Shown here piece after piece: positions 1-64,000 of a stretch of 64,000 nt of DNA (the stretch's first letter is position 1; each line of letters starts with the position of its first letter). The notes under the pieces are model-generated. The model saw nothing but the letters and a program-made list of their open reading frames with translations. It was not told the DNA's origin and searched no databases. A program made the translations under genes and the position numbers. Source of the DNA: Malassezia japonica (lineage: Eukaryota > Basidiomycota > Malasseziomycetes > Malasseziales > Malasseziaceae); assembly GCF_029542785.1 (NCBI RefSeq), contig NC_083374.1:310001-374000 (forward strand). Direction: 5' to 3'.

Positions 1-1044
1 CTCGTCCGTGTCGACGAGCTGCACGAGCGGTGCAATGACGACTCGGCGGCCGCCGCCCTCGATCAGCACACGCAGCACACGCCGCACGAGCGGCTCGGGA
101 GGCATGCCGTGCACCCGGCTGCACTCGAGCACGACCTGCGCGGCGGTCTCGGGCGCATGGCGGTTCGCGAGCGCGGCCGCGACGAGGCCCGCGCGGTGCG
201 CATCGAGCGCACGCACCGCGCCGACCGGATTGGGGAGCGCGGCAAGTATGGTATAGATCGCCTGGCACACCTTGGGAAAGACGGGCTGGACGAGCGCGAG
301 GGCCAGCGGATTCGCCCACAGCCACGCGGCGAGCGCCGGCGCCGAGGCGGACGGGCCGGTGCGCAGCTCGGCCTGCACGCGCCGGCGCCCCTCGCCGAGC
401 ACCGCCTTGGCGGCATGGTACAGCACGGCGAGGCCGGGCTTGTGCCGCAGGCGCTGCATCGCGCCCGCGTCGCCCAGTGCACGCACTTCCTTGAGCAGCT
501 CGGCGTGCGCGTCCAAAAGTGCCGAGAGCTGCGCAAGTGCGTCGTGGTGTGCGCCCCGCGCAACGGACGTCTCGATCTGCAGCGCAGCGAGCCATGCGTG
601 CTCGTGAAACGGGCGCTCCTGTGCGAGCGCAGCGCACAGGAGGGTATCCAGGCGCTCTGCCGCGTCGCCCGTCTTTTCGAGGCGCAGCACGCGCCGTGCG
701 CCGCGCCGCACGCTCGCCACGTCGCTTGCATCAATTCCTTCGAGGGCTTCGGCGGCCCTCGCGCGCCGCGCGGGCGCGTCGATCGGCGCGATCGTCGGTG
801 TCGCGACGCCTGTACGCGCCGCGCTCTGCCGCATGCGCCGCTGCGCCGGCACCGCGACGCCCGGCTCGAGCCTGCGCACGCCGAGCGAGCGCGGCGCGGC
901 GCGGAGCGGCGTGCGCGCCGGCTTTTTGAAGAGGTGCGGCGGGAGCTCCACCGTGTACGCCCAGAGCCACTGGAGCGCATCCTGCGTAAAGAGCGACGAT
1001 GTAAAGCTAAAGCCGCGCCCCAGCGCGGCCGTCGCTGTGCCCAT
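1..1044 (-). CDS. Hypothetical protein, N-terminal 348 codons, cut by the left window edge
   Basis: An open minus-strand frame starts at the ATG at 1044 (MGTATAALGRGF...) and runs without a stop to base 1, so the C-terminus lies outside the window. It is alanine- and arginine-rich, with many short amphipathic helices that could be helical repeats of TPR or PPR kind. I recognise no family motif. The N-terminus is mildly basic and could be a mitochondrial presequence, but that is speculation. The two competing long frames over this stretch are arginine- or histidine-rich antisense shadows. The start lies 59 bp from the divergent YAF9 ATG, so both genes probably share one promoter. I am confident it is coding and do not know its function. 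Confidence 0.6.
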   Translation of the reverse strand, partial: MGTATAALGRGFSFTSSLFTQDALQWLWAYTVELPPHLFKKPARTPLRAAPRSLGVRRLEPGVAVPAQRRMRQSAARTGVATPTIAPIDAPARRARAAEALEGIDASDVASVRRGARRVLRLEKTGDAAERLDTLLCAALAQERPFHEHAWLAALQIETSVARGAHHDALAQLSALLDAHAELLKEVRALGDAGAMQRLRHKPGLAVLYHAAKAVLGEGRRRVQAELRTGPSASAPALAAWLWANPLALALVQPVFPKVCQAIYTILAALPNPVGAVRALDAHRAGLVAAALANRHAPETAAQVVLECSRVHGMPPEPLVRRVLRVLIEGGGRRVVIAPLVQLVDTDE

Positions 1045-1103
1045 CGCCACCGGTGGGGACGCCGAGTCGTGGCAGAAGACACAAAACGGCTGACTAAACC
1101 ACC

Positions 1104-2085
1104 ATGGCCTCGAAGCGGATGCGGGTGCGTAGCGCGACTGACGCAGGGCCTTGCCATCTCGCGCCCGATCCTCATTGGGTCGACCGCGACGCCGCTCACT
1201 CCCGAGGAGCGCCTCAGTGCGCCGCCCGACCACACGCACCGCTGGACGGTCGCGGTGCGCAGCGCGGCCTCGGCGCCGCTTGCGACGTGGTCTGCCGACA
1301 AGAACGACGCGCAGCCGAATGCCACGATCGGGACACGCTTGCGGGACAGCGAGGTGGACCTGCACAAGGCGGTCGGCAACAAGGACGACCTGTCCTACTT
1401 TATCAAGCGCGTCCAGTTCCGCTTGCACGAGACCTACGCACAGCCTACACGAAGTACGTCACGACGCTCACCAGACATCGACCGCTCGCCGTTTAGCGTG
1501 ACCGAGACAGGATGGGGCGAGTTTGAGATCCAGATCAAGATCTTCTTTGTGCCAGAGGCGGGGGAGAAGCCGCTGACGATCCTCCACCACCTCAAGCTGC
1601 ACCCTTGGCCGAGCGGGCCGGTGGGCACGACGGTGCCGCCGCCCGAGGCGCCGGCCGACGGCACGGCGCCGCCGCCGCCGCCGCCGCTTCCGCCGGCGGT
1701 GCACTCGTGGCAGTACGAAGAGATCGTGTTTCCGGAACCGCTCGAGGCGTTCTACGAGATCCTCGTGGCGAATCCCCCGACGCCGTGGCCCGCAACGTCG
1801 GCGCAGGCATTTGCCGACGCGGCAGACTACGAGGCATACTGCAAGGCCCGCGACGCGGGCGAGGACGCCAAGGCGCCGCACCCCGTGCACACGCCGAGCG
1901 GCCACCTCTTTGAGGCGCTCTCGCTCGAGGCGCAGCGTGCCGAGGCCGATCGCATCGACCTGGCGCGCGCCAACGCCGTGCACCAGCTCGACGCGGACCG
2001 CGAGAAGCTGATCCAGACCGAAAAGCTCCTGCGCGACGCTCGCACGCAACTCGCTACGCTAGAACGCCCGTCATACCCTTCATAG
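1104..2085 (+). CDS. YAF9: YEATS-domain protein Yaf9, SWR1/NuA4 subunit
   Basis: Three exons (1104-1124, 1147-1453, 1475-2085) encode 312 residues. The introns are 22 nt (1125-1146) and 21 nt (1454-1474). Splicing restores the family N-terminus MASKRMRGLAISRPILIGS and the run PTRNIDRSPF, which leads into the YEATS signature FSVTETGWGEFE. The YEATS domain (about residues 8-150) is known to read acylated histone H3 lysines. Yaf9 is a shared subunit of SWR1 (H2A.Z deposition) and NuA4 (histone acetylation). A proline-rich linker follows, then a C-terminal coiled coil (about 265-310) typical of Yaf9/GAS41. Retaining the 21-nt intron would add seven residues without a stop. The stop codon abuts that of PSY2 on the other strand. 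Confidence 0.93.
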
Positions 2086-4581
2086 CTACGGACTGGATCG
2101 CCCTTCGGCCCGCTGGCGCCCTTCGCTCGAGAGGCGCAAGGCAAGCTTCTTTTCCCCGTGCGCTTTGGGCGCCGTGTGCGAACGCTTTGCGAGGCGGCCG
2201 AGCATCTCGTCGTCGTCGTCTTCGTCGTCAGGCACGCGGCGGCGCACGCGATCGACGCTGCGGTCGAGCGCCTCGCTCGCCTCCTCGTCCTCGTCGCCGT
2301 AGGGCACCAAGGGCTGCGCCTCTTCCGACGCAAAGTAGTTCTCCTCGTCCTGCGCGTCGTCTTCCGGCTCGGGCGTGGGCGCACGCTCCTCGTGCTCCAC
2401 CGCGAGACCCGCAAAGCACGCCTGCAGCGACGGAATACGCCTAAGACGCTGCATCTGCTCGCTGTGCTCCTCGACGAGGTGCTGGATCAGGACACGGATG
2501 CCTTCTTTGCGCAGCTGCTCAAAGAACCCGAGGCACGCACTGCTCACGAGGTTGTCACGCGGCGCCTCGCGCTCGAGCAGGTCCAGCAGCTCTTGTAACA
2601 CGCCGATCGTGATTAGGTGGCGGTGCATAAACTGGTTGCTGCTCCCGAGGCACGCACGGAATACGCGAAGCGCCGCGAGGCGCATCGGCTTCTCGCGCGC
2701 ATGCAACAGCGCGCCGACGTGCTTTCCAATCTCGGAAGTGAGCATATAGTACTGGCTCCGGAAGGAGTGCTGCGACACAATATAGCACAGCAGCTCACAC
2801 AGGTGCGTGTACAGCGCAATATCTTCCTGCGAGAAGCGCGAAAGGGGGCCGTCCAGCGAAGCAAACGTCGGCAGGCGCTCCAGCGGCTTGAAGAGCTGCA
2901 CAATGTCGCTCTTGTACAGCCACGTGAGGAAACGCTCAGGGTCGCTGCTGGCTTTCAGCATACTCCCTTGCGCCATGGGCGAGTTGGAAATCCCTTCGAG
3001 GCTCACGTCAAGCAGCGCACGAATCGCCTCGGCAATCTGCCCTTTAAAGCCCAAGTTGCCGTGCTGTAGCAGCAGGTCCAGGAGGAGACGCATCAGAGGG
3101 CGCGTCGGCTTCGCGACTTGCGCCAGGATATACGCACGCACACTGTTTGCATCGTACTCGATCGTCGCCGTGAGGATCTCGGCAGCGGCATTGCGAATCG
3201 CCGGCTCGGGCTGTACGAGCGCGTACTCGACCACCTGCAGCAAATCGCGGTCGACCAAGCTGCGAAAGAGGCTCATGCGGCCGGGCAGCTGAATTTGCTT
3301 GGCCATCGAACAGAGCTGCTGCAGAAAAAGCACCGCCTCGTGCTTGCGGCCAGGCACCTCGACCGCCTGCACAATCTCGCGGATCTGGTCGAGACACTGC
3401 TTGTTGCCGACGCAGTAATTTACAATATCACTCTGGTAGAAAAAGACGAGGGAGGAGATCATGGACAGTGTCGCATCGTCCAGCAATCGTGCAAGCACCA
3501 CATCCTTTAGGTAAATCAAACGATATGTGTCCAGAATCTTGGTCACCACATTCGGGTCCTCGAACTCGACGACCTGGTGAAAGTGGGCGTGGTGCTGCAA
3601 ATAGTCGCGGTAGGACGCTTTGAGTCTGGGGAACTCGGGGTTGTATTCAAGCATGCCGATCGCGGCAAAAAACACATCATCTTCCAGCAGATACTCAATA
3701 ATGACATTGTCGTTCATTGTCAAAACCACCTTCATAATATCGTACAGCTGATGCAAGTGGGGGAGCAGCTCTTGTTCTTCAGCCGCGTGGAACTGGGGTA
3801 TCAGTTTTCGGATATAGTCTTCGTTCAACAGCCACTCGACCACCTTTTCGCGGCGCAGCGGACTCTGCGCGCACGCTTCGCGCAGCTCCTGCTCGATCGT
3901 GCCGAGATTGTCGAGCATCGGCGCAGGAAGGCGAAATGGCGGAGCGTGCATCTCGTCGGCTTCGTCGGAATACGGGCCGCGCATGCTGTGCCGCCGGTCC
4001 TCGGCAGAGTACGAGGTGTCTTTGTTGAGCATAAAGTGCAGCTGCACCTCGGTCAAAAAGTCCCATACTTCGTTGCATCCTTCCGGCTCCTGAAAAGAGA
4101 GCGCCAGATCAGAGCCGTCGGGTTCCGTCCACACCACAAGTGTATCTTGTTGCCGCTGGTACACGTCATCCTTTACCACCGGAGAGCACAGGAGGATATC
4201 ATCGCTGGCAAGCACCGGGCTGATCACCAGCATGTACTTTTGGGGTGGATCGTCGCCCTCCCCCGTCGGCTCGACAGCGTCTGCAACGTCACCGAGCGAC
4301 TCGCACAACTCTTCTTTGCGGACAACAAGCAGCGCCTCGTCTTTGGCCTCGTCATACACGCCGGCACAGTAACCAGTGCCACGATCGACCCAAGCTTGGT
4401 CTTCAAGGATATATAACTTGACACGTCGCCCAGTACCACATTGGTGGTACTGTCCACGGGTAACAGTTGACGAAAAGAGGAGCGTACCTTGAGCCTCGTC
4501 CGCGTCAGCCCCCCCCAAAGAGCGAGAAGCGTCGTCCACCGGGGCGCTAGGCGAGCTTTCCCCTGTCGCCGTGGCTTCCAT
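2086..4581 (-). CDS. PSY2: Protein phosphatase 4 regulatory subunit 3 (Psy2/SMEK type)
   Basis: A single exon of 831 residues starts at the ATG at 4581. The N-terminus carries a PH/EVH1-like domain (RRVKLYILEDQAWVDRGTGY, about 50-180). It is followed by the SMK-1 domain (about 230-430, with LNEDYIRKLIPQF and the motif NVVTKILDTYRLIYLKDVVL) and a long armadillo-like helical body. The C-terminus is acidic with a basic patch (VDRVRRRVPDDEDDDDEM). The length fits fungal Psy2. In other fungi it targets the Pph3-Psy4 phosphatase to phospho-H2A and Rad53 during checkpoint recovery. Its stop directly abuts that of YAF9 (TAGCTA, 2083-2088). Upstream is the 511-bp region shared with glutamine synthetase. 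Confidence 0.93.
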   Translation of the reverse strand: MEATATGESSPSAPVDDASRSLGGADADEAQGTLLFSSTVTRGQYHQCGTGRRVKLYILEDQAWVDRGTGYCAGVYDEAKDEALLVVRKEELCESLGDVADAVEPTGEGDDPPQKYMLVISPVLASDDILLCSPVVKDDVYQRQQDTLVVWTEPDGSDLALSFQEPEGCNEVWDFLTEVQLHFMLNKDTSYSAEDRRHSMRGPYSDEADEMHAPPFRLPAPMLDNLGTIEQELREACAQSPLRREKVVEWLLNEDYIRKLIPQFHAAEEQELLPHLHQLYDIMKVVLTMNDNVIIEYLLEDDVFFAAIGMLEYNPEFPRLKASYRDYLQHHAHFHQVVEFEDPNVVTKILDTYRLIYLKDVVLARLLDDATLSMISSLVFFYQSDIVNYCVGNKQCLDQIREIVQAVEVPGRKHEAVLFLQQLCSMAKQIQLPGRMSLFRSLVDRDLLQVVEYALVQPEPAIRNAAAEILTATIEYDANSVRAYILAQVAKPTRPLMRLLLDLLLQHGNLGFKGQIAEAIRALLDVSLEGISNSPMAQGSMLKASSDPERFLTWLYKSDIVQLFKPLERLPTFASLDGPLSRFSQEDIALYTHLCELLCYIVSQHSFRSQYYMLTSEIGKHVGALLHAREKPMRLAALRVFRACLGSSNQFMHRHLITIGVLQELLDLLEREAPRDNLVSSACLGFFEQLRKEGIRVLIQHLVEEHSEQMQRLRRIPSLQACFAGLAVEHEERAPTPEPEDDAQDEENYFASEEAQPLVPYGDEDEEASEALDRSVDRVRRRVPDDEDDDDEMLGRLAKRSHTAPKAHGEKKLALRLSSEGRQRAEGRSSP

Positions 4582-5092
4582 ATATAGTATACACGCGGTG
4601 CTGCACGATTCCTGTCGTCCTCTAGCACCTGCTCACCGTCTCTAGGCGCGTGAATTAATTTTTCAGCGCGTTGGACCCTGCAGCCGCGCCCCACGAAGTA
4701 CGGTTTCGACGCGTCGCGACGAGCGGCCGATTGCGGCCGATCGCGTAGGTGCGCCCAATCTATCACGTGACATTGTACCGAACATGACGCTGGCTGCCGA
4801 GTCATTTGTTCGCCCAGATAAGGGGACACCCAATGAGATAACGGCTTATCGCTTATCAATGCAAAAGGAACGATCCTTGGGCATAGTAGAATTTTGATGC
4901 ATGTGGCAACAATTTCAGCGCATCCGGATGGGCTTTACCCGGGAGGAGGGCCTGCCAAGAAGCAAGTTTGGGGTTTTATTTCCGTATCACATGCAGATAG
5001 AGGGCAGGGGGGGGCCGGCAACTGCCGACGGCTGAGCATCTTTAAAATGGCGTGGTGCTCCTGCTCTGTCTTCTACTCTTACCCACAAAACC
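4582..5092. promoter_or_regulatory. Divergent promoter between PSY2 and glutamine synthetase with GATA cluster
   Basis: This 511-bp gene-free stretch is the longest promoter in a window where divergent start codons are otherwise 20-155 bp apart. It contains four GATAA/TTATC cores within 41 bp: 4817-4821, 4837-4841, 4846-4850 (reverse) and 4853-4857 (reverse). Two CCAAT boxes lie at 4755-4759 and 4830-4834, and a CACGTG E-box at 4764-4769. A TTTAAAA element at 5041-5047 lies about 46 bp before the glutamine synthetase ATG and may serve as its TATA element. GATA factors of the AreA/Nit2/Gat1 family are known to control glutamine synthetase genes in fungi; binding here is inferred. I see no ORF or RNA gene in it. 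Confidence 0.6.
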
Positions 5093-6238
5093 ATGTCGTC
5101 CGTGACGAAGAACCCTGGTATGTATTCCCAGGGAATTTTTTACTGACCATTAGCGCTTCTTGCTCCTTACCTCGACCTTCCCCAGGGTGGTACGTATTGC
5201 GATCCCGCCGATCAACAGGAATACTAACACGATCCAGGCAAGGTCGCTGCCGAGTACGTTTGGCTCGACGCCGAGGGCCACCCGCGTGCCAAGACCACTA
5301 CCCTTGACGGCCCCGTCCGCTCGCTCGATGATCTGAAGGAGTGGAACTTTGACGGTTCGTCGACCGGCCAGGCTCCGGGCGGCAACTCGGACGTTTACCT
5401 CCGTCCCGTGTCGTACTACCCCGACCCCTTCCGCGGCGGCGACAACGTGCTTGTCCTTGCCGAGTGCTACAACAATGACGGCACCCCTAACAAGTCCAAC
5501 TACCGCCACAACGCTGCCAAGGTCTTTGAGCAGTGCAAGGACGATCAGTGCTGGTTCGGCATTGAGCAGGAGTACTCGCTCATGGGCGAGGACGGCCGCC
5601 CGTACGGCTGGCCCGTTGGCGGTTTCCCTGGTCCCCAGGGCCCTTACTACTGTGGTGTTGGTGCCGGCCGCGTGGTCGGCCGTGACCTCGTCGAGGCCCA
5701 CTACCGCGCCTGCCTGTACGCCGGCATCAAGCACTCGGGTATCAACGCCGAGGTCATGCCCTCGCAGTGGGAGTTCCAGGTTGGCCCGTGCCTTGGCATT
5801 GAGATGGGCGACCACCTCACCATTGCCCGCTACCTGCTCTTCCGCGTTGCCGAGGAGTGGGGCGTCCGCGTCTCGTTCCACCCCAAGGCTGTGCCGGGTG
5901 ACTGGAACGGTGCCGGCTGCCACACCAACTTCTCGACCATTGGCATGCGCGAGGAGGGTGGCATGAAGGTCATTGAGAGCGCCATTGAGAAGATGAGCAA
6001 GCGCCACACTGAGCACATTGCTGTTTACGGTGACGACAACGAGCTCCGTCTCACCGGTCGGCATGAGACCGGTCACATTGGCGAGTTCTCCGCTGGTGTG
6101 GCCAACCGTGGCGCGAGCATCCGTATCCCCCGCCACGTCGCTGCGCAGGGCAAGGGCTACCTCGAGGACCGCCGCCCGGCCTCGAACATCGACCCGTACC
6201 GCGTCACTGGCATCATTGCCGAGACTGTGTGCCTGTAA
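5093..6238 (+). CDS. GLN1: Glutamine synthetase (EC 6.3.1.2)
   Basis: Three exons (5093-5117, 5154-5189, 5238-6238) encode 353 residues, the usual fungal length. The introns are 36 nt (5118-5153) and 48 nt (5190-5237, with a perfect TACTAAC branch point), longer than nearly all others here. The 36-nt middle exon encodes [12 protein letters not shown], which matches the conserved fungal N-terminus and settles the model. Visible motifs are the beta-grasp signature NFDGSST, the metal and glutamate ligands in FGIEQEYSL, the ATP-binding loop [10 protein letters not shown] (about residue 244), and [16 protein letters not shown] near the C-terminus. The enzyme makes glutamine from glutamate, ammonia and ATP in the cytosol. 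Codon use is strongly biased to C/G-ending codons, suggesting high expression. The upstream GATA cluster points to nitrogen control. Confidence 0.96.
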
Positions 6239-6448
6239 GGGTTGTTGATGTACTCTTTCCTATCCATATAGTATAAAATATCTGTCCCATTTGGGCTTGC
6301 TTGCTATGATTTTCGTAATGTACTTTGCGCGGGGGCTTGGCACGAGCTCAATCGCCACACCGCCTCGATCACCCGCCGTGCGGCGCGGCACCGTTCACGT
6401 GGACCACACGTGCCTCCACCTGGAACGTGTGCGCGAGCGTGCACGGCC
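6239..6448. other. Intergenic region between glutamine synthetase and NTE1
   Basis: These 210 bp hold the 3' end of glutamine synthetase and the NTE1 promoter, both on the plus strand. An AT-rich stretch at about 6262-6285 (TATAGTATAAAATATC) is the best candidate for polyadenylation. No credible ORF is present. The frame open from 6410 begins at a GTG codon, so I start NTE1 at the first ATG (6449). Confidence 0.4.
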
Positions 6449-9400
6449 ATGGAGGAAAGTGCAACGGACCTCGGTGCTTTGGACAGCATGGACCCTTCGG
6501 CGGAGGCGCCGACGCCCATCACGCAGCTCTTTGGGGGCGTGTTTGGGATTGCATTTGCGCTCATGCGCATGACGAAATGGGTGCTTACCTTTTGTTCCAT
6601 CACCGTGCCAAGTGCAGTGTACCACGTCCTGCACTACAGCCTCACGTTTCAGCTCTCGTTTCCTTTCTTGGTCTTTTGCGTGGTGCTGGTCATTGCGTGC
6701 ATTGTGGTTTACCTGCGGTATGGATACTGGAATCGGTACGAGCGCCTGCGCGAAGAGCCGATCCGCAAGAACGAAAGCGCCTATCTGCACCCCGACGTCG
6801 CTACCGGCTCCACGGACGACGACCGCGGGAGCTTTCACGGATACCTCGACGAATTCTTGCAGGCGATCCGTATCTTTGGTTTCCTGGAACGGCCCGTGTT
6901 CCACGAGCTCACACGCCACCTGCAGACGCGCCGCCTCGTCGCAGGCGATGTCCTTTCGCTCGATGACGACTACTCGTTCTACATCGTAGTCGACGGCCAC
7001 GTCCAGGTGTTTGCCCCGTCCGGCGGGCGGGGACGCACGACTGTTCCGGGAACCGATGCACAGCACGAGTACCAGCTCATCAACGAGGTCGAGAGCGGCG
7101 GAACGCTCAGCTCCCTCTTTACAATTTTGCGCCTCTTTACGGAAAATGTGCGCCTGGGCTTTAACTACGACTCCCAAGACGAAACGCAGGCCGCCGACGA
7201 TGTGTCAGACGTGCCGCCGCTGCGCGCGCAGTCAGACCTGCCGCGCTCGGCCCTGTCGAATCTCCGCATGCCCCGTGCGAGTCCTTCGACGGTGCTGGGC
7301 CGCAGCCGCAGCGTGTCGTCCTCGAGCAATGTCGCATCGCCGCGCTTTATGCCGATGGAGTCGAGCGATTCGGCTATCCAAGAGCACGGGCCCATTCCCA
7401 TCTCGCCGCTCCTGGGCGCAAGCAGCCCGTCGGTGGGCTCAAGCGTCGCCGCGCACGGCAGCTCGTACGGATCGCCCCCCCGTCGCCGCCGCACGGAAGA
7501 TGTGCACCGCCCCAGCACAATGGCGCGTGCGACCGTCGACACGACGCTTGCGGTGCTGCCTGCCGAGGCATTCCGGCGCCTGACGGCCAAGTTTCCCAGC
7601 GCCGCTGCGCACATTGTACAAGTGATTCTGACGCGGCTCGCGCGTGTCACCTTCCACACCGCGCACCAATACCTCGGCCTGACGCGCGAAGTGATGCAGA
7701 CCGAGGAGTCAATCAACGAGTACGCCAAGGTCTTTCTGCCTCCGGCCTTTTACGAAAAGTCGGCCGTCGAGCATTTGTGGCGCAAGTTTCCGCCGCCCAA
7801 AGGGCCAGGCGAGCTGCGGCGCGAGCCCTCGAGTCCTACCGATGGCGATTCGCGCCTAGGCACCTCGCCCAAGTCGCGTGTCGTGCCGAGCCGCAGCGAC
7901 GAGAATCTGCAGTCGCCCCGCACGCTGTCGCACCAGGCCGTGGCACCGGGCGACCTGCTGAGCATGGTCGAGTCGACGATGGATGACCTGCCGATCGATC
8001 CTGCGTCGCACACCAACTCGCGCAAAGCCTCTGGCGTGCGCCCTCCAGACGACAGCCGCGATGAGCCGCTCGATCTGCGTGGCGAGGTGATGAACTGCAT
8101 CGCCAACAGCATCGGCCTCACGCAGGCCGTGATCCAGGACGTGCCGAGCGTGCTCGCAAGTCCGCACCTTTCGTCCCAGGACGGGGGAATGGGACGCGGT
8201 GCGTACGCTGGCGCATTCTCGGGCCTATCGAAGCTCGATGCGTCGACCATGACCAGCGAGGACAGCGAGAGTGCGTCGATCGCCACCTCGACACACGTTG
8301 TGCACGCACCAATCGACCGCGCAGACAACGGCGTAGAGATCAAGCATTACCCCGCTGGATCGCTACTTGCGCGTGCCGGCGAGCTGAATGCCGGTCTCTT
8401 TTACGTGATTGACGGTTTCCTGGACATTATGCTCCCGCTGGACGAGAGCAGTGCGCCGTCGGAGCCGCGAGAACGCGGCCGCCCCGAATCACCTGAAGTG
8501 TCGCGCGCACCGGAGCCGGGTATGCCGATGCCCGAGCCGTCGCGCGTCGGCAATGCGCTCGACGGTACGCTGCCGAACGTCGCGTTTACACCGGGCACGG
8601 CGCGCGCTTCGGTAGAGGACGCGTTCAAGCGTTCCAAACAGCAAGAGGCGGACGCGGAGCGCTTCCTCTTTAGCGTCGGCCGCGGCGGCATTGCGGGGTA
8701 CTTGTCGAGTCTGCTGGGTGTGCCGAGTTACGTTGACATTGTGGCCAAGACAGACGTGTATGTCGGCCAGCTCCCCGTGCGTGCGCTCGAACGCTTGGTG
8801 GAAAAGCGCAGCAATGCGCTGCTCACCCTGTCCAAGCGCCTGCTCAGTCTGCTTCCGCCGCTGATTCTCCATATTGACGCGGCGCTCGACTGGCAGCAGG
8901 TGGATGCCGGGCAGGTCATCTTCCGCGAGGGCGACGTGAGCGACAGTTTCTACATGGTGATCAACGGGCGTCTGCGTGCGATTACCCAGGCACGCGGCTC
9001 CGAATCGGTGGAAATTGTCGCCGAGTACAGCCAAGGCGACTCGGTTGGCGAGCTAGACATGATCACCAAGAGCCCACGGACCAAGACGCTGCACTCGATC
9101 CGTGACTCGGAACTGGCGCGCATGCCCATCACGCTCTTCAATGCAATCTCGTTGTGGCACCCTCCGATCACGATCCAGATCTCGCGCATCATTGCACGTC
9201 GCATGCGCAGAGAGATGAACATGCACCAGCGTTCGGCACTGCTCTCGTCGCCCTCGCACATTACCGGTGTGAACGATGCGGGCCGGGGTACGCTCAACTT
9301 TAAGACGGTTGCGCTGCTCCCCACGACGCAGCAAATTCCCATTCTGGAGTTTGCACGCCGCCTGCGCGAGGCGTTTGGCGAGACGATCAGCGACTCGACC

Positions 9401-10903
9401 GTCTTTTTGAACCAGAGCAGCGTGATGCGGGCGCTCGGCCGCCACGCCTTTTCGCGCATGGGCAAGCTCAAACTTGCCGGGTGGCTCGCGAACCAGGAGC
9501 AGCACCACCGCCTCGTGGTGTACGTTGTCGACACGTCGGTCGGCTCGTCGTGGGCGCAGACGAGCATTCGCCAAGCCGACTGTATTCTGCTTGTCGGCTT
9601 TGGCGATGACGCGCGTGTCGGTGAGTTTGAGCGGCTCTTGCTGAGCATCAAGACGACGGCACGCAAAGAGCTTGTACTCCTGCACGCCGAGCGCAGCGTT
9701 GTGCCCGGCTCCACGCGTGAGTGGCTCAAAGCACGCCCATGGATTTCGGCGCACCACCACGTCGAGATGTCTGGCCTGAAGCGGCCGACGGCCGCCCCCC
9801 ACGTCTCCCCGGTGATGGATCCACGCCCTGTCCAAGCGCTTCGTACGCTGAAGCAGCGTCTCGAGACGCGTATCGGCCGCGTCAAGACACGCACGCCGAC
9901 CGACCAGACGCGCCCGCCCCACTTTTCCGACTTTGCGCGCCTCGCCCGTCGGCTGTGCGGCACGAGCATCGGCCTGGTGCTGGGCGGCGGTGGTGCGCGC
10001 GGCTGCGCGCACATTGGTGTGCTGCGTGCGCTCGAAGAGAATGGCATTCCGATCGACATGGTCGGTGGCACGAGTATCGGCGCGCTGGTCGGCGGCCTGT
10101 ACGCCCGTGACGGCGCGGCGGTCTCGAGCCACGGACGTGCGAAGCGCTTTGCTGGGCGCATGGCGAGTCTGTGGCGCTTTGTGACCGATGTGACCTACCC
10201 CCTTGTCTCGTATACCACCGGCCACGAGTTCAACCGTGGCATCTTCAAGTGCTTTGCGGACACGCACATCGAGGACATGTGGCTGCCGTTCTTCTGCAAC
10301 ACGACCAACATCACCTGGAGCCGCATGGAGGTGCATTCGAGTGGCTATGCGTGGCGGTACATCCGCGGGAGCATGACGCTCGCCGGCCTCATCCCCCCCC
10401 TGATCGACGAGGGCAACATGCTTGTCGATGGTGGTTACACGGACAACCTCCCCGTGTCGATCATGATGGCGCTCGGCTCGCGCAGCGTGTTTGCGATCGA
10501 TGTGGGTAGCATCGACGATACCTCGCCGCAGCACTTTGGCGATACCCTCTCTGGCTGGTGGGTGCTGCTGAACCGCTTCAACCCGTGGAGCAGCATGCGC
10601 AACATCCCCTCGATTCCCGATATCCAGACGCGGCTGACGTACACCACGTCGGTCAAGACGCTCGAGGAGGCCAAGAAGCTCGACTCGTGCCTGTACCTGC
10701 GCATGCCCGTGACGCAGTACGGCACGCTCGAGTTTGGCAAGTACTCCGAGATCCTACAAGTCGGCTACGATTCGATGGTCGACGCCATCCAAAAGTGGGA
10801 CCGGGAAGGGCGGCTGCCGACCGGCGTCGAGGCCGGTCTCAACGTCCCGCCGCAGCACCGCAAGCGCCGTCGCGGCGTGTCGGCCCGCCGAAACAGTATC
10901 TAG
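6449..10903 (+). CDS. NTE1: Lysophospholipase NTE1 (patatin-like, cyclic-nucleotide-binding domains)
   Basis: A single exon of 1484 residues starts at the first ATG (MEESATDLG...). The N-terminus has two or three membrane segments (about residues 20-95) that place it in the ER membrane. Three cNMP-binding-like domains follow; the clearest contain FYIVVDGHVQVF, LFYVIDGFLDIML and SFYMVINGRLRAI. The patatin domain carries the oxyanion motif GGGGARG, the nucleophile elbow GTSIG (about residue 1207) and the catalytic Asp motif DGGYTDNLP (about 1326). NTE1 is known to deacylate phosphatidylcholine to glycerophosphocholine at the ER and to help control phospholipid turnover. Low-complexity serine-rich linkers (about 270-360 and 470-560) are typical of fungal orthologues. 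Its stop overlaps the GLC8 stop through CTAG (10900-10903). Confidence 0.95.
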   Translation: MEESATDLGALDSMDPSAEAPTPITQLFGGVFGIAFALMRMTKWVLTFCSITVPSAVYHVLHYSLTFQLSFPFLVFCVVLVIACIVVYLRYGYWNRYERLREEPIRKNESAYLHPDVATGSTDDDRGSFHGYLDEFLQAIRIFGFLERPVFHELTRHLQTRRLVAGDVLSLDDDYSFYIVVDGHVQVFAPSGGRGRTTVPGTDAQHEYQLINEVESGGTLSSLFTILRLFTENVRLGFNYDSQDETQAADDVSDVPPLRAQSDLPRSALSNLRMPRASPSTVLGRSRSVSSSSNVASPRFMPMESSDSAIQEHGPIPISPLLGASSPSVGSSVAAHGSSYGSPPRRRRTEDVHRPSTMARATVDTTLAVLPAEAFRRLTAKFPSAAAHIVQVILTRLARVTFHTAHQYLGLTREVMQTEESINEYAKVFLPPAFYEKSAVEHLWRKFPPPKGPGELRREPSSPTDGDSRLGTSPKSRVVPSRSDENLQSPRTLSHQAVAPGDLLSMVESTMDDLPIDPASHTNSRKASGVRPPDDSRDEPLDLRGEVMNCIANSIGLTQAVIQDVPSVLASPHLSSQDGGMGRGAYAGAFSGLSKLDASTMTSEDSESASIATSTHVVHAPIDRADNGVEIKHYPAGSLLARAGELNAGLFYVIDGFLDIMLPLDESSAPSEPRERGRPESPEVSRAPEPGMPMPEPSRVGNALDGTLPNVAFTPGTARASVEDAFKRSKQQEADAERFLFSVGRGGIAGYLSSLLGVPSYVDIVAKTDVYVGQLPVRALERLVEKRSNALLTLSKRLLSLLPPLILHIDAALDWQQVDAGQVIFREGDVSDSFYMVINGRLRAITQARGSESVEIVAEYSQGDSVGELDMITKSPRTKTLHSIRDSELARMPITLFNAISLWHPPITIQISRIIARRMRREMNMHQRSALLSSPSHITGVNDAGRGTLNFKTVALLPTTQQIPILEFARRLREAFGETISDSTVFLNQSSVMRALGRHAFSRMGKLKLAGWLANQEQHHRLVVYVVDTSVGSSWAQTSIRQADCILLVGFGDDARVGEFERLLLSIKTTARKELVLLHAERSVVPGSTREWLKARPWISAHHHVEMSGLKRPTAAPHVSPVMDPRPVQALRTLKQRLETRIGRVKTRTPTDQTRPPHFSDFARLARRLCGTSIGLVLGGGGARGCAHIGVLRALEENGIPIDMVGGTSIGALVGGLYARDGAAVSSHGRAKRFAGRMASLWRFVTDVTYPLVSYTTGHEFNRGIFKCFADTHIEDMWLPFFCNTTNITWSRMEVHSSGYAWRYIRGSMTLAGLIPPLIDEGNMLVDGGYTDNLPVSIMMALGSRSVFAIDVGSIDDTSPQHFGDTLSGWWVLLNRFNPWSSMRNIPSIPDIQTRLTYTTSVKTLEEAKKLDSCLYLRMPVTQYGTLEFGKYSEILQVGYDSMVDAIQKWDREGRLPTGVEAGLNVPPQHRKRRRGVSARRNSI

Positions 10904-11462
10904 TCCCCACGAGCGAGCGCCTGCTTCAAGGCCTGCGCCTCGTTGCCATAGTGCTTGTGGCGCTTCTGCTCAAACTCGGTGTGCTTCGCTTCGTCGCCGT
11001 CCGTCGTGGGGTACGTCGGCGTGGGCGATGCAATCGTCGGCGACGACTCGACACGCTCTTTCAGCTGGCGGTACGACCCAGAAATCGCCGCATTCGCCTT
11101 GGTGTTGGCCTCGACCTGGTCGAGATCGAGCGAGGCGCTGGTCGCCACCGGCCGCGCGTCCTTGTCCGTGTCGAGGTCGAATTCTGTGTGAACCAGAAGA
11201 ACACCTACCCTCTTCCTCCATCGGGGGTGCCGACGCGCTGTGCACGAACGGCGTCTTGGGCTCGTCAATGGTCATGCGGGCCGCCGCATTGTCGCGCTCC
11301 TCTTGGTTCAGAGAGAGGTTTGATTCGTCCCACTGAAGCCTGCGTCAGACTCACCACGCACCTGTTGTCCACATTTGCTCCGTCGCTTGGCTTGATGTTC
11401 TTCAGAATGCCGTGGGGCTTGGGCGCCTGGGCGCTCGGCACCGGTTCGCTCTTGGGCGGCAT
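10900..11462 (-). CDS. GLC8: PP1 regulatory protein Glc8 / inhibitor-2 family
   Basis: Three exons (11362-11462, 11209-11339, 10900-11183) encode 171 residues from the ATG at 11462. The introns are 22 nt (11340-11361) and 25 nt (11184-11208). Splicing assembles the inhibitor-2 hallmarks in order: PHGILKNI, the motif LQWDESNLSL, then EPKTPFV, which holds the Thr-Pro phosphorylation site. The C-terminal helix FEQKRHKHYGNEAQALKQA follows. Glc8/I-2 binds and modulates the PP1 catalytic subunit, affecting glycogen metabolism and mitosis. It lies 57 bp downstream of MES1 in the same direction and is convergent with NTE1, sharing the last bases. Without intron removal none of the motifs are joined, so the model is well supported. 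Confidence 0.9.
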
Positions 11463-11519
11463 CGTCGCGCACGGCCGGGGCGATCGGGCCCAATGCGATC
11501 GGGTCTCCACAACTATGTC

Positions 11520-13652
11520 CTACAACGCCTTTTGGGCCTGCTGGGCCAGTGCCTTGTCCGTCTCTTCCTCGAGCTGCTGCTTGAGCTGGAGCAGCTGCTG
11601 CACCTGACGATCGAGGTCCTCCTGCGGCGTGTCGGTGTTTGCCTTGGCGGCACGCACCGCCTCGCCCTGCTCCTTGACCTTTTCCTCGAGCGCGGCCATT
11701 TCCGGCGTGCGCTCCATGCTCTGCTTTTGCTTTTCGAGCGCCTTGCGCGCCTTGGCCGCGGCCTTTTTCGACATAGCCGGCTTTTCCTCGGCGGCCGAGG
11801 CGTCGCCGCCGAACTGCGCGCGCCACACGTCGGCCTGCTTCTCGTCAATGTTCTTGAAGAGGTGCGCCGCCTTGCCGACGCCGTGGCCGGGCAGGAGATC
11901 GAGCGCAAAGCCGTGCTTGGGAATCGCGCGGGGCGGCGCGTTGAGCTGCACGAGCATCTGGTCGGACGTCTCGGGCATGAACGGATGCACGAGCGCGGTG
12001 AGCGTCCAGATAAGGTTCGTCGCAAGGAGGATCACCGCGTCGCACTTGGCGCGGTGCTCGGAGAAGAGCGCATTGTCCAGGCCCGCGTCGGAGAGGAGCA
12101 AATTGCCGCGTGCGGACAGCGCCATCATGGTGTTGAGACCCGCACGCAGCTTACCGACGTCCATAAACTCGACGTACTGCTGCAGGATCTGGTTCACGTC
12201 CTTGGTGAACTGCGCAATGACCTGCGAGAAGGGCTCGTCGGTCACCGACGCCTCGAGCGCGCCCTCCGTGCCCGGGCGCAGGCCGAAGCCGGCGGAGATC
12301 TCGGGCAGGCGGCCGTCGTACTTCTTCGTAAAGGTCATGATACGGTTCACAAAGTTGCCGAGGTTCTTGAGCAGCTCCGAGTTGTTGCGCGTGACAAAGT
12401 CGTGCCAGATGAACTGGCTGTCGGACGACTCGGGGCGCGTCGCGAGCAGGTAGTAGCGCCAGACGCTCGGCGAGAGCTTGGTCTCCTTTGCCTTGTCGCC
12501 AAACACACCAATGTTGCGCGACTTGGAGAACTTGCCGCCCTCGTACTGCAGGTACTCGGTCGTGTTGATGTGGTGCAGCAGCGTCCAGTCGTCCCCGCTG
12601 CCGAGCAGGCACGAGGGGAAGATGACCGTGTGGAAGCGCACATTGTCCTTGCCCATGAACTGGTACAGCTGCACATTCTCGGGGTTCTTCCACCAGCGCT
12701 CCCAGTCCTCGGTGTAGTTAGCAGTGATCGAGGGGTAGCCGATCGGCGCGTCGAACCATACGTAGAGCACCTTGTCCTCCATGCCTTCCACTGGCACGGG
12801 CACGCCCCACTTGAGGTCGCGCGTCAGCGAAAAGGGACGGAGGCCCTCCTTAAACCACGAGTCGGTGATGAATGCGCCGTTCGACGACCACTTGCCGTCC
12901 TTGGCTTGCTTACCGGCCCACGCCTCGGTCTTGGGCTGCAGCGTATCGATGCGCAGGAACATGTGGCGCGACTCGCGCTGCACCGGCTTGTTCTTGCACA
13001 TCTTGCACTTGGGGTCCAGGAGCTCGACCGCGTCGAGCAGCTGGCCACACTTGTCGCACTGGTCGCCACGCGCGTCGTCGTAGCCGCACCTGGGGCACGT
13101 ACCCTCAACGTAGCGGTCCGCAAGGAAGCGCGAGCAGTGCTCGCAGTAGAGCTGCGTCATGCTGCGCTCCTCCAAGTAGCCGTTCTTTTGCAGCTTGAGG
13201 AAAATGTCCTGCGCGATCGTCGTCTGCTGGGGCGTCGTCGTGCGGCCAAAGTGGTCAAAGCCGATCTGGAACCACTGGTACACCTCGGCGTGGAGCGCGT
13301 GGTACTTGTCGCAGAGCTCCTGCGGCGTCACCTTGTCCTCGAGCGCCTTGGTCTCGGTGGCGGTACCGTATTCGTCCGTACCGCAGATGTACAGTGTGTT
13401 GCGGTTCTGCGTACGCGCGTATCGCGCAAATACGTCCGCAGACAGCGTCGAGCCGATAATGTTGCCGAGATGGGGGACATTGTTCACATAGGGCAGCGCC
13501 GACGTCACGAGCACGTTCTGCTCGCCGTCGAGCGGGAGCACCTTCTCGGGGTGCTGCTCCGAATTGAGCTTCATAATAACATCCTTCGAGGAGTTCACAT
13601 GCCGCTCCTGGCCCTCGACGGCCGGCGGCACGCGCGGAAACGGCGTCGCCAT
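11520..13652 (-). CDS. MES1: Methionyl-tRNA synthetase, cytosolic type
   Basis: A single exon of 710 residues starts at the ATG at 13652; three residues upstream read from a GTG are not used. The Rossmann class I core shows the HIGH-type motif in NNVPHLGNIIGS and the KMSKS loop as KFSKSRNIG. Between them is the zinc-binding insertion with four CxxC knuckles (CEHC, CPRC, CDKC, CKMC). An anticodon-binding helical bundle follows (about 430-590). The C-terminus is a lysine/glutamate-rich coiled coil rather than a tRNA-binding EMAP domain. The N-terminal GST-like domain of Saccharomyces Mes1 is absent, so it probably does not dock on an Arc1-like cofactor in the same way. It is divergent from DUS3 with 56 bp between start codons. 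Confidence 0.95.
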   Translation of the reverse strand: MATPFPRVPPAVEGQERHVNSSKDVIMKLNSEQHPEKVLPLDGEQNVLVTSALPYVNNVPHLGNIIGSTLSADVFARYARTQNRNTLYICGTDEYGTATETKALEDKVTPQELCDKYHALHAEVYQWFQIGFDHFGRTTTPQQTTIAQDIFLKLQKNGYLEERSMTQLYCEHCSRFLADRYVEGTCPRCGYDDARGDQCDKCGQLLDAVELLDPKCKMCKNKPVQRESRHMFLRIDTLQPKTEAWAGKQAKDGKWSSNGAFITDSWFKEGLRPFSLTRDLKWGVPVPVEGMEDKVLYVWFDAPIGYPSITANYTEDWERWWKNPENVQLYQFMGKDNVRFHTVIFPSCLLGSGDDWTLLHHINTTEYLQYEGGKFSKSRNIGVFGDKAKETKLSPSVWRYYLLATRPESSDSQFIWHDFVTRNNSELLKNLGNFVNRIMTFTKKYDGRLPEISAGFGLRPGTEGALEASVTDEPFSQVIAQFTKDVNQILQQYVEFMDVGKLRAGLNTMMALSARGNLLLSDAGLDNALFSEHRAKCDAVILLATNLIWTLTALVHPFMPETSDQMLVQLNAPPRAIPKHGFALDLLPGHGVGKAAHLFKNIDEKQADVWRAQFGGDASAAEEKPAMSKKAAAKARKALEKQKQSMERTPEMAALEEKVKEQGEAVRAAKANTDTPQEDLDRQVQQLLQLKQQLEEETDKALAQQAQKAL

Positions 13653-13708
13653 CGTAGTCACAGTCTTCCTGCCAGGCGATCACGTGCAGAAAAAAAGTGA
13701 CTCTTGCC
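13653..13708. promoter_or_regulatory. 56-bp divergent promoter MES1/DUS3 with E-box
   Basis: Only 56 bp separate the two start codons. A CACGTG E-box sits at 13681-13686, near the middle, followed by an A-rich run. Fungal CACGTG is bound by bHLH factors (Cbf1, Pho4 or Sre1 types); which one acts here cannot be told. Confidence 0.4.
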
Positions 13709-15947
13709 ATGACGTACCGGCCAGGCACCGCGCCGATCCAGCCGGCCTATGTGCTCGAGGCGTGGCCTGCCAAGAGCGGGTCGCTCCTCGGCGAGGACAA
13801 GAAGGGCGAGGGAGAAGAAAGCGCAGAAAACGCACGCGCCAGCGACGCTCCGCAGGCCGCCGAAGCGTCGCACGACAGCCATGTGGAGTCGAATGCAAGC
13901 TCTGAGCGGGGGCAGGATCCGCCGCGCAAGCGCGCGCGGGGGCAGAACAAGGGGCGCGTGTTTACCAAGACGGACGATCTGATTGGAATCTGCAGCCAGG
14001 TTTCGCGCGGCCTGCCGTGCAAGTTTGGCGACGACTGCCGCTTTGGGCACGATCTGTGCCTCTATCTTACGCACAAACCCCGCGACCTCCCCCATCTGGT
14101 GCCGGCCGAGGGCGAGGCACGCGCGCAGTGGCTCGAGCGGGTGTACGAGCTTGCAGCGCAGTCGGAAAAACCCGAGGCGCCCAAGCCGGACGGCGACGCG
14201 GTCCAGAGCTGCGTCGACTTTTCCACGCAGTGCCCCTACTATGCCGAGCGGGGCGCGTGCCCGGCCGGGTGGAAGTGCCGCTTCCTCGGCGCGCACGTAA
14301 AGCGCGTCAGCCCCTCGCGCGCGGTCGTGCCAGAGGCGGGCGGCGAGCGCGGCACGGGCCTCGAGCTGGTCACAGACGCCGCGCGCGTCGCGCAGTGGGA
14401 GGCGCGGCCGAGGGCTGTTACCAACACGGCGCACCCCGCCAACGACGAGGTGAACTGGCTCTCGCCAGAGAGCGCCAAGCTGCTGCGTTCCGGCAAGTAC
14501 AAATACGAAAAAGCGCCCGCGATCCTTGCGCGTCTCAAGCAAGAGACCAACGAGCTTGGGGCGCTGCCGCCGTACGACGCCGCGTCGTCCAAGATTGGGC
14601 ACGGTCCGCTGGTCATTGACTATGCGTATGAAGCGGCGCTCGCAAAAGTGCAGGCGCAAGCCCCCCGCGGCGCTGCGGCGACCGAAGAGGCGCTCGAAGA
14701 GCATGCGAATGCGCTGCGCAACGTGCGCCCGAGTGATGCGGCGGCCGACACGGCGCGTGTGCGCCCCGCCGAGAAGCGGCGCTTGCAGTGGCGTGGCGAG
14801 CTGTACCTTGCGCCGCTCACGACGACCGGCAACCTGCCGTTTCGCCGCGTGTGCTCGGCGTTTGGCTCAGACATTCACTGCGGCGAGATGGGCCTCGCCG
14901 AGTCCTTTTCGTCCGGGCACGCCTCGGAGTGGAGCCTCACTCGCCGCTGGGACGGCGAGCGGATCTTTGGCACGCAGGTCTGTGGCTCGAAGCCCGAGTT
15001 CCTCGTGCCTGCCGCCGAGGCGCTCGCGCGCGAGGTCGGGAGCGGCCTCGACTTTGTCGATGTGAACTGCGGGTGCCCCATCGACCTCGTGTTCAACAAA
15101 GGTGCCGGCTCTGCGCTCCTCGACCATGCAAACAAGCTCGGGCGGATCGTGCGCGGGATGTCGGCGGCACTCGGCGAGATCCCCTTGACGATCAAGCTGC
15201 GCACCGGCACGTCTGCCAAGCAAACCACGCACAAGATCTTTGCGCGCGCGCAGACCGAGTGGGGCGCCGGCGCCGTGACGCTGCACGGCCGCTCGCGCAA
15301 GCAGCGGTACAAGAACGACGCGGACTGGGACTATATTGGGACGTGCGCCTCGGCGCTGCGCGACTCGGTCGTGCACTGGAACGAGGACCAACGCACGGCC
15401 GACGAGCCGGAAATGGTCCCGGTCCCGATCTATGGCAACGGCGACGTGTACGGCCACCACGACTACTACGAGCACATCGACAAGACCGGCGTGGATGGCG
15501 AGATGATTGCACGCGGCGCGCTGATCAAGCCGTGGATCTTTACCGAGATCAAGGAGCGCCGCGACTGGGACATTTCCGCGCGCGAGCGCCTCGACATTGT
15601 GCGCCAGTTTGCCGACTATGGCCTCACGCACTGGGGCGCCGACACGCAAGGCGTAAACACGACGCGCCGCTTCCTGTGCGAGATGCTCTCGTTCACGCAC
15701 CGCTACGTCCCGATCGGCATCCTCGAGCATGTGCCGGTCCGCATGAACGACCGCCCGCCGCCTTTTGGCGGGCGCGACGCGCTCGAGACGCTGCTCAGCA
15801 GCCCCAGCGCCAGCGACTGGGTGCGCATCTCGGAGATGTTCCTCGGCAAAGCGCCGGACAATTGGAGCTTCCTACGTACGTATCCCTTCTCACCCAGCGA
15901 AACACAAGTCCAACTCCTTCGCAGAGACCGACTCCCTCCAAGGCTAA
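13709..15947 (+). CDS. DUS3: tRNA-dihydrouridine(47) synthase Dus3
   Basis: Two exons (13709-15875, 15898-15947) with a 22-nt intron encode 738 residues. Splicing replaces a run-on frame with the conserved tail [21 protein letters not shown] and a stop. Two CCCH zinc fingers lie in the N-terminal third ([20 protein letters not shown] and [20 protein letters not shown]). The FMN-binding TIM barrel follows from about residue 350, with the active-site region [20 protein letters not shown] and the HGRSRKQRY phosphate loop. Dus3 reduces uridine 47 in the tRNA variable loop. The alanine-rich linker before the barrel is unremarkable. POL31 begins only 38 bp downstream. Retaining the DUS3 intron would keep the frame open into POL31. 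Confidence 0.95.
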
Positions 15948-15975
15948 TTCGTAGCTTCCGTCGCGCCTCCACTTT

Positions 15976-15981
15976 ACGCGT
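15976..15981 (+). promoter_or_regulatory. MCB-like ACGCGT site before POL31
   Basis: An ACGCGT hexamer ends 4 bp before the POL31 ATG, inside the 38-bp gap after DUS3. ACGCGT is the MluI cell-cycle box bound by MBF in yeasts and is typical of S-phase genes such as polymerase subunits. The hexamer is also common by chance in GC-rich DNA, and its position inside the likely 5' UTR weakens the case. Confidence 0.35.
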
Positions 15982-15985
15982 CGCG

Positions 15986-17394
15986 ATGGCCGTTCGTAGC
16001 GCGAGCCAATTTGACCCCCTCGAGGATCTCGCGGGGCCGCTGCGTGTGCCGGCCGCCGAGCGGACGTACGGCCGCCAGTTTGCGCAGGTGTACGACTACC
16101 GCCTTGCGGTGCTGCGGCGCCGCGTGCTTGCGTCGGCGACCGAGGCGTATGGCGAAAAGCCGCCGTACGTCGAGCGCATCCTCGATATTCCGCCCAAGCA
16201 GCTGTGCTTTGTGATTGGCACGGTGTATGCGAACCTGAAACTGAAGCCGGATGTGCTCCAGGAGATTGCACGCGAGGTACGTCGTCGCGCTCACCCAGCA
16301 ATCCATCGCGCCGCAGCCGGTGCCGACGTACGTCGACCCCGGCCACGACGAGCTGTACATTGAGGACCAGAGCGGGCGCGTGCGCATTGTCGGGCCCAAG
16401 GTTGCGTCGGGGACGCCGCTCGCGGCCAAGTGCGTCACGGGCGCGGTCATTGGCGTGTTTGGCGCCGAGACGCCGGACGGCGACCTGGAAGTCGCCGACA
16501 TTGCGCTGCCGGGCCCCCCAGCCCCCCTGCCGCTGGAGCCGGCGAGGGTCAAGGAGGAGGGCGAGGCGTACATTGTGCTCGCGAGCGGCCTCCAGATGGG
16601 CAGCGCGGACGCGGCCAACGACATGCACTACGACCTCCTCCAAGAGTGGCTTTCCGGCGAGCTCGGCAGCGCGTCCGAGCGCGCAGACACGGCCCGCATC
16701 TCGAGCATGGTGATTGCGGGCAACTCGGTAAGCAAAGCAAGCTGGGTACCGCGTGAGACGTCCGTGATGGAAAAGCGGCAGCAGCCGGCGGCGCTGACGC
16801 ACTCGCCGTTTGCCGAGCTCGATCCGATGCTTGCGTCGCTCTGTGCGACGCTCGACGCGGTGGTGCTTATGCCGGGCGCGCAGGACCCCAGCAGCGCGAC
16901 GCTGCCGCAGCAGCCGCTGCTGCGTGGCCTGTTCCCCCGCGCCGCGCAGTGGGACAATCTGCACTGCCTGACGAATCCCGCGTGGCTCGGGCTGCACAAC
17001 AGGACGATCCTGAGCTCGTCGGGGCAGAATGTCGACGATCTCGTCAAGTACCTGCCCGAGGGCAATGCGTCGCCCGCGCTGCAGATGGCGCTCGCTACGC
17101 TGCAGTGGTCGCACGTCGCGCCGACGGCGCCAGACACGCTGTGTACGTCGCGAAGCTGACCCAGGGTGTTATCCGTTCAAGTCGACCGACCCCTTTGTGG
17201 TGCGTGCCGCGCCGGATCTATACGTCATCGGCAACCAGGCCAAGTACGAAACGGCGACGTTCGAGGCGCGCACGGCCGACGGCTTTCCTCACACCATCCG
17301 CGTGGTCCTCGTGCCAGAGTTTGCGACGAGCCACGAGGTGGTGCTGGTCAACATGGCGACGCTCGAGCCCCGTATCGTATCCTTCGCGGCGTAG
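15986..17394 (+). CDS. POL31: DNA polymerase delta small subunit (Pol31/POLD2)
   Basis: Three exons (15986-16276, 16299-17142, 17165-17394) with two 22-nt introns encode 454 residues. The N-terminal OB fold (about 30-170) includes [26 protein letters not shown] and [13 protein letters not shown]. It is followed by the inactivated calcineurin-like phosphoesterase fold of B-subunits (LASGLQMGS, then [20 protein letters not shown]). Removing the second intron restores [16 protein letters not shown], a strongly conserved segment. The protein bridges the catalytic subunit Pol3 and Pol32 in replicative DNA polymerase delta. The start codon is 38 bp after the DUS3 stop, with an ACGCGT site in the gap. 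The stop is 5 bp from the convergent PCI-protein stop. Confidence 0.95.
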
Positions 17395-17399
17395 ATACC

Positions 17400-18690
17400 C
17401 TATGTAAGCATCGCGAGTGATGCGGCCGGGAACGGATCGGTGGCGCTCAGGACAAGCATCTGGCGCTCGTGCGCAATGTACCCCTTCATGCGCCCTTTGG
17501 CGATCAGCGTCGCGATCGCCCACTCGGTCTCTTGGGGCGCGAGCGGGAGCTGGAGCCAGTGCATGGCGTCTGTAAAGAGGCCAAGGCGCAGGCGCGTCGA
17601 CTGGTCACTCGCGCGCCACACGCGCCGAAAGAGGCGCGTAGTGCACACTTCGCGCGCGCGCTCCAACGCGAGAAACAGGCCGAGGCGCACGAGCGTGCGC
17701 TCCATCTGCGGCGCGGCGAGCACGTCGTCAAAGCGGCGCACGTCACCTTGCCAGCACGCCTCGACAATCGGCTCGTACAGCGCGGCGAGCCGGGGATACG
17801 ACGCAAAGAGCCTCGCGCTCGGGCGCACGCCCTGCAGCAGACGCACCGCAATCAGGTACAAGAGGATCCGCTCGCAGTTGTGCGCGTGGCGCTTGGGCGC
17901 GAGCGCGAGCGCCTCGCTCAGCTCCTTCTCCGCCTTGGCATAGTCCTCGTCGAGGAACGCGAGGCGGCCGACATAGTACTGGAACGTCACGCGGTCGCCC
18001 TTCGGAAAGCGGTGCAGCGGCGGAAGGTCCGCAGCGGCCAGCGCGCGGAGGATATTCTTGCAGAGCGCCGTGGACTTTAGGCGGAAGTACATGCGAAAGA
18101 TCATGCCGACGATTGCGTACGTGCCCCACTTTTTGCTCTGCGACAGGGCCTGGTGCCGGTCGGCAATGCACGCGGAAAACGCCTTGTTCAGCTGCCGTGC
18201 ACACTCTTCCATGTGCTTCTGCACCGGGAGCGCCTGCTCATTCTCCGCGAGCGCCGCACTGGTCGCCGCGTCGTCCGCGCCTTGGGCGACCCAGCGCAGG
18301 TCGCGCAGCAGCGCATAGAGCACCGGCAGCGCCCAGCGCCCGGGCGCGAGCGTGCCAAAGTAGCGCAGGAACGCGCCGAGCGCACTCTGCATCGCCTCGC
18401 ACGCTAGATGCCACGACTCGGCAGGCGCACGCGCGCCAGCGTCCGCGTGAAAGAGCAGCGCACCGCTCCGCACATAGTGCGCCACGACATCGCTCCACGG
18501 CCCGTGCAGGCCGACGCTTTTCTGCAAGGCCGGAACCTAGGTGAGCGAGGAGACGTACCGATGCATCCTTTACGCCCGCACAGCACCGCCGCGTCGTGCT
18601 GCTCTGCATGTCAAACACGTTTGCCAGCCCATCCCCGTCCTCCTTCGCGGCGCACTGGCCCACTACAGCGCCCAGCGCGCTCGCGTTCAT
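17400..18690 (-). CDS. CSN12: PCI-domain protein, Csn12/PCID2 family
   Basis: Two exons (18559-18690, 17400-18536) with a 22-nt intron (18537-18558) encode 422 residues. The second exon alone has no ATG, so the first exon is needed for the start MNASALGAVVG. The conserved core is QSKKWGTYAIVGMIFRMYFR, followed by GDRVTFQYYVGRLAFLDEDY and a C-terminal winged-helix PCI region (MKGYIAHERQMLVLS). This matches PCID2/Thp1/Csn12 proteins, which act with Sac3 and Sem1 in TREX-2-like complexes coupling transcription, splicing and mRNA export. The exact paralogue (Csn12 versus Thp1) is uncertain. It shares a 20-bp divergent gap with GPI13 and is convergent with POL31 (5 bp). Confidence 0.85.
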
Positions 18691-18710
18691 CGTGGTTCGG
18701 CCGAACGACG

Positions 18711-21700
18711 ATGGACGCGAAGAAGGGTGCTCGGGCCGCCGCCGCGGCGGTGCGCGCGCCGTTTGTGGTGCTCGTGAGCGTCGTGGGCCTCGTCGCGCTG
18801 CTGCACGCGGCGGGCCTCGCGCTGTTTACGAGCGGGTTTTTGCTGCAGCGCGTCGAGCTCGCGCCGCACGCGTCGTGTGCGCCGAAAGAGTGGCACCTGC
18901 CGGTGCCGCCGCACGGCGCGGCAGAGGGCGAGGCGCATGCGCTCGACGCCTGGGACGCGGTGCTGGCCGAGGGCGAGTGCACGCTCCCCCCCCGCTTTCG
19001 CAAGGCGGTCGTGTGGATTATCGATGCGCTGCGCTACGACATGCTGGCGCCGGTCAACGCGAGCGAGGCGGATCCCTACCTGCACAACCACCTCACCGCG
19101 CCGCGCGAGGCGACGGACACGCGCCGCGCGTTCCTCGCGCACTTTCTTGCGGACGCGCCGACGACGACGCTGCAGCGCCTCAAAGGGCTCACCACCGGCT
19201 CGCTGCCGACCTTTATCGAGGCCGGCGCCAACTTTGGCGGCGCAGGCAAGGTCGAGGAGGACAACTGGATCAGCCAGTTTCGCCAGCGCATGCTCGCAGA
19301 GCGCGGCCTGGAGCTGAATGCGACGTCCGGAGCGGGCCTCGCATTCGTCGGCGACGATACGTGGGACATGGTCTTTTCTTCGCTCTTTGACGAGGGCCGT
19401 GCGTGGCCCTACTCCTCGTTCAACGTCGAGGACCTCGACACGGTCGACGCGGGCGTGGAGACGCACATGCTCGAGGAGATGCAGCGCTCCGACGCGTCCC
19501 TCACCATTGCCCACTCGCTCGGCGTGGACCACGTCGGCCACCGCTTCGGCGCCGCGCACCCCCGCATGGTGCCGAAGCTGCAGCAGATGGACGCACTCGT
19601 GCGCAGGGTTATGGACCGCCTGGACGACGACACGCTCTTTTTGCTCCTCGGCGACCACGGCATGGACGCCACGGGCGACCACGGCGGCGACTCGGAGCTC
19701 GAGGTGGGTGCGGGCCTCTTTGCCTACGCCAAGCGGCCATGGGACGGCGGCGCGACCGGCGACGAGGACGTGCGTGCGGTACTCGGCGCTGACGCATTCC
19801 AGCCCTTCTCGCCGCTCGCTGGCACGCACCGCTCCGTGCCGCAGATCGATCTCGTGCCGACGCTCGCGCTGCTCCTCGGCGTCCCGATCCCGTTCAACAA
19901 CCTGGGCACGGTGATTCCGGAAGTGTTTGCCTCGCGTTCGAGCCCGCTCGGCAAGCCAAACGCACGCCTGCTGCGTGCGCTGCGCATCAACGCACGCCAG
20001 GTGCACACCTACCTCGACGCGTACGCACAGCACTCGGCGGACCTGCAGCCGTTCCGCGCAGAGCTCGACACGCTCTGGAAGGACGCGCTCCAGAAGGACG
20101 CACAGTACGCGCTTCTCGGGCAGTCGTGGCGGGGCGATGCCAAAGAGGCTGGCCGCGCAGCCGCGCAGGCCTACGCGGCGTACACGCGCCGCGCCGTGCA
20201 GCACGCACGCAGCGTCTGGGCGCAGTTTGCGGATAGCAAGATTGTCGCCGGCCTCGTCGTGCTCTTGGGCGCGGTCCTGTGCACCGCGTGGCTCTGGCAT
20301 GCGTCGGCGCACGGCGCAGAGCTCAGCATGGCCGAGCTCGGTGCGTACCTCTATCCGTACGTCGCCACGAGCGCGGCGATCGGCGTGGGTCTCGCGCTGG
20401 CGCTGTCGCTCGCCAAGACCCTCGTTCCCGTACCGTTTACGCGCCTCGAGCTGGGTCTGCTGTGCCCCGCTTTGCTGGTCGAAGGCGGGATCTTGCTTTC
20501 GGCATGGCGTCGCACCGCGCCGCGCATCGCGTCGGCCACGCCGTACGCCACGGCCGCCGGCGTGCTGATCCTCGGAGTGCACGCCGCGTCGTTTGCAAGT
20601 AACTCGTTCACCATGTGGGAGGACCGCATCACGCTCGCGCTCCTCGCTGCCGTCCTGCTGGCGCGTGCGGCGCTCGGGTACGGCGCGCCCACGACGCGGC
20701 TCCAGCAGCAAATGCCGCTGCTGGCGCTCGGCACACTCGTCCTCCTCCGCGTTGCGGCCATGAGCCGCGTGTGCCGCGAAGAGCAGGCGCCGTACTGTAC
20801 GCCGTCGTTCTACGCGCGCAATGTGCGCCCGGACGGCAAATTTGCAGACAATCCCGCGTACGCATACGCGGGCCCTGCGACGAACAACCCCTGGATGAGC
20901 GCCGTTGCGTACGCCATCGCGTTCATCATCCCCGACGCCTTGCGCCGCATCCTCAGCGCAAGCCAGGCGCAGCACAGCACCGCGCAGACGATGTTTACGT
21001 GGATCGTGCGCCCGTCGCTCCTGATCGGCGCGGCGTTCTGGCTCGCAGACTGGGCGCACGGCCTCGACACGCTCGACGAAGGCGCACGCGCCGGCCTGCT
21101 CGAGCTGAAGCGGTGGGCGGGTCTGGCGGACCTCGTGCTGGTCGGCATCATCGGCATTGCCTACTGGATCCTCGCGCCGTTGCCGCTGCTCGTGCGCCGC
21201 GACGGCGAGCGCGCGGCCATCCTCGGCTTTGCAAACTCGATGGGCAGCATGTTTTTGCTGCTCGAGGCGGTTATCTTTGCGCTGCTCTTTTTGCTCGCGC
21301 AGCCGATGGGCCAGCTCGCGCTCGCACTGTGCTTCCTCGGCCTCGTGATCCTCGCGGAGCTCGGCGACAATGAGCGCGACGTCCAGGTCGTGCGTGCGGC
21401 TCTCGTGCGCGAAGCCGCTCAGGACAAGAACACGGTGCCGCAGCCCGCGCTGCCAACGCTCCTCGAGTCGGTGTCGATCGCACTGCTTGGCTACGTCGCG
21501 TTCTTTGCCACCGGGCATCAGGCGACGTTCTCCGCGATCCAGTGGCGCGTCGCGTTTGTCGGCTTCACGACCGTGACCTACCCCTGGTCGCCGCTGTTTG
21601 TCGTGCTGAACGCGTTTGGGCCGCTGAGCATTTTGCCGGCCTTTGGCGCAGTCCTGCTTGTGCTGTGGAACGTCGCGCCCCACCGGCCCCGCCCGGATAC

Positions 21701-21968
21701 GCCGCCGCCGCCGCCGATGCACACGGCCGCCGCGCTGCTGCGCACCGCGACGGGGTTCCTGCTCTACCACGCGGTCCTGGCGCTGAGCGCCGCACTATTT
21801 GCATGCTACTTCCGCCGGCACCTCATGCTCTTCAAGATCTGGGTGCCGCGCTTTATGACGGGCGCGCTCGCGCTCCTTCTCGCGGACGTCGCCATGCTCC
21901 TCGCGCTCGTCGCGGCGTGGCGCGTCGCACACAAGGTCCATAGCGTCTTTGCCACGCGCTTTACGTAA
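18711..21968 (+). CDS. GPI13: GPI ethanolamine phosphate transferase 3 (Gpi13/PIG-O)
   Basis: A single exon of 1085 residues starts at the ATG at 18711 (MDAKKGARA...). After one N-terminal membrane anchor, a lumenal alkaline-phosphatase-like catalytic domain spans about residues 60-430. It shows VVWIIDALRYDM (metal), LKGLTTGSLPTF (nucleophile Thr), AHSLGVDHVGHRFG and LLLGDHGMDATGDHGG (metal ligands). About 14 hydrophobic segments fill the C-terminal half, as usual for the family. The enzyme adds phosphoethanolamine to the third mannose of the GPI precursor in the ER, the step that allows protein attachment. The start codon is 20 bp from that of the divergent PCI gene, and NOP8 follows 22 bp after the stop. 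Confidence 0.95.
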   Translation: MDAKKGARAAAAAVRAPFVVLVSVVGLVALLHAAGLALFTSGFLLQRVELAPHASCAPKEWHLPVPPHGAAEGEAHALDAWDAVLAEGECTLPPRFRKAVVWIIDALRYDMLAPVNASEADPYLHNHLTAPREATDTRRAFLAHFLADAPTTTLQRLKGLTTGSLPTFIEAGANFGGAGKVEEDNWISQFRQRMLAERGLELNATSGAGLAFVGDDTWDMVFSSLFDEGRAWPYSSFNVEDLDTVDAGVETHMLEEMQRSDASLTIAHSLGVDHVGHRFGAAHPRMVPKLQQMDALVRRVMDRLDDDTLFLLLGDHGMDATGDHGGDSELEVGAGLFAYAKRPWDGGATGDEDVRAVLGADAFQPFSPLAGTHRSVPQIDLVPTLALLLGVPIPFNNLGTVIPEVFASRSSPLGKPNARLLRALRINARQVHTYLDAYAQHSADLQPFRAELDTLWKDALQKDAQYALLGQSWRGDAKEAGRAAAQAYAAYTRRAVQHARSVWAQFADSKIVAGLVVLLGAVLCTAWLWHASAHGAELSMAELGAYLYPYVATSAAIGVGLALALSLAKTLVPVPFTRLELGLLCPALLVEGGILLSAWRRTAPRIASATPYATAAGVLILGVHAASFASNSFTMWEDRITLALLAAVLLARAALGYGAPTTRLQQQMPLLALGTLVLLRVAAMSRVCREEQAPYCTPSFYARNVRPDGKFADNPAYAYAGPATNNPWMSAVAYAIAFIIPDALRRILSASQAQHSTAQTMFTWIVRPSLLIGAAFWLADWAHGLDTLDEGARAGLLELKRWAGLADLVLVGIIGIAYWILAPLPLLVRRDGERAAILGFANSMGSMFLLLEAVIFALLFLLAQPMGQLALALCFLGLVILAELGDNERDVQVVRAALVREAAQDKNTVPQPALPTLLESVSIALLGYVAFFATGHQATFSAIQWRVAFVGFTTVTYPWSPLFVVLNAFGPLSILPAFGAVLLVLWNVAPHRPRPDTPPPPPMHTAAALLRTATGFLLYHAVLALSAALFACYFRRHLMLFKIWVPRFMTGALALLLADVAMLLALVAAWRVAHKVHSVFATRFT

Positions 21969-21990
21969 ATTTGCCTTTTTTCCTCCACCC

Positions 21991-23016
21991 ATGGAGCGGA
22001 TCACCAAACGGCTGCACATCTCGGGCCTCACGCCGAATTTCTCGCACACGGCGCTGCGTGAGAAGCTCGAGCAGTACGGCGAGGTGCAGGAGCTCGAAGG
22101 GTGTGATGACCAGTACGTCGACGCGGTCGGAAACCGGCGGCCATACGCTTTTGCAACGATCCACGCGACGCCGGCGCAGCTGCAAAAATGCATGAATGTG
22201 CTCAGCGGCGCGATCTGGAAGGGCGCAAAGCTACGCGTGGGCGAGGCCAAGCCGCGCATTACTGAGCGCATGCTCAAGCGAAAGGAAAAGGAGGAAAAAG
22301 TCACCGAGGCCGCTCAGGAACGCCAGCTCGAGCGCCGGAAAAAGTGGCTGCAGAAACGCCCGTGGCTCGGCGTGCAGCCGAACGATATGCGCCCAGTGAC
22401 CATGGAAAAGGTCAAAGAGGGCGAGTGGGGATGGAAGGCAACGCCGACGGGGCACCTCGTGCGCCCGATGCATATGCGCCCGACACGCCCGTTGCCGCGC
22501 CCGGCGGATCACCCACACAAGCGCAAACGGGGCTCGTCAGAACGCGCACACCGCGTCACGATCGACCCGACGCGGTACCCGCGCGAGCACCTTGCAGGGA
22601 GCTTGCTCGACGCACTTGCCTCGGGGTCGAGCGAGCAGGTGCGTTGGGAGTGCACCGAAGACGACCATGGCGTGCATTGGCGTGCATTGAGCAAGGACGG
22701 CAAGGTCCTGGCCACTGAAAGGGTGCCGGAAAAGAAGCGCGTGCAGATCGCAAGCAAGTGTACACACGATGCATCGGAATGGGACATGCCGGACGATTTG
22801 CAGATCCAGCAGGCGATGGCGACGCAAGAAGTGCCGACGTCGCTGTTTGGCGGTGAGGATCAAGGCGAAGGAGGTGCTTGGTGGGACGAAGGGGGAAAGA
22901 GTGCCGTGCATGAGCCTCGTGAGGAAGAGAAGGACGAGGAAGAGGAGGAAGAGGAGGAAGAGGAGGAAGAGGAAGAAGATGCCGATAAAGATGCTGATAA
23001 AGAGACTCAAGAGGCG

Positions 23017-23067
<51 letters not shown>

Positions 23068-24120
23068 TCCGAGCTTCAAGAACTGTTTAGCAAGCATGAC
23101 GATGCGCCTGAAGACCTCTTTGAGCATACCAAGCCCTCATCTTCGGCATGGTGGGATGAGCCAGAGCCACAAGCACCTGCACAGCAGCCCGAACCCCCTA
23201 AACCCACTCCTCCCAAACCCATTCACCCTTCAGAGCCCTCGCGTGCGGCGCCAGTCCTGGACGAATCCGACTTTTCGGATGGCTACGAGGAAATGCAAGG
23301 CTCGGCGCCGGCCGTATCCGGCAGCGACGAGCGTGCTCGTGCACTTGCGCTGCTAGGTGGCCTGATTGGCTCGGACCGGACCGAGGCGCCACCGCCTGTG
23401 CATGTGCCTTTCACCGAGTCGGATGATGAAGATTGGCCGACTGCCCCGCAGGCCGATGAGCCTATGCAAACGGAGCAGCCTATCCAAGCGCCGGGAGAGC
23501 CCACTTTTCCGCTAAAGGAGCCAGCATCAAAGGAGCCAGCACCAAAGGAGCCAGCACCAAAGGAGCTTGCTCCCAAAGAGTCCAAACCATCCACCGAAAC
23601 GCCGAACCCCCTGGCCAGTCTTGATACCACGACGGACGTCGAATCTACCCAAGCTGCACCTACGGATTCGAGCGACCCCAAACCATCTACCTCGCTCAAG
23701 GACATGTTCCAGCATGATGGCGGATTCTCGCTCTTTGGCGCAATTGCCGAAGAGGACCTCGACGATATGGTGCTCGAGGATCCCTTTGAGCCTGCGCCCG
23801 CACCCGCACCCGTCCCTGTCACTACGACCACCCCCCGCCCTGCATCCGTGCGCCTCCCCCTCCTGACGACCCCCGCGACGCTCGGACGGAATAGCCTGCT
23901 CGAGGTCCTGCAGCGTTCCGGCTCGACGCCCTTTTGGTGCGTCGACTCGGACGAGGCCATCGACGAGCGCTGGAAAGCGCAGCGTGGCGAGCTCACGCAA
24001 AACTTCAAGCGGATGCATCGCGAGGCCGTCAAAAAGACACGCCGCCGCGTCGCGGGCTCGCGCGCGAGCACCGGCACCACCCGACCCGGTGCGGCGCCGC
24101 CCGCCGGCCGTGTACCATAG
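21991..24120 (+). CDS. NOP8: RRM nucleolar protein, Nop8/NOL8-like
   Basis: A single exon of 709 residues starts at [13 protein letters not shown]. An RRM fills residues 5-80 (RLHISGLTP as RNP2-like, YAFATIHA as RNP1-like), followed by a basic segment typical of Nop8 ([20 protein letters not shown]). The middle is strongly acidic, with a glutamate run near 22921-22978 and a run of 16 aspartates encoded by pure GAC repeats (23017-23064). A five-residue KEPAP repeat lies at about 23517-23580. The C-terminus ([15 protein letters not shown]..., [15 protein letters not shown]) resembles the conserved tail of fungal Nop8, a 60S ribosome assembly factor. The assignment rests on RRM position, the following motif and the tail. 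Other nucleolar RRM proteins remain possible. Confidence 0.7.
23017..23064 (+). repeat. (GAC)16 trinucleotide microsatellite in NOP8
   Basis: Sixteen uninterrupted GAC codons encode a poly-aspartate tract. A GAG/GAA-rich stretch lies just upstream. Uninterrupted repeats of this length are prone to length change between strains. Confidence 0.85.
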
Positions 24121-24178
24121 CGTCTCCACATGGCCCGTTCGCATCGGCCGAAACGGCCCGACCCCACCCCTGACCACC

Positions 24179-25069
24179 ATGTTTGCTCTGCGTTCTGTCC
24201 GTGCTGCTGTGACGCCTGTGCGCTCTGCTGCGCCGCTGACCGCGCGTGCGACGTTTTCCACGTCGCTTCCCCGCCTGTCGCCTGCTGCGACCGAGGCCTA
24301 CACCAACATCCAGGTGTCGGACCCGAAGGAGGGCGTGCGTCTTATTACGCTGAACCGCCCCAAGGCGCTGAATGCGCTCAACTCGCAGCTCTTCCACGAG
24401 CTGAACGACGCTGCGAAGCAGGCTGACGAGGATGCTCAGATCAACGCGATCGTCATCACTGGCAGCGAGAAGGCCTTTGCGGCCGGCGCCGACATCAAGG
24501 AGATGAAGGACAAGACCTTTGCCGAGGCGTACAAGTCCAACTTCCTTGGCCACTGGTCGCAGCTTACGCAGGTGCGCAAGCCGATCATTGCCGCGGTCAA
24601 CGGCTACGCCCTGGGTGGTGGTAACGAGCTTGCGATGATGACCGATATCATCCTCGCCTCGCCGACCGCCGTCTTTGGCCAGCCCGAGATCAACCTCGGT
24701 GTGATCCCTGGTGCGGGCGGCACGCAGCGCCTTACGCGCGCTATCGGCAAGAGCCGCACCATGGAGATTGTGCTCACCGGCCGCAACCTCACCGCTGATG
24801 AGGCCGAGGCCGCTGGCCTCATCTCGCGCGTCGTTCGCGAGGGTTCGGTCGTGGACGAGGCTGTGGCGGTCGCCTCGCGCATCGGCAAGAAGAGCCAGAT
24901 CGCGATCCAGGCTGCAAAGGAGGCCGTCAACTCTTCGTACGAGCTCTCGCTCGCCGAGGGTATCCGCCTCGAGCGCCGCCTCTTCCAGTCCCTCTTCTCC
25001 ACCCACGACCAAAAGGAGGGTATGGCTGCCTTTGCCGAGAAGCGCAAGCCCGACTTTACCAACAACTAG
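24179..25069 (+). CDS. Enoyl-CoA hydratase, mitochondrial (short-chain, ECHS1 type)
   Basis: A single exon of 296 residues. The N-terminus ([20 protein letters not shown]..., STSLPR) is a typical mitochondrial presequence. The crotonase fold shows the oxyanion and CoA motif AGADIKEM, the first catalytic Glu in [10 protein letters not shown] (E150) and the second in [20 protein letters not shown] (E170). The C-terminal helix contains [19 protein letters not shown]. It hydrates 2-trans-enoyl-CoA in mitochondrial beta-oxidation and branched-chain amino acid breakdown. Codon bias is high, suggesting strong expression. It lies 58 bp after NOP8 and converges on TOP2 with 14 bp between stops. Confidence 0.93.
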
Positions 25070-25083
25070 GTCATAGTCTATGA

Positions 25084-28000
25084 TCAACGATAGTAATCAT
25101 CGTCGCTGCCTTCGTCGACAGCGCCCTCGTCCTCGTCCGAGTCCCGAAGGATCGAGTCGTCAGGCTCGACGTCGTACTTGCGCGGCGCACGCGCCGCCGT
25201 CCGCGACGAGCCGGCGCGGCGCGTCGTGGGGGCTGGGATATCTTCGTCGTCGTCGTCGTCAAACTCTTCCTCGGACTCGTCCGTCTTGCGCCGCGCTTTG
25301 GGCGCAGCCTTGGGCTTGGGTGCAGCCTTCGGCGCGGCCTTTGCACGGGGTTTCGGCGCAGGCTTGGCGGCTTTGGCAGGAGACAGATTCAGCTCGTCGT
25401 CGTCCGCGGCGTGCTTCTCCGGTACCACGGCAGGCGTCGAGTCCGGCGCAGGCGTCTCGGCCTTGGTAAAAGCCGGCTGCTTGGGCGCCGGCGCGGCCGC
25501 CGCGCCAGTCGCCTTGGGCTTCGCGGCGGGCTTCTCCGGCGAGATGCTCATCGACGACTCGCGGTCCTCCTTCTTGACCGCCTTCTTGGCCGGCGCGCGG
25601 CGCTTGGTTGTCGACACCTTGACCTGCGACGAGCTCGTGGCGGCCGCGAGGCGGGCGTCCTCAGCGAGGACCGCATCCCACTCCTCGAGGAACTGCGTCA
25701 GGTCCTCGTCCCAGAGGTTCTGGGGCGAGCGGCCCAGGAGGATCTTGAGCTGGTGCTCAGTCTCGTCGCGCTCTTTGAGCAGCTTCTCGACACGCTCGCG
25801 CGTCAGCGAGTAGATCGCCATGCTCAAGAGGTAGTCGTAGTCGGTCACGCCGCCCGTCTCGGCCGGATCCTCGTCCTCTTGCGGCTCCTCGGCCTTGTCG
25901 ACGATGCTCTTGGCCTTGGCGACCTTTCTCGGGAAGGCCTGGAAGTCGAGGCGGCGCAGCTCCTCGACAATCTCAGCCTTCTTGCGGTTCGACACGCTGA
26001 GCTCGCGCGAGATAATCATGCTCACGAAGCGTGCCTGGTTCGACAGGCGGTCGTACACGAGCTTCAGGTCGTCGACCAGGTGCTCCTTGCGGCGCTGGTA
26101 GAAACCGAGGCGCAGGAAGTAAAAGTCGTCGAGAATCTCGAGGGGCGACGCGTACTTCTTGATCTTGCCTTCGGGCGAGAAGAGGACCATGTTTCCGGTC
26201 GAAATCACGCTCGAGAGGCGGAAGAAGGCGTCGGGGCCGATCTTGCTGATCTCTTCAATACCCTTGGCATTCAGCTCGACGATAAAGTGCACGGTCGTGT
26301 CCGTGTGGTACTCCTTGTACTCACGCACCGTCGCGGGCGTCTTTTCCGAGCCCGACGTGCGCTCCTCGAGCCACTCTTTGTAGGTCGACGTCCAAGTACG
26401 CACAGGGAGCTCGGTGATCTCCCAGTTGCTCTCATCGAGCTGCGTCGCGCGGCCTGCGACGCGGTAGCGCTCCGGCGCAGTCTGCTCGATCGTACCGGTA
26501 TAGCCACGGTACCACGGAGCCATCGGCGCGTACTCCTCGCCCGACATGCGGCGGCGCAGGTTCGCGACAACGTCGGCGGGGTTATAGTTCGGCACAAACG
26601 TGCTCCAGCCAGTGCCAATACCCTCGCCACCGTTAAGGAGGACCTGCGGCACGACGGGGACGTACCACTCGGGCTCGATACTCTGGCCATCGTCGTCGAG
26701 GTAGTTGAGCAGTGCATCGTCCTTTGGACTGAACAGAGCGCGCGTAATTCCCGGCACAGCCGTAAAGATATAACGGGCGCTGGCGGCGTCCTTGCCGCCC
26801 ATCGAGCGCGTACCAAACTGACCGTTAGGCGACAAGAGGTTCACGTTGTTGCTTCCGCAAAAGTCTTGCGCGAGGCCGACGATCGTCGCCGAGAGACTTG
26901 CCTCGCCGTGGTGGTAGGCAGTGTGCTCCGAGACGTAACCCTGGAGCTGCTGCACCTTGATCTCGGTCTTGAGCTTGCGCTTGAAGCAGCCAAAGAGCAC
27001 TTTGCGCTGGCCGGGCTTTAGTCCGTCGACCACCGACGGGATCGAGCGGATGTTGTCCGCCATCGAGAAGAGGATCAGTTCCTTGTTGATAAAGTCCGAG
27101 ATGGGAATCTGGCGGATGCGGTGGTCGAGGAATGTGCCCGGGACAAACTGGCGCAGCCACTCTTTACGGTCGTCGGCCTTTTTCTTGTTAAAGGCGAGGT
27201 CCACAAGTTCGCGGTCCCCGGGGCGCATCGTCTCGAAAGAGAGCATGTGCGTGTCCATGTTGCGGAAGTACTTCTTCATGTCCTCGGCCTTGGACGTACC
27301 GAGACCCTTGAAGTACTTGATCGTCCAGCCGCGGCCGCCGTCGGCGCTCTCCTTCCAGCGCTCGTACTCGGGCATGGTAAAGAACGACTTGACTTCACTT
27401 CCCTTGCTCGCTTTGACAATCGGTGTGATGAACTCGACCAGGAAGTTGGGGATACGCAGGAGCGAGGGGTAAAAGTGGTCGAGAAAGTTGATAATCAGGC
27501 CCTTGATGTGCGAGCCGTCAAAGTCCTGGTCGGTCATGATCATCAGCGAGCCGTACCGCAATCCGTTGACCGAGTCGTACTGCTTGCCGTGCTGGAGACC
27601 AAGGATCTCTTTGATGTTCTTGATCTCGGCGTTCTTCCTAATCGCGTCGTGCGTCGCCTCGCGCACATTCAGCAGCTTACCACGCAGCGGGAACACACCG
27701 TACGCATCGCGGCCGACCTCGCTCAGGCCCGAGACTGCGAGCGCCTTGGCCGAGTCACCTTCCGTGAGGATGAGCGTGCACTCGGCGCTGCGCTTGCCGC
27801 CCGCCCAGTTGGCGTCCTCGAGCTTGGTCACCGAGACGCGCGAGCGCTTGCGGCCGTCCGAGTTTTGGAGCTGGCGGTCCTGCTGGAACTGTGCGATGGA
27901 CTGCACATTGTCAATGACGCCCGAGCGGAGCACCTTGCGCGCAAACTCGTCCGGCATCACCCACTTGGAGCCGAATGCGGACGGCTTGAGCGTGAGAGTC

Positions 28001-29127
28001 TCCTTGGTCTGGCTGTCGAACGAGGGGTTGACAATCTGGCAGTTGACAAAGATCCAGAGCTGCTGGCGCACCTGGTTCGCCTTGACTGCCGCGCTCTTTT
28101 TGCCCTTGGAGACGTGCTCGAGGATCTTGTTGACGATCTGCGCCTCGACGTGCTCGACGTGCTTGCCGCCCTTGATCGTCGCGATGTTGTTTACAAACGA
28201 GACCTGGCGAGCGCTGCCATCCGAGACGGCAAAGCCCACCTCCCACACGCGTCCGTTGTTTTCGCTAGTGTCAAAGACAATGGTCGGTTTCGGCCCCGCG
28301 GCGCCCTCCTCCTCCTTCGGCACGCCGCTCATTTCTTGGATCGAGTTGACGTACATCTCGACGTACTGCTTAAAGTTTTTGACCTTGATGCGCTCGCCGT
28401 TCAAGAACACCTTGACGCCCTTGACGGTGCCGGCCATGTCGTAGACGCGCTTCATCAGGAGCGCCTCCGTATCCGCATCGATCGAGTCCATGTGGAACAG
28501 CGCGAGGTCCGGCTTGAACGTGATACACGTAAACTCCTCCTTGCGCGAGTTCTTGGTGATTTTCGGGGCGCTCTTTTTGTGCATGTGCTCGGAAAAGACC
28601 TGCTTGTACTTTTGCTCGCGCTCGCGGTCGGCCGTCTCGACGGTAAACTCGGTCGAGTAGATATTCGTGAGCTTGGCACCGAAACCATTCCGGCCACCTG
28701 TCACCTTTGCCTCGTCGTCGTCGTAGTTCGAGGAAGTGAGGAGGTTGCCAAAGATGAGCTCGGGAATGTACACCTGCTCCTTTTCGTGCATCTCGATCGG
28801 GATACCCTGACCGTTGTTCCACACGGACACGGTGCCCGCGGCCGTGTCGATATTCACCTTGAGCGTGTCCATGTTGGGGTCGCGCACCTTGTTGTCGGCG
28901 GCGTTGACGAGAATTTCGTCAAAAATCTTGTAAAAGCCCGGAACGTAGGCCGTGTCGCGGTACACCATCTGCTGCTTCTGTGCGTCAAAGACCCACATCG
29001 TCTCGGTGCGCCTCTCGATGCTACCGATGTACGTGTCAGGGCGCTTGAGCACATGCTCCAGCTGGCTCAGCTTCTGGTACGTCTCCGACGCACTCTTTGA
29101 ACGCGCCGCATTCGCCTCAGAATCCAT
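25084..29127 (-). CDS. TOP2: DNA topoisomerase II
   Basis: A single exon. I use the ATG at 29127 (MDSEANAARSKSASETYQKL, 1347 residues), because conserved sequence starts there; an in-frame ATG at 29220 would add 31 atypical residues. The GHKL ATPase domain shows QLEHVLKRPDTYIGS, the N-box region and GGRNGFGAKLTNIYSTEF. The Toprim domain shows ILTEGDSAKALAVSGL and the acidic motif DQDFDGSHIKGL. The catalytic tyrosine lies in GGKDAASARYIFT within the winged-helix domain. The C-terminal roughly 200 residues are alternating basic and acidic low complexity (KPKAAPKARRK, EEEFDDDDDED), as usual for the regulatory tail. The enzyme decatenates chromosomes. It is convergent with ECH (14 bp) and divergent from GET2. 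Confidence 0.95.
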   Translation of the reverse strand: MDSEANAARSKSASETYQKLSQLEHVLKRPDTYIGSIERRTETMWVFDAQKQQMVYRDTAYVPGFYKIFDEILVNAADNKVRDPNMDTLKVNIDTAAGTVSVWNNGQGIPIEMHEKEQVYIPELIFGNLLTSSNYDDDEAKVTGGRNGFGAKLTNIYSTEFTVETADREREQKYKQVFSEHMHKKSAPKITKNSRKEEFTCITFKPDLALFHMDSIDADTEALLMKRVYDMAGTVKGVKVFLNGERIKVKNFKQYVEMYVNSIQEMSGVPKEEEGAAGPKPTIVFDTSENNGRVWEVGFAVSDGSARQVSFVNNIATIKGGKHVEHVEAQIVNKILEHVSKGKKSAAVKANQVRQQLWIFVNCQIVNPSFDSQTKETLTLKPSAFGSKWVMPDEFARKVLRSGVIDNVQSIAQFQQDRQLQNSDGRKRSRVSVTKLEDANWAGGKRSAECTLILTEGDSAKALAVSGLSEVGRDAYGVFPLRGKLLNVREATHDAIRKNAEIKNIKEILGLQHGKQYDSVNGLRYGSLMIMTDQDFDGSHIKGLIINFLDHFYPSLLRIPNFLVEFITPIVKASKGSEVKSFFTMPEYERWKESADGGRGWTIKYFKGLGTSKAEDMKKYFRNMDTHMLSFETMRPGDRELVDLAFNKKKADDRKEWLRQFVPGTFLDHRIRQIPISDFINKELILFSMADNIRSIPSVVDGLKPGQRKVLFGCFKRKLKTEIKVQQLQGYVSEHTAYHHGEASLSATIVGLAQDFCGSNNVNLLSPNGQFGTRSMGGKDAASARYIFTAVPGITRALFSPKDDALLNYLDDDGQSIEPEWYVPVVPQVLLNGGEGIGTGWSTFVPNYNPADVVANLRRRMSGEEYAPMAPWYRGYTGTIEQTAPERYRVAGRATQLDESNWEITELPVRTWTSTYKEWLEERTSGSEKTPATVREYKEYHTDTTVHFIVELNAKGIEEISKIGPDAFFRLSSVISTGNMVLFSPEGKIKKYASPLEILDDFYFLRLGFYQRRKEHLVDDLKLVYDRLSNQARFVSMIISRELSVSNRKKAEIVEELRRLDFQAFPRKVAKAKSIVDKAEEPQEDEDPAETGGVTDYDYLLSMAIYSLTRERVEKLLKERDETEHQLKILLGRSPQNLWDEDLTQFLEEWDAVLAEDARLAAATSSSQVKVSTTKRRAPAKKAVKKEDRESSMSISPEKPAAKPKATGAAAAPAPKQPAFTKAETPAPDSTPAVVPEKHAADDDELNLSPAKAAKPAPKPRAKAAPKAAPKPKAAPKARRKTDESEEEFDDDDDEDIPAPTTRRAGSSRTAARAPRKYDVEPDDSILRDSDEDEGAVDEGSDDDYYR

Positions 29128-29220
29128 GGTGGGCCGTACTTTTACACGGGTGCTCAGTGCAAACCGTTGGACGAGCAGGGGACAGCGACAAAAGCCCAAG
29201 CGCACGCCGCCCGAGCGCAT

Positions 29221-29282
29221 ATAAACACTTCAACACTCGCTCTGGGCCACGTGGCGCTACACCACGTGATACTCCCACGACG
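29221..29282. promoter_or_regulatory. Divergent promoter TOP2/GET2 with paired E-boxes
   Basis: Two CACGTG E-boxes lie 15 bp apart (29248-29253 and 29263-29268) in the short region between the two divergent genes. The second is CACGTGAT, the same extended form seen before IES6 (44813) and the MDV1 pair (32441). A bHLH factor site is inferred from the motif only. Confidence 0.45.
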
Positions 29283-30266
29283 ATGAGCGCGGAGGACCAG
29301 CGCGAGGCGCGGCGCAAGCGCATCCTCGAGCGGAGCGGCGACCGCCTGTCGCGCATTACAAACACAGGGCGCGGCGAGGGGTACGTCGGACTTGACACCA
29401 AGCCGGTGCCGGCGCCGCGCGCGGAGCCGAGCGGCCCGAGCGAGGAGAGCTCGGTGACACCGAGCCCGCTGCAGCCCACGGCCAAGCCGGACGAGGCGCT
29501 CGGCTCGTTTGCCAAGCCCGATGGCGATCCTCTTGCGGCGATGATGGCTGCGATGCAAGGCAAATCGTCGCAGGCGGGCGCGGACCCCATGGCAATGTTC
29601 CAGCAGTTCCTCGGCCAGACGGCCGGCGCCGCGGGCGATCCCCACGCGATGCCGGCGGTGCCCGAAGTGTCTGCGGCGACGCTGCGTCGCGCGGAGCGCC
29701 TCGACCGCCGCATGCGCCTGGTGCAGACGACCGTTATTCTCCTGTTTGCTTTCTACGTCGTGTTTGGCTCCATCTTTTCCCCGGCACCCGAAGGTATTGC
29801 GGGCCGCGCGCTGGACACACCAGCCATCGCTGCGTTTGCCGAGCACTCCTACCGCAAGCAGTGGGCGTCGCTCGCGCAGCAATACACGCCGATGAGCGCG
29901 TGGCTCAGCACGGACGACCCCAGCGTCTTTCCGTGGGGCGCGCTCCGTACGCCGCTCGACTATCTCCAGCCGTACATTGGCAAGGCGGCGCACCCCGCCA
30001 ACCTCCCGAGCTGGCCCATCTTTTGGGTCTTTTTTTCGCTCGAGGCGGGTCTGCAGGGCATCCGCATCGCCTTGCAGCAGCAGCTCCCTGCCGCGCCCCC
30101 GACCGGTGTCGGGAGCGTGCTGAGCATGTGGGCGCCCGGCGTCGTGCCGTACCTGGCGCCGCTGCTGTCGGTCGTGAGCCTCCTGAGCTCTCTCGTGGAC
30201 GACCTGTGTATTCTGCTCTTTGCGATCGGCCTCGGGGTACTATTTTGCCACGTTCAGAGTTCGTAG
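29283..30266 (+). CDS. GET2: Get2/CAML-like subunit of the GET insertase
   Basis: A single exon of 327 residues (MSAEDQREARRKRILERSGDRLSRITNTG...). The N-terminal arginine-rich helix REARRKRILERSGDRLSRI matches the cytosolic Get3-binding motif of Get2 and CAML. A proline-rich linker follows. Three hydrophobic segments lie in the C-terminal half (about residues 143-162, 238-258 and 295-318). Get1-Get2 forms the ER receptor and insertase for tail-anchored proteins delivered by Get3. Overall similarity in this family is low outside the N-terminal motif, so the call rests on that motif plus topology. The stop directly abuts the MDV1 stop (TAGCTA, 30264-30269). Confidence 0.75.
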   Translation: MSAEDQREARRKRILERSGDRLSRITNTGRGEGYVGLDTKPVPAPRAEPSGPSEESSVTPSPLQPTAKPDEALGSFAKPDGDPLAAMMAAMQGKSSQAGADPMAMFQQFLGQTAGAAGDPHAMPAVPEVSAATLRRAERLDRRMRLVQTTVILLFAFYVVFGSIFSPAPEGIAGRALDTPAIAAFAEHSYRKQWASLAQQYTPMSAWLSTDDPSVFPWGALRTPLDYLQPYIGKAAHPANLPSWPIFWVFFSLEAGLQGIRIALQQQLPAAPPTGVGSVLSMWAPGVVPYLAPLLSVVSLLSSLVDDLCILLFAIGLGVLFCHVQSS

Positions 30267-32419
30267 CTACAAGGACCATACTTTGATGCAGCTGTCGCGC
30301 GCGCCGGTCACTGCGTAGCGGTCCATGTACCGCAGGTGCTCGGCCGGTGCCGTGTGGCCATTGATCGAGAGCGGCGCGTGTTTTTCCGAGGTGCGGTTGT
30401 ACATCTGGGTCAGCAAGGCGACTTACATCGAGGGCGCGTGCGCCGCACGCGGTGAGCACTTTGCGCGAGTCAAACTGGAGCGCGGTCACGGGGTAGTCGT
30501 ACTGGAGCGTCTCCACGACGTTGCCCATGCGCAGGTCCCAAATGCGCACGGTCTTGTCGAGCGAGCCGGACATGAGGTGCATCTCGTCAAACTGCAGGCA
30601 GCTGATCGGCGCGGTGTGGCCGAGGAGCGTGCGGTGCGCCTGGCCGGTGCGCAGGTCCCACAGACGCACGCCGCCGTCGCCGCTGCCACTCGCCAGCGCG
30701 TATCCCCAGAACTGCACGCCGCCGACAAAGTCTTGGAACATCTCCCAGCTCCCGTCCTCGTACGGGGGCGTGGGGTAGGAAAATGGGCCGGTGAACTGGT
30801 TCGAAATGCTCCCCAGCGGGTCGATGTTCGGATCGGGCGACGGCGGCGCAAACGGATCGTCGGGGCGCAGGTCGACCATGGCGTGCGTGCTGGTGTTGGA
30901 CATGGCCCACAGGATATCCATCGTAAGCACACACTGGCCCGTCTCCAGGTCCCACTGCCGCAGCGTCTTGTCCGCCGCGCCGGTGACGAGGCACCCGTCG
31001 TCAAAGTAGAGCGCCGTGACGCCTTTCGAGTGCCCTTCGAGCGTGCGCACACACGGATCCTCGGCGTCCTCGCCGCCGGTCCCTTCCAGGCGCGCGGACA
31101 GAGCCGTCTCGTAGTCGTCGACACGCCGCAGGTCCCACAGGCGCAGCGCATGGTCGAGCGAGCCGGTGACACACAGCTCGTCCTCGACCTGGAGGCACTT
31201 GACCGTGTCCGTGTGGCCCCGCAGCCGGCCGACCTCTTCGCCGGTGCTCAGGTCCCAGACACGCATATTCTCGTCGGCAGACGCCGAGACGAGTGTGCCG
31301 TACGGCTCGGAAAAGTCGAGCGCCGTGATCGGACCCGCATGGTTCGCGAGCGTCATGAACGCCACGCCGGGAGGCAGCTCGTCGTGCTCCGACGGGAGGA
31401 ACACGGGCCCTTTTCGCCGCCGGCTGGTGCCGCGGTGCGTCGGCGGCTCCTGCGGCAGGAGTGTCGTGGCGTCGAGGCCGCGGCCGCCCGGCATCGAGCG
31501 CCTGTGCCGCTGGAGCTCGAGGAGCTCGGTGAGGCCTTGCACTGCGTAAGTACCAACACGTACGTTCGTCGTCCAGCTCGAGCTCTTCCTCCCGCACCTC
31601 GACGAGCTTGTTCTGCAGCGAGGTCTTGATGGCTTCCAGCGCGGCGATCTTGGCATCGACTTGGACAATCTCTGCGTTATACAGGTTTCGCCGGATGGTG
31701 ACGTTGCGCATCTCTTCGGTGATCTCGGCGTTTTGCTGCTCGAGCTCCTCGAGGGACAGCAGCTTCTTTTCGGCGCTCGCCATCCTTGTGACGCGCTCGC
31801 GGCGCGGCCGCCGCTCGGTCTGTGCACTGGCGATCGCACGCACGTTGCGCCGCCGCGTCTTGCCCGCGTACGCCTGGGGCACGGTCGCCTGGAAGCCACG
31901 CAGGAGCGACACGGGGACCTCGTCGCGCTCCGCGTCGAGCTCGGACGTGTCGAGCGCCGTTTCGAGGTCCGCGGTGGCGCCTTCGAGGATGCGCTGGCTC
32001 TCTTCCAGCACTCCCACATCCATCGAGGTCATGGGCTGGTTCGCCGGCGTGCGCGCGCCTTTTAGGCCGGAGAACTGCAGCAGCGACGAGCTGATCCTCG
32101 CGAGCGACCGCGCGGGGTTCTCGATCGAAAACTGCGGCGCAAGCAGCAACGTCGACCGCTTCAGTGGATACGGATCACGCGAGGCAGAGAGCTGGCCGGC
32201 CTGCAGACTCACTTTGGTCAGCGCATTGACCATCGCCGGGGTCATCAGGTGGGGCGCCATCTCGGACAGGAGCCGGCTCGGCTCGCTCGCCGCGGAGCGC
32301 GGCGCATCGATATCGTTACGGTGCGATGAGCCGGTCGAGCGGTGCATCCGCTTCACCGGACTCTCGGTCGAGCGCTGCATGCGCTTCACCGGGCTCTCGG
32401 GCGCGCTCGGCCACACCAT
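30267..32419 (-). CDS. MDV1: Mitochondrial division protein Mdv1/Caf4-type WD40 adaptor
   Basis: Three exons (31564-32419, 30427-31541, 30267-30404) with 22-nt introns at 31542-31563 and 30405-30426 encode 702 residues. The N-terminal half is helical and holds a coiled coil (about 215-285, SLEELEQQNAEITEEMRNVT...). The C-terminal half is a seven-bladed WD40 propeller (for example ALDFSEPYGTLVSASADENM, then repeated WDLRTG and GHT units). The last intron must be removed to close the propeller with SCIKVWSL. Mdv1 and Caf4 link Fis1 on the outer membrane to the dynamin Dnm1. The N-terminus carries a direct duplication of the 11-residue unit ESPVKRMQRST. The start is 40 bp from the divergent mitoribosomal gene. 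Confidence 0.88.
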
Positions 32420-32459
32420 CGCGTCCAACAAACCGTTGTGCACGTGATCTTCTTCTACG

Positions 32460-32851
32460 ATGGCTCGCGGTGCTCGGCATGCCGCGGCGCTCCGCGCGAC
32501 GCTCGCGACGCTCGAGGAGGGCGTGGCGACGCGCCGTATGCCCGCGCTCAGCGCGCTGACCTTCCGTATGCCGCGGACGTTTAACGATAAGCGCACTTGG
32601 TACGCCGCGCGACTGACGCAGGGACCTCATGCGCAAACAACTGCCGACAATCGTCTATGCGAATCCACAGGTGTCGGTGGACGTCGCGCCGCTCGGCGAG
32701 GGCGAGGCGCCGAGTATGCAGGCGCAGTTTGGTACGCCATTCCGCTAACCCAGCCAACATGCCACCGCGCACCATTGTTCTGGCCGAAAAGACCCCGACG
32801 GAAGTCGTGCAGGAGCTGCTGACGATGGGCAAGTTTGCTGGCAAGGCATAG
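32460..32851 (+). CDS. Small mitochondrial ribosomal protein with L51/S25/CI-B8 fold
   Basis: Three exons (32460-32599, 32622-32731, 32754-32851) with two 22-nt introns encode 115 residues. The spliced protein contains NDKRTWDLMRKQLPTIVYAN and PQVSVDV. This is the pattern of the thioredoxin-like L51/S25/CI-B8 domain (a hydrophobic strand, LP...YANP, then strands), shared by mS25, mL43, mL61 (Mrp49) and NDUFA2. A basic N-terminus could target it to mitochondria. Which family member it is cannot be fixed by eye; Mrp49 or mS25 are likeliest. Unspliced, the frame is open but loses the conserved RKQLPTIVYANP. Confidence 0.7.
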
Positions 32852-32881
32852 ATAGCTACCTCGGGTATGTAAAGAAAAAGT

Positions 32882-34987
32882 CTACAGAGGGATTGTGGGG
32901 AGCGCCGAACGGCCGCCGCCCAGCTCTTCGTTGCGGATGTGCTCGCGCTCCGGCTGCTCGACGCGCCAGAGCGTCGCACGCGCAACGCGGTCCTGGGCAT
33001 GGCGCAGCAGGCGGCACATCGCCTCGACGACCGTCGGCGTGTGCTGCTCATCGTGCGCCTCGCCACGCGTGGTGAGCGCCTTGACGATGCTGTCGCGGTC
33101 CAGCGACGGGACCACGCGGCGGTTCGTGCCGAGGAGCTGCTTCGCCGCTGCGCGCTTGCCGCTTGGCGAGACGCGGCGGACGGGCGTGCCGGAGCGGCTG
33201 CCGCCGCACTTAGAAAAGGCCTGGGGGGCACTGCCGCCCGTCGCCTCGGCATAGATACGGATCAGCCCCTGGGCCTCGAGGCGGTCGAGCACGTCGAGCA
33301 GCTCCGAGGTCTCGAGAGGCGATACGAACCCGGCGTCGTCATGGAGCATCGCGTGGTACGCCGTCTCGAGCTCGGCAATGCGCACGCCGCCGTCGACCGT
33401 GCTGGGGTTCAGCTGCGCGGCCGCACGCTCCTGGATCGTGACCCAGGCAAGGAGCAGGAGCTTGGCGTGCACGCCGAGCGCACGCACGCGCGCAATCTGC
33501 GCGTGCCCGGCCATGTGCGAGAGCACACGCAGGATGTGCTGGGGCTGCACGCGCACCGTGTCGCTGAGCCCTTTCGACGCCTGCTCGGCCTCGGCGAGGT
33601 CCAGCGCCTGGCGGCAGGTATCGAGCGCGCGGCGCAGGTCGCCCGACACGGCCGTGAGCTTTCGTGCGAGCAGCTCGAGGGCAGGACGCGAAAAGAGTGG
33701 CGCGTCGATGCCGAGCATGTCCATACGCCCGTGCACCACCGCGCAGACATCGGCGGCGCCCATCGGCTGGAACTGCATCTGCTCGGGCTGCACGCCGCGG
33801 CTCGAGAGCAGCGGGACAAAGCGCTCCGTCAGGTCGAGCGAGTTGGCAATGCCAATCAGGCCGACACGCGCCGACGGACGCACGCGGCTCGGCAGGCAAA
33901 AGAGCCGGTACAGCACATTTTGGTGGACACGGGTATGCAGCAGGTGGTCGAGCTCGTCGAGCACAATGATCAGCTCGTGCTGCGCCCGGCGCTCGAGCTC
34001 CGCCTCGAGGATCTCGAGATCACGCCCGGCATCGTCGCTGCGGGGCACGCCCAGCACCGCCAGGATCTCGGAAGCGACCTGGTGGGGGTGCGACAGGCCG
34101 ACACAGTTGATCAGCGCAGTCTGGACCTGCGCACCGGCACGCTCGGCCAGCACCGAGCGCACGAGCGCCGTTTTGCCGGTGCCCGGCATGCCGGAAATGT
34201 ACAGGCATCCCGACGTCGCTGGAGCGTCCGCACGCAGCCACCCATCGAGAAAGGTATGCAGGATGCTGCGCTCGCGCTCGCGGCCCACCAACGGCGCCTC
34301 GGCACCGTCGCGGAGCAGCGCACGAGCCTGAGCATAGAGGGAAGGGGTATTCTTGGTCGGCGTCGTGGCCGGTGTCGTGGCCGCGCTGCTCGCGCTTCCG
34401 AGGTCAAAGAGCGTGGAATGGGCCGTCTCAGATGAGCTGGGCGTCGTGGAAAAATCGGCGTGGCGCACACGCGACGGCGTGCGCGGCGGCGTAGGCAGCG
34501 ACACGGCCGCTTGGGGCTCATCCTTTTCCTCGTCCCGCGCCGCCTCGTCCTGCGTCTCTTCCTCCTCGTCCGTTTCACGCGCACGCGCCCGCGTCCGCAT
34601 CGCAATCGCACTGCCAAACGCCCGGCCGGCGCGGCGCACCTGCGCCTCTTCGCGGAGTACGCCCGGGGTGACGGAGCGCACCGGTGCAATATTTTCCTTG
34701 TTGTCGTCGACGCGGCGGCGCGTCCGCGGCGGCGCACCCGCACACCCGCCGAGGCGCGCAGACGTACGCCTCGGCGGGCGCTCGTCCTCGTCGCTGTCCG
34801 ACGGGCACGTATGCTTCAGCCGCTGCGCCGGCCGTGCCGGCGGCTCGGGACCGCTTTTCTGGCGCTCTTCCTCGCGCGCCGCAGCGCGCGTGCGTGGCCG
34901 CGCGCCTCCCATCTTGTCCGAGCTTGCCGTGGTGCTGGGGAGCACCTGTGTCGCACCGAGCGGAGCACGGCTCTGTGCTACGGTCAT
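32882..34987 (-). CDS. CDC6: Replication initiation ATPase Cdc6/Cdc18
   Basis: A single exon; I use the ATG at 34987 (MTVAQSRAPLG, 701 residues), while an in-frame ATG at 35053 would add 22. The N-terminal third is disordered and regulatory. It has several Ser/Thr-Pro sites (PTPPRTPSR, SVTPGV), a KEN sequence (DDNKENIAP) and basic stretches, fitting CDK and APC control. The AAA+ domain shows Walker A GMPGTGKTALV, Walker B IIVLDELDHL, sensor 1 VGLIGIANSLDLTERF and sensor 2 SGDLRRALDTCRQALDLAE. A C-terminal winged helix follows. Cdc6 loads MCM2-7 with ORC and Cdt1. Orc1 is excluded because there is no BAH domain. Two ACGCGT sites lie upstream. Confidence 0.92.
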   Translation of the reverse strand: MTVAQSRAPLGATQVLPSTTASSDKMGGARPRTRAAAREEERQKSGPEPPARPAQRLKHTCPSDSDEDERPPRRTSARLGGCAGAPPRTRRRVDDNKENIAPVRSVTPGVLREEAQVRRAGRAFGSAIAMRTRARARETDEEEETQDEAARDEEKDEPQAAVSLPTPPRTPSRVRHADFSTTPSSSETAHSTLFDLGSASSAATTPATTPTKNTPSLYAQARALLRDGAEAPLVGRERERSILHTFLDGWLRADAPATSGCLYISGMPGTGKTALVRSVLAERAGAQVQTALINCVGLSHPHQVASEILAVLGVPRSDDAGRDLEILEAELERRAQHELIIVLDELDHLLHTRVHQNVLYRLFCLPSRVRPSARVGLIGIANSLDLTERFVPLLSSRGVQPEQMQFQPMGAADVCAVVHGRMDMLGIDAPLFSRPALELLARKLTAVSGDLRRALDTCRQALDLAEAEQASKGLSDTVRVQPQHILRVLSHMAGHAQIARVRALGVHAKLLLLAWVTIQERAAAQLNPSTVDGGVRIAELETAYHAMLHDDAGFVSPLETSELLDVLDRLEAQGLIRIYAEATGGSAPQAFSKCGGSRSGTPVRRVSPSGKRAAAKQLLGTNRRVVPSLDRDSIVKALTTRGEAHDEQHTPTVVEAMCRLLRHAQDRVARATLWRVEQPEREHIRNEELGGGRSALPTIPL

Positions 34988-35285
34988 AGTGGACAGGGGC
35001 AAGCAATTCCACGGAAGCCTTTTCGCGCTCCCGCACGCGCAATGCAAGCCCATTTACGCGCTACGGCGCGCCATGCGGCAGATTCCAGTGATGCGTCATG
35101 CAGACGCGTCCGACAGGACAAGTCACGACGCGTCACGCATCAACCACGTGGGACATGCCTCGGTATGCGTTGCCAGTAAGGTGTTCGGCCGAGGAATGCG
35201 CGGCGCGCCCTGCGCGGTGCAGTGTGCCCCGTGCGTCGCCGAGGGGCCAGGGGGGCGGAGGCACGCCAGGGGTTGCAGGCTAGCG
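34988..35285. promoter_or_regulatory. CDC6 upstream region with two MCB (ACGCGT) sites
   Basis: This 298-bp gap lies between the CDC6 start and the AIR-protein stop. It holds ACGCGT at 35104-35109 and 35128-35133, and a CACGTG at 35145-35150. In fission yeast the cdc18 promoter is a classical MBF target through ACGCGT boxes, and the paired arrangement here fits that. I see no ORF with coding character in it. Confidence 0.5.
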
Positions 35286-36658
35286 CTACGAATAGCCCCC
35301 ACGGTACTGGGGCCGAAAGGGGCTCGGGGCATCCTGGTCGCGGCGGTGGCCCTTGCCGCGCCGCACGCGCCGGGGGGGCGGCGAGCTCGAGCGGGGACGG
35401 CTCGCGCTCCGCCCGGGCGGCTTGCCCCGGCCGGGCGTGGGGGGCCGGCGTGGATCGCGGCCCCGCGGCGTGTCGGGGCGGCGAGGTGAGTCGTAGGTCC
35501 GGCCACGGGCGGGGGAATCATAGTCCACAGGAGGGCGCCGTAGGGCCTGGCGGCGTGCAAACCAGTCGGAGTCGTCATCACGCTCCATATCTTCCAGGAG
35601 CGAGGGGCGAGGAAGGAATGCGCCGTCGCTTCGCCGCCGCCGTGCGGGGGGCACCGCGACGGGCGTGCCGCGTACCGGTAAGTCCTTGCGGGGCTTGCTA
35701 AAGGGGCCCGACGACGCGAGCGCCTCGCTAAATGGCGAGGGATCGCCGGTCGGGCGCGTCGGATTCGTGCGGCGCAGGAAACAGTCGTCGCCCCAGTGGT
35801 GCCCGGACGCGGCGCAGTTGTAGCACCACTTTAGTGACGGGTCCCACTCGGGCGGCGGCGCATCGTCGTCGGATGCGTCCGAGTCGCTCTCGTCGCTCGG
35901 GCCGCTCTCGTCGCTCGGCTCGACCAGCGCCGCGGCCCAGCCTGCGCGGTTCTTTTCGCGGCGCTGCGTGCGCTCGGCCTTGCGTTCGGCGCGGCGCTCG
36001 AGGTGTCGTGCGCGCTTCGCCCGCCGGTGCTCGTACTCTTCCGGCGTGTTGTATGCGTAGATGCGCCAGAGCGTGGGACAGCTCGTCTCGGGATGCGACA
36101 TGCTGCCGCAGCGGTCGCAGATGCGGCTGCGGCCTGCGGTACGGGGCTGGGGACAGTCCTGTGTGAGCCGCACGACGTACCTTGCTGCGGTGCCCGACAC
36201 CGCCGCACCGGAAACAGCTCGTGCCAAGGGGGCAGTCGCGTGTCGCGTGTTCATCCACTGCGCCACACGCAAGACACTACGTTAGTCGCTCGACGTACCT
36301 GTTGGTAGGGACACCGTTTCTTGTCGTGGCCAGCTTCGCCACACACCGGGCACACGCCTTTTTGGCGGCGGTCGTCCGCCGCCTCCGCCTCGTAGTATCG
36401 CGACCCGGGCGCAGCATCAAGCTGCTCATAGTCTCCGTCTGCCGTCGGCTCCGCCGGCGTAGGCTCGGGCTCGTCCGCGACAATCGCGACGTGCTCCGGC
36501 AGCTGCAGGCCGCTAGTCTCGGTGGGCTCGGGCGGCGCCTCCGCTTCAAGCTCGGGGATATCTGCACTACCCGTGTCTAGCACAAAGCTCGAATCGCCCG
36601 CATCCTCTTCCGCGCTCTGCGTACCACGCGACGCTCGACGCGCCTTTTTTCGCGCCAT
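35286..36658 (-). CDS. Air1/Air2-type CCHC zinc-knuckle protein (TRAMP complex)
   Basis: Three exons (36299-36658, 36181-36276, 35286-36158) with 22-nt introns at 36277-36298 and 36159-36180 encode 442 residues. The 96-nt middle exon carries one complete knuckle and most of the next, so exact splicing is proven by cysteine spacing. Five knuckles appear in order: CPVCGEAGHDKKRC, CLACGAVDEHATRDC, CFRCGGVGHRSKDC, CDRCGSMSHPETSC and CYNCAASGHHWGDDC. The tryptophan motif LWRIYAY between knuckles 4 and 5 corresponds to the IWRxY contact with Trf4/5 known in Air proteins. The C-terminus is Arg/Ser/Pro-rich. TRAMP adenylates nuclear RNAs for exosome decay. A CACGTG lies just before the start (36692-36697). 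Confidence 0.88.
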
Positions 36659-36699
36659 GCGGTCTAAAAAGTGAACGACGTCCTCCACCGCCACGTGGT

Positions 36700-37780
36700 C
36701 TATCGAGGCACCCGGAGCACACCGTCGTGCATGTCGTAGCGGATGCGAAAGGTGTCGCGCGCGGCGGCCAGCACGCGCATGTCGAGTGTGTGGTACAGCA
36801 ACGTCTCGTTTTCATGCTCGACGCGCGCGGCGCAGCCGAGCAGGGGCGCGTTGCAGCTCGAGAGGCCAAGCCCGATCGGGCCCGATGCGTTCGGCGGCGG
36901 GCCGGCCGCGTTGCACATCAGCACATAGCACTCGTTCTCCATGGCACGGCACACGGTAATCGCGTCTGGGTAAGAAATGGGACGTACTTAGGCATGCAGA
37001 TTCACATTTCGGGTTCCATGCGAGCGCCTCGGGGCCGGAATCGTCGGCAAACCAGCACGTCGGCGCAAAGACGACGTCGGGGCCGATCCACTGCCCGGGC
37101 CTGTCGAGGTCGACGTACTCGGTCACCTCGCTCGGCGGCGCGGTCATACGCCGAAAGGCTTCCGGGAACATTAGGTCCCAGCACATGACCATCGACGCGC
37201 GCACCGAAAAACCACGCGCCGTCTCAAAGACAAAGAGCGACGGCTGCTCGTCCATCGGGTGACTATCGTCCGTCGCAGCCGTAAGCACGGGGCGCTCGGC
37301 ATGCCACAGATTGCGCTTGGTATATATGCCGCATACTGTGCCGGTGCGGTCCAGAAAGTAGGTCGTATTGTACAGTCCACGCGCCGGCTCCTCGGCAGTG
37401 CCAAAAGCACGGTGCTGCACCGCCGAGCCGGTCACGATCGCGATGTTGTTCTCTTTTGCAATGTCCGCCACCTCGCTCACCCACGGTGCGACATCGTGGC
37501 CTTCCAGCGCCGCACACTTTCGCACACTGTGCCACGCGCCGTGCGTCGCGCCGGTGAGAAAGTACTCGGGGAAGACGATAACATCGGCCCCGTGCACTGC
37601 AGCCTCTTTGGTCAGCGCAGCGAGCTTGGGCAGCACATCGCCAATCACGCCTTCCGTCGAGGTGTTGGGGTAGACCTGCGCAAGCACAACGTGCAGGCGG
37701 CAACGCTCCTCCTCCGCCCCGGCGCCGTGCACAAACGCGCCTTGCACTGGAATGGACATTGTGGAGGCGGCCGTGCGCAT
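36700..37780 (-). CDS. Carbon-nitrogen hydrolase, nitrilase superfamily
   Basis: Two exons (36988-37780, 36700-36965) with a 22-nt intron (36966-36987) encode 352 residues. The catalytic triad is visible: Glu in VIVFPEYFLTG, Lys in YTKRNLWHAERP and Cys in SMVMCWDLMFPEAFR. The intron falls between the Cys motif and the C-terminal strand CRAMENECYVLMCNAAG, which is a conserved nitrilase element. Substrate cannot be told. The branch could be an aliphatic nitrilase, an amidase or a Nit-like omega-amidase; the MVMCWDLMFPEAFR block and length suit a fungal amidase-like branch. The stop lies 41 bp upstream of the AIR-type gene start, and the start is 26 bp from the divergent F-box-like gene. Confidence 0.85.
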
Positions 37781-37806
37781 CGGGATCGGGTCTGACCACC
37801 GTGGGG

Positions 37807-39897
37807 ATGGCGCGCGCGGCGCTCCCAGAGGAGCTCAAGGAGTCGATTCTGGTGTATGCATGTTCACTACCACGTAATTCGCAAACCGAGGTCAAAGAAT
37901 ACCATGTGCGCAATACACGCGTGTCAGACCTGCTTGGGAATGTAGAGGCGGTCGTGCCAGGCACGCTCTCCACGCTCCTCTTCCCCGCACCGACGCGCAC
38001 CGAGCTGGAGCAGGAGGAGCGGGTGGAACTCGATACAGAGATGGTGACGCAGGTCATGCAGCTTAGCCAGAAGCACTATACGCTGGGCGCACAGCTCCTG
38101 TACCGTGCGCCGGTCCTGCAGCGGCCGTCACAACTGATGCAGCTTGCCCGGACGCTGTCCAGCCGACCCGTGCTGGGGCGCATGGTGCGCCACCTGTATG
38201 TGGGGACGACTACGCCACGGACAGAGCTGCCCATGTCCTTCTTTCAGGGGGGTCTCGCGAGCTACGAACGCGGCCTCTCGCTGGCCCCCGAGTTTCGCGG
38301 CGTCGGCGGACGCAACGCGCACCCGTGCGAGCCGAACGGGTCGCTGCTGCCGCACGTCACAGAGCACGACATGGCCGAAGTGTGCGCCTTGTTCGTGGGG
38401 CCGCCCGGCGCACGGGGGTTTGATATCTACCGACCTGGATTTGACCGCGACGACGAGTGGATCGGCAAAGGGGCATGGGTACTCCGCCTGCACGAGGCGC
38501 GGTGCCTCCTGCACTGGGCACGCGCCCTGGCGTACCAGGCGCGCCTGGAAGAGGCTACAAAGACGACGAATCTGGACGAGTTTTACGGCACGCTCCGAAA
38601 AGAGGCAGAGGACGCAAGTGTAAACCTCGCAGCGTTTCTCGAGGGCCAGGAGCCCAGCGAGGCGTACGACCTCCTGCAGCGCCGGACAGGTACAAGACAC
38701 GACCCACTGGACTGGGACGATACTGCAGCGACACCGGCCCCCATTCCGGACGCACTGCCAGTCGACCAACACGAAAGCTTGGTCGCCCTGCAGTGGCGCA
38801 TCCTCGCTGAGTGGCCACAGGAATGGATGGCACAGCTCCCGCGCTGGCTCTGTGTTCTCCTTGCCCAGGCCATTGCGCATGGACAGTGGGCTGGCCGCAC
38901 GTGTACGCCCGCGGAAAGAAAAGCGATCCTCGGCGATACGTACAGGACCGACGCGCGTCTTGTGCACGCGCGGCAGTGCGGCGCGTCGTTCTTTACCGCG
39001 CGTGACCGCTTTGATGATCCGTGCTTGTACGCACGGTCAGGCGTCATGCACTTCCTGGTCGGCAACGAGCTCGGGAATCCTGCGCAGGCGCAGCAGGCGC
39101 AGCGCGACACGACCGATTTTTGGGCGCAGCCCGGGCAGTCGCTCGACGGCGATCCTATTCCCCCGACGATCGACCAAATGGTCCTGGCGTCATTTGCGCC
39201 GCGCCCGCTGGGCCTGGCGCCTAGCCTGCTGAGTATCCCGGGTAAGGAGCCTCGGCACACCGATATCCCGCTACCGAGCGCCGAGCCTACTCTGCCGCCG
39301 ACGCTCGGCGGGCTGATTGCAACGGTGCAGTCTGTCCTAAGTCTAACACCCAACCTCGAGTCGCTTGGCCTCTCGGGTGTGCTGGAGCGCGTCGTGGCCG
39401 GCCAGCGCTGCGCCATGTCGCTCCCCCATCTCGACCGCGTCTACCTCGGCCCACCGCCGCCGTACTGGGCGCATCCCTTGCTCTTTGGCGATGCGCACCA
39501 CCCTGCTTTTGCCTATACGCGCCACATTTCCATTACAGGATGTCTCTTATTCCAAGACGAGGCCGCGTCGCTGGCCGGCGCGTTTGGCGCACTACCCAAC
39601 CTCGAATCGGTGACCTGGTCCATGTTCCACAGCACGTGGGAGGAAGGCGCACACAGCGTGATTGCCGCCCTGTCCACCATGCTTGCCCCGTCGCGGTCAC
39701 AGTACAAATTTCCTGGGCGCTGCGGCGTAGGGGAGTTGACCGTGGTCCTGCACGCGGTAGACTACGAGGCAGTGCGCACGAATGCACCGGCGCACTTGCT
39801 CGAGCATCCCCGGCTGCGGCTGCGCTGCGCGCCAAAAGAGTACATCGGCCAAAACCACGCTATCTTTACAGAGTGGGCTACAGAGGTATATACGTAG
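37807..39897 (+). CDS. Unknown protein with F-box-like N-terminus
   Basis: A single exon of 696 residues. The N-terminus LPEELKESILVYACSLPRN has the shape of an F-box helix. The C-terminal part contains leucine-spaced segments (LSLTPNLESLGLSGVLERVV, LPHLDRVYLGPP, FGALPNLESVTW) that look like degenerate leucine-rich repeats. F-box plus LRR architecture would make it a substrate receptor of an SCF ubiquitin ligase, but the F-box match is weak and I would not assign a target. No membrane segment or signal peptide is visible. The stop abuts the next gene's stop on the other strand (TAGCTA, 39895-39900). Confidence 0.6.
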   Translation: MARAALPEELKESILVYACSLPRNSQTEVKEYHVRNTRVSDLLGNVEAVVPGTLSTLLFPAPTRTELEQEERVELDTEMVTQVMQLSQKHYTLGAQLLYRAPVLQRPSQLMQLARTLSSRPVLGRMVRHLYVGTTTPRTELPMSFFQGGLASYERGLSLAPEFRGVGGRNAHPCEPNGSLLPHVTEHDMAEVCALFVGPPGARGFDIYRPGFDRDDEWIGKGAWVLRLHEARCLLHWARALAYQARLEEATKTTNLDEFYGTLRKEAEDASVNLAAFLEGQEPSEAYDLLQRRTGTRHDPLDWDDTAATPAPIPDALPVDQHESLVALQWRILAEWPQEWMAQLPRWLCVLLAQAIAHGQWAGRTCTPAERKAILGDTYRTDARLVHARQCGASFFTARDRFDDPCLYARSGVMHFLVGNELGNPAQAQQAQRDTTDFWAQPGQSLDGDPIPPTIDQMVLASFAPRPLGLAPSLLSIPGKEPRHTDIPLPSAEPTLPPTLGGLIATVQSVLSLTPNLESLGLSGVLERVVAGQRCAMSLPHLDRVYLGPPPPYWAHPLLFGDAHHPAFAYTRHISITGCLLFQDEAASLAGAFGALPNLESVTWSMFHSTWEEGAHSVIAALSTMLAPSRSQYKFPGRCGVGELTVVLHAVDYEAVRTNAPAHLLEHPRLRLRCAPKEYIGQNHAIFTEWATEVYT

Positions 39898-40300
39898 CTA
39901 CCAATACGATAGCAAAGTGACGCACGCCGCAGCGGCAAGGGGGAACGCGACGCTGCCCATCACCTGCTGCGCAGCGCTCACAAAGTGCGTGTCGTCCGGA
40001 CCGGCCGCGGTACCGACCGGCATCGGCGCGGAGGCTGTACCAGCCAGTCCTCCAGTCTTGATTTCACCCACCGTACCGGTAATAGGGGGCGGTCCCGAGG
40101 TCGAGTCTGTGTAAGCAAGTCGACGTACTGCCCGACGCACTCGTCGAGTTCGAGGCGGTGCTGTTGCCGGACGCCACCGACGACGAGTTTCCTCCACTGC
40201 TCGACGCAGCAGCGGATGATGACATTTGCGTTGGGCTTGCATTCTGCGCGCTTGCGCACGAAACCAGCGCCGCAACCGCGATCCACACAAACAGGCGCAT
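39898..40300 (-). CDS. Small secreted Ser/Thr-rich protein, probable GPI anchor
   Basis: Two exons (40129-40300, 39898-40106) with a 22-nt intron (40107-40128) encode 126 residues. A clear signal peptide (MRLFVWIAVAALVSCASAQ) is followed by a Ser/Asn/Gly-rich region with several N-glycosylation sequons (NSS, NST). The C-terminus ends in a hydrophobic segment (VAFPLAAAACVTLLSYW) preceded by small residues, as in GPI-attachment signals. An ATG at 40360 would add 20 residues before the signal peptide and leave no gap to the next gene, so I prefer 40300. It is likely a cell-surface mannoprotein-like polypeptide. No family is recognisable. Confidence 0.7.
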
Positions 40301-40360
40301 GGTGTTGGTCTTGTTGAGCGAGGTTCTCCACGCGGAACTGACCGACCTCCACACATCCAT

Positions 40361-40801
40361 ATGGCGGGACGGGCGTCGAGCATCGACAGCGTCTCGACCG
40401 CATCCGACGCGACGGTCGAGGAATGGGAGGATGGCAACGTGAATCAGACCCTATTTGATGCAGACACAGAGGCTATTCCGCTGCGCACATTTGGCGGGCA
40501 ACCAGACGACGCCGGGCGGCGGACGTGGCCCCAGCGAGGGTACAAGCGGTACCTTCCCCACGACCGCGCGAGCCTCTGTATTCTAATTGGCGTGACGGCG
40601 CTCATCATTAGCGTCGTGCTCCTCATGCCATGGCTCGCAGGGTCTAGCGAAAGGCGCATTCCTAAGCATGCCGGAAATGCAACGTCGGCACCCGGCAATG
40701 TGACCAGCACGCTGCTTTCTCTTTCCTCTGTTTTGGACACCACTAGTTCGCTGGCGGTGCCGGGCGCGCCGGGCGCGCCGAGCGCGGCTTCGCCTGCGTG
40801 A
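40361..40801 (+). CDS. Small single-pass membrane protein of unknown function
   Basis: A single exon of 146 residues (MAGRASSIDSVSTASDATVEEW...). One hydrophobic segment (about 71-92, CILIGVTALIISVVLLMPWLA) follows an acidic and then basic cytosolic-type N-terminus. The C-terminal part carries two N-glycosylation sequons (NATSAP, NVTS) and a Pro/Ala tail, suggesting type II topology. It is divergent from the small GPI-type gene and lies upstream of another membrane gene that also has a long hydrophilic N-terminus. No known domain is evident. Composition and bounded ORF support coding, but no motif confirms it. Confidence 0.55.
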   Translation: MAGRASSIDSVSTASDATVEEWEDGNVNQTLFDADTEAIPLRTFGGQPDDAGRRTWPQRGYKRYLPHDRASLCILIGVTALIISVVLLMPWLAGSSERRIPKHAGNATSAPGNVTSTLLSLSSVLDTTSSLAVPGAPGAPSAASPA

Positions 40802-41085
40802 TTGTACACCATGATACCCACTGCGCTGCGCAGGCGATACCCTAGCAAAATCCGACGACCTATGTACGCTTTCCGTAGCACGACACTCGTTCTATGCGTC
40901 TCTCTTGTGCGTCTCTCTGCCGCACTCGCGGGTGTCGTTGCCCTTGCTTCCTGCTGGCAACGTACGCCATGCTGCGCTGCTGCGCCGCTTGGGGCCGATG
41001 CCGCGGCATTCCGGTGGGCGACCTTTTAGGTCACATGCGTGTTGGGGACAACACCAACACTCGGCAGTGTTTCACGCGAACGGCG
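40802..41085. other. Intergenic region before the LEA2-like membrane gene
   Basis: These 284 bp lie between two plus-strand genes. They are pyrimidine-rich near 40890-40950. A 72-codon frame (40811-41029) is hydrophobic but shows no family or codon signature, so I do not call it. The region probably holds the 3' end of the upstream gene and the promoter of the next. Confidence 0.35.
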
Positions 41086-42408
41086 ATGAGCGCGTACGGG
41101 TCGCAATCGTATCCCGCGCCCGAGTCCTACCGCGACTCGGGCGAGGGATGGGGCGATCATGCGACGTATCCCCAGTCGTATGACGAGCATTCGGCGTACC
41201 CCCAGCCCTACGGCGAGGAGTATGCCACCTACTCTCAGACACACGGCGAGGAGCAGGCGGCCAGTGCGTGGGCCATCCAGAGTGACGACGAGGAGGACGA
41301 TGCGGAAATCGACTCTGATGAAGGTGCGCAACCCTACTTACCCAGATTGGGACGTCTACCGCGACTTTAACAATATGAGCCAGTCTCAGAAGCCAGAAGG
41401 AGTGGCCGTCGTGCCGGTCCCCCAGCGGGATCAGGATTCGCTCCCGTCGCGGCGTACAGCAACAATCGGCGGCATTCCGCCGCATCATACCCGGCGGTCT
41501 GGTCCGCATCTCGTGTCGTTCCAGGACACGAGTGGCGCGTATCCCGTGACGTTTAGCGACAAACATGTGCACGAAATGCAAGGCAGCACCGCCGACCTCT
41601 CGCGGGGCTACTCGTTTGCAAATGACGACTCACGGCCATTTGCACACGACCTGGGCGACTCGGCCTTGGAGCTTGCGCCCCTTGGCGAGGAGTTTACTTC
41701 TGATGAGCACGAGCGAATGACGCGCAAGAACCAGCGGCAGCGCTGGAAGTACAGCCAGCTTGGCGCTGTCGACTCCTGGCTCAAAGGATACAAGCCAATC
41801 TGTGGATGGTTCGGACCGCGGGCGGCCGTTGCCATCGGATTTGCGTTTGTCGTGGTGCTGGGCATTGCGCTCTACTTTGTTGTCCCCCGTGTGCCGAGTG
41901 TGAGCCTGATTACGAACCAGCCCTTAAAGCCGCGCGACGGCGAGGGCGCGATGAACATCACCGGCTTCCCCACCGGCTTTGTGATGAACGGCACGCTCTC
42001 TATGCGCCTAGACAATACCGATGGATGGATTCCGTCGCACCTCAAGTCGCTGAACGCCGTCGTGAAGTATAAGCCTGCCAAGACCAAGGTCGGCGAGGGC
42101 AAAATTTCGGGCAACTGGATTGCCGGCCGGAAAGTGAGCTCGCTCAGTGTGCCCATCTATTTCAACTACAAGAGCTTAAACAGCACCGGTGACGAGACGC
42201 AGCTGGCCTTCCAAGGCGCATGCGCGCATCCATGTACGTCGATCCACTGACCCAGACCGCGGTGTCACCCGTACCAGTATGTCTCCCTGCTAACCCAGAC
42301 CTCGACCTCACGGTGGAAATCACCACCGACATCCAGGCCGTGCCGGGCACGCAGAAGAGCACCATGGATCTGACTAGCTACGCGTGCCCTTGGGTCTTGC
42401 CGAATTAA
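41086..42408 (+). CDS. Membrane protein with LEA2-like lumenal domain, unknown function
   Basis: Four exons (41086-41323, 41346-42233, 42256-42276, 42299-42408) with three 22-nt introns encode 418 residues. Exon 3 is only 21 nt. The N-terminus is Tyr/Pro/Gln-rich with loose YPQ(S/P)Y repeats and an acidic end (SDDEEDDAEIDSDE). A single membrane segment lies at about 236-259 (AVAIGFAFVVVLGIALYFVV). The rest resembles a LEA2/WHy beta-sandwich (NITGFPTGFVMNGTLSMRLDN..., LDLTVEITTDIQAV) with sequons. Proteins of this layout are known in fungi at vacuole or plasma membranes. I cannot name an orthologue. All four exons are needed to reach the stop at 42406-42408 in a continuous strand pattern. Confidence 0.75.
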
Positions 42409-42536
42409 CATATCCTGTATTTTGATTGGCTGGATCTGTATGCCCTATGACATGATCGACGCGTCCGACAGGCCCCGGAAAATGCACTGACGCTAAAGGG
42501 GTACTGGCATTTTCACCGTAGTGCTTTCTTCGCGCC

Positions 42537-44803
42537 ATGACACACTCCTCGTTTGAGCCCAGCGAAGTAGGGGGCGGCGCGAGTGGCGAGCATGGCTCCC
42601 ACTCGACCAGCCACTTTTTTACGGCTGCTGGGCACAAACTCAGCTCGATGTTGGCTCGGACCAACCTCGACGAGGAACAGCACCCAAACCTCAAAGTGCG
42701 CATCATGACATGGAATATGCACGGCACAATTCCGAAAGGTGACCTCGAGATCCTCCTGGGTCACTGCGATGTGTATCGGCCGGAGGAAGTACCGCCGCGC
42801 GAAGAAGGTATGCCGCCTCCGCTGCCGATGGACAACCAGCACCCCTATCACATGGTCGTGATTGCGTGTCAGGAATGCCCGTGGGGCGAGGGCGGTCAGC
42901 TCACCACAACGCTGCATACCGCGGGTGAGATTGGGAGCATGACGCTGGGGCGCGTGCGCGCGGCGCGCGATCTGCGCAGCGGCGAGCACAAGCGGAGCGA
43001 CACGACACCAACGATGCCTACTTCGCCCGAGCTAGATCGCGAGCTGCGCAACGCCAACTCCAAGGAGTCTCTCAACTCGCTTTCCGGGGGCCTCTCGCAG
43101 CGGCGCAAGGTCCAGCGGCCTCCACTCATGGTGCATATTGACGACATACCCGACGACAGCGAAAGTCCCCAGTCGCCTCGGTCCGAGGCTGGTTTCTCGG
43201 AGCCCAAGGGCGGGCGCGGCTGGAGTAAGATTTGCGAGGACTGGTACTGCCGTGCCAAGAACCCCACGCCGATTGCCTCGCCGGTCAGCTCGCCTATGCA
43301 AAACCGGGAGATGGACCTGGACATGCGCACCGTGGACTCCGCGCCGTCCGTGGGCCAGATGATGGACCGCGCGGGGATGCGCTCCAGCTCGGGCAATGTT
43401 ACACCCAGCGCCGAGTCGCAGGTATCCAGCGTGAATAGCGAGCCGCTGTCTCCGCCGGTCCTCCGCAATCCCCCTCGGCGCCTCGGCCCCTATGAATTGG
43501 TAATCAAAGAGCGGATGATGGGTTGCTACTCGGCCGTGTACGTCTGGCGGCCGTGCCGCGACCTGGTGCATGGCGCAAGCTCCAACATGGTCAAAAGCGG
43601 CCTCCTTGCTGGCCGCATGGGCAATAAAGGCGGCGTGGGAATCAGCATCCACTTTGGCACGCTCCGCCTCCTCTTTGTCAATGCCCACCTCGCAGGTATG
43701 TCGCACAGCTAACCCAGCGCACGCAAACAAGCTTGGAGCACGCTTCGATAATGTGACTCGCATCCAAAACGAGCTACGTGTGGACACATTCCTCCCCCCT
43801 GACGACCCCCGGAACAAACTCGAAGACATTACGGAGAAATTTGACCACGTATTCTGGTGCGGCGACCTAAACTGTATGTCTCTCTTCTGACCCAGTCCGC
43901 GTCGATATCACGCGAAAGCACGCCGATTGGCTCATCCAAAACAAGTCGTACGACCACGCGTTGGCGTTTGACCAGCTGCGAAAGGCGATGCGTGAGGGCC
44001 GGATCTTCCAGGGATTTGACGAGGCACCGATCCGATTCCCGCCCACGTACAAGTTTGACATTTTACGTGCGCAACTGCACCACGAGGGTGTGTCTGACGG
44101 CCGCGCATCGGTCGAGGAGTCGTTTGACTCGCCGCGCGCGCAGCGCTCTGTGTGGAAGCGCATGCTCGGCCGCTCGCCAAAGGAGGGGAAGAAGGCGCAC
44201 AAGGAAAACACGGCGACACTCGGCCGTAGCACGTCGCAGGACTCGCTCTCGAATGTCTCCGAGAGCTCGTCGATCATGGAAGAAGCGACGCAGGCCCTGC
44301 GCCAACACGGCTCTTTGTCAAATCTGGCCGAAGGCACGACTGAGAAGCCCATGGATTCCAAGCTGGCCTCGGTCATGAAGCAGACCAACCTGCGGCGGCG
44401 CACCTCGGCCGCGAGCTCTTTGCACTCTGGTGCGACGTACGACTCCAGCGCAAAAAAGCGCGTGCCGTCGTGGTGCGACCGCGTTTTATACCGCTCCAAC
44501 GGTTTTGCGCCACGAAACAAGCGCCGCTCCGTCTTTTCGCGGCGGCACAGCGACTACGCGCATCAGAGTCGTACGATCGACGACGACCCGGCGAACTACA
44601 CCGATGCTTCCAGGAGGAGTCTCGTGCATGCCCCGCTGCAATGGCTCCATGCCGTCACTGGTCGCGATGAGACGGTCGAGGCAGGTGGCACGGGCCACAT
44701 CACGGTGCTCGAATACCGCTCCATAGACGACGCCGAGGTCGAGCTCCTCGGCGCGCGCTCGGACCATCGCCCGGTGATCCTTAGCGCGGCCATCGGACTG
44801 TAG
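42537..44803 (+). CDS. Inositol polyphosphate 5-phosphatase family protein
   Basis: Three exons (42537-43695, 43718-43873, 43896-44803) with two 22-nt introns encode 740 residues. The fold motifs appear in order: RIMTWNMHG, VVIACQECPWG (metal Glu), then MGNKGGVGISIHF and FVNAHLAAH. FWCGDLNFRV follows, its GDLN/F junction created by splicing. PSWCDRVLY and ARSDHRPVI complete the set. The catalytic domain is interrupted by two long low-complexity Ser-rich insertions (about 150-300 and 520-640), which is unusual compared with Inp51-53. No Sac1 domain is present. It should remove the 5-phosphate from phosphoinositides such as PI(4,5)P2; the exact substrate is unknown. IES6 follows after 22 bp. 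Confidence 0.88.
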
Positions 44804-44825
44804 CTCCACATCCACGTGATCCACC

Positions 44826-45385
44826 ATGAGCGATGCGCTGAGCCCCGCCGAGGCGCTGTCGGTGTATGACGCGCCGAAGCCGTTCAAGTCGCGCACGTAC
44901 GTGGACCGTACGAGTGCTACGACCAACCGCCGGAACAAGTCGCTGAAGCAGATCTTGAACCAGGACCGCGACGCGCACCTCCAGCGCCTCGGCCTCCTGG
45001 ACAAGACCAAAAAGAAGAACGAGCCGAAGCGCCGCAAGACCGCCGCGGACACCGGATCGGCCCCTGAGTCTACCGAGGCGCCCTCGTCGCCCGCGGAGGA
45101 TGCAGCGGAGCCGAGTAGGCCGCCGCGTGGCGTGCCGACTTGTATGTCGCCCTGCTGACCCAGACACTTCGGTCGAGGCACCGCCGAGCTTGCTGCCTGC
45201 CAAGCACTACTGCGACGTGACAGGCCTGGTGGTACGTCGCTTGACTCACACAGGGCAACTATACCGATCCCAAGACGCGCATGCGGTATCACAGTGCCGA
45301 GATCTACGAAATTATCAAAGGATTCGCACCGGGTGTGGACAACTCGTACCTTGCCCTGCGTGGAAATGCTTCGCAGCTTATGTAG
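44826..45385 (+). CDS. IES6: INO80 complex subunit Ies6 (YL1-C domain)
   Basis: Three exons (44826-45141, 45164-45231, 45254-45385) with 22-nt introns encode 171 residues. The N-terminal motif PKPFKSRTYVDRTSATTNRR is typical of Ies6. Splicing creates the YL1-C domain (HYCDVTGLVGNYTDPKTRMRY..., SAEIYEIIKGF); without intron 2 removal the frame breaks inside it. Ies6 with Arp5 forms a module of the INO80 chromatin remodeller. A charged linker (about 60-105) separates the two parts. A CACGTGAT element (44813-44820) lies just before the ATG. The stop is one base from the convergent PET100 stop. Confidence 0.93.
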
Positions 45386-45386
45386 A

Positions 45387-45738
45387 CTAGATTAACCGTT
45401 CCTTGTCCGTCGCGCGCCAGTTGGCCATCCGCGCCGCCACCGGCACCTCGTTGATAATCGACTTGGCCGGCGCACTCGGTTTGTGTAACGACTCGCGCAG
45501 CTCCTCTGTCGTCCGTGGATGCCGCTGGGTGAGTAAAGATGCGTACGAATTCGGTCTCGGGGGGCGTAAAGCGGTCGCGGATCTGGGTCAGAGAAAATAC
45601 GTACCGGCCGCACATGCTTGTCGTACCACGCGGGGTCACCAAAGTAGATCATGAATCCCAGAGGAAACAAGAGATAGCTGCATTAGCACAAACGACCTAC
45701 AAGCCGAAGCGAAACACCTCCATGTTAGGGCCCGCCAT
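45387..45738 (-). CDS. PET100: Cytochrome c oxidase assembly protein Pet100
   Basis: Four exons (45701-45738, 45605-45677, 45547-45582, 45387-45524) with introns of 23, 22 and 22 nt (45678-45700, 45583-45604, 45525-45546) encode 94 residues. The start MAGPNMEVFRFGFYLLFPLG followed by YFGDPAWYDKHV is the Pet100 signature: a short matrix end, one membrane segment, then GDPxWY. The first two introns interrupt this signature, so the model is firm. Pet100 is an inner-membrane chaperone for a complex IV assembly intermediate. It is one of the most fragmented genes here for its size (three introns in 285 coding bases). It is convergent with IES6 and divergent from LTN1 (53 bp). Confidence 0.92.
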
Positions 45739-45791
45739 CCTGCACCGTGCGTGAAGGAAGAAGTGGATGACTAAGCTAGTCCCTTGCCACC

Positions 45792-48700
45792 ATGGGGAAA
45801 GGTACGCGGGGCAAGTCGTCCGCGTCCGCAGCCACACGCAAGAAGCAGGCCGCCAAGGCCGCCGCCAAGCATGGCGGTGGTGATGCGCCACCGCCGACGC
45901 AAAAAAGCGGCAAGAAATTGTCCAAAAAAGAACGCCAGGCGCTCAAAACGAAGAGCTACGTTCCGCCGCCGAAGCCGCCGCAGCCCCCGCCGTTTCCGCT
46001 GGACTCGATGGGCCTCGCGAGCCTGCTGCCGGCGGACCTGGTAGTACTGCTGCGCAAAGCGCTCAAGAAGGATATCGTGACGCGCGTGCGCACACTCGAA
46101 TCGCTCCTCGCCTGGATCCAGGGCAAGCCGGTCGACGAGCAGGAAGTGCTCAGCGACGAGGAGCGCAGCAGTGCGCTCCTCATCATGATTCCGTGCTGGG
46201 TGCACCTCTTTCCCCGCCTGGCACTGTCGCCGTCGCAGCGCCTGCGCTACCTCACGCTGCAGGTGCACAAGGAGCTCCTCCAGCTCCCCGATGTGCGCGA
46301 AGAGCTGACTGGCGCACACAATATCGAGCCGATTCTCGGATTCTGGGCGGTACTTGCGCATGATACGACCCGCTCCGTCGCGCGCCTCGCCCTCCAGCTC
46401 TGGAAGGACTCGGTGTCGTGGGAGGGCAGCGAGCAGCCGCCGCGTGTGCCTCTCAATGAATATACCACGACGCTCCTTGACCACCTGCGCCCGATCCTCT
46501 TGACTGAGTCGGCGTCGGTCGCACTCGCGCACTCGACCGCATCGCTGCAACTCTCGACGTCCAACGAGCCGCACCTCGACGCCAAGAGCCGCGACGAGAC
46601 GAATGTCGACGAAAGCGCCGACGAGCTCGACGCACGCCTCGTTGCAGGCGGCCTCGGCGCTCTAATCACCCTGATTCAAACCGCGCCGGAGCTCGATGAG
46701 ACGGAGCTCGAGTCGTTCGCCGAGTCGCCCACGCTCTGGACCTCGCTGCAGACGCGCACGTCGATGGAGGAGAGCACCATGCTTGGAAATGATGCGCCAC
46801 TCGTCCGCCAGCGCGCTTGGGCGCTCCTTGCGCTGCTTAATGCGCGTATGCCAAAGCTCGTCGACGAGCACCTCGATACGATCATGGCCCATGCCTTTAG
46901 CGGTGCCTGGGCCGAGCGCAACGTTGCTGTGCTCACGGACATGCTCGCAGCGCTCCTGCCGCTCTTGCGTCGCCGCCCGGATGCGTGGGAAGAGGACGAG
47001 GACGAGGAAGACGAGGATCCCTTCTCCGACTTTCTCACATGGGCGCAACTCGCCGGCGTACAGGCGCCACGGGTCTGCTTCCCGGCTGTGCTCGTGTTCC
47101 TGTCGACCGTGCCGCCTTCGGTGCTTCCGCCGACGACCGAGGCGGCGGCCGAGGTCCTGCGCCCACTCGTCGCGCTCGCACACGTGCTTGTGCAGAGCAC
47201 CGGCTCGATCGATCCCCTTGGCTGGGACGCGTACGCCTCGATGGTGTGCGAGTGCATTGCGTTCCTCGCGATGCGCATCCTGCGCACCGGCGACGACGAA
47301 GAGAAGCAAAGCGCCGTTGCACTTACCACCGAGCTGCTCTCGGTGGTGTGGGACGAGATGGTGATTGGGCGCGCTACCGACGTGCCGCGTATACCGGCGC
47401 GCTTCTGCAAAAAGACGGCGCGCGAGTGGGGCCGGTGCCTCGTCAAGCTCGATACCGAGGTGGATGGCCAGTCGGTGCTCGATGGCACGCTTGCGCATGC
47501 GCGTCGCGACCTGGACGCCGAGTTTGATCATGCGGATGAGGAGGCGACCCGGACCAGCCTCGACGCTGCCGAGGCGATGGGCAATGCGCTCACTGCTGCG
47601 CTCGACGCCGCCAATGCACGCAATCCGCCGCTGCCCACGCTGGCAGAGCGCATAGTTGCGCTTGGCAGCCGTCTGATCTTGCTGCTGTGCGCTGGTGCGG
47701 CATGCTCGATGGCCGCACTGCCGGTCCTCTCGAATGTCCTCTCCTCGCCACTTGGTCAGGGCGCACACGAGGCCAAGGACGCGCTGCACAAGGTCGCTAC
47801 GACGCATGCCGCACAGGCCGCCGCCCCGGCTGATGCCGCGGCATTCTACGAGGCGTACATGACGCTCGGCCAAGGCACTTCTGATGTCCACGATATCTGG
47901 ACCGCAGTGCTCGAGCAGAGCATGCCGCCGCACTTTTCGAGCCTTCCGCTGCTCCTGCGCATCGGACAGCACACGCCGCTGCCCGATGTTGCAATGCTTG
48001 CGCCGTGGCAGGCCTCGCTCAAGGCGTACCTCGCCGAGAACGAGCCCCCTCGCGACGTCGCGGCTGGCCTGCTGGGTGCGCCGCCTGCGCTGCTTGGCGA
48101 CGCCGAGGACGCGGTACTTGCGGCAGCGGCTACACACGTCCAGCGCAGCGCCGACGATGCATGGGCCGCCGCACTCGGTCAATGGCACGCATACGCGCCG
48201 GAAGAGCGCACGGCCCGCTTCTGCTCGGAGCCTGCGCTGCAGCGCGCGCTCCCGGCCGTGTATGCGGCCGGCTACCTTCACAATGTGGCCCAGGCACGCG
48301 ACCTGTGGAATGCGGTCGCTTCGGCCGCCTCGCAACCGCTGGATGCCTACGCAGTCAGTGCGCTGCGTGCGGCGATCCTCAAAGGCGATGTCCCTGCATC
48401 GGCCGTCTTTGCGGCCGCTCGTACGCTGCCGGGCGACGGTGTGCCGATTTTGCAGGTCCTTCCGGACAAGTCGCAGCTGGATGCAGCGCTGCTGCTTGCG
48501 CTTGACACGCCCATGGCCGAGTACCATATCCTGGATCCGCTCATACCGGTCAACCCGCTGCACGGCAACCCTGACTGGTTTGGCCTTGCATCAGTGCTGC
48601 ATGCGTACCTTGCGGCGCTTGAGCACGAGCGTGGCCTGGCCGAGCACATTGCCTACGCGCTCCCGCATCTCATCTATGCCGCGATCACGATCGAAGACGC

Positions 48701-50909
48701 TCTGCAGGGCTCCAGCAGCCTCGCTGCCTACGTACTTTCGGAAAACCCGGACCAGGACGAGGTCGAGGACCGCTGTGAGGGCGGATGTTACCCTGAAGGC
48801 CACGACTGGGAAGGCCCGGCGCGCCAGCAGCTGGTGCGCATTGCGCATACGCTAACCCGCCTTCTAGCATCTACCGCGTCCGAGCTGCCCGAGACATGGC
48901 ACGTCGACGCTGCCAAGGCGGTCGCTGCCGATGCACCGTTTGATACACTCACCACGATCGTGTGCGATGTGTGGAAGCAGGGCAAGGATGCGCCGCACAT
49001 CTTTTCGCGCATTCTCGCGCGCCTCTTTTCTGGCATCTTTTCACTGAGCTCTGCATCGCCGACCGAAGTGGAGCCATGGATCCGGCTCGTGAGTGCCAAA
49101 GCGACGCCGGATGCGTACCGTGGCGCACTGCTGCTGGCGACGCGCTTTGCGGCCGACACCAAGGCGCACGATCGCGTACGCAACGAACTCGGCGCGTCGC
49201 TTGGCGGTACGCCGCCGAGCCGTGCGAATACTGAAGGCGTATCGCTGCTGACGCTCCTCAGGTGTGCAGCTCCGCCGCCCGAGCTCGGCCTGCCGCTCAT
49301 TCCGATGCAGCGTGCGGTGCATGCAATGCAGGCGGTGCAAAACTGGCTCAAGTCTGAGGAGGATATCGACGACGACGTGTTTGCCCTCCTCCCTCCTGTC
49401 TGTGCCGAGCTCGCGCCGGTCCTCCAAGGCGTGGCCGGCCGCCCGATCGAAATGATGTTCGACCTGGTCGAGGAAAACCTAGCCGCGGCCGACATCTCGG
49501 CCACCGTTGCTGGCTGGCCCGCGATCCACACGACGCTGAGTCTGTACGAGGTGCTGCTCTCGCTGGAGTCCGAGCACGTCGCTGCTGCGCTTGCGTCGCA
49601 CAAAGAGGCAATTGACAAGGCCTTGCACGATCTCTTTTTACAGATCGGCAAGATGCTGTCGCATCCCGACCCCACGGCAGACCTTTCGACCGAGTCGATC
49701 ATCGTGAACGCGCCGGTCCGCTGCGCAGTTTATGAAAAGCTTGCGCGACTTGCCAGTGACCTCCCGCCGAAAATCTTCGCACAGGACCAGGCGGCGCTGG
49801 CCTACATGATCCAGAGCACGACGACTGCGCTTCCTCTGCAGTTTGCCGCGTTCCGTCTCTACACGGTGCAGACGCGCGAGACGGTGCGCGAGCAAGTTAT
49901 CGAGCTTGCGGTGGCGCCCGATCAAGCCCCCCAGCCTCTCGATGCGTCGTTTGTGCACTCGCTCACGCGTTACGCGCCCATCACGAGCGCCGTGTGGGAT
50001 GAAAGCAAGTCGTACTATGGCCTCTTTTCCTTCTTTTTGCAGTGGCTCGCCATCTTTGAGCACTTTACTGAGGCGTCGCTTGCGCTGAAATCGGTATACG
50101 CCGCGGCACTCGAGCAGCACTCGCTCACCGGCTCGCTGCTGCTGCCGAGCATCTTTGCGGTGCTCGGTGGTGCTCCGCGCAACGAGCGTGCGATCAAGCC
50201 GCTGGATATGACCCGCTACGCAATTGACGACGTGCTTCTCGAAGAGCTGTCGCCGACGAACCCCATCTCGGCGCAGGTGCTTGCGGCGCATGTGTACTAC
50301 CGTGCGCTGATCCACCTCCCGACGCAGGTGCGCGACTGGTTCCTGTCGGTGCGCGACCGCCAGCTGTCGTTGCAGGTGAGCCACCTCACGACCAAGTTCT
50401 GCACGCCGCTCCTGGCCGAGCGCGAGCTGAGCCACCTGCGCGATCCTACAGCGCTTTCGCGTCTGCAGGACGAGGCGATGGCAATCAAGATTCTCTCGTC
50501 GAACGAGGTCGTGGCGACATACACTGTGGACGAGCACCCGATGGAGATCGGCGTGCGTCTCCCCAGCGACTTTCCCTTGCACGGCGTCGAGATCCGCGAC
50601 ATTAAGCGCGTCGGCGTCAGTGAGGCGCAGTGGCGTGCGTGGCTTTTGGCCGTGCAGCAGATGCTCAGTGGCAAGAATGGTCTGATCCTCGATGCGCTCA
50701 TGCTCTTCAAGAAGAGCGCCGAGGCCAAGTTCCAGGGCTACGAAGGCGCCGAGTGTGCGATCTGCTACTCGATCATCTCGCCGACCGACCAGACGCTGCC
50801 GAACAAGCCGTGCCGCACATGCAAGCACCGCTTCCACGGCAGCTGTCTGTACAAGTGGGTGAGCACGAGCGGTGCGTCTACGTGCCCTCTATGCCGTTCC
50901 ATTCTTTGA
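45792..50909 (+). CDS. LTN1: E3 ubiquitin ligase listerin (Ltn1/Rkr1)
   Basis: A single exon of 1705 residues with a good Kozak-like start (CCACCATGG). The lysine-rich N-terminus is followed by FPLDSMGLASLLPADLVVLL..., the conserved listerin N-terminal domain that binds the 60S-Rqc2 complex. A long HEAT-like helical body makes up most of the protein. The C-terminus ends in an RWD-like region and a RING-CH domain (CAICYSIISPTDQTLPNKPC, then CKHRFHGSCLYKW and CPLC). Ltn1 ubiquitinates nascent chains stuck on 60S subunits in ribosome quality control. The last 21 coding bases overlap the ARO7 coding region on the other strand. Confidence 0.95.
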   Translation: MGKGTRGKSSASAATRKKQAAKAAAKHGGGDAPPPTQKSGKKLSKKERQALKTKSYVPPPKPPQPPPFPLDSMGLASLLPADLVVLLRKALKKDIVTRVRTLESLLAWIQGKPVDEQEVLSDEERSSALLIMIPCWVHLFPRLALSPSQRLRYLTLQVHKELLQLPDVREELTGAHNIEPILGFWAVLAHDTTRSVARLALQLWKDSVSWEGSEQPPRVPLNEYTTTLLDHLRPILLTESASVALAHSTASLQLSTSNEPHLDAKSRDETNVDESADELDARLVAGGLGALITLIQTAPELDETELESFAESPTLWTSLQTRTSMEESTMLGNDAPLVRQRAWALLALLNARMPKLVDEHLDTIMAHAFSGAWAERNVAVLTDMLAALLPLLRRRPDAWEEDEDEEDEDPFSDFLTWAQLAGVQAPRVCFPAVLVFLSTVPPSVLPPTTEAAAEVLRPLVALAHVLVQSTGSIDPLGWDAYASMVCECIAFLAMRILRTGDDEEKQSAVALTTELLSVVWDEMVIGRATDVPRIPARFCKKTAREWGRCLVKLDTEVDGQSVLDGTLAHARRDLDAEFDHADEEATRTSLDAAEAMGNALTAALDAANARNPPLPTLAERIVALGSRLILLLCAGAACSMAALPVLSNVLSSPLGQGAHEAKDALHKVATTHAAQAAAPADAAAFYEAYMTLGQGTSDVHDIWTAVLEQSMPPHFSSLPLLLRIGQHTPLPDVAMLAPWQASLKAYLAENEPPRDVAAGLLGAPPALLGDAEDAVLAAAATHVQRSADDAWAAALGQWHAYAPEERTARFCSEPALQRALPAVYAAGYLHNVAQARDLWNAVASAASQPLDAYAVSALRAAILKGDVPASAVFAAARTLPGDGVPILQVLPDKSQLDAALLLALDTPMAEYHILDPLIPVNPLHGNPDWFGLASVLHAYLAALEHERGLAEHIAYALPHLIYAAITIEDALQGSSSLAAYVLSENPDQDEVEDRCEGGCYPEGHDWEGPARQQLVRIAHTLTRLLASTASELPETWHVDAAKAVAADAPFDTLTTIVCDVWKQGKDAPHIFSRILARLFSGIFSLSSASPTEVEPWIRLVSAKATPDAYRGALLLATRFAADTKAHDRVRNELGASLGGTPPSRANTEGVSLLTLLRCAAPPPELGLPLIPMQRAVHAMQAVQNWLKSEEDIDDDVFALLPPVCAELAPVLQGVAGRPIEMMFDLVEENLAAADISATVAGWPAIHTTLSLYEVLLSLESEHVAAALASHKEAIDKALHDLFLQIGKMLSHPDPTADLSTESIIVNAPVRCAVYEKLARLASDLPPKIFAQDQAALAYMIQSTTTALPLQFAAFRLYTVQTRETVREQVIELAVAPDQAPQPLDASFVHSLTRYAPITSAVWDESKSYYGLFSFFLQWLAIFEHFTEASLALKSVYAAALEQHSLTGSLLLPSIFAVLGGAPRNERAIKPLDMTRYAIDDVLLEELSPTNPISAQVLAAHVYYRALIHLPTQVRDWFLSVRDRQLSLQVSHLTTKFCTPLLAERELSHLRDPTALSRLQDEAMAIKILSSNEVVATYTVDEHPMEIGVRLPSDFPLHGVEIRDIKRVGVSEAQWRAWLLAVQQMLSGKNGLILDALMLFKKSAEAKFQGYEGAECAICYSIISPTDQTLPNKPCRTCKHRFHGSCLYKWVSTSGASTCPLCRSIL

Positions 50910-51818
50910 GGCCAGAGCATTCACCTGCTCCGGCGATAGGCCGTCGAGGCTGCGTCAGAAAAGAAACGTACCGCTCGAGAAGATAGTCGACCTCGACCTC
51001 CTTGGTCATGGGAATAATAAACTCTTGATAGAGCCGCACGACCTCGGCCGTCTGGATCTTGCGTACCTTCTCCTTGTTGTGCTCGGGCGCGGCCTGGTCG
51101 AGGTCCTGGCCGTAGATCTCTGCCTTTTGTGCGACGCGTTTCAGCAGCACCGCTTCGACAGCGGGCTTGGTAATCAGGCCAGCCAGCGCCTCGCGGTTGC
51201 GCGAGTGGATGTGGGGAATGAACGCAGCCGGGTCGTCGCGGAACTTGCTCTCGGACACAAACATGCCAAAGTGGATGCGGCGGTTGATCGCGCTGAGCGC
51301 CTCGACGTCGCCGATCGCACTCGAGCCGTACTGCCGGTCGTCGTCGATACCGCCCTCACGCAGCGTGATGCGGGGCACAATCTCTTCCGTGTAGAACTTT
51401 AGCACGTCCTTCGACACGTTGACGTGGTGGGGATGCAAGAGGTCGGGGTAGTCGACCGGCGTCAAGATCGGCTTCGGCATCGTGCTCACGTCGGTGAACG
51501 CGTATTCATCGGGGCTGGGTCAGTAGAGCGACATACGCAGTCCAGCGGCCGAGCTTGGCTTCATTAGTAGATTGACGTACCATGACTACTTTCGGTCTCT
51601 TTCAGGAGCCACGCGAGCCACGAGCCGCTCCAGTTCTCCTTGTCCTTGAGCTCGGGGAACGCGCCGTCCTCGTACATGCGTTTGTTGTGCGCAAACTGCG
51701 TGCGCTCAATAAGGCGGAACACGATCGTGTCCTCCATGCGCTGCAGCGTGGCGCGGATCTTGTTCAGCGAGAGAATATCCTCGCTGCTCGCATTGTGAAA
51801 ATTGATCGAGTCCGACAT
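50889..51818 (-). CDS. ARO7: Chorismate mutase
   Basis: Four exons (51581-51818, 51537-51558, 50972-51514, 50889-50949) with three 22-nt introns encode 287 residues. The all-helical AroQ fold shows RATLQRMEDTIVFRLIERTQ (active-site Arg), then PDEYAFTDV and PKPILTPVDYP joined by splicing. The catalytic C-terminal helix is TKEVEVDYLLERLDGLSPEQ. Exon 2 is only 22 nt. Intron 1 (51559-51580) ends in AAG instead of the usual YAG. The enzyme converts chorismate to prephenate for Phe and Tyr synthesis and in yeasts is activated by Trp and inhibited by Tyr. Removing the last intron shifts the end from a run-on frame to ...LASKNGTA and a stop inside LTN1's coding region. Confidence 0.93.
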
Positions 51819-51881
51819 GCTGGTCGGTGGTGTGGAGAAGCGGGGCTGTGGAGGCGGCAATTACGTTTGCCCTGTACAATG

Positions 51882-54544
51882 CTATTTGGCGGTAAAGAAC
51901 CAGTTGCCGGTCGGCTTTGGCGCGGCGTTGGCAGCAGCTGGTGGTGGGAGACCGCCGCCACGGAGGGGCTTGGCGATACGGCCGAACGGTAATGTGCCTT
52001 TAGGGTCGGAGCTGAGCGCAGAGACTTCGGGAAGCCCGTTCCGCGACGTGTACAGCTCGTCTTCGAGCGTTTGGATGCGCTCGTTGCGTGCTGCAAGTTT
52101 CTTTTCGGCAGCAGATACATCCTGCTTTAGCGTCGTGTTCTGCTCGACGAGTCGGTGCTGCACATTCGCGAGCTGCTCGAGATGGCGCTCGAGCATGCCC
52201 ATCTTCTTTTGCTGGGCGCGCAGATGCAGACTCTGGAGCAGCATGTTGTACTGGTCCTGCATTTCCTCGAGAGCCATCTCCATCGACACAACCTTTTCGC
52301 TGCGCTCGCGGAGGCCGTGCATGAGCTGCTGTTTCATACGTTCATACTCGCGCAGGCGCATCGTAATCAGCTCGCGCGACTTTTCCATTTGGGTCGACGC
52401 GTCGACCAGGCGCCGAATGACGGCCGGATCGACATTGCCTTGGGCCGTGAGCGTATCAGTGAGAAGCGACATCGCCTCGCGCTGTTCTTCGTGCGAGGTA
52501 CGCAGATCGTCGAGCGTGCCTTTGAGCCCTTCGGTCTCTTCGGAGCGGATGGAAAGCAGGTGCTCCAGGTGCGAGACTTCGGTGCTCGTGTTGAGCTGTG
52601 TGGCGGTCGTGTGCTCTTCCAGGAGCTGGCGCAGCGACGCGAGCTGGCCGCCCGTCTCGTCGCCGAGGCGCAAGCCATGCTCGAGGGCACCAATGTGGTC
52701 GGTAATCAGGTCGTAGCGCTGCTGCAGCGCAGCGTAGCGGTCGCCCAGCGCCGCTTTCTGCTGTTGCAGGACGACCATCTCTTGTGCGGTAATACGCGCA
52801 GACTGCATCTGGCTAGAGAGCGCGACCTGCTCCTGGATGATGTTGTCGCGCAGGCGGCGCACGTCGTCCATAGGCACCGGCGCATTTTCGCTGCTGGCCT
52901 GCTCAAGGCGACCGACAATCGCAAGCATCGCATCCACGCCGGGGCGGTGCTCGAGTGCCAGATCCGAGAGCATCGTATCCAGGCGTTCTGTGTACTCGGG
53001 CGCCGGCTGTGCAGTCGATGCTTCCGTCGGCGTCTCTTTTGGCGTCGGCACATTGGCGCGTGCTTTCTCGGCGGCCCAGTCGGCCTGGATCGCATCACGC
53101 TGTGCCATGGCCTCGTCGCGCGCATAGACCAGCTCGTCGGCTTGCAGACGCAGCGCACTCTGCTCGGTTTCGAGCGCACGTACGCGCGTCGAGGCCGCGA
53201 GTTCTTGCTCGCGTACGGAAGCAAGCTCTGTACGCAACGCCGCGAGCGTCGCGTCGCGATCGTCGTCCGGCAGGGGATCGCGCATCGGCGACGCGTTGCG
53301 GACCGGCGACGCGTTCTTGGACGGAGAAGGTAGCCGCGGCTGGAACGATGCCCATCTTGACTCGGGCACCGACCGTCCTGCCCGCCACTCGGTGAGCTCG
53401 GCCTGGAGCGCCTCCGCGAGGCGTTTGTGGGCCGCTGCCTGGGCGGTCGCCTTGCGCAGCTGTGCGCGCAGTTCCTCGGGCGACAGCTCTGCATTGACGC
53501 GTGCATTGTTCTGGATCGATTTGGCGCGTACACCGAACCGGAGCGTTGATAATGTCTCTTCGGCATTGTAGGCGACTGGCGAGCAGTTGACGATGAGCGT
53601 CGTGCGCGAATTTCCACCGAGCGACTCTTGGAGGATGCGCGTGAGCTTCGAGTCACGGTATGGAACGTGCGACGACTTGCCGTCAGTAAGGGCATTGATC
53701 ACCATGCCGAGCGCGCTGAGACTCTTGTTGATCTTTTTCGCCTCTTCGAGCGTCTGTCCACTTGCGCCTGTCTTTCCGACCTTTTCAGAGCCAGCCAGGT
53801 CCACGAGGTACAGCGAGCCCGACTTGGTCGTGCCATTCTCCGTGTTGCGCTGCTGGATAGTAAATAAGAAGATGCTGTGCGAGCGCGAGGATTCCGTGTT
53901 CATCTTGGTCGACGCGACCGCGCGATTCAGCTGGCCTTGCTCCAGGATACTAAACACCTCGTCCGCATTGCTCACATAGTACTCCGAGAGCCCCTTAACG
54001 TAGACGCCCCGCGTGCGATCCTCGTGCACCTGGAGGTTATCGAATGCGGGGACGAGCAAGTCGCGAACGCGTTCCATATAAATCTCCATGTACGAGACCT
54101 TGACGAGGTACTCGAGCGTCGGTGGGCTCGACACGATCCGCTCAAAGATCTGCTCCGTGATGCGCGGCGTGATACCCCGCAGCTCCTCGTCGGCAATGTC
54201 GGGTCCCTGGGTGAGACGCGAGACGTACCATCATGGTATGCGTCTTTCCCGAGCCCGTCTGTCCGTAGGCAAAAATCGTGCCATTGTACCCATTCAGGAC
54301 ATCTGGATAAGCGACACTACGCACCAGTCACGGTCTGTTTGATGCTGTACTCAAACACGTCGACCTGACGCGAGTCCATCGGAAACACGCGATCAAACGT
54401 AAAGGAGCCGCTTTCGCCAAGCCGCGGCAGCCGCACCGTCTGCAAGTCTTCCACGGCAACCACGACGTCGGCGTCCGCCGCCGTGCCCCCCTGCGGTACC
54501 GCCGCCGGGCGGAAACGCGACACGACCTTGACGTTGGCCGCCAT
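51882..54544 (-). CDS. KIN1: Conventional kinesin heavy chain (kinesin-1)
   Basis: Three exons (54325-54544, 54229-54302, 51882-54206) with 22-nt introns at 54303-54324 and 54207-54228 encode 872 residues. The motor domain shows [15 protein letters not shown] (P-loop, about residue 87), [11 protein letters not shown] (switch I) and [15 protein letters not shown] (switch II), and ends near SIQNNARVN. Long coiled-coil segments follow (about 350-800). The tail contains [12 protein letters not shown], the IAK autoinhibition motif found only in conventional kinesins. It carries vesicles and other cargo towards microtubule plus ends. The 74-nt second exon holds the P-loop. It is divergent from URA3 by 42 bp, with ARO7 63 bp downstream. 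Gene naming differs among fungi. Confidence 0.93.
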
Positions 54545-54586
54545 AGCGCACAGACAAGATGACTAAGCAGGTTTCCTCCGACGGCG

Positions 54587-55478
54587 ATGGCGGCGCAGGC
54601 AACGTACGAATCGCGCGCAGCCAAGCACCCCAACTCGTGCGCCAAACAGCTTCTCGAGTCGATTGCCCAGAAGCAGTCGAACCTCTGTGTGAGCGTCGAC
54701 GTGACGCGCAAGGAGGATCTCCTCGAAATTGTCGACACGGTCGGACCTTTTGTGGCGCTCGTCAAGACGCACATTGATATTGTCGAGGACTTTGACTGGG
54801 ACCTGATTGAGCAGCTGTCTGCTCTGAGCGTGAAGCACAAGTTCCTCATCTTTGAGGACCGCAAGTTTGCCGACATCGGTACGTTGCCACACTGACCCAG
54901 GAAACACCGTGAGCCTGCAGTACTCGGCCGGTGTGCACCGCATTGCGCACTGGTCGCACCTCACGAATGCGCACCTGATCCCCGGCCCGGGTATCATTTC
55001 CGGCCTTGCATCGGTTGGCACGTCGCTGCAGCGCGGCCTGCTTTTGCTCGCGGAAATGAGCACCAAGGGCAGCCTCACGACCGGCGCATACACCACGGCC
55101 AACGTCAAGGCGGCTATGGAGGACGAGAGCGACTTTGTGATGGGCTTCATTGCGATGCACCGCGTGCACGAGGACCCCGCGCACATCCCGGAAGGCGCGA
55201 CCGACGCGCAAAAGGCCAAGGACCTCTTGATCCTTACGCCGGGCGTCGGCCTCGACGTGACCGGGGACGGCAAGGGCCAGCAGTACCGCACGCCCCACCA
55301 GGTCGTGCACGACAGTGGCTGCGACGTGATGATTGTCGGCCGCGGGATCTACAGTGCGATGCTCGCCAAGGACGTGGAGCGCGAAGAGGCGCTCGTCCAA
55401 GTGCGCCAGCAGGCCCAGCGCTACCGTGACGCGGGCTGGCAGGCGTACCTTGCGCGCATTGGCGCTGCTCGTACGTAG
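54587..55478 (+). CDS. URA3: Orotidine 5'-phosphate decarboxylase
   Basis: Two exons (54587-54878, 54901-55478) with a 22-nt intron encode 289 residues. The TIM barrel shows LCVSVDVT and VKTHIDIV. The catalytic signature [12 protein letters not shown] is completed by splicing within [13 protein letters not shown] and the C-terminal phosphate loop [10 protein letters not shown] follow. It decarboxylates OMP to UMP, the last step of pyrimidine synthesis. An upstream ATG at 54559 in another frame opens a 72-codon ORF that overlaps the start. The final codons CGT-ACG-TAG contain a GTACGT donor-like sequence, which could splice to NTH1. Confidence 0.95.
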
Positions 55479-55599
55479 GCCTTAGAGTCAAGTCTGACAC
55501 ACAGCCCGACGATCGACGCGGCTCGGCGTGCCGCTCACGCCTCCGAGGGGGCTGCACACCAAGGCGAAGCGCACCGTGCCCAAGGTCGAGGAGGAGCAG

Positions 55600-56654
55600 A
55601 TGACCGACGTGAAGGAGGAGGCGACACTCGAGCTGCCGGACGCGAGTCCGTCCAAGGCGTCGCCCCTTAAAAAGATCAAGATGGAGCTGACCGAGGACGA
55701 GGTGCGCAAGGTCAAAGTGCCGCGCAACTGGCGCGACGTGTACGAGCTCATGGCCAAGCAGCGTGCCGAGATCATCACCCCGGTGGACACGATGGGGTGC
55801 GAAGAGAACGGACAGGAGAACCGCCGCGCGGATCGCGGCCGCATCGGGCCGGACGGCAAGCAAGAGAGCCAGGAGGAGAGCGAGAAGCGGCTAAGGTTCA
55901 CGACGCTCGTGAGCCTGATGCTCAGCTCACAGACCAAAGACCCGGTGACGGCAGACGCGGTGCACAAACTGCAGACGACGCTGGCCAACGGCCTCAATCT
56001 CCAGTCTGTCCTCGACGCCTCCGACGACGAGATCCAGGCGTGTATTGCCAAGGTGGGCTTCTTTCGGCGAAAGACGGAGTACCTGCGCCGCGTTGCTGTC
56101 ATTCTCAAAGAGCAGCACCATGGCGACGTGCCGCAGACGATCGACGAACTATGCGCGCTTCCCGGTGTCGGGCCCAAAATGGCCTTTTTGCAGATGCAGA
56201 GCATGGGGTTCAACGTCGGTATCGGCGTCGACACGCACGTCCACCGCATCTCGAACCGCCTGGGGTGGTGCAAGACCAAGACGCCGGAGCAGACGCGCCT
56301 CGCGCTCCAGAGCTGGCTCCCGAAAGAGGTACGTGCTTGCACTTACGCAGCTTCACACAGTCATTAACAAGCAAATGGTCGGCTTCGGCCAAGTCGTCTG
56401 CGTGCCGGTGGGGCCGCGGTGCGAGTACGTTGCGCTACTGACCTAGTCTGTGCTACATCGGCAGGGCACGGCGATGCCCGTCCTACCACAAAGTCGACGC
56501 CAAGTCCCTTGTAAAGCGTGTCCCAGTCCAGTACTGGGACGGGACGGTCGACGCGGGCTATGGACGTGTGCCAAAGGTGAAGCAGGAAGCCATCGACGCC
56601 GCCCCGGAAGACAAGAAACTCTCCGTAGCCAAAGAGGAGCCCCTCGACTGGTAG
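55600..56654 (+). CDS. NTH1: Endonuclease III-type DNA glycosylase/AP lyase (Nth1/Ntg)
   Basis: Three exons (55600-56328, 56351-56424, 56447-56654) with two 22-nt introns encode 336 residues from the first in-frame ATG at 55600. The open frame extends upstream to 55498 with coding-like sequence (LTPPRGLHTKAKRTVPKVEE), so the true N-terminus may be longer and lie on another exon. The HhH-GPD core shows TLVSLMLSSQTKD and ELCALPGVGPKMA. The catalytic Asp lies in VGIGVDTHVHRI, with the lysine region just before. The iron-sulfur cysteines CVPVGPRC-DLC-YIGRARRC have the usual C-x6-C-x2-C spacing but seven residues before the last Cys instead of five. It removes oxidised pyrimidines in base excision repair. 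Confidence 0.88.
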
Positions 56655-56680
56655 TGGAGGTTGAAAAATTGGGCTCTTTT

Positions 56681-58515
56681 ATGCACGTCCCGACGACGAT
56701 GATGCGCGAGGCGAAAGGAGCCGACCGGCCGCGCGAACGCGCGCGGCGCCCTGAGAAAGCCAAAGAGGCCGAACAAGAGGCACCCTCGGCGCCTGCTGCC
56801 GCAGAAGAGGCGCCGGATGCCGAAGACAGCATCCTGAACCGCACCGCCTTGTCGCTCGCCGGCCATGCATTGCCGCCGCGCAAGGCCGCGGCCAAGACCC
56901 TCGCGCAGTTTACGCAGCTGCGCAGGCTCGACCTCTCCGATATGCAGGCTTCGGACGATGCGCCAAACGGACTCGAGGACCTGCGCATCCTCACGCAGGC
57001 CGTGTCGCTCAGCAAGAAACACGCCAAGAAGCACGGCTCGACGGCGCTTGCCGACCGCCTTACGTGGCTGAACGTATCAAATAACCCGGAGCTGGGACAG
57101 AGAGACTATGCGCTCGACGGAATCGACGAGCTTGCAGCGCTGCACGGTACGTATTTGATCTGACGCAGTGTTCAACGCATCGCACTGCAGCCTGCGTAGC
57201 CTTCCGGCGGGTCTCTCGGCCTTGTCGCAGCTCAAGGCGCTGGTCGTCTCGCACAATGCCATCGCGGGCCTCCCGCAGGTGATGCCGCATATGCCGGAGC
57301 TCAACACGCTCGTCCTCTCGAACAATGCGCTGACGACGCTGCCCAAGACGCTGCCTGCGTCGCTCCCGGCGCTCAAGAAGCTCAGCATCAGCCATAACCA
57401 GCTTACAGACGGCGGCGCACTGCCGGACTTTAGCGTATGTGCGCACCTGCGCGAGGTGCGTCTGTGCGGAAACAAGGCACTGCAGCGCCTTCCGGCGCAT
57501 ATCCAGAAGTGGGGCAAAGGCGTCGACGGCGGCGCGCCGGGTCTCGCTCTCCTCGACGTGAGCGACTGTGGCCTCGATGACTTTGCGAGCATTGCGCCGC
57601 TGCTCAAGGCATCGGATGCATCGCGCCGTGGTTTGAGTAACCTGTGCTTGAAAGGAAACGGCGTCGCGGCCGAGGAGGAATACCAAGACAAGGTACGTAC
57701 CGCGACTAACTCAGATCCTCGACGCATACCCCGGCCTGCGTATTCTTGATAATGTGCGTCTGCACCCCAAAAAGAGCCAGGCAGAAGAGCAGGAGGCGCC
57801 CAAGGACGAGCCTGTCGAGCCCAGGAAAGGCGAGCGGAAAAGCAAGGCCCCCGAGGATGCCCAGGCCGAGCGCTCCGAGCCGACCGAGCGCAAGAAGCCC
57901 AAGAAGGACCGCTTCTTTCAGACCGAGCCAGTCCAAGCTCCGGAAAAGCCAGAGCAGGCCGAGCCGAAGCGCAAGCGCAAGGACCGTGCCGAGGAGCCTG
58001 CGCGTGAGACGGAAAAAAAGGCACGCAAGCACGCCGAGCCTGCGCCCGAGGCCACGCCCGAGCCTGAGCCTGCCGATGCCGCGGAAGTCGGAAAAAAGGT
58101 GCGCAAGCGCAGCGGGCGTGGCCCCAAGAAGCACCGCGGCGAGGATGCGGAGCATGCGCGTCTCCTTGCGCGCGCCGGCCCTGCGCCGGACGAGCCGATG
58201 GACAAACCGATGGACGAGCCAATGGACGAGCCCGAAGTGGATGCCCCCGCTGCCTCTGAGCCGCCTAGCACACGCTCGAAAAAGACACGCCGCAAGAAGA
58301 AGGAGGCGCACACTGTCGAGCTTACGATGGACGTTCCTGCGCCCGAGGCTGCTCCTGCGCCCCCGCCCCCCCGTGCGCCGTCGCCGGCACCCGAGCCCGT
58401 GGCGGCCAAGCCGGACACGGGCGTGGTCGACGTCGTCGAGGTGCGCAGCAAGCCCCGCACGGCACCGCTGAGCATGCTGGCGCGTCGTGACGATGATGAT
58501 CTAGGTAGTTGGTAG
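56681..58515 (+). CDS. Leucine-rich repeat protein with long charged tail, unknown
   Basis: Three exons (56681-57146, 57169-57692, 57715-58515) with two 22-nt introns encode 596 residues. Residues about 60-340 hold leucine-rich repeats of SDS22/typical kind (LRRLDLSDM, LTWLNVSNNPEL, LKALVVSHNAIAGLP, LNTLVLSNNALTTLP, LKKLSISHNQLT), ending in a cap-like YPGLRILDN. The C-terminal roughly 230 residues are Lys/Glu/Pro-rich with basic clusters suited to nuclear or nucleolar localisation. They include the four-residue repeat DEPM/DKPM (about 58192-58230). I do not recognise a named orthologue. PP1 or RNA-associated roles are possible for such layouts but unproven. The stop abuts the ALG8 stop (TAGCTA, 58513-58518). 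Confidence 0.78.
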
Positions 58516-60069
58516 CTATGCGTCCTTTACCTTGTCCATGAACGGGTCCTGCCAGTAGCTGATCGAGAGGCGCAGCCAGACCCACATCACGCCGAGCGCG
58601 CAGTAGACACTGGTCGCCATCAAAGGAAGGAACTCGATGCGTGGCGACGCAAGGGTCGGTGCCGCCGCAACCGCGAGCGGCCACACGACATTCGTGACGA
58701 GGGCCAAGAGCGCGAGGCCGTACATGTACTGCGTCTCGAAAAAGTGCACAATCTCGCCGAGGTTCGTCGGCATCGGGCGCAGGACGCGGCGGTGCAATGC
58801 GTGGCGCACGACCGCGAACCAGATCGCGCTGTACACGAGCTTGACCGGCGTCTCGAGCGGCGTAAAGAGCAGCGGAAAGAGCGACACGATCGACACGGCC
58901 GACAGCAGCTCCCAGATGCGCAGGTAGGCGTAGCCGTGCGCGGCGACGAGGCTGAGCGGTACCACGGCGAGGAGGATCGCCTTTTCGTGGACGTGCCATC
59001 CGACGGCAAACGACGTGAGGCCACAAAGCGCGACGCACAGCACGAGCGCGCGGTACGTCGGCCGCTGCCACAGGCGCACCGCGTACAGCACCATGCAAGC
59101 AAGAGCGAGCAGGAAGCACGTCGGCGGCCGCACGTCGGGCAGCACGCCAAACGCGGTATCCCCGACGATGCCACGCGACGCCGACACGACGCCCGACTTG
59201 CCGGTCGCAAAGAGCAGGACGCGATCGAGCGCCGTGTAGAGCGCCCAGACGTTCGGCGCCCAGTACGCATGGATCAGGCCGCGGTGGAACGGAAAGAGGC
59301 GCGCATACATGGCGCTCATCACGCTCGCGGTGCCCTCGCCGTGCACTGCGTCGAGTGCAAACGGCGCAATGCTCAGCACAAACGGTGCGATCGTCGCGGC
59401 GCCGAGCTGTGCGGTCCGTGCGAAGGCCGCGGCCCACGCCTTGCCCGACGTCGGCAGCGTCGGGAAGAGGTACGCGCGGAAAAGGTACACGGTCCACGCC
59501 GGTGCCACGTACAGATAAATGTGCTTCAGGTTGAGCAACGACGAAAAGAGCGCGGCACACAGCAGCATTCGGTCGACGCGTGCGGCCCACAGCGACCAGA
59601 GCATCACGCCAAAGAGCACGCCATTGTACTGAAAGTGGATGTGGTCGACCATCAGCAGGCCGGGGTGTAGCAGCACGCTCAGCAGCAGCACGCGGTTCGC
59701 GCTGTGCTCCGGCGTGCACCGCGCGTGCGCGTAGAGCGCCGCGGCAAGCACGAGCTCGGTCACGAGCACGGTCGCGCGCATGTACGCTTTGCACGGCCAT
59801 GCCGCATAGCCCAGCGCGTGCAGGTCGACAATCTGCTTGTCGACCCACGCCGCGGGCTGCGCCAGGAGCCACGAGAGGTAGGCAAAGAACGGCGGATAAT
59901 CAAGCGTCCACTCGGACGTCGCGTCGACGTACCACTCCCGCAGCGGCAGGCTGTACGTCACCGCAAACCAGTTGCGGTGGACTTCCATGTCGGTCGAGTG
60001 GTACGCCGGCCATAGCAGCACTTTCGTGAGCGTGCCGAGCACCAGCGCCGTCACGCCCGGCGCGTCCAT
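58516..60069 (-). CDS. ALG8: Dolichyl-P-Glc:Glc1Man9GlcNAc2-PP-dolichol glucosyltransferase Alg8
   Basis: A single exon of 517 residues. The lumenal loop near the N-terminus reads STDMEVHRNWFAVTYSLPLR followed by TSEWTLDYPPFFAY, the ALG6/ALG8 GT57 signature; the form EVHRNWFA and the DYPPFFAYLSWLL continuation favour ALG8. Further conserved blocks are DHIHFQYNGVLFG, NLKHIYLYVAPA and FPFHRGLIHAYWAPNVWALY. About 11-12 hydrophobic segments give the usual ER multi-spanning layout. It adds the second glucose to the lipid-linked oligosaccharide for N-glycosylation. The start is 35 bp from the divergent SGT1 start. Confidence 0.92.
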   Translation of the reverse strand: MDAPGVTALVLGTLTKVLLWPAYHSTDMEVHRNWFAVTYSLPLREWYVDATSEWTLDYPPFFAYLSWLLAQPAAWVDKQIVDLHALGYAAWPCKAYMRATVLVTELVLAAALYAHARCTPEHSANRVLLLSVLLHPGLLMVDHIHFQYNGVLFGVMLWSLWAARVDRMLLCAALFSSLLNLKHIYLYVAPAWTVYLFRAYLFPTLPTSGKAWAAAFARTAQLGAATIAPFVLSIAPFALDAVHGEGTASVMSAMYARLFPFHRGLIHAYWAPNVWALYTALDRVLLFATGKSGVVSASRGIVGDTAFGVLPDVRPPTCFLLALACMVLYAVRLWQRPTYRALVLCVALCGLTSFAVGWHVHEKAILLAVVPLSLVAAHGYAYLRIWELLSAVSIVSLFPLLFTPLETPVKLVYSAIWFAVVRHALHRRVLRPMPTNLGEIVHFFETQYMYGLALLALVTNVVWPLAVAAAPTLASPRIEFLPLMATSVYCALGVMWVWLRLSISYWQDPFMDKVKDA

Positions 60070-60104
60070 CGTGGAAGGGGCTCGTGCGTTGTCGGCCGAA
60101 GTTG

Positions 60105-60699
60105 ATGGTGCGCCACGACTTTTACCAGACCGACGCGCAGGCGGTTGTGTCGGTGTACGCCAAGGGCGCAGCGCGCGACGACGTGCAGGTCACGGCAGAC
60201 GGGCAAAAGGTACGTGGTACGGCTTATGCAGCTCTCGGTCGTGTTTACTGGCGGTACTCACGAGGGGACGCGCCTTGATCTGACGCTGTACGGAGCCGTG
60301 GAGGTGGCCGGCGTGCGTGTGCTCGCGACCAAGGTCGAGATCACGCTCCATAAAAAGGTGCCAGCACAGTGGCCGACACTCGAGCAGAGCGGAGCGCCGG
60401 CCGTGCCAGCCGTGCCAGTCGCGCCGGCGGCTGCGCCGCAGGAAGCGCCGCGGCGCCCGCGGTCCAAGTGGGACGCGCTCCAAGTTGACGACGAGGAGCC
60501 CGTATCCGGCGAGGCGGAGCTCAATGCCTTTTTCAAAAAGCTGTATGCGGATGCGGATGATGACACGCGCCGCGCGATGGTTAAGAGTTTCCAAGAGTCG
60601 AATGGGACGTCGCTGAGCACCAACTGGGCCGAGGTCGGCAAGAAGAAGGTCGAGACGCGTGCGCCGTCCGGTATGGAGCCCCGCAAATACGATGCGTAG
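60105..60699 (+). CDS. SGT1: Sgt1 co-chaperone, short form with CS and SGS domains
   Basis: Two exons (60105-60209, 60232-60699) with a 22-nt intron encode 190 residues. The CS domain begins at once (MVRHDFYQTDAQAVVSVYAK) and continues after the intron (LSVVFTGG..., VLATKVEITLHKK). The SGS domain follows a Pro/Ala linker (KWDALQVDDEE, then ELNAFFKKLYADADDDTRRA and SNGTSLSTNWAEVGKKKVE). Sgt1 couples Hsp90 to SCF ubiquitin ligases and kinetochore assembly. The N-terminal TPR domain present in plant, animal and Saccharomyces Sgt1 is absent. The frame upstream of the ATG is only about 20 codons to a GTG, and ALG8 starts 35 bp away, so there is no room for it locally. Confidence 0.9.
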
Positions 60700-61193
60700 G
60701 AAAAATGATGTTGGTGTTTGGAATGGGTGAGAAGAAGGGAAGGGAGGGGAAGAGAGGGGAAGAGAGGTTGCAAGGGAAGAGAAGGGGCCTAGACATGCGG
60801 GGCTATGGGTTGTAGGAGCGGCTGGGAATAACCGGCCAAGGATGGTATAGGCAAAGTGTCGTCGAGAGCAAAGAGGTGTCCTACTAACGCTACTGCATCC
60901 CAGGGTGCGCCTTGTCGAGACTGTCAGAAACAAGAGGCGACTGAACGACATGGACTCCACTGTGGAGGCCATTTGCTTCACGGTCTTGTTAGACCTGACG
61001 TGCCTCGCTCTGGCGTCGTCCGTCGCCGTCTATAGTACATTGCTTCGTTACTTTCTCACTGGTGCTGCCATAACCATCGCCGCTTTGGAATATTGGTCCT
61101 CACTTTATTGCACGCCCCCCTTTCGATCCCCCTTGCCCAACGTGTCTTTCTCACTTCCCACTCTTATCTCAATGCGAATCAATAATCAATTTT
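60700..61193. other. 494-bp convergent intergenic region with purine tract and splice-like signals
   Basis: This is the second-longest gene-free stretch and is richer in A/T than its flanks. A polypurine tract (about 60728-60766) contains four G-runs (60737-60739, 60742-60744, 60746-60749, 60756-60759), enough for a predicted G-quadruplex. Further on, a perfect TACTAAC (60882-60888) is followed 15 bp later by CAG (60901-60903), which looks like an intron end. A possible donor, GTATAG, lies near 60845. A 97-codon hydrophobic frame (60950-61243) overlaps the ACO2 stop on the other strand. I do not call it a gene. Confidence 0.4.
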
Positions 61194-61760
61194 CTACTCG
61201 TCTTGCGGCGTGTACTGCGGCCACCCCTTTGCAGGCGGTGTGAGCGTCGGTGCACGCAGCTCGCGGGGGAACATAGTCGCAAGACGCGTCTGGGCCATCA
61301 GGCGCGCGCGGCGCTTGACGAGCGTGCGCGAGCCCGGCGCCTCGGCGTCCGAGCTCGTCGTCCCCGGCAAGAGGCCGAGGTTTTTGAGGCGCTGCTGCTC
61401 TTCGACGTTGCGCTTGGTCGGCGCGCTGTACTGCGATGCACGCTTGAACAGCGCGGTGTCTTCCTTGCGCAGGTCCTCGACCGCCTCCTGGAGGAGCGAG
61501 CGCTTTTCGTTGAGCTGCTGCGCAAACTGCTCGCGTGCGCGGCGCTGGTGCAGCTGCCATGCGCGGCGGACTGTCTCGTACACCTCGCGGCTGGCCTTGC
61601 CCTGGCCGATCGCCTGGTCGAGCGTCGTCGGCGCGGTGTTCTTTTTGCTCTTCACCGGCGCCTGGGGAAAGATGATCTGGCGCAGGTTCTCGTAGCGCGG
61701 GTCGTTGCCCTGCGGCGTCGCCGGCGCGGCCGCGCGGCGCACTGCCGAGGTCGAGTAGGC
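61194..61760 (-). other. C-terminal mL40 (Mrpl28)-like moiety of the aconitase fusion
   Basis: The segment starts with AYSTSAVRRAAAP, which looks like a mitochondrial presequence cleavage region placed inside the protein. It continues PRYENLRQIIFP, VRRAWQLHQRRAREQFAQQL and MFPRELRAPTLTPPAKGW. The central basic coiled coil and the FPRELR/TPPAKGW tail resemble mL40 (Mrpl28) of the mitochondrial large subunit. No stop, ATG-plus-gap or intron separates it from aconitase. The ribosomal assignment is by eye and less certain than the aconitase. Confidence 0.6.
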
Positions 61761-64000
61761 ACGCGCCTGGCCAAGCGACGGCTTCTGCGCCGAGGACGGC
61801 GTGCCGCTGCTCTTTTGCTGCGCCAGCGCGCGGATGAGGTTCAGCGCGGACCCCGCGCGGATCCACGCGAGGTGCGTCGCGCTGAGCGAGTGGCGCGTCG
61901 GCAGCTCAAACGCCTCCTTGATGGAGCCGTCCTCGTTGAACTTGGTCACACGCACACGCACCACCGTCGACAGGTCGCCGTCCGGGCGCAAGAGGTCCGA
62001 CAGGTTCACCGTCTCGACGAGGTCGCCGCTGCCGATCTTCAGGTAGTCGTCCTCGTTCTCAAAGAGGAGGGTGAGCACGCCCTGCTTGCGCAGGTTCGTC
62101 TCGGCAATACGCGCAATGCTGCGGGCGAGCACAAGGTGGCAGCCGTACAGACGCGGCTGGAGCGCCGCGTGCTCACGCGCAGAGCCCTCGCCGTAGTTGT
62201 GGTCCGCGACGATCATCCACGGCTGGCCACGCGCACGCCAGCGCTTGGCCATACCCGGGATCGAGTCGAGCTCTTCGCCCGGGACATAGTCCAGCGCCTC
62301 GTTCACGTTGCCCGTCTCGTCGTTGGATGCGCCGATCAGCGTGTTCTCTGCAAGGTTGCTGAGGTGCCCCTTGTACTTGAGCCACGGGCCGGCGGCGCTG
62401 ATGTGGTCGGTGGTGCACTTGCCGCGGATACGCAGCAGGCAGCGCAGACCCGGCAGCTCGTACTTGCCCTGGAGCGTGTCCTCGGCGCCGAACGGCGACG
62501 CGAACGGTGCGAGCGTCTCGAGGCGCTCGCTCTCGGGCGAGATGGCGACCTGCACCTCGGGCTGCGGCTCGGGCATCGGCTCGGGAAGGTAGGTCGTGTC
62601 GCCTTGCGCAAAGCCCTGCGACGGCAGCTCCTCCTGCTGCGGCGGCTGGAAGCGGAACTCGGAGCCGTCCGCCTTGGTAATCGCGTCGGTCATTGGGTTA
62701 AAGTCGAGGCGGCCCGCAAACGCAAACGCGGTGACAATCTCGGGCGCGGCAAGGAAGTTGAGCGTCTTGCCGTTGCCGTCGTTGCGCCCGCGAAAGTTGC
62801 GGTTGAACGACGTGAGGATCACGTTCGACTCGCCTTGGTGGTCGGTGCGCTTCCACTGGCCAATGCAGGGGCCGCACGCATTCGCAAGCACACGCGCGCC
62901 GGCGTCGGTAAGCGCCTGCTCGATGCCGTCGCGCTCGACCGTCGCACGCACCTGCTCGGAGCCGGGCGTGACGTCAAACGGCGTCTGGGCCTGCAGACCC
63001 GCGGCCGTCGCCTGGCGCGCGAGGTCCGCACAGCGGCTCATGTCTGCGTACGAGCTGTTGGTGCAGCTGCCGATCAGCGCCGCGGCCAGCTCCTTGGGGT
63101 GGTCGGCCGTGCCGGTGCGCACGCGGTCGACAAACGTCGAGAGCGGGACGTTCAGGTCCGGCGTGAACGGACCGTTGAGGCTCGGCTCGAGCGTCGACAG
63201 ATCAATCTCGATGCGCTCGTCGTACTCGGCGCCCGCGTCCGCATTCAGGAGGCCCGCGTCGGCGGCGCGCGCGGCGGCGTGCGCAACGTCGCCGCGGCGC
63301 GTCGCCGCGAGGTAGCGGCCCATCGCGTCCGTGTACGGGAATGCGCTCGTCGTCGCGCCGATCTCGGCGCCCATGTTGGCCATCGTCGCGAGACCCGTCG
63401 CTGGGAGCGTCGCGAGGCCGGGGCCGGAGTACTCGACAATGTAGCCAGTGCCGCCACGCACCGTAAGGCGGCCTGCAATGTTCAGGATCACGTCCTTCGC
63501 CGAGCACCACGGCGAGAGCTCGCCAGTGAGGTGCACGTTGAGCGCTTTCGGCGCGAGCAGCTCCCACGGCGTCGCGGTCATGGCGTCGACCGCGTCCGCA
63601 CCGCCAACACCGATCGCGAGGCAGCCGAGGCCGGACGCGTTCGGCGTGTGCGAGTCGGTTCCGAGCATGAGCAGGCCCGGCGCGGCGTAGTTCTCGAGCA
63701 CAATCTGGTGGATAATGCCCGAGCCCGGCCGCCAGAACTCGATGCCGTACTTGCGGCAGGCGGACTCGAGGAACGCAAACACCTCATGGTGTTGGCTCAG
63801 CGAGCGCTTCAGGTCCGCGTCCGCACCCTCAAACGCCTGGATCAAATGGTCGCAGTGCACCGACGCCGGCACGGCGGCCTGGCGCAGGCCGCACGTCATA
63901 AACTGCAGGAGCGCCATCTGCGCGGACGCGTCCTGCATCGCCAGGCGGTCGACACGCAGTTTGAGGTACCGCTTGCCACGCACCGCCGACGGGTCCGCGC
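61194..64000 (-). CDS. ACO2: Aconitase (Aco2 type) fused to an mL40-like mitoribosomal domain; 5' end beyond window
   Basis: One uninterrupted frame runs from the right edge to a stop at 61194-61196, giving at least 935 residues. The first visible residues (ADPSAVRGKRYLKLRVDRLA) show that roughly 70 N-terminal residues lie outside. Aconitase features are clear: LLMLGTDSHTPN, iron-sulfur cysteines in LIGSCTNSSYAD and NACGPCIGQW, the swivel-domain block WMIVADHNYGEGSAREHAAL, and the usual end AGSALNLI. The RGGTGYIVEYSGPG block resembles the Aco2/AcoB paralogue. The chain then continues for about 190 residues (separate entry). The fused product should be split or act as one protein in mitochondria. 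It may serve in the TCA cycle or in lysine synthesis as homocitrate dehydratase. Confidence 0.88.
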   Translation of the reverse strand, partial: ADPSAVRGKRYLKLRVDRLAMQDASAQMALLQFMTCGLRQAAVPASVHCDHLIQAFEGADADLKRSLSQHHEVFAFLESACRKYGIEFWRPGSGIIHQIVLENYAAPGLLMLGTDSHTPNASGLGCLAIGVGGADAVDAMTATPWELLAPKALNVHLTGELSPWCSAKDVILNIAGRLTVRGGTGYIVEYSGPGLATLPATGLATMANMGAEIGATTSAFPYTDAMGRYLAATRRGDVAHAAARAADAGLLNADAGAEYDERIEIDLSTLEPSLNGPFTPDLNVPLSTFVDRVRTGTADHPKELAAALIGSCTNSSYADMSRCADLARQATAAGLQAQTPFDVTPGSEQVRATVERDGIEQALTDAGARVLANACGPCIGQWKRTDHQGESNVILTSFNRNFRGRNDGNGKTLNFLAAPEIVTAFAFAGRLDFNPMTDAITKADGSEFRFQPPQQEELPSQGFAQGDTTYLPEPMPEPQPEVQVAISPESERLETLAPFASPFGAEDTLQGKYELPGLRCLLRIRGKCTTDHISAAGPWLKYKGHLSNLAENTLIGASNDETGNVNEALDYVPGEELDSIPGMAKRWRARGQPWMIVADHNYGEGSAREHAALQPRLYGCHLVLARSIARIAETNLRKQGVLTLLFENEDDYLKIGSGDLVETVNLSDLLRPDGDLSTVVRVRVTKFNEDGSIKEAFELPTRHSLSATHLAWIRAGSALNLIRALAQQKSSGTPSSAQKPSLGQARAYSTSAVRRAAAPATPQGNDPRYENLRQIIFPQAPVKSKKNTAPTTLDQAIGQGKASREVYETVRRAWQLHQRRAREQFAQQLNEKRSLLQEAVEDLRKEDTALFKRASQYSAPTKRNVEEQQRLKNLGLLPGTTSSDAEAPGSRTLVKRRARLMAQTRLATMFPRELRAPTLTPPAKGWPQYTPQDE

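Follow-up and report, generated by a model that had tools for sequence, protein, structure and literature searches.

Predicted introns of exactly 22 nucleotides (nt) are the dominant intron class in the stretches and patterns of the Malassezia japonica genome that we examined. We put at about 80% the probability that they are U2-type spliceosomal introns of a Malassezia yeast, reduced to roughly the minimum that its spliceosome tolerates. In the window, the whole 64-kb stretch of DNA that was analyzed, our own count on both strands gave 34 predicted 22-nt introns in 20 genes. The first-pass annotation of the window had reached the same numbers; ten of its coordinates were available for comparison, and these ten segments, as well as its 21-, 23-, and 25-nt introns, were present as described. 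Of the 34 introns, 33 are supported either by a gene model or by restoration of the frame, and one (41324-41345) is ambiguous; 27 were called directly by the gene finder. The scan for this class returned 35 matches, one of which (20891-20912, minus strand) lies antisense to a long gene, is probably due to chance, and was set aside.

The gene finder was home-made and trained on the same 274 kb of sequence; it fuses some adjoining introns, and the GT and AG ends are imposed by the gene models. Run without a length prior or a branch-point rule, it called 115 introns in the 274 kb, 63 of them 22 nt long. All 63 carried CTNAY at positions 14 to 18, although the first model did not demand this motif. 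Eight decoy motif pairs produced 0 or 1 "introns" of 22 nt, compared with 63 for the real motif. Because the decoys also yielded 31 to 101 spurious calls in total, the finder's calls longer than 22 nt (50 of 141) include false ones. Patterns were counted across the 8.43-Mb genome (nine contigs), whose proteins resemble those of Malassezia. GTRNGT-N7-CTNAY-N-YAG, which is exactly 22 nt, matched 3,112 times, compared with 9 times for the reversed control, and within the 274 kb the corresponding figures were 93 and 0. A version spanning 20 to 27 nt matched 1,878 times genome-wide (control, 19); among the first 100 matches listed, all on the plus strand of contig C1, 86 were 22 nt, 1 was 21 nt, and 13 were 23 to 27 nt. 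The dominance of the 22-nt length claimed at first pass is thus borne out by both the patterns and the finder, and the class predicted in the window is confirmed as a real observation and not a product of chance.

Removal of the 22 nt joined the flanking sequence in frame in all 49 of the 93 matches that had clear coding frames on both sides (coding score of >4). With spacers of N8 to N20, seven of seven clear cases were also in frame, and the single clear case at the setting that places branch A 12 nt from the 3' splice site was out of frame. In the best protein alignments, seven junctions were crossed without a gap: kinesin, chorismate mutase, and Yaf9 contributed two apiece and OMP decarboxylase one. 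Pfam matches span several further junctions. The GT...AG ends, a branch motif able to pair with U2, and the recovery of conserved coding sequence upon excision are features of U2-type introns, and the spliceosomal nature proposed at first pass therefore appears well founded in motifs and restored frames. Since intron status is read here from the DNA, assembly errors, programmed frameshifts, or excised DNA could be invoked instead; we find this scarcely credible, as the same GT..branch..AG grammar recurs in thousands of places, the snRNA boxes are canonical, and the frame is restored in all 49 clear cases, on both strands and inside conserved domains.

Four genes of the window provide the alignments. 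The YEATS/Yaf9-like gene (plus strand) has a 22-nt intron at 1125-1146, supported by a gene model and by a best Yaf9 alignment that runs gap-free from exon 1 (query 4) through the junction, and a 21-nt intron at 1454-1474, where the alignment again has no gap. In the kinesin-1 motor (minus strand), introns at 54207-54228, four residues past the P-loop, and 54303-54324 are both gap-free in the best alignment (1goj), and the second-best alignment has a one-residue gap directly after the second junction. Among the 120 database matches listed for this kinesin, the single exact copy lacks the first two exons. A search by pattern for kinesin relatives in genome-contig and viral-contig collections returned 90 and 10 stretches, respectively, none of which was confirmed. 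Chorismate mutase (minus strand) has introns at 51515-51536 and 51559-51580 (the latter ending in AAG), both gap-free in the best PDB alignment and separated by a 22-nt exon (51537-51558); a third, at 50950-50971 near the C terminus, lies outside that alignment. The OMP decarboxylase intron (54879-54900, plus strand) falls within a 10-residue stretch and is gap-free in the alignment to 3gdk. A 34-nt intron at 55471-55504 in the gene model was rejected: the OMP decarboxylase frame ends at that point, and the model falsely fuses the gene with its neighbor.

Gene models place further 22-nt introns within Pfam matches. On the plus strand, these are in genes resembling the DNA polymerase delta small subunit (16277-16298 in PF18018 and 17143-17164 in PF04042) and inositol 5-phosphatase (43696-43717 and 43874-43895, both in PF22669), in a YL1_C-domain gene (45232-45253 in the YL1_C match, with another modeled intron at 45142-45163), and in a CS/SGS-domain gene (60210-60231 in the CS match). 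An L51/S25/CI-B8-like gene has two introns beginning GTACGC, 32600-32621 and 32732-32753, the second within a Pfam match that is under the curated cutoff. On the minus strand, a WD40 gene has an intron within a beta-propeller match (30405-30426), a modeled intron at 31542-31563 also lies in a WD40 gene, a carbon-nitrogen hydrolase gene has one in PF00795 (36966-36987), and a Pet100-like gene has two within the Pet100 match (45525-45546, beginning GTACGC, and 45583-45604) and a 23-nt intron (45678-45700) whose removal by hand lengthens the frame upstream. The modeled intron of a PCI-domain gene (18537-18558, minus strand) is not covered by the Pfam match.

The remaining modeled 22-nt introns lie in a Dus3-like gene (15876-15897), an HhH-GPD glycosylase gene, so named from Pfam (56329-56350 and 56425-56446), and a leucine-rich-repeat gene (57147-57168 and 57693-57714), all on the plus strand, and in a small Ser-rich protein gene on the minus strand (40107-40128, gene model only). 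The 36- and 48-nt introns, reported at first pass without coordinates, fit 5118-5153 and 5190-5237 of a glutamine-synthetase-like gene (plus strand; gene model only). Six 22-nt introns were merged or missed by the finder, and their removal by hand gave open frames: 11340-11361 in a phosphatase-inhibitor-2-like gene (minus strand), which also has a 25-nt intron removable in the same way (11184-11208); 36159-36180, where the opened frame contains CCHC knuckles, and 36277-36298 in a zinc-knuckle gene (minus strand); 42234-42255 and 42277-42298 (plus strand), which flank a 7-codon, 21-nt exon (42256-42276); and 50950-50971, described above. The Dus3-like, leucine-rich-repeat, glutamine-synthetase-like, phosphatase-inhibitor-2-like, and zinc-knuckle genes were named by eye, from inspection only. 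At the ambiguous 41324-41345 (plus strand, beginning GTGCGC), the motif indicates a 22-nt intron, whereas the gene model favors one of 82 nt that shares its 3' end.

The 22-nt form consists of GTACGT, 7 free nucleotides (59% G+C), the putative branch site CTNAY, one free nucleotide, and YAG. In most introns, the distance between the first base and the branch A, as named by this motif, is 17 nt, and 5 nt separate A from the last base. The three nucleotides between A and AG therefore leave no room for a pyrimidine tract. With the 3' part held exact, spacers of N2 to N6 gave no matches in the 274 kb, N7 gave 93, N8 gave 7, and N9 gave 2; N0 and N1 gave one match each, and N9 to N30 together gave 14 compared with 7 in the control, only a twofold difference. 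The branch distance exceeded 17 nt in 36 of 129 introns, and distances of 10 and 13 nt, assigned in 2 of the 129, are taken as misassigned branch sites. A 16-nt spacing occurred once among the first 100 matches listed for the 20- to 27-nt pattern. In the four introns called at less than 22 nt, A stays at 17 and only the 3' part is shorter; for one of these (L029, 2335-2354), an earlier pass had given 23 nt. The 21-nt intron at 1454-1474 likewise has A at 17, with 4 nt from A to the 3' splice site.

These spacings suggest a one-sided length limit, with the distance from the 5' splice site to branch A almost always at least 17 nt. The first-pass annotation had proposed a spliceosome that measures, or has adapted to, one fixed spacing. 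A true optimum of this kind, in which splicing works best at the 17/5 spacing and selection acts from both sides to keep introns at 22 nt, would account for the predominance of N7 over N8 and N9 and for the sharp peak of the branch-to-3' splice site distance at 5 nt (103 of 129 introns; 6 shorter, 20 longer). We nevertheless consider it unlikely, given that 13 of the first 100 listed matches share the same ends at 23 to 27 nt, that more than a quarter of the branch distances (36 of 129) are above 17 nt, and that the clear N8 to N20 cases were in frame. The proposal is thus too strong as worded: the sharp limit concerns the 5' splice site-to-branch distance and acts from one side only. The drop from 93 to 7 nevertheless keeps an optimum alive. 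A physical floor is the better fit to a one-sided limit. The fall from N7 to N8 is steeper than a pile-up at a passive floor would obviously give.

Uniform length and thousands of matches might also arise if most of these introns were recent copies of a 22-nt mobile, introner-like intron, and mean spacer identity (0.316) does exceed that expected from plain composition (0.263). It is not above the 0.323 expected from position-specific preferences, however; 84 of 87 spacers were distinct, and only 37 of 3,741 spacer pairs agreed at 6 or 7 of the 7 positions. Similar copies were thus not found, and we regard recent copying as very improbable; an ancient wave may still have taken place.

The genome contains U2, U5, and U6 snRNAs with U6 ACAGAGA, U2 GUAGUA, and the U5 loop intact. 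U1 gave no match in an Rfam search whose controls also gave no signal. Loss of U2AF, Slu7, or Prp18 as the cause of the short 3' part was rejected, since all three were found: a U2AF65-like protein (224 bits, under the NCBIfam cutoff of 310), Slu7, and Prp18, the last split over two pieces, of which the second has one in-frame stop. Isy1 matched its Pfam profile from position 1 (N terminus, MAQNQEKA), and a protein taken to be Cwc25-like because of its Cir_N match and its start begins MGAGDLN, which holds two of the three glycines named in PMC9505925. A Stentor-like change in these two proteins was therefore set aside, as both N termini look conserved.

In the shrunken U2-type introns that we favor, removal from the RNA and the position of the branch are both deduced from sequence. 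Seventeen nucleotides would represent a steric floor, the least space in which U6 can hold the 5' splice site while U2 holds the branch site; the extended human U6/5' splice site and U2/branch helices would not fit into it together. Recognition would rest on two motifs and their spacing, because U2AF would have no pyrimidine tract downstream of the branch, and genome compaction would then keep most introns at the minimum. Human extracts need about 50 nt between the 5' splice site and the branch, and a similar figure, about 52, follows from the structure of the B complex (PMC6692369). The 22-nt introns are far shorter than models built on the human spliceosome permit, and the thousands of predicted 17-nt spacings occur in a fungus whose U2, U5, and U6 boxes look conventional, as do several of the splicing factors tested. 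We see an even chance that the major spliceosome of this fungus routinely assembles over the 17-nt interval and that the 22-nt mode is the physical minimum of the machine. As the interval is about one third of the human minimum, the A/B-complex geometry would then have to differ, by shorter U6/5' splice site and U2/branch helices or by sequential docking, and the 3' splice site would be chosen with no help from tract-bound U2AF.

Short introns are already known in this genus, which has been credited with "very short introns" (PMC7426719). The intron median of M. restricta is 30 nt (PMC9241646); in the literature on the genus, minimum intron lengths of 20 and 15 were used to annotate M. restricta and a mean of 76 to 79 is given for M. 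globosa (PMC7426719, PMC9241646, PMC6473144, PMC4634964). The available text of these four sources states neither a 22-nt mode nor a 17-nt branch spacing, and relative to that literature the predicted 22-nt class with its 17-nt spacing appears new. Many genes of M. japonica would be broken or truncated by gene callers whose shortest permitted intron exceeds 22 nt. The first-pass annotation had placed such introns mainly in nucleomorphs and some ciliates, a list that is incomplete, as it omits the Malassezia report and type B introns of Trichomonas vaginalis (PMC12316389). The latter likewise form an ultrashort uniform class alongside longer introns, but they number 24, are 23 to 25 nt long, and are T-rich, whereas here there are thousands of matches at 22 nt. 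The fixed branch-to-AG distance and missing 3' pyrimidine tract resemble the fused branch/3' splice sites of Yarrowia, Trichomonas, and Giardia, and the distance, 4 nt as counted in PMC2483917, equals that of Trichomonas and Giardia; Yarrowia introns are long (median, 204), whereas the 22-nt introns have a fixed 5' side too. Stentor coeruleus introns, of 15 or 16 nt with A at 10 to 11, share a nearly single length, a nearly fixed branch A, a 5-nt 3' tail, and conserved snRNA boxes (PMC9505925). They are shorter, AU-rich, and lacking a strong branch consensus, unlike the 22-nt introns with their strong GTACGT and CTNAY and A at 17, and Stentor is described as having lost the N-terminal plug motif of Cwc25 and as having a divergent N terminus in Isy1, both otherwise conserved (PMC9505925). 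Paramecium introns of about 25 nt (PMC5014332) are ultrashort and length constrained as well, and an 18-nt intron is known from Bigelowiella (named in PMC12316389), but neither organism is a fungus. With transformation reported in the genus Malassezia (PMC5654937), the question of the smallest intron becomes approachable by genetics outside ciliates and nucleomorphs.

A scan of the window (C5:310001-374000 of a genome of 8,433,779 bases in 9 contigs; window G+C content, 64%) for the predicted 22-nt intron class, typically GTACGT, seven free nucleotides, the branch motif CTNAY, one nucleotide, and YAG, gave 35 matches. One of these (20891-20912, minus strand) was set aside because it runs antisense to a long gene. 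The other 34, in 20 genes by our own count, agree with the totals of the first-pass annotation, and the ten 22-nt segments that it had placed individually, together with its 21-, 23-, and 25-nt segments, were all found where it had put them. A purpose-written, two-strand gene finder with a branch rule called 27 of the 34 across 16 gene models, one of which is two genes merged. Manual removal of six more (at 11340, 36159, 36277, 42234, 42277, and 50950) left open frames, and the candidate at 41324-41345 is ambiguous. Two 22-nt introns flank a 21-nt exon at 42256-42276. At 32600, 32732, 45525, and the ambiguous 41324, the 5' splice site takes a minor form in which +6 is C (GTACGC or GTGCGC), with the usual 17 nt from the 5' splice site to the branch A and 5 nt from there to the intron end.

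In order to determine the length distribution, the gene finder was run on 274 kb, comprising the window and twenty-one 10-kb stretches (L009-L029). The first run, which required only GTNNGT...YAG and a length of 12 to 150, with neither a branch rule nor a length prior, returned 115 introns. The 22-nt class accounted for 63, and CTNAY lay at positions 14 to 18 in all 63, although the model did not demand it. Eight decoy motif pairs under the same score yielded 31 to 101 calls, with 0 or 1 at 22 nt, so many of the calls of other lengths in the real run must be noise too. With the branch rule added, 156 genes were called, 76 with introns; the 141 introns comprised 87 of 22 nt, 4 shorter, and 50 longer, some of the long calls being fused neighbors (e.g., 42234-42298, two 22-nt introns plus a 21-nt exon).

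Among the 87 22-nt calls, GT and G at +5 were invariant, and A at +3 (82), C at +4 (75), and T at +6 (80) predominated; C14, T15, and A17 were present in every case, position 18 was C in 71 and T in 16, and the 3' end was (C/T)AG in 86 and AAG in 1 (several of these bases were favored by the models, but nothing constrained the branch motif in the first run). A C at +4 is not known to pair with U1 or with the ACAGAGA box of U6. Phases 0, 1, and 2 were represented by 26, 35, and 21 of the 82 22-nt introns in genes uncut by an edge.

Genome-wide, the exact pattern GTACGT-N6..10-CTGACCCAG had 280 matches versus 0 when reversed, and the fixed 22-nt pattern GTRNGT-N7-CTNAY-N-YAG had 3,112 versus 9. 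GTRNGT-N5..12-CTRACNYAG had 1,878 versus 19; its first 100 listed places, which are all plus-strand sites on C1, were 22 nt in 86 cases, 21 nt in 1, and 23 to 27 nt in 13 (one 26-nt place overlaps a 22-nt place).

Reading frames and protein alignments also were assessed. Within the 274 kb, 49 of the 93 motif matches had a clear coding frame to either side, and all 49 pairs of frames joined only when 22 nt were taken out. This test is mildly circular, since these stretches also served to train the codon model. The top alignments to solved proteins were gap-free at seven junctions in kinesin, OMP decarboxylase (one at a motif of this enzyme), chorismate mutase, and Yaf9, one of the seven belonging to a 21-nt intron. 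The chorismate mutase alignment covers, and supports, a 22-nt exon (51537-51558) flanked by two 22-nt introns. The second-best kinesin alignment has a one-residue gap immediately past the second junction. All ten further proteins scanned matched a Pfam family with an E value of 0.001 or better, the L51/S25/CI-B8 match falling under the curated cutoff and not every match spanning a junction. The nearest named proteins to the kinesin (51885-54544) among 120 matches listed were those of Malassezia yamatoensis (66%) and M. vespertilionis (62%). In the sole exact database copy among the 120, exons 1 and 2 are missing, the result expected of an ORF caller that does not recognize 22-nt introns.

Two further features of the region were observed. 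Stop codons abut in 6 of the 45 convergent pairs among the gene models of the 274 kb (TAGCTA in 5, TAGTTA in 1) and are 1 nt apart in 5 more (TAGACTA in 3); the stretch holding both stops is at most 25 nt in 29. Window examples lie at 2083-2088, 30264-30269, 39895-39900, 58513-58518, and 45383-45389. On these models, such pairs likely share a palindromic 3'-end signal and have overlapping transcripts. In addition, the 4-kb block at 56001-60000 has a strong skew of A over T (0.206; other window blocks are at most 0.124 in size).

The distance from the 5' splice site to the branch A was 17 nt in 91 of the 129 introns that have a branch site and are no longer than 60 nt, shorter in 2, and longer in 36; the distance from A to the intron end was 5 nt in 103. 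A model-free scan of the 274 kb, varying the spacer between the 5' splice-site and branch motifs, gave one match each at 0 and 1 nt, none at 2 to 6, 93 at 7, and 7 at 8. Spacers of 9 to 30 nt had at most 2 matches each (14 in total versus 7 in the control), and all 7 matches with clear frames at 8 to 20 nt were correct. Varying the 3' part to place A 4, 5, or 6 nt from the end gave 2, 93, and 3 matches. In the four calls below 22 nt, one of which the first run had placed at 23 nt, A stays at 17 and the shortening falls in the 3' part. The near absence of spacings below 17, the tolerance of longer ones, and the behavior of these short introns argue for a hard limit on the 5' splice site-branch side. 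The constant length would then reflect introns piled up at the smallest tolerated spacing. Possibly, 22 nt is instead a real length optimum, a reading that the steepness of the peak keeps in play.

Human extracts are reported to need about 50 nt between the 5' splice site and branch site, and some 52 nt would follow from the B-complex structure, in which the U6/5' splice site helix takes 17 nt, the U2/branch helix takes 14 nt, and a gap measures 15 nm (PMC6692369); U2AF65 is described as requiring eight or nine pyrimidines (PMC8363638). Only three nucleotides separate A from AG in these introns, so a tract-bound U2AF cannot be accommodated on them, nor can the two human-type helices. The pairings are probably shorter or successive, and recognition probably proceeds through the two rigid motifs, with a UHM protein perhaps substituting for U2AF.

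U2, U6, and U5 were found in the genome; the GUAGUA box of U2, the ACAGAGA box of U6, and the loop of U5 are intact. The U1 search of the genome gave no match, and its controls were equally silent. Slu7, Prp18, and Isy1 are present, as are a U2AF65-like protein (score under the family cutoff) and a Cwc25-like protein, named from its Cir_N match and its start. Stentor, with 15-nt introns, is described as lacking the conserved Cwc25 plug motif and the conserved Isy1 N terminus (PMC9505925). In contrast, the Cwc25-like protein here begins MGAGDLN, and the Isy1 match begins at profile position 1. Judged from the predicted proteins, adaptation of the Stentor type seems unneeded for a 17-nt loop.

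Among the matches listed from the open-access literature, neither a 22-nt class nor a fixed 17-nt branch spacing was stated for Malassezia, though this does not show that no such statement exists. The genus has been described in print as having "very short introns" (PMC7426719), and a median of 30 is given for M. restricta (PMC9241646). Uniform ultrashort introns are described for Stentor (PMC9505925), Paramecium (PMC5014332), and Trichomonas (PMC12316389), and an 18-nt intron is described for Bigelowiella (PMC12316389).
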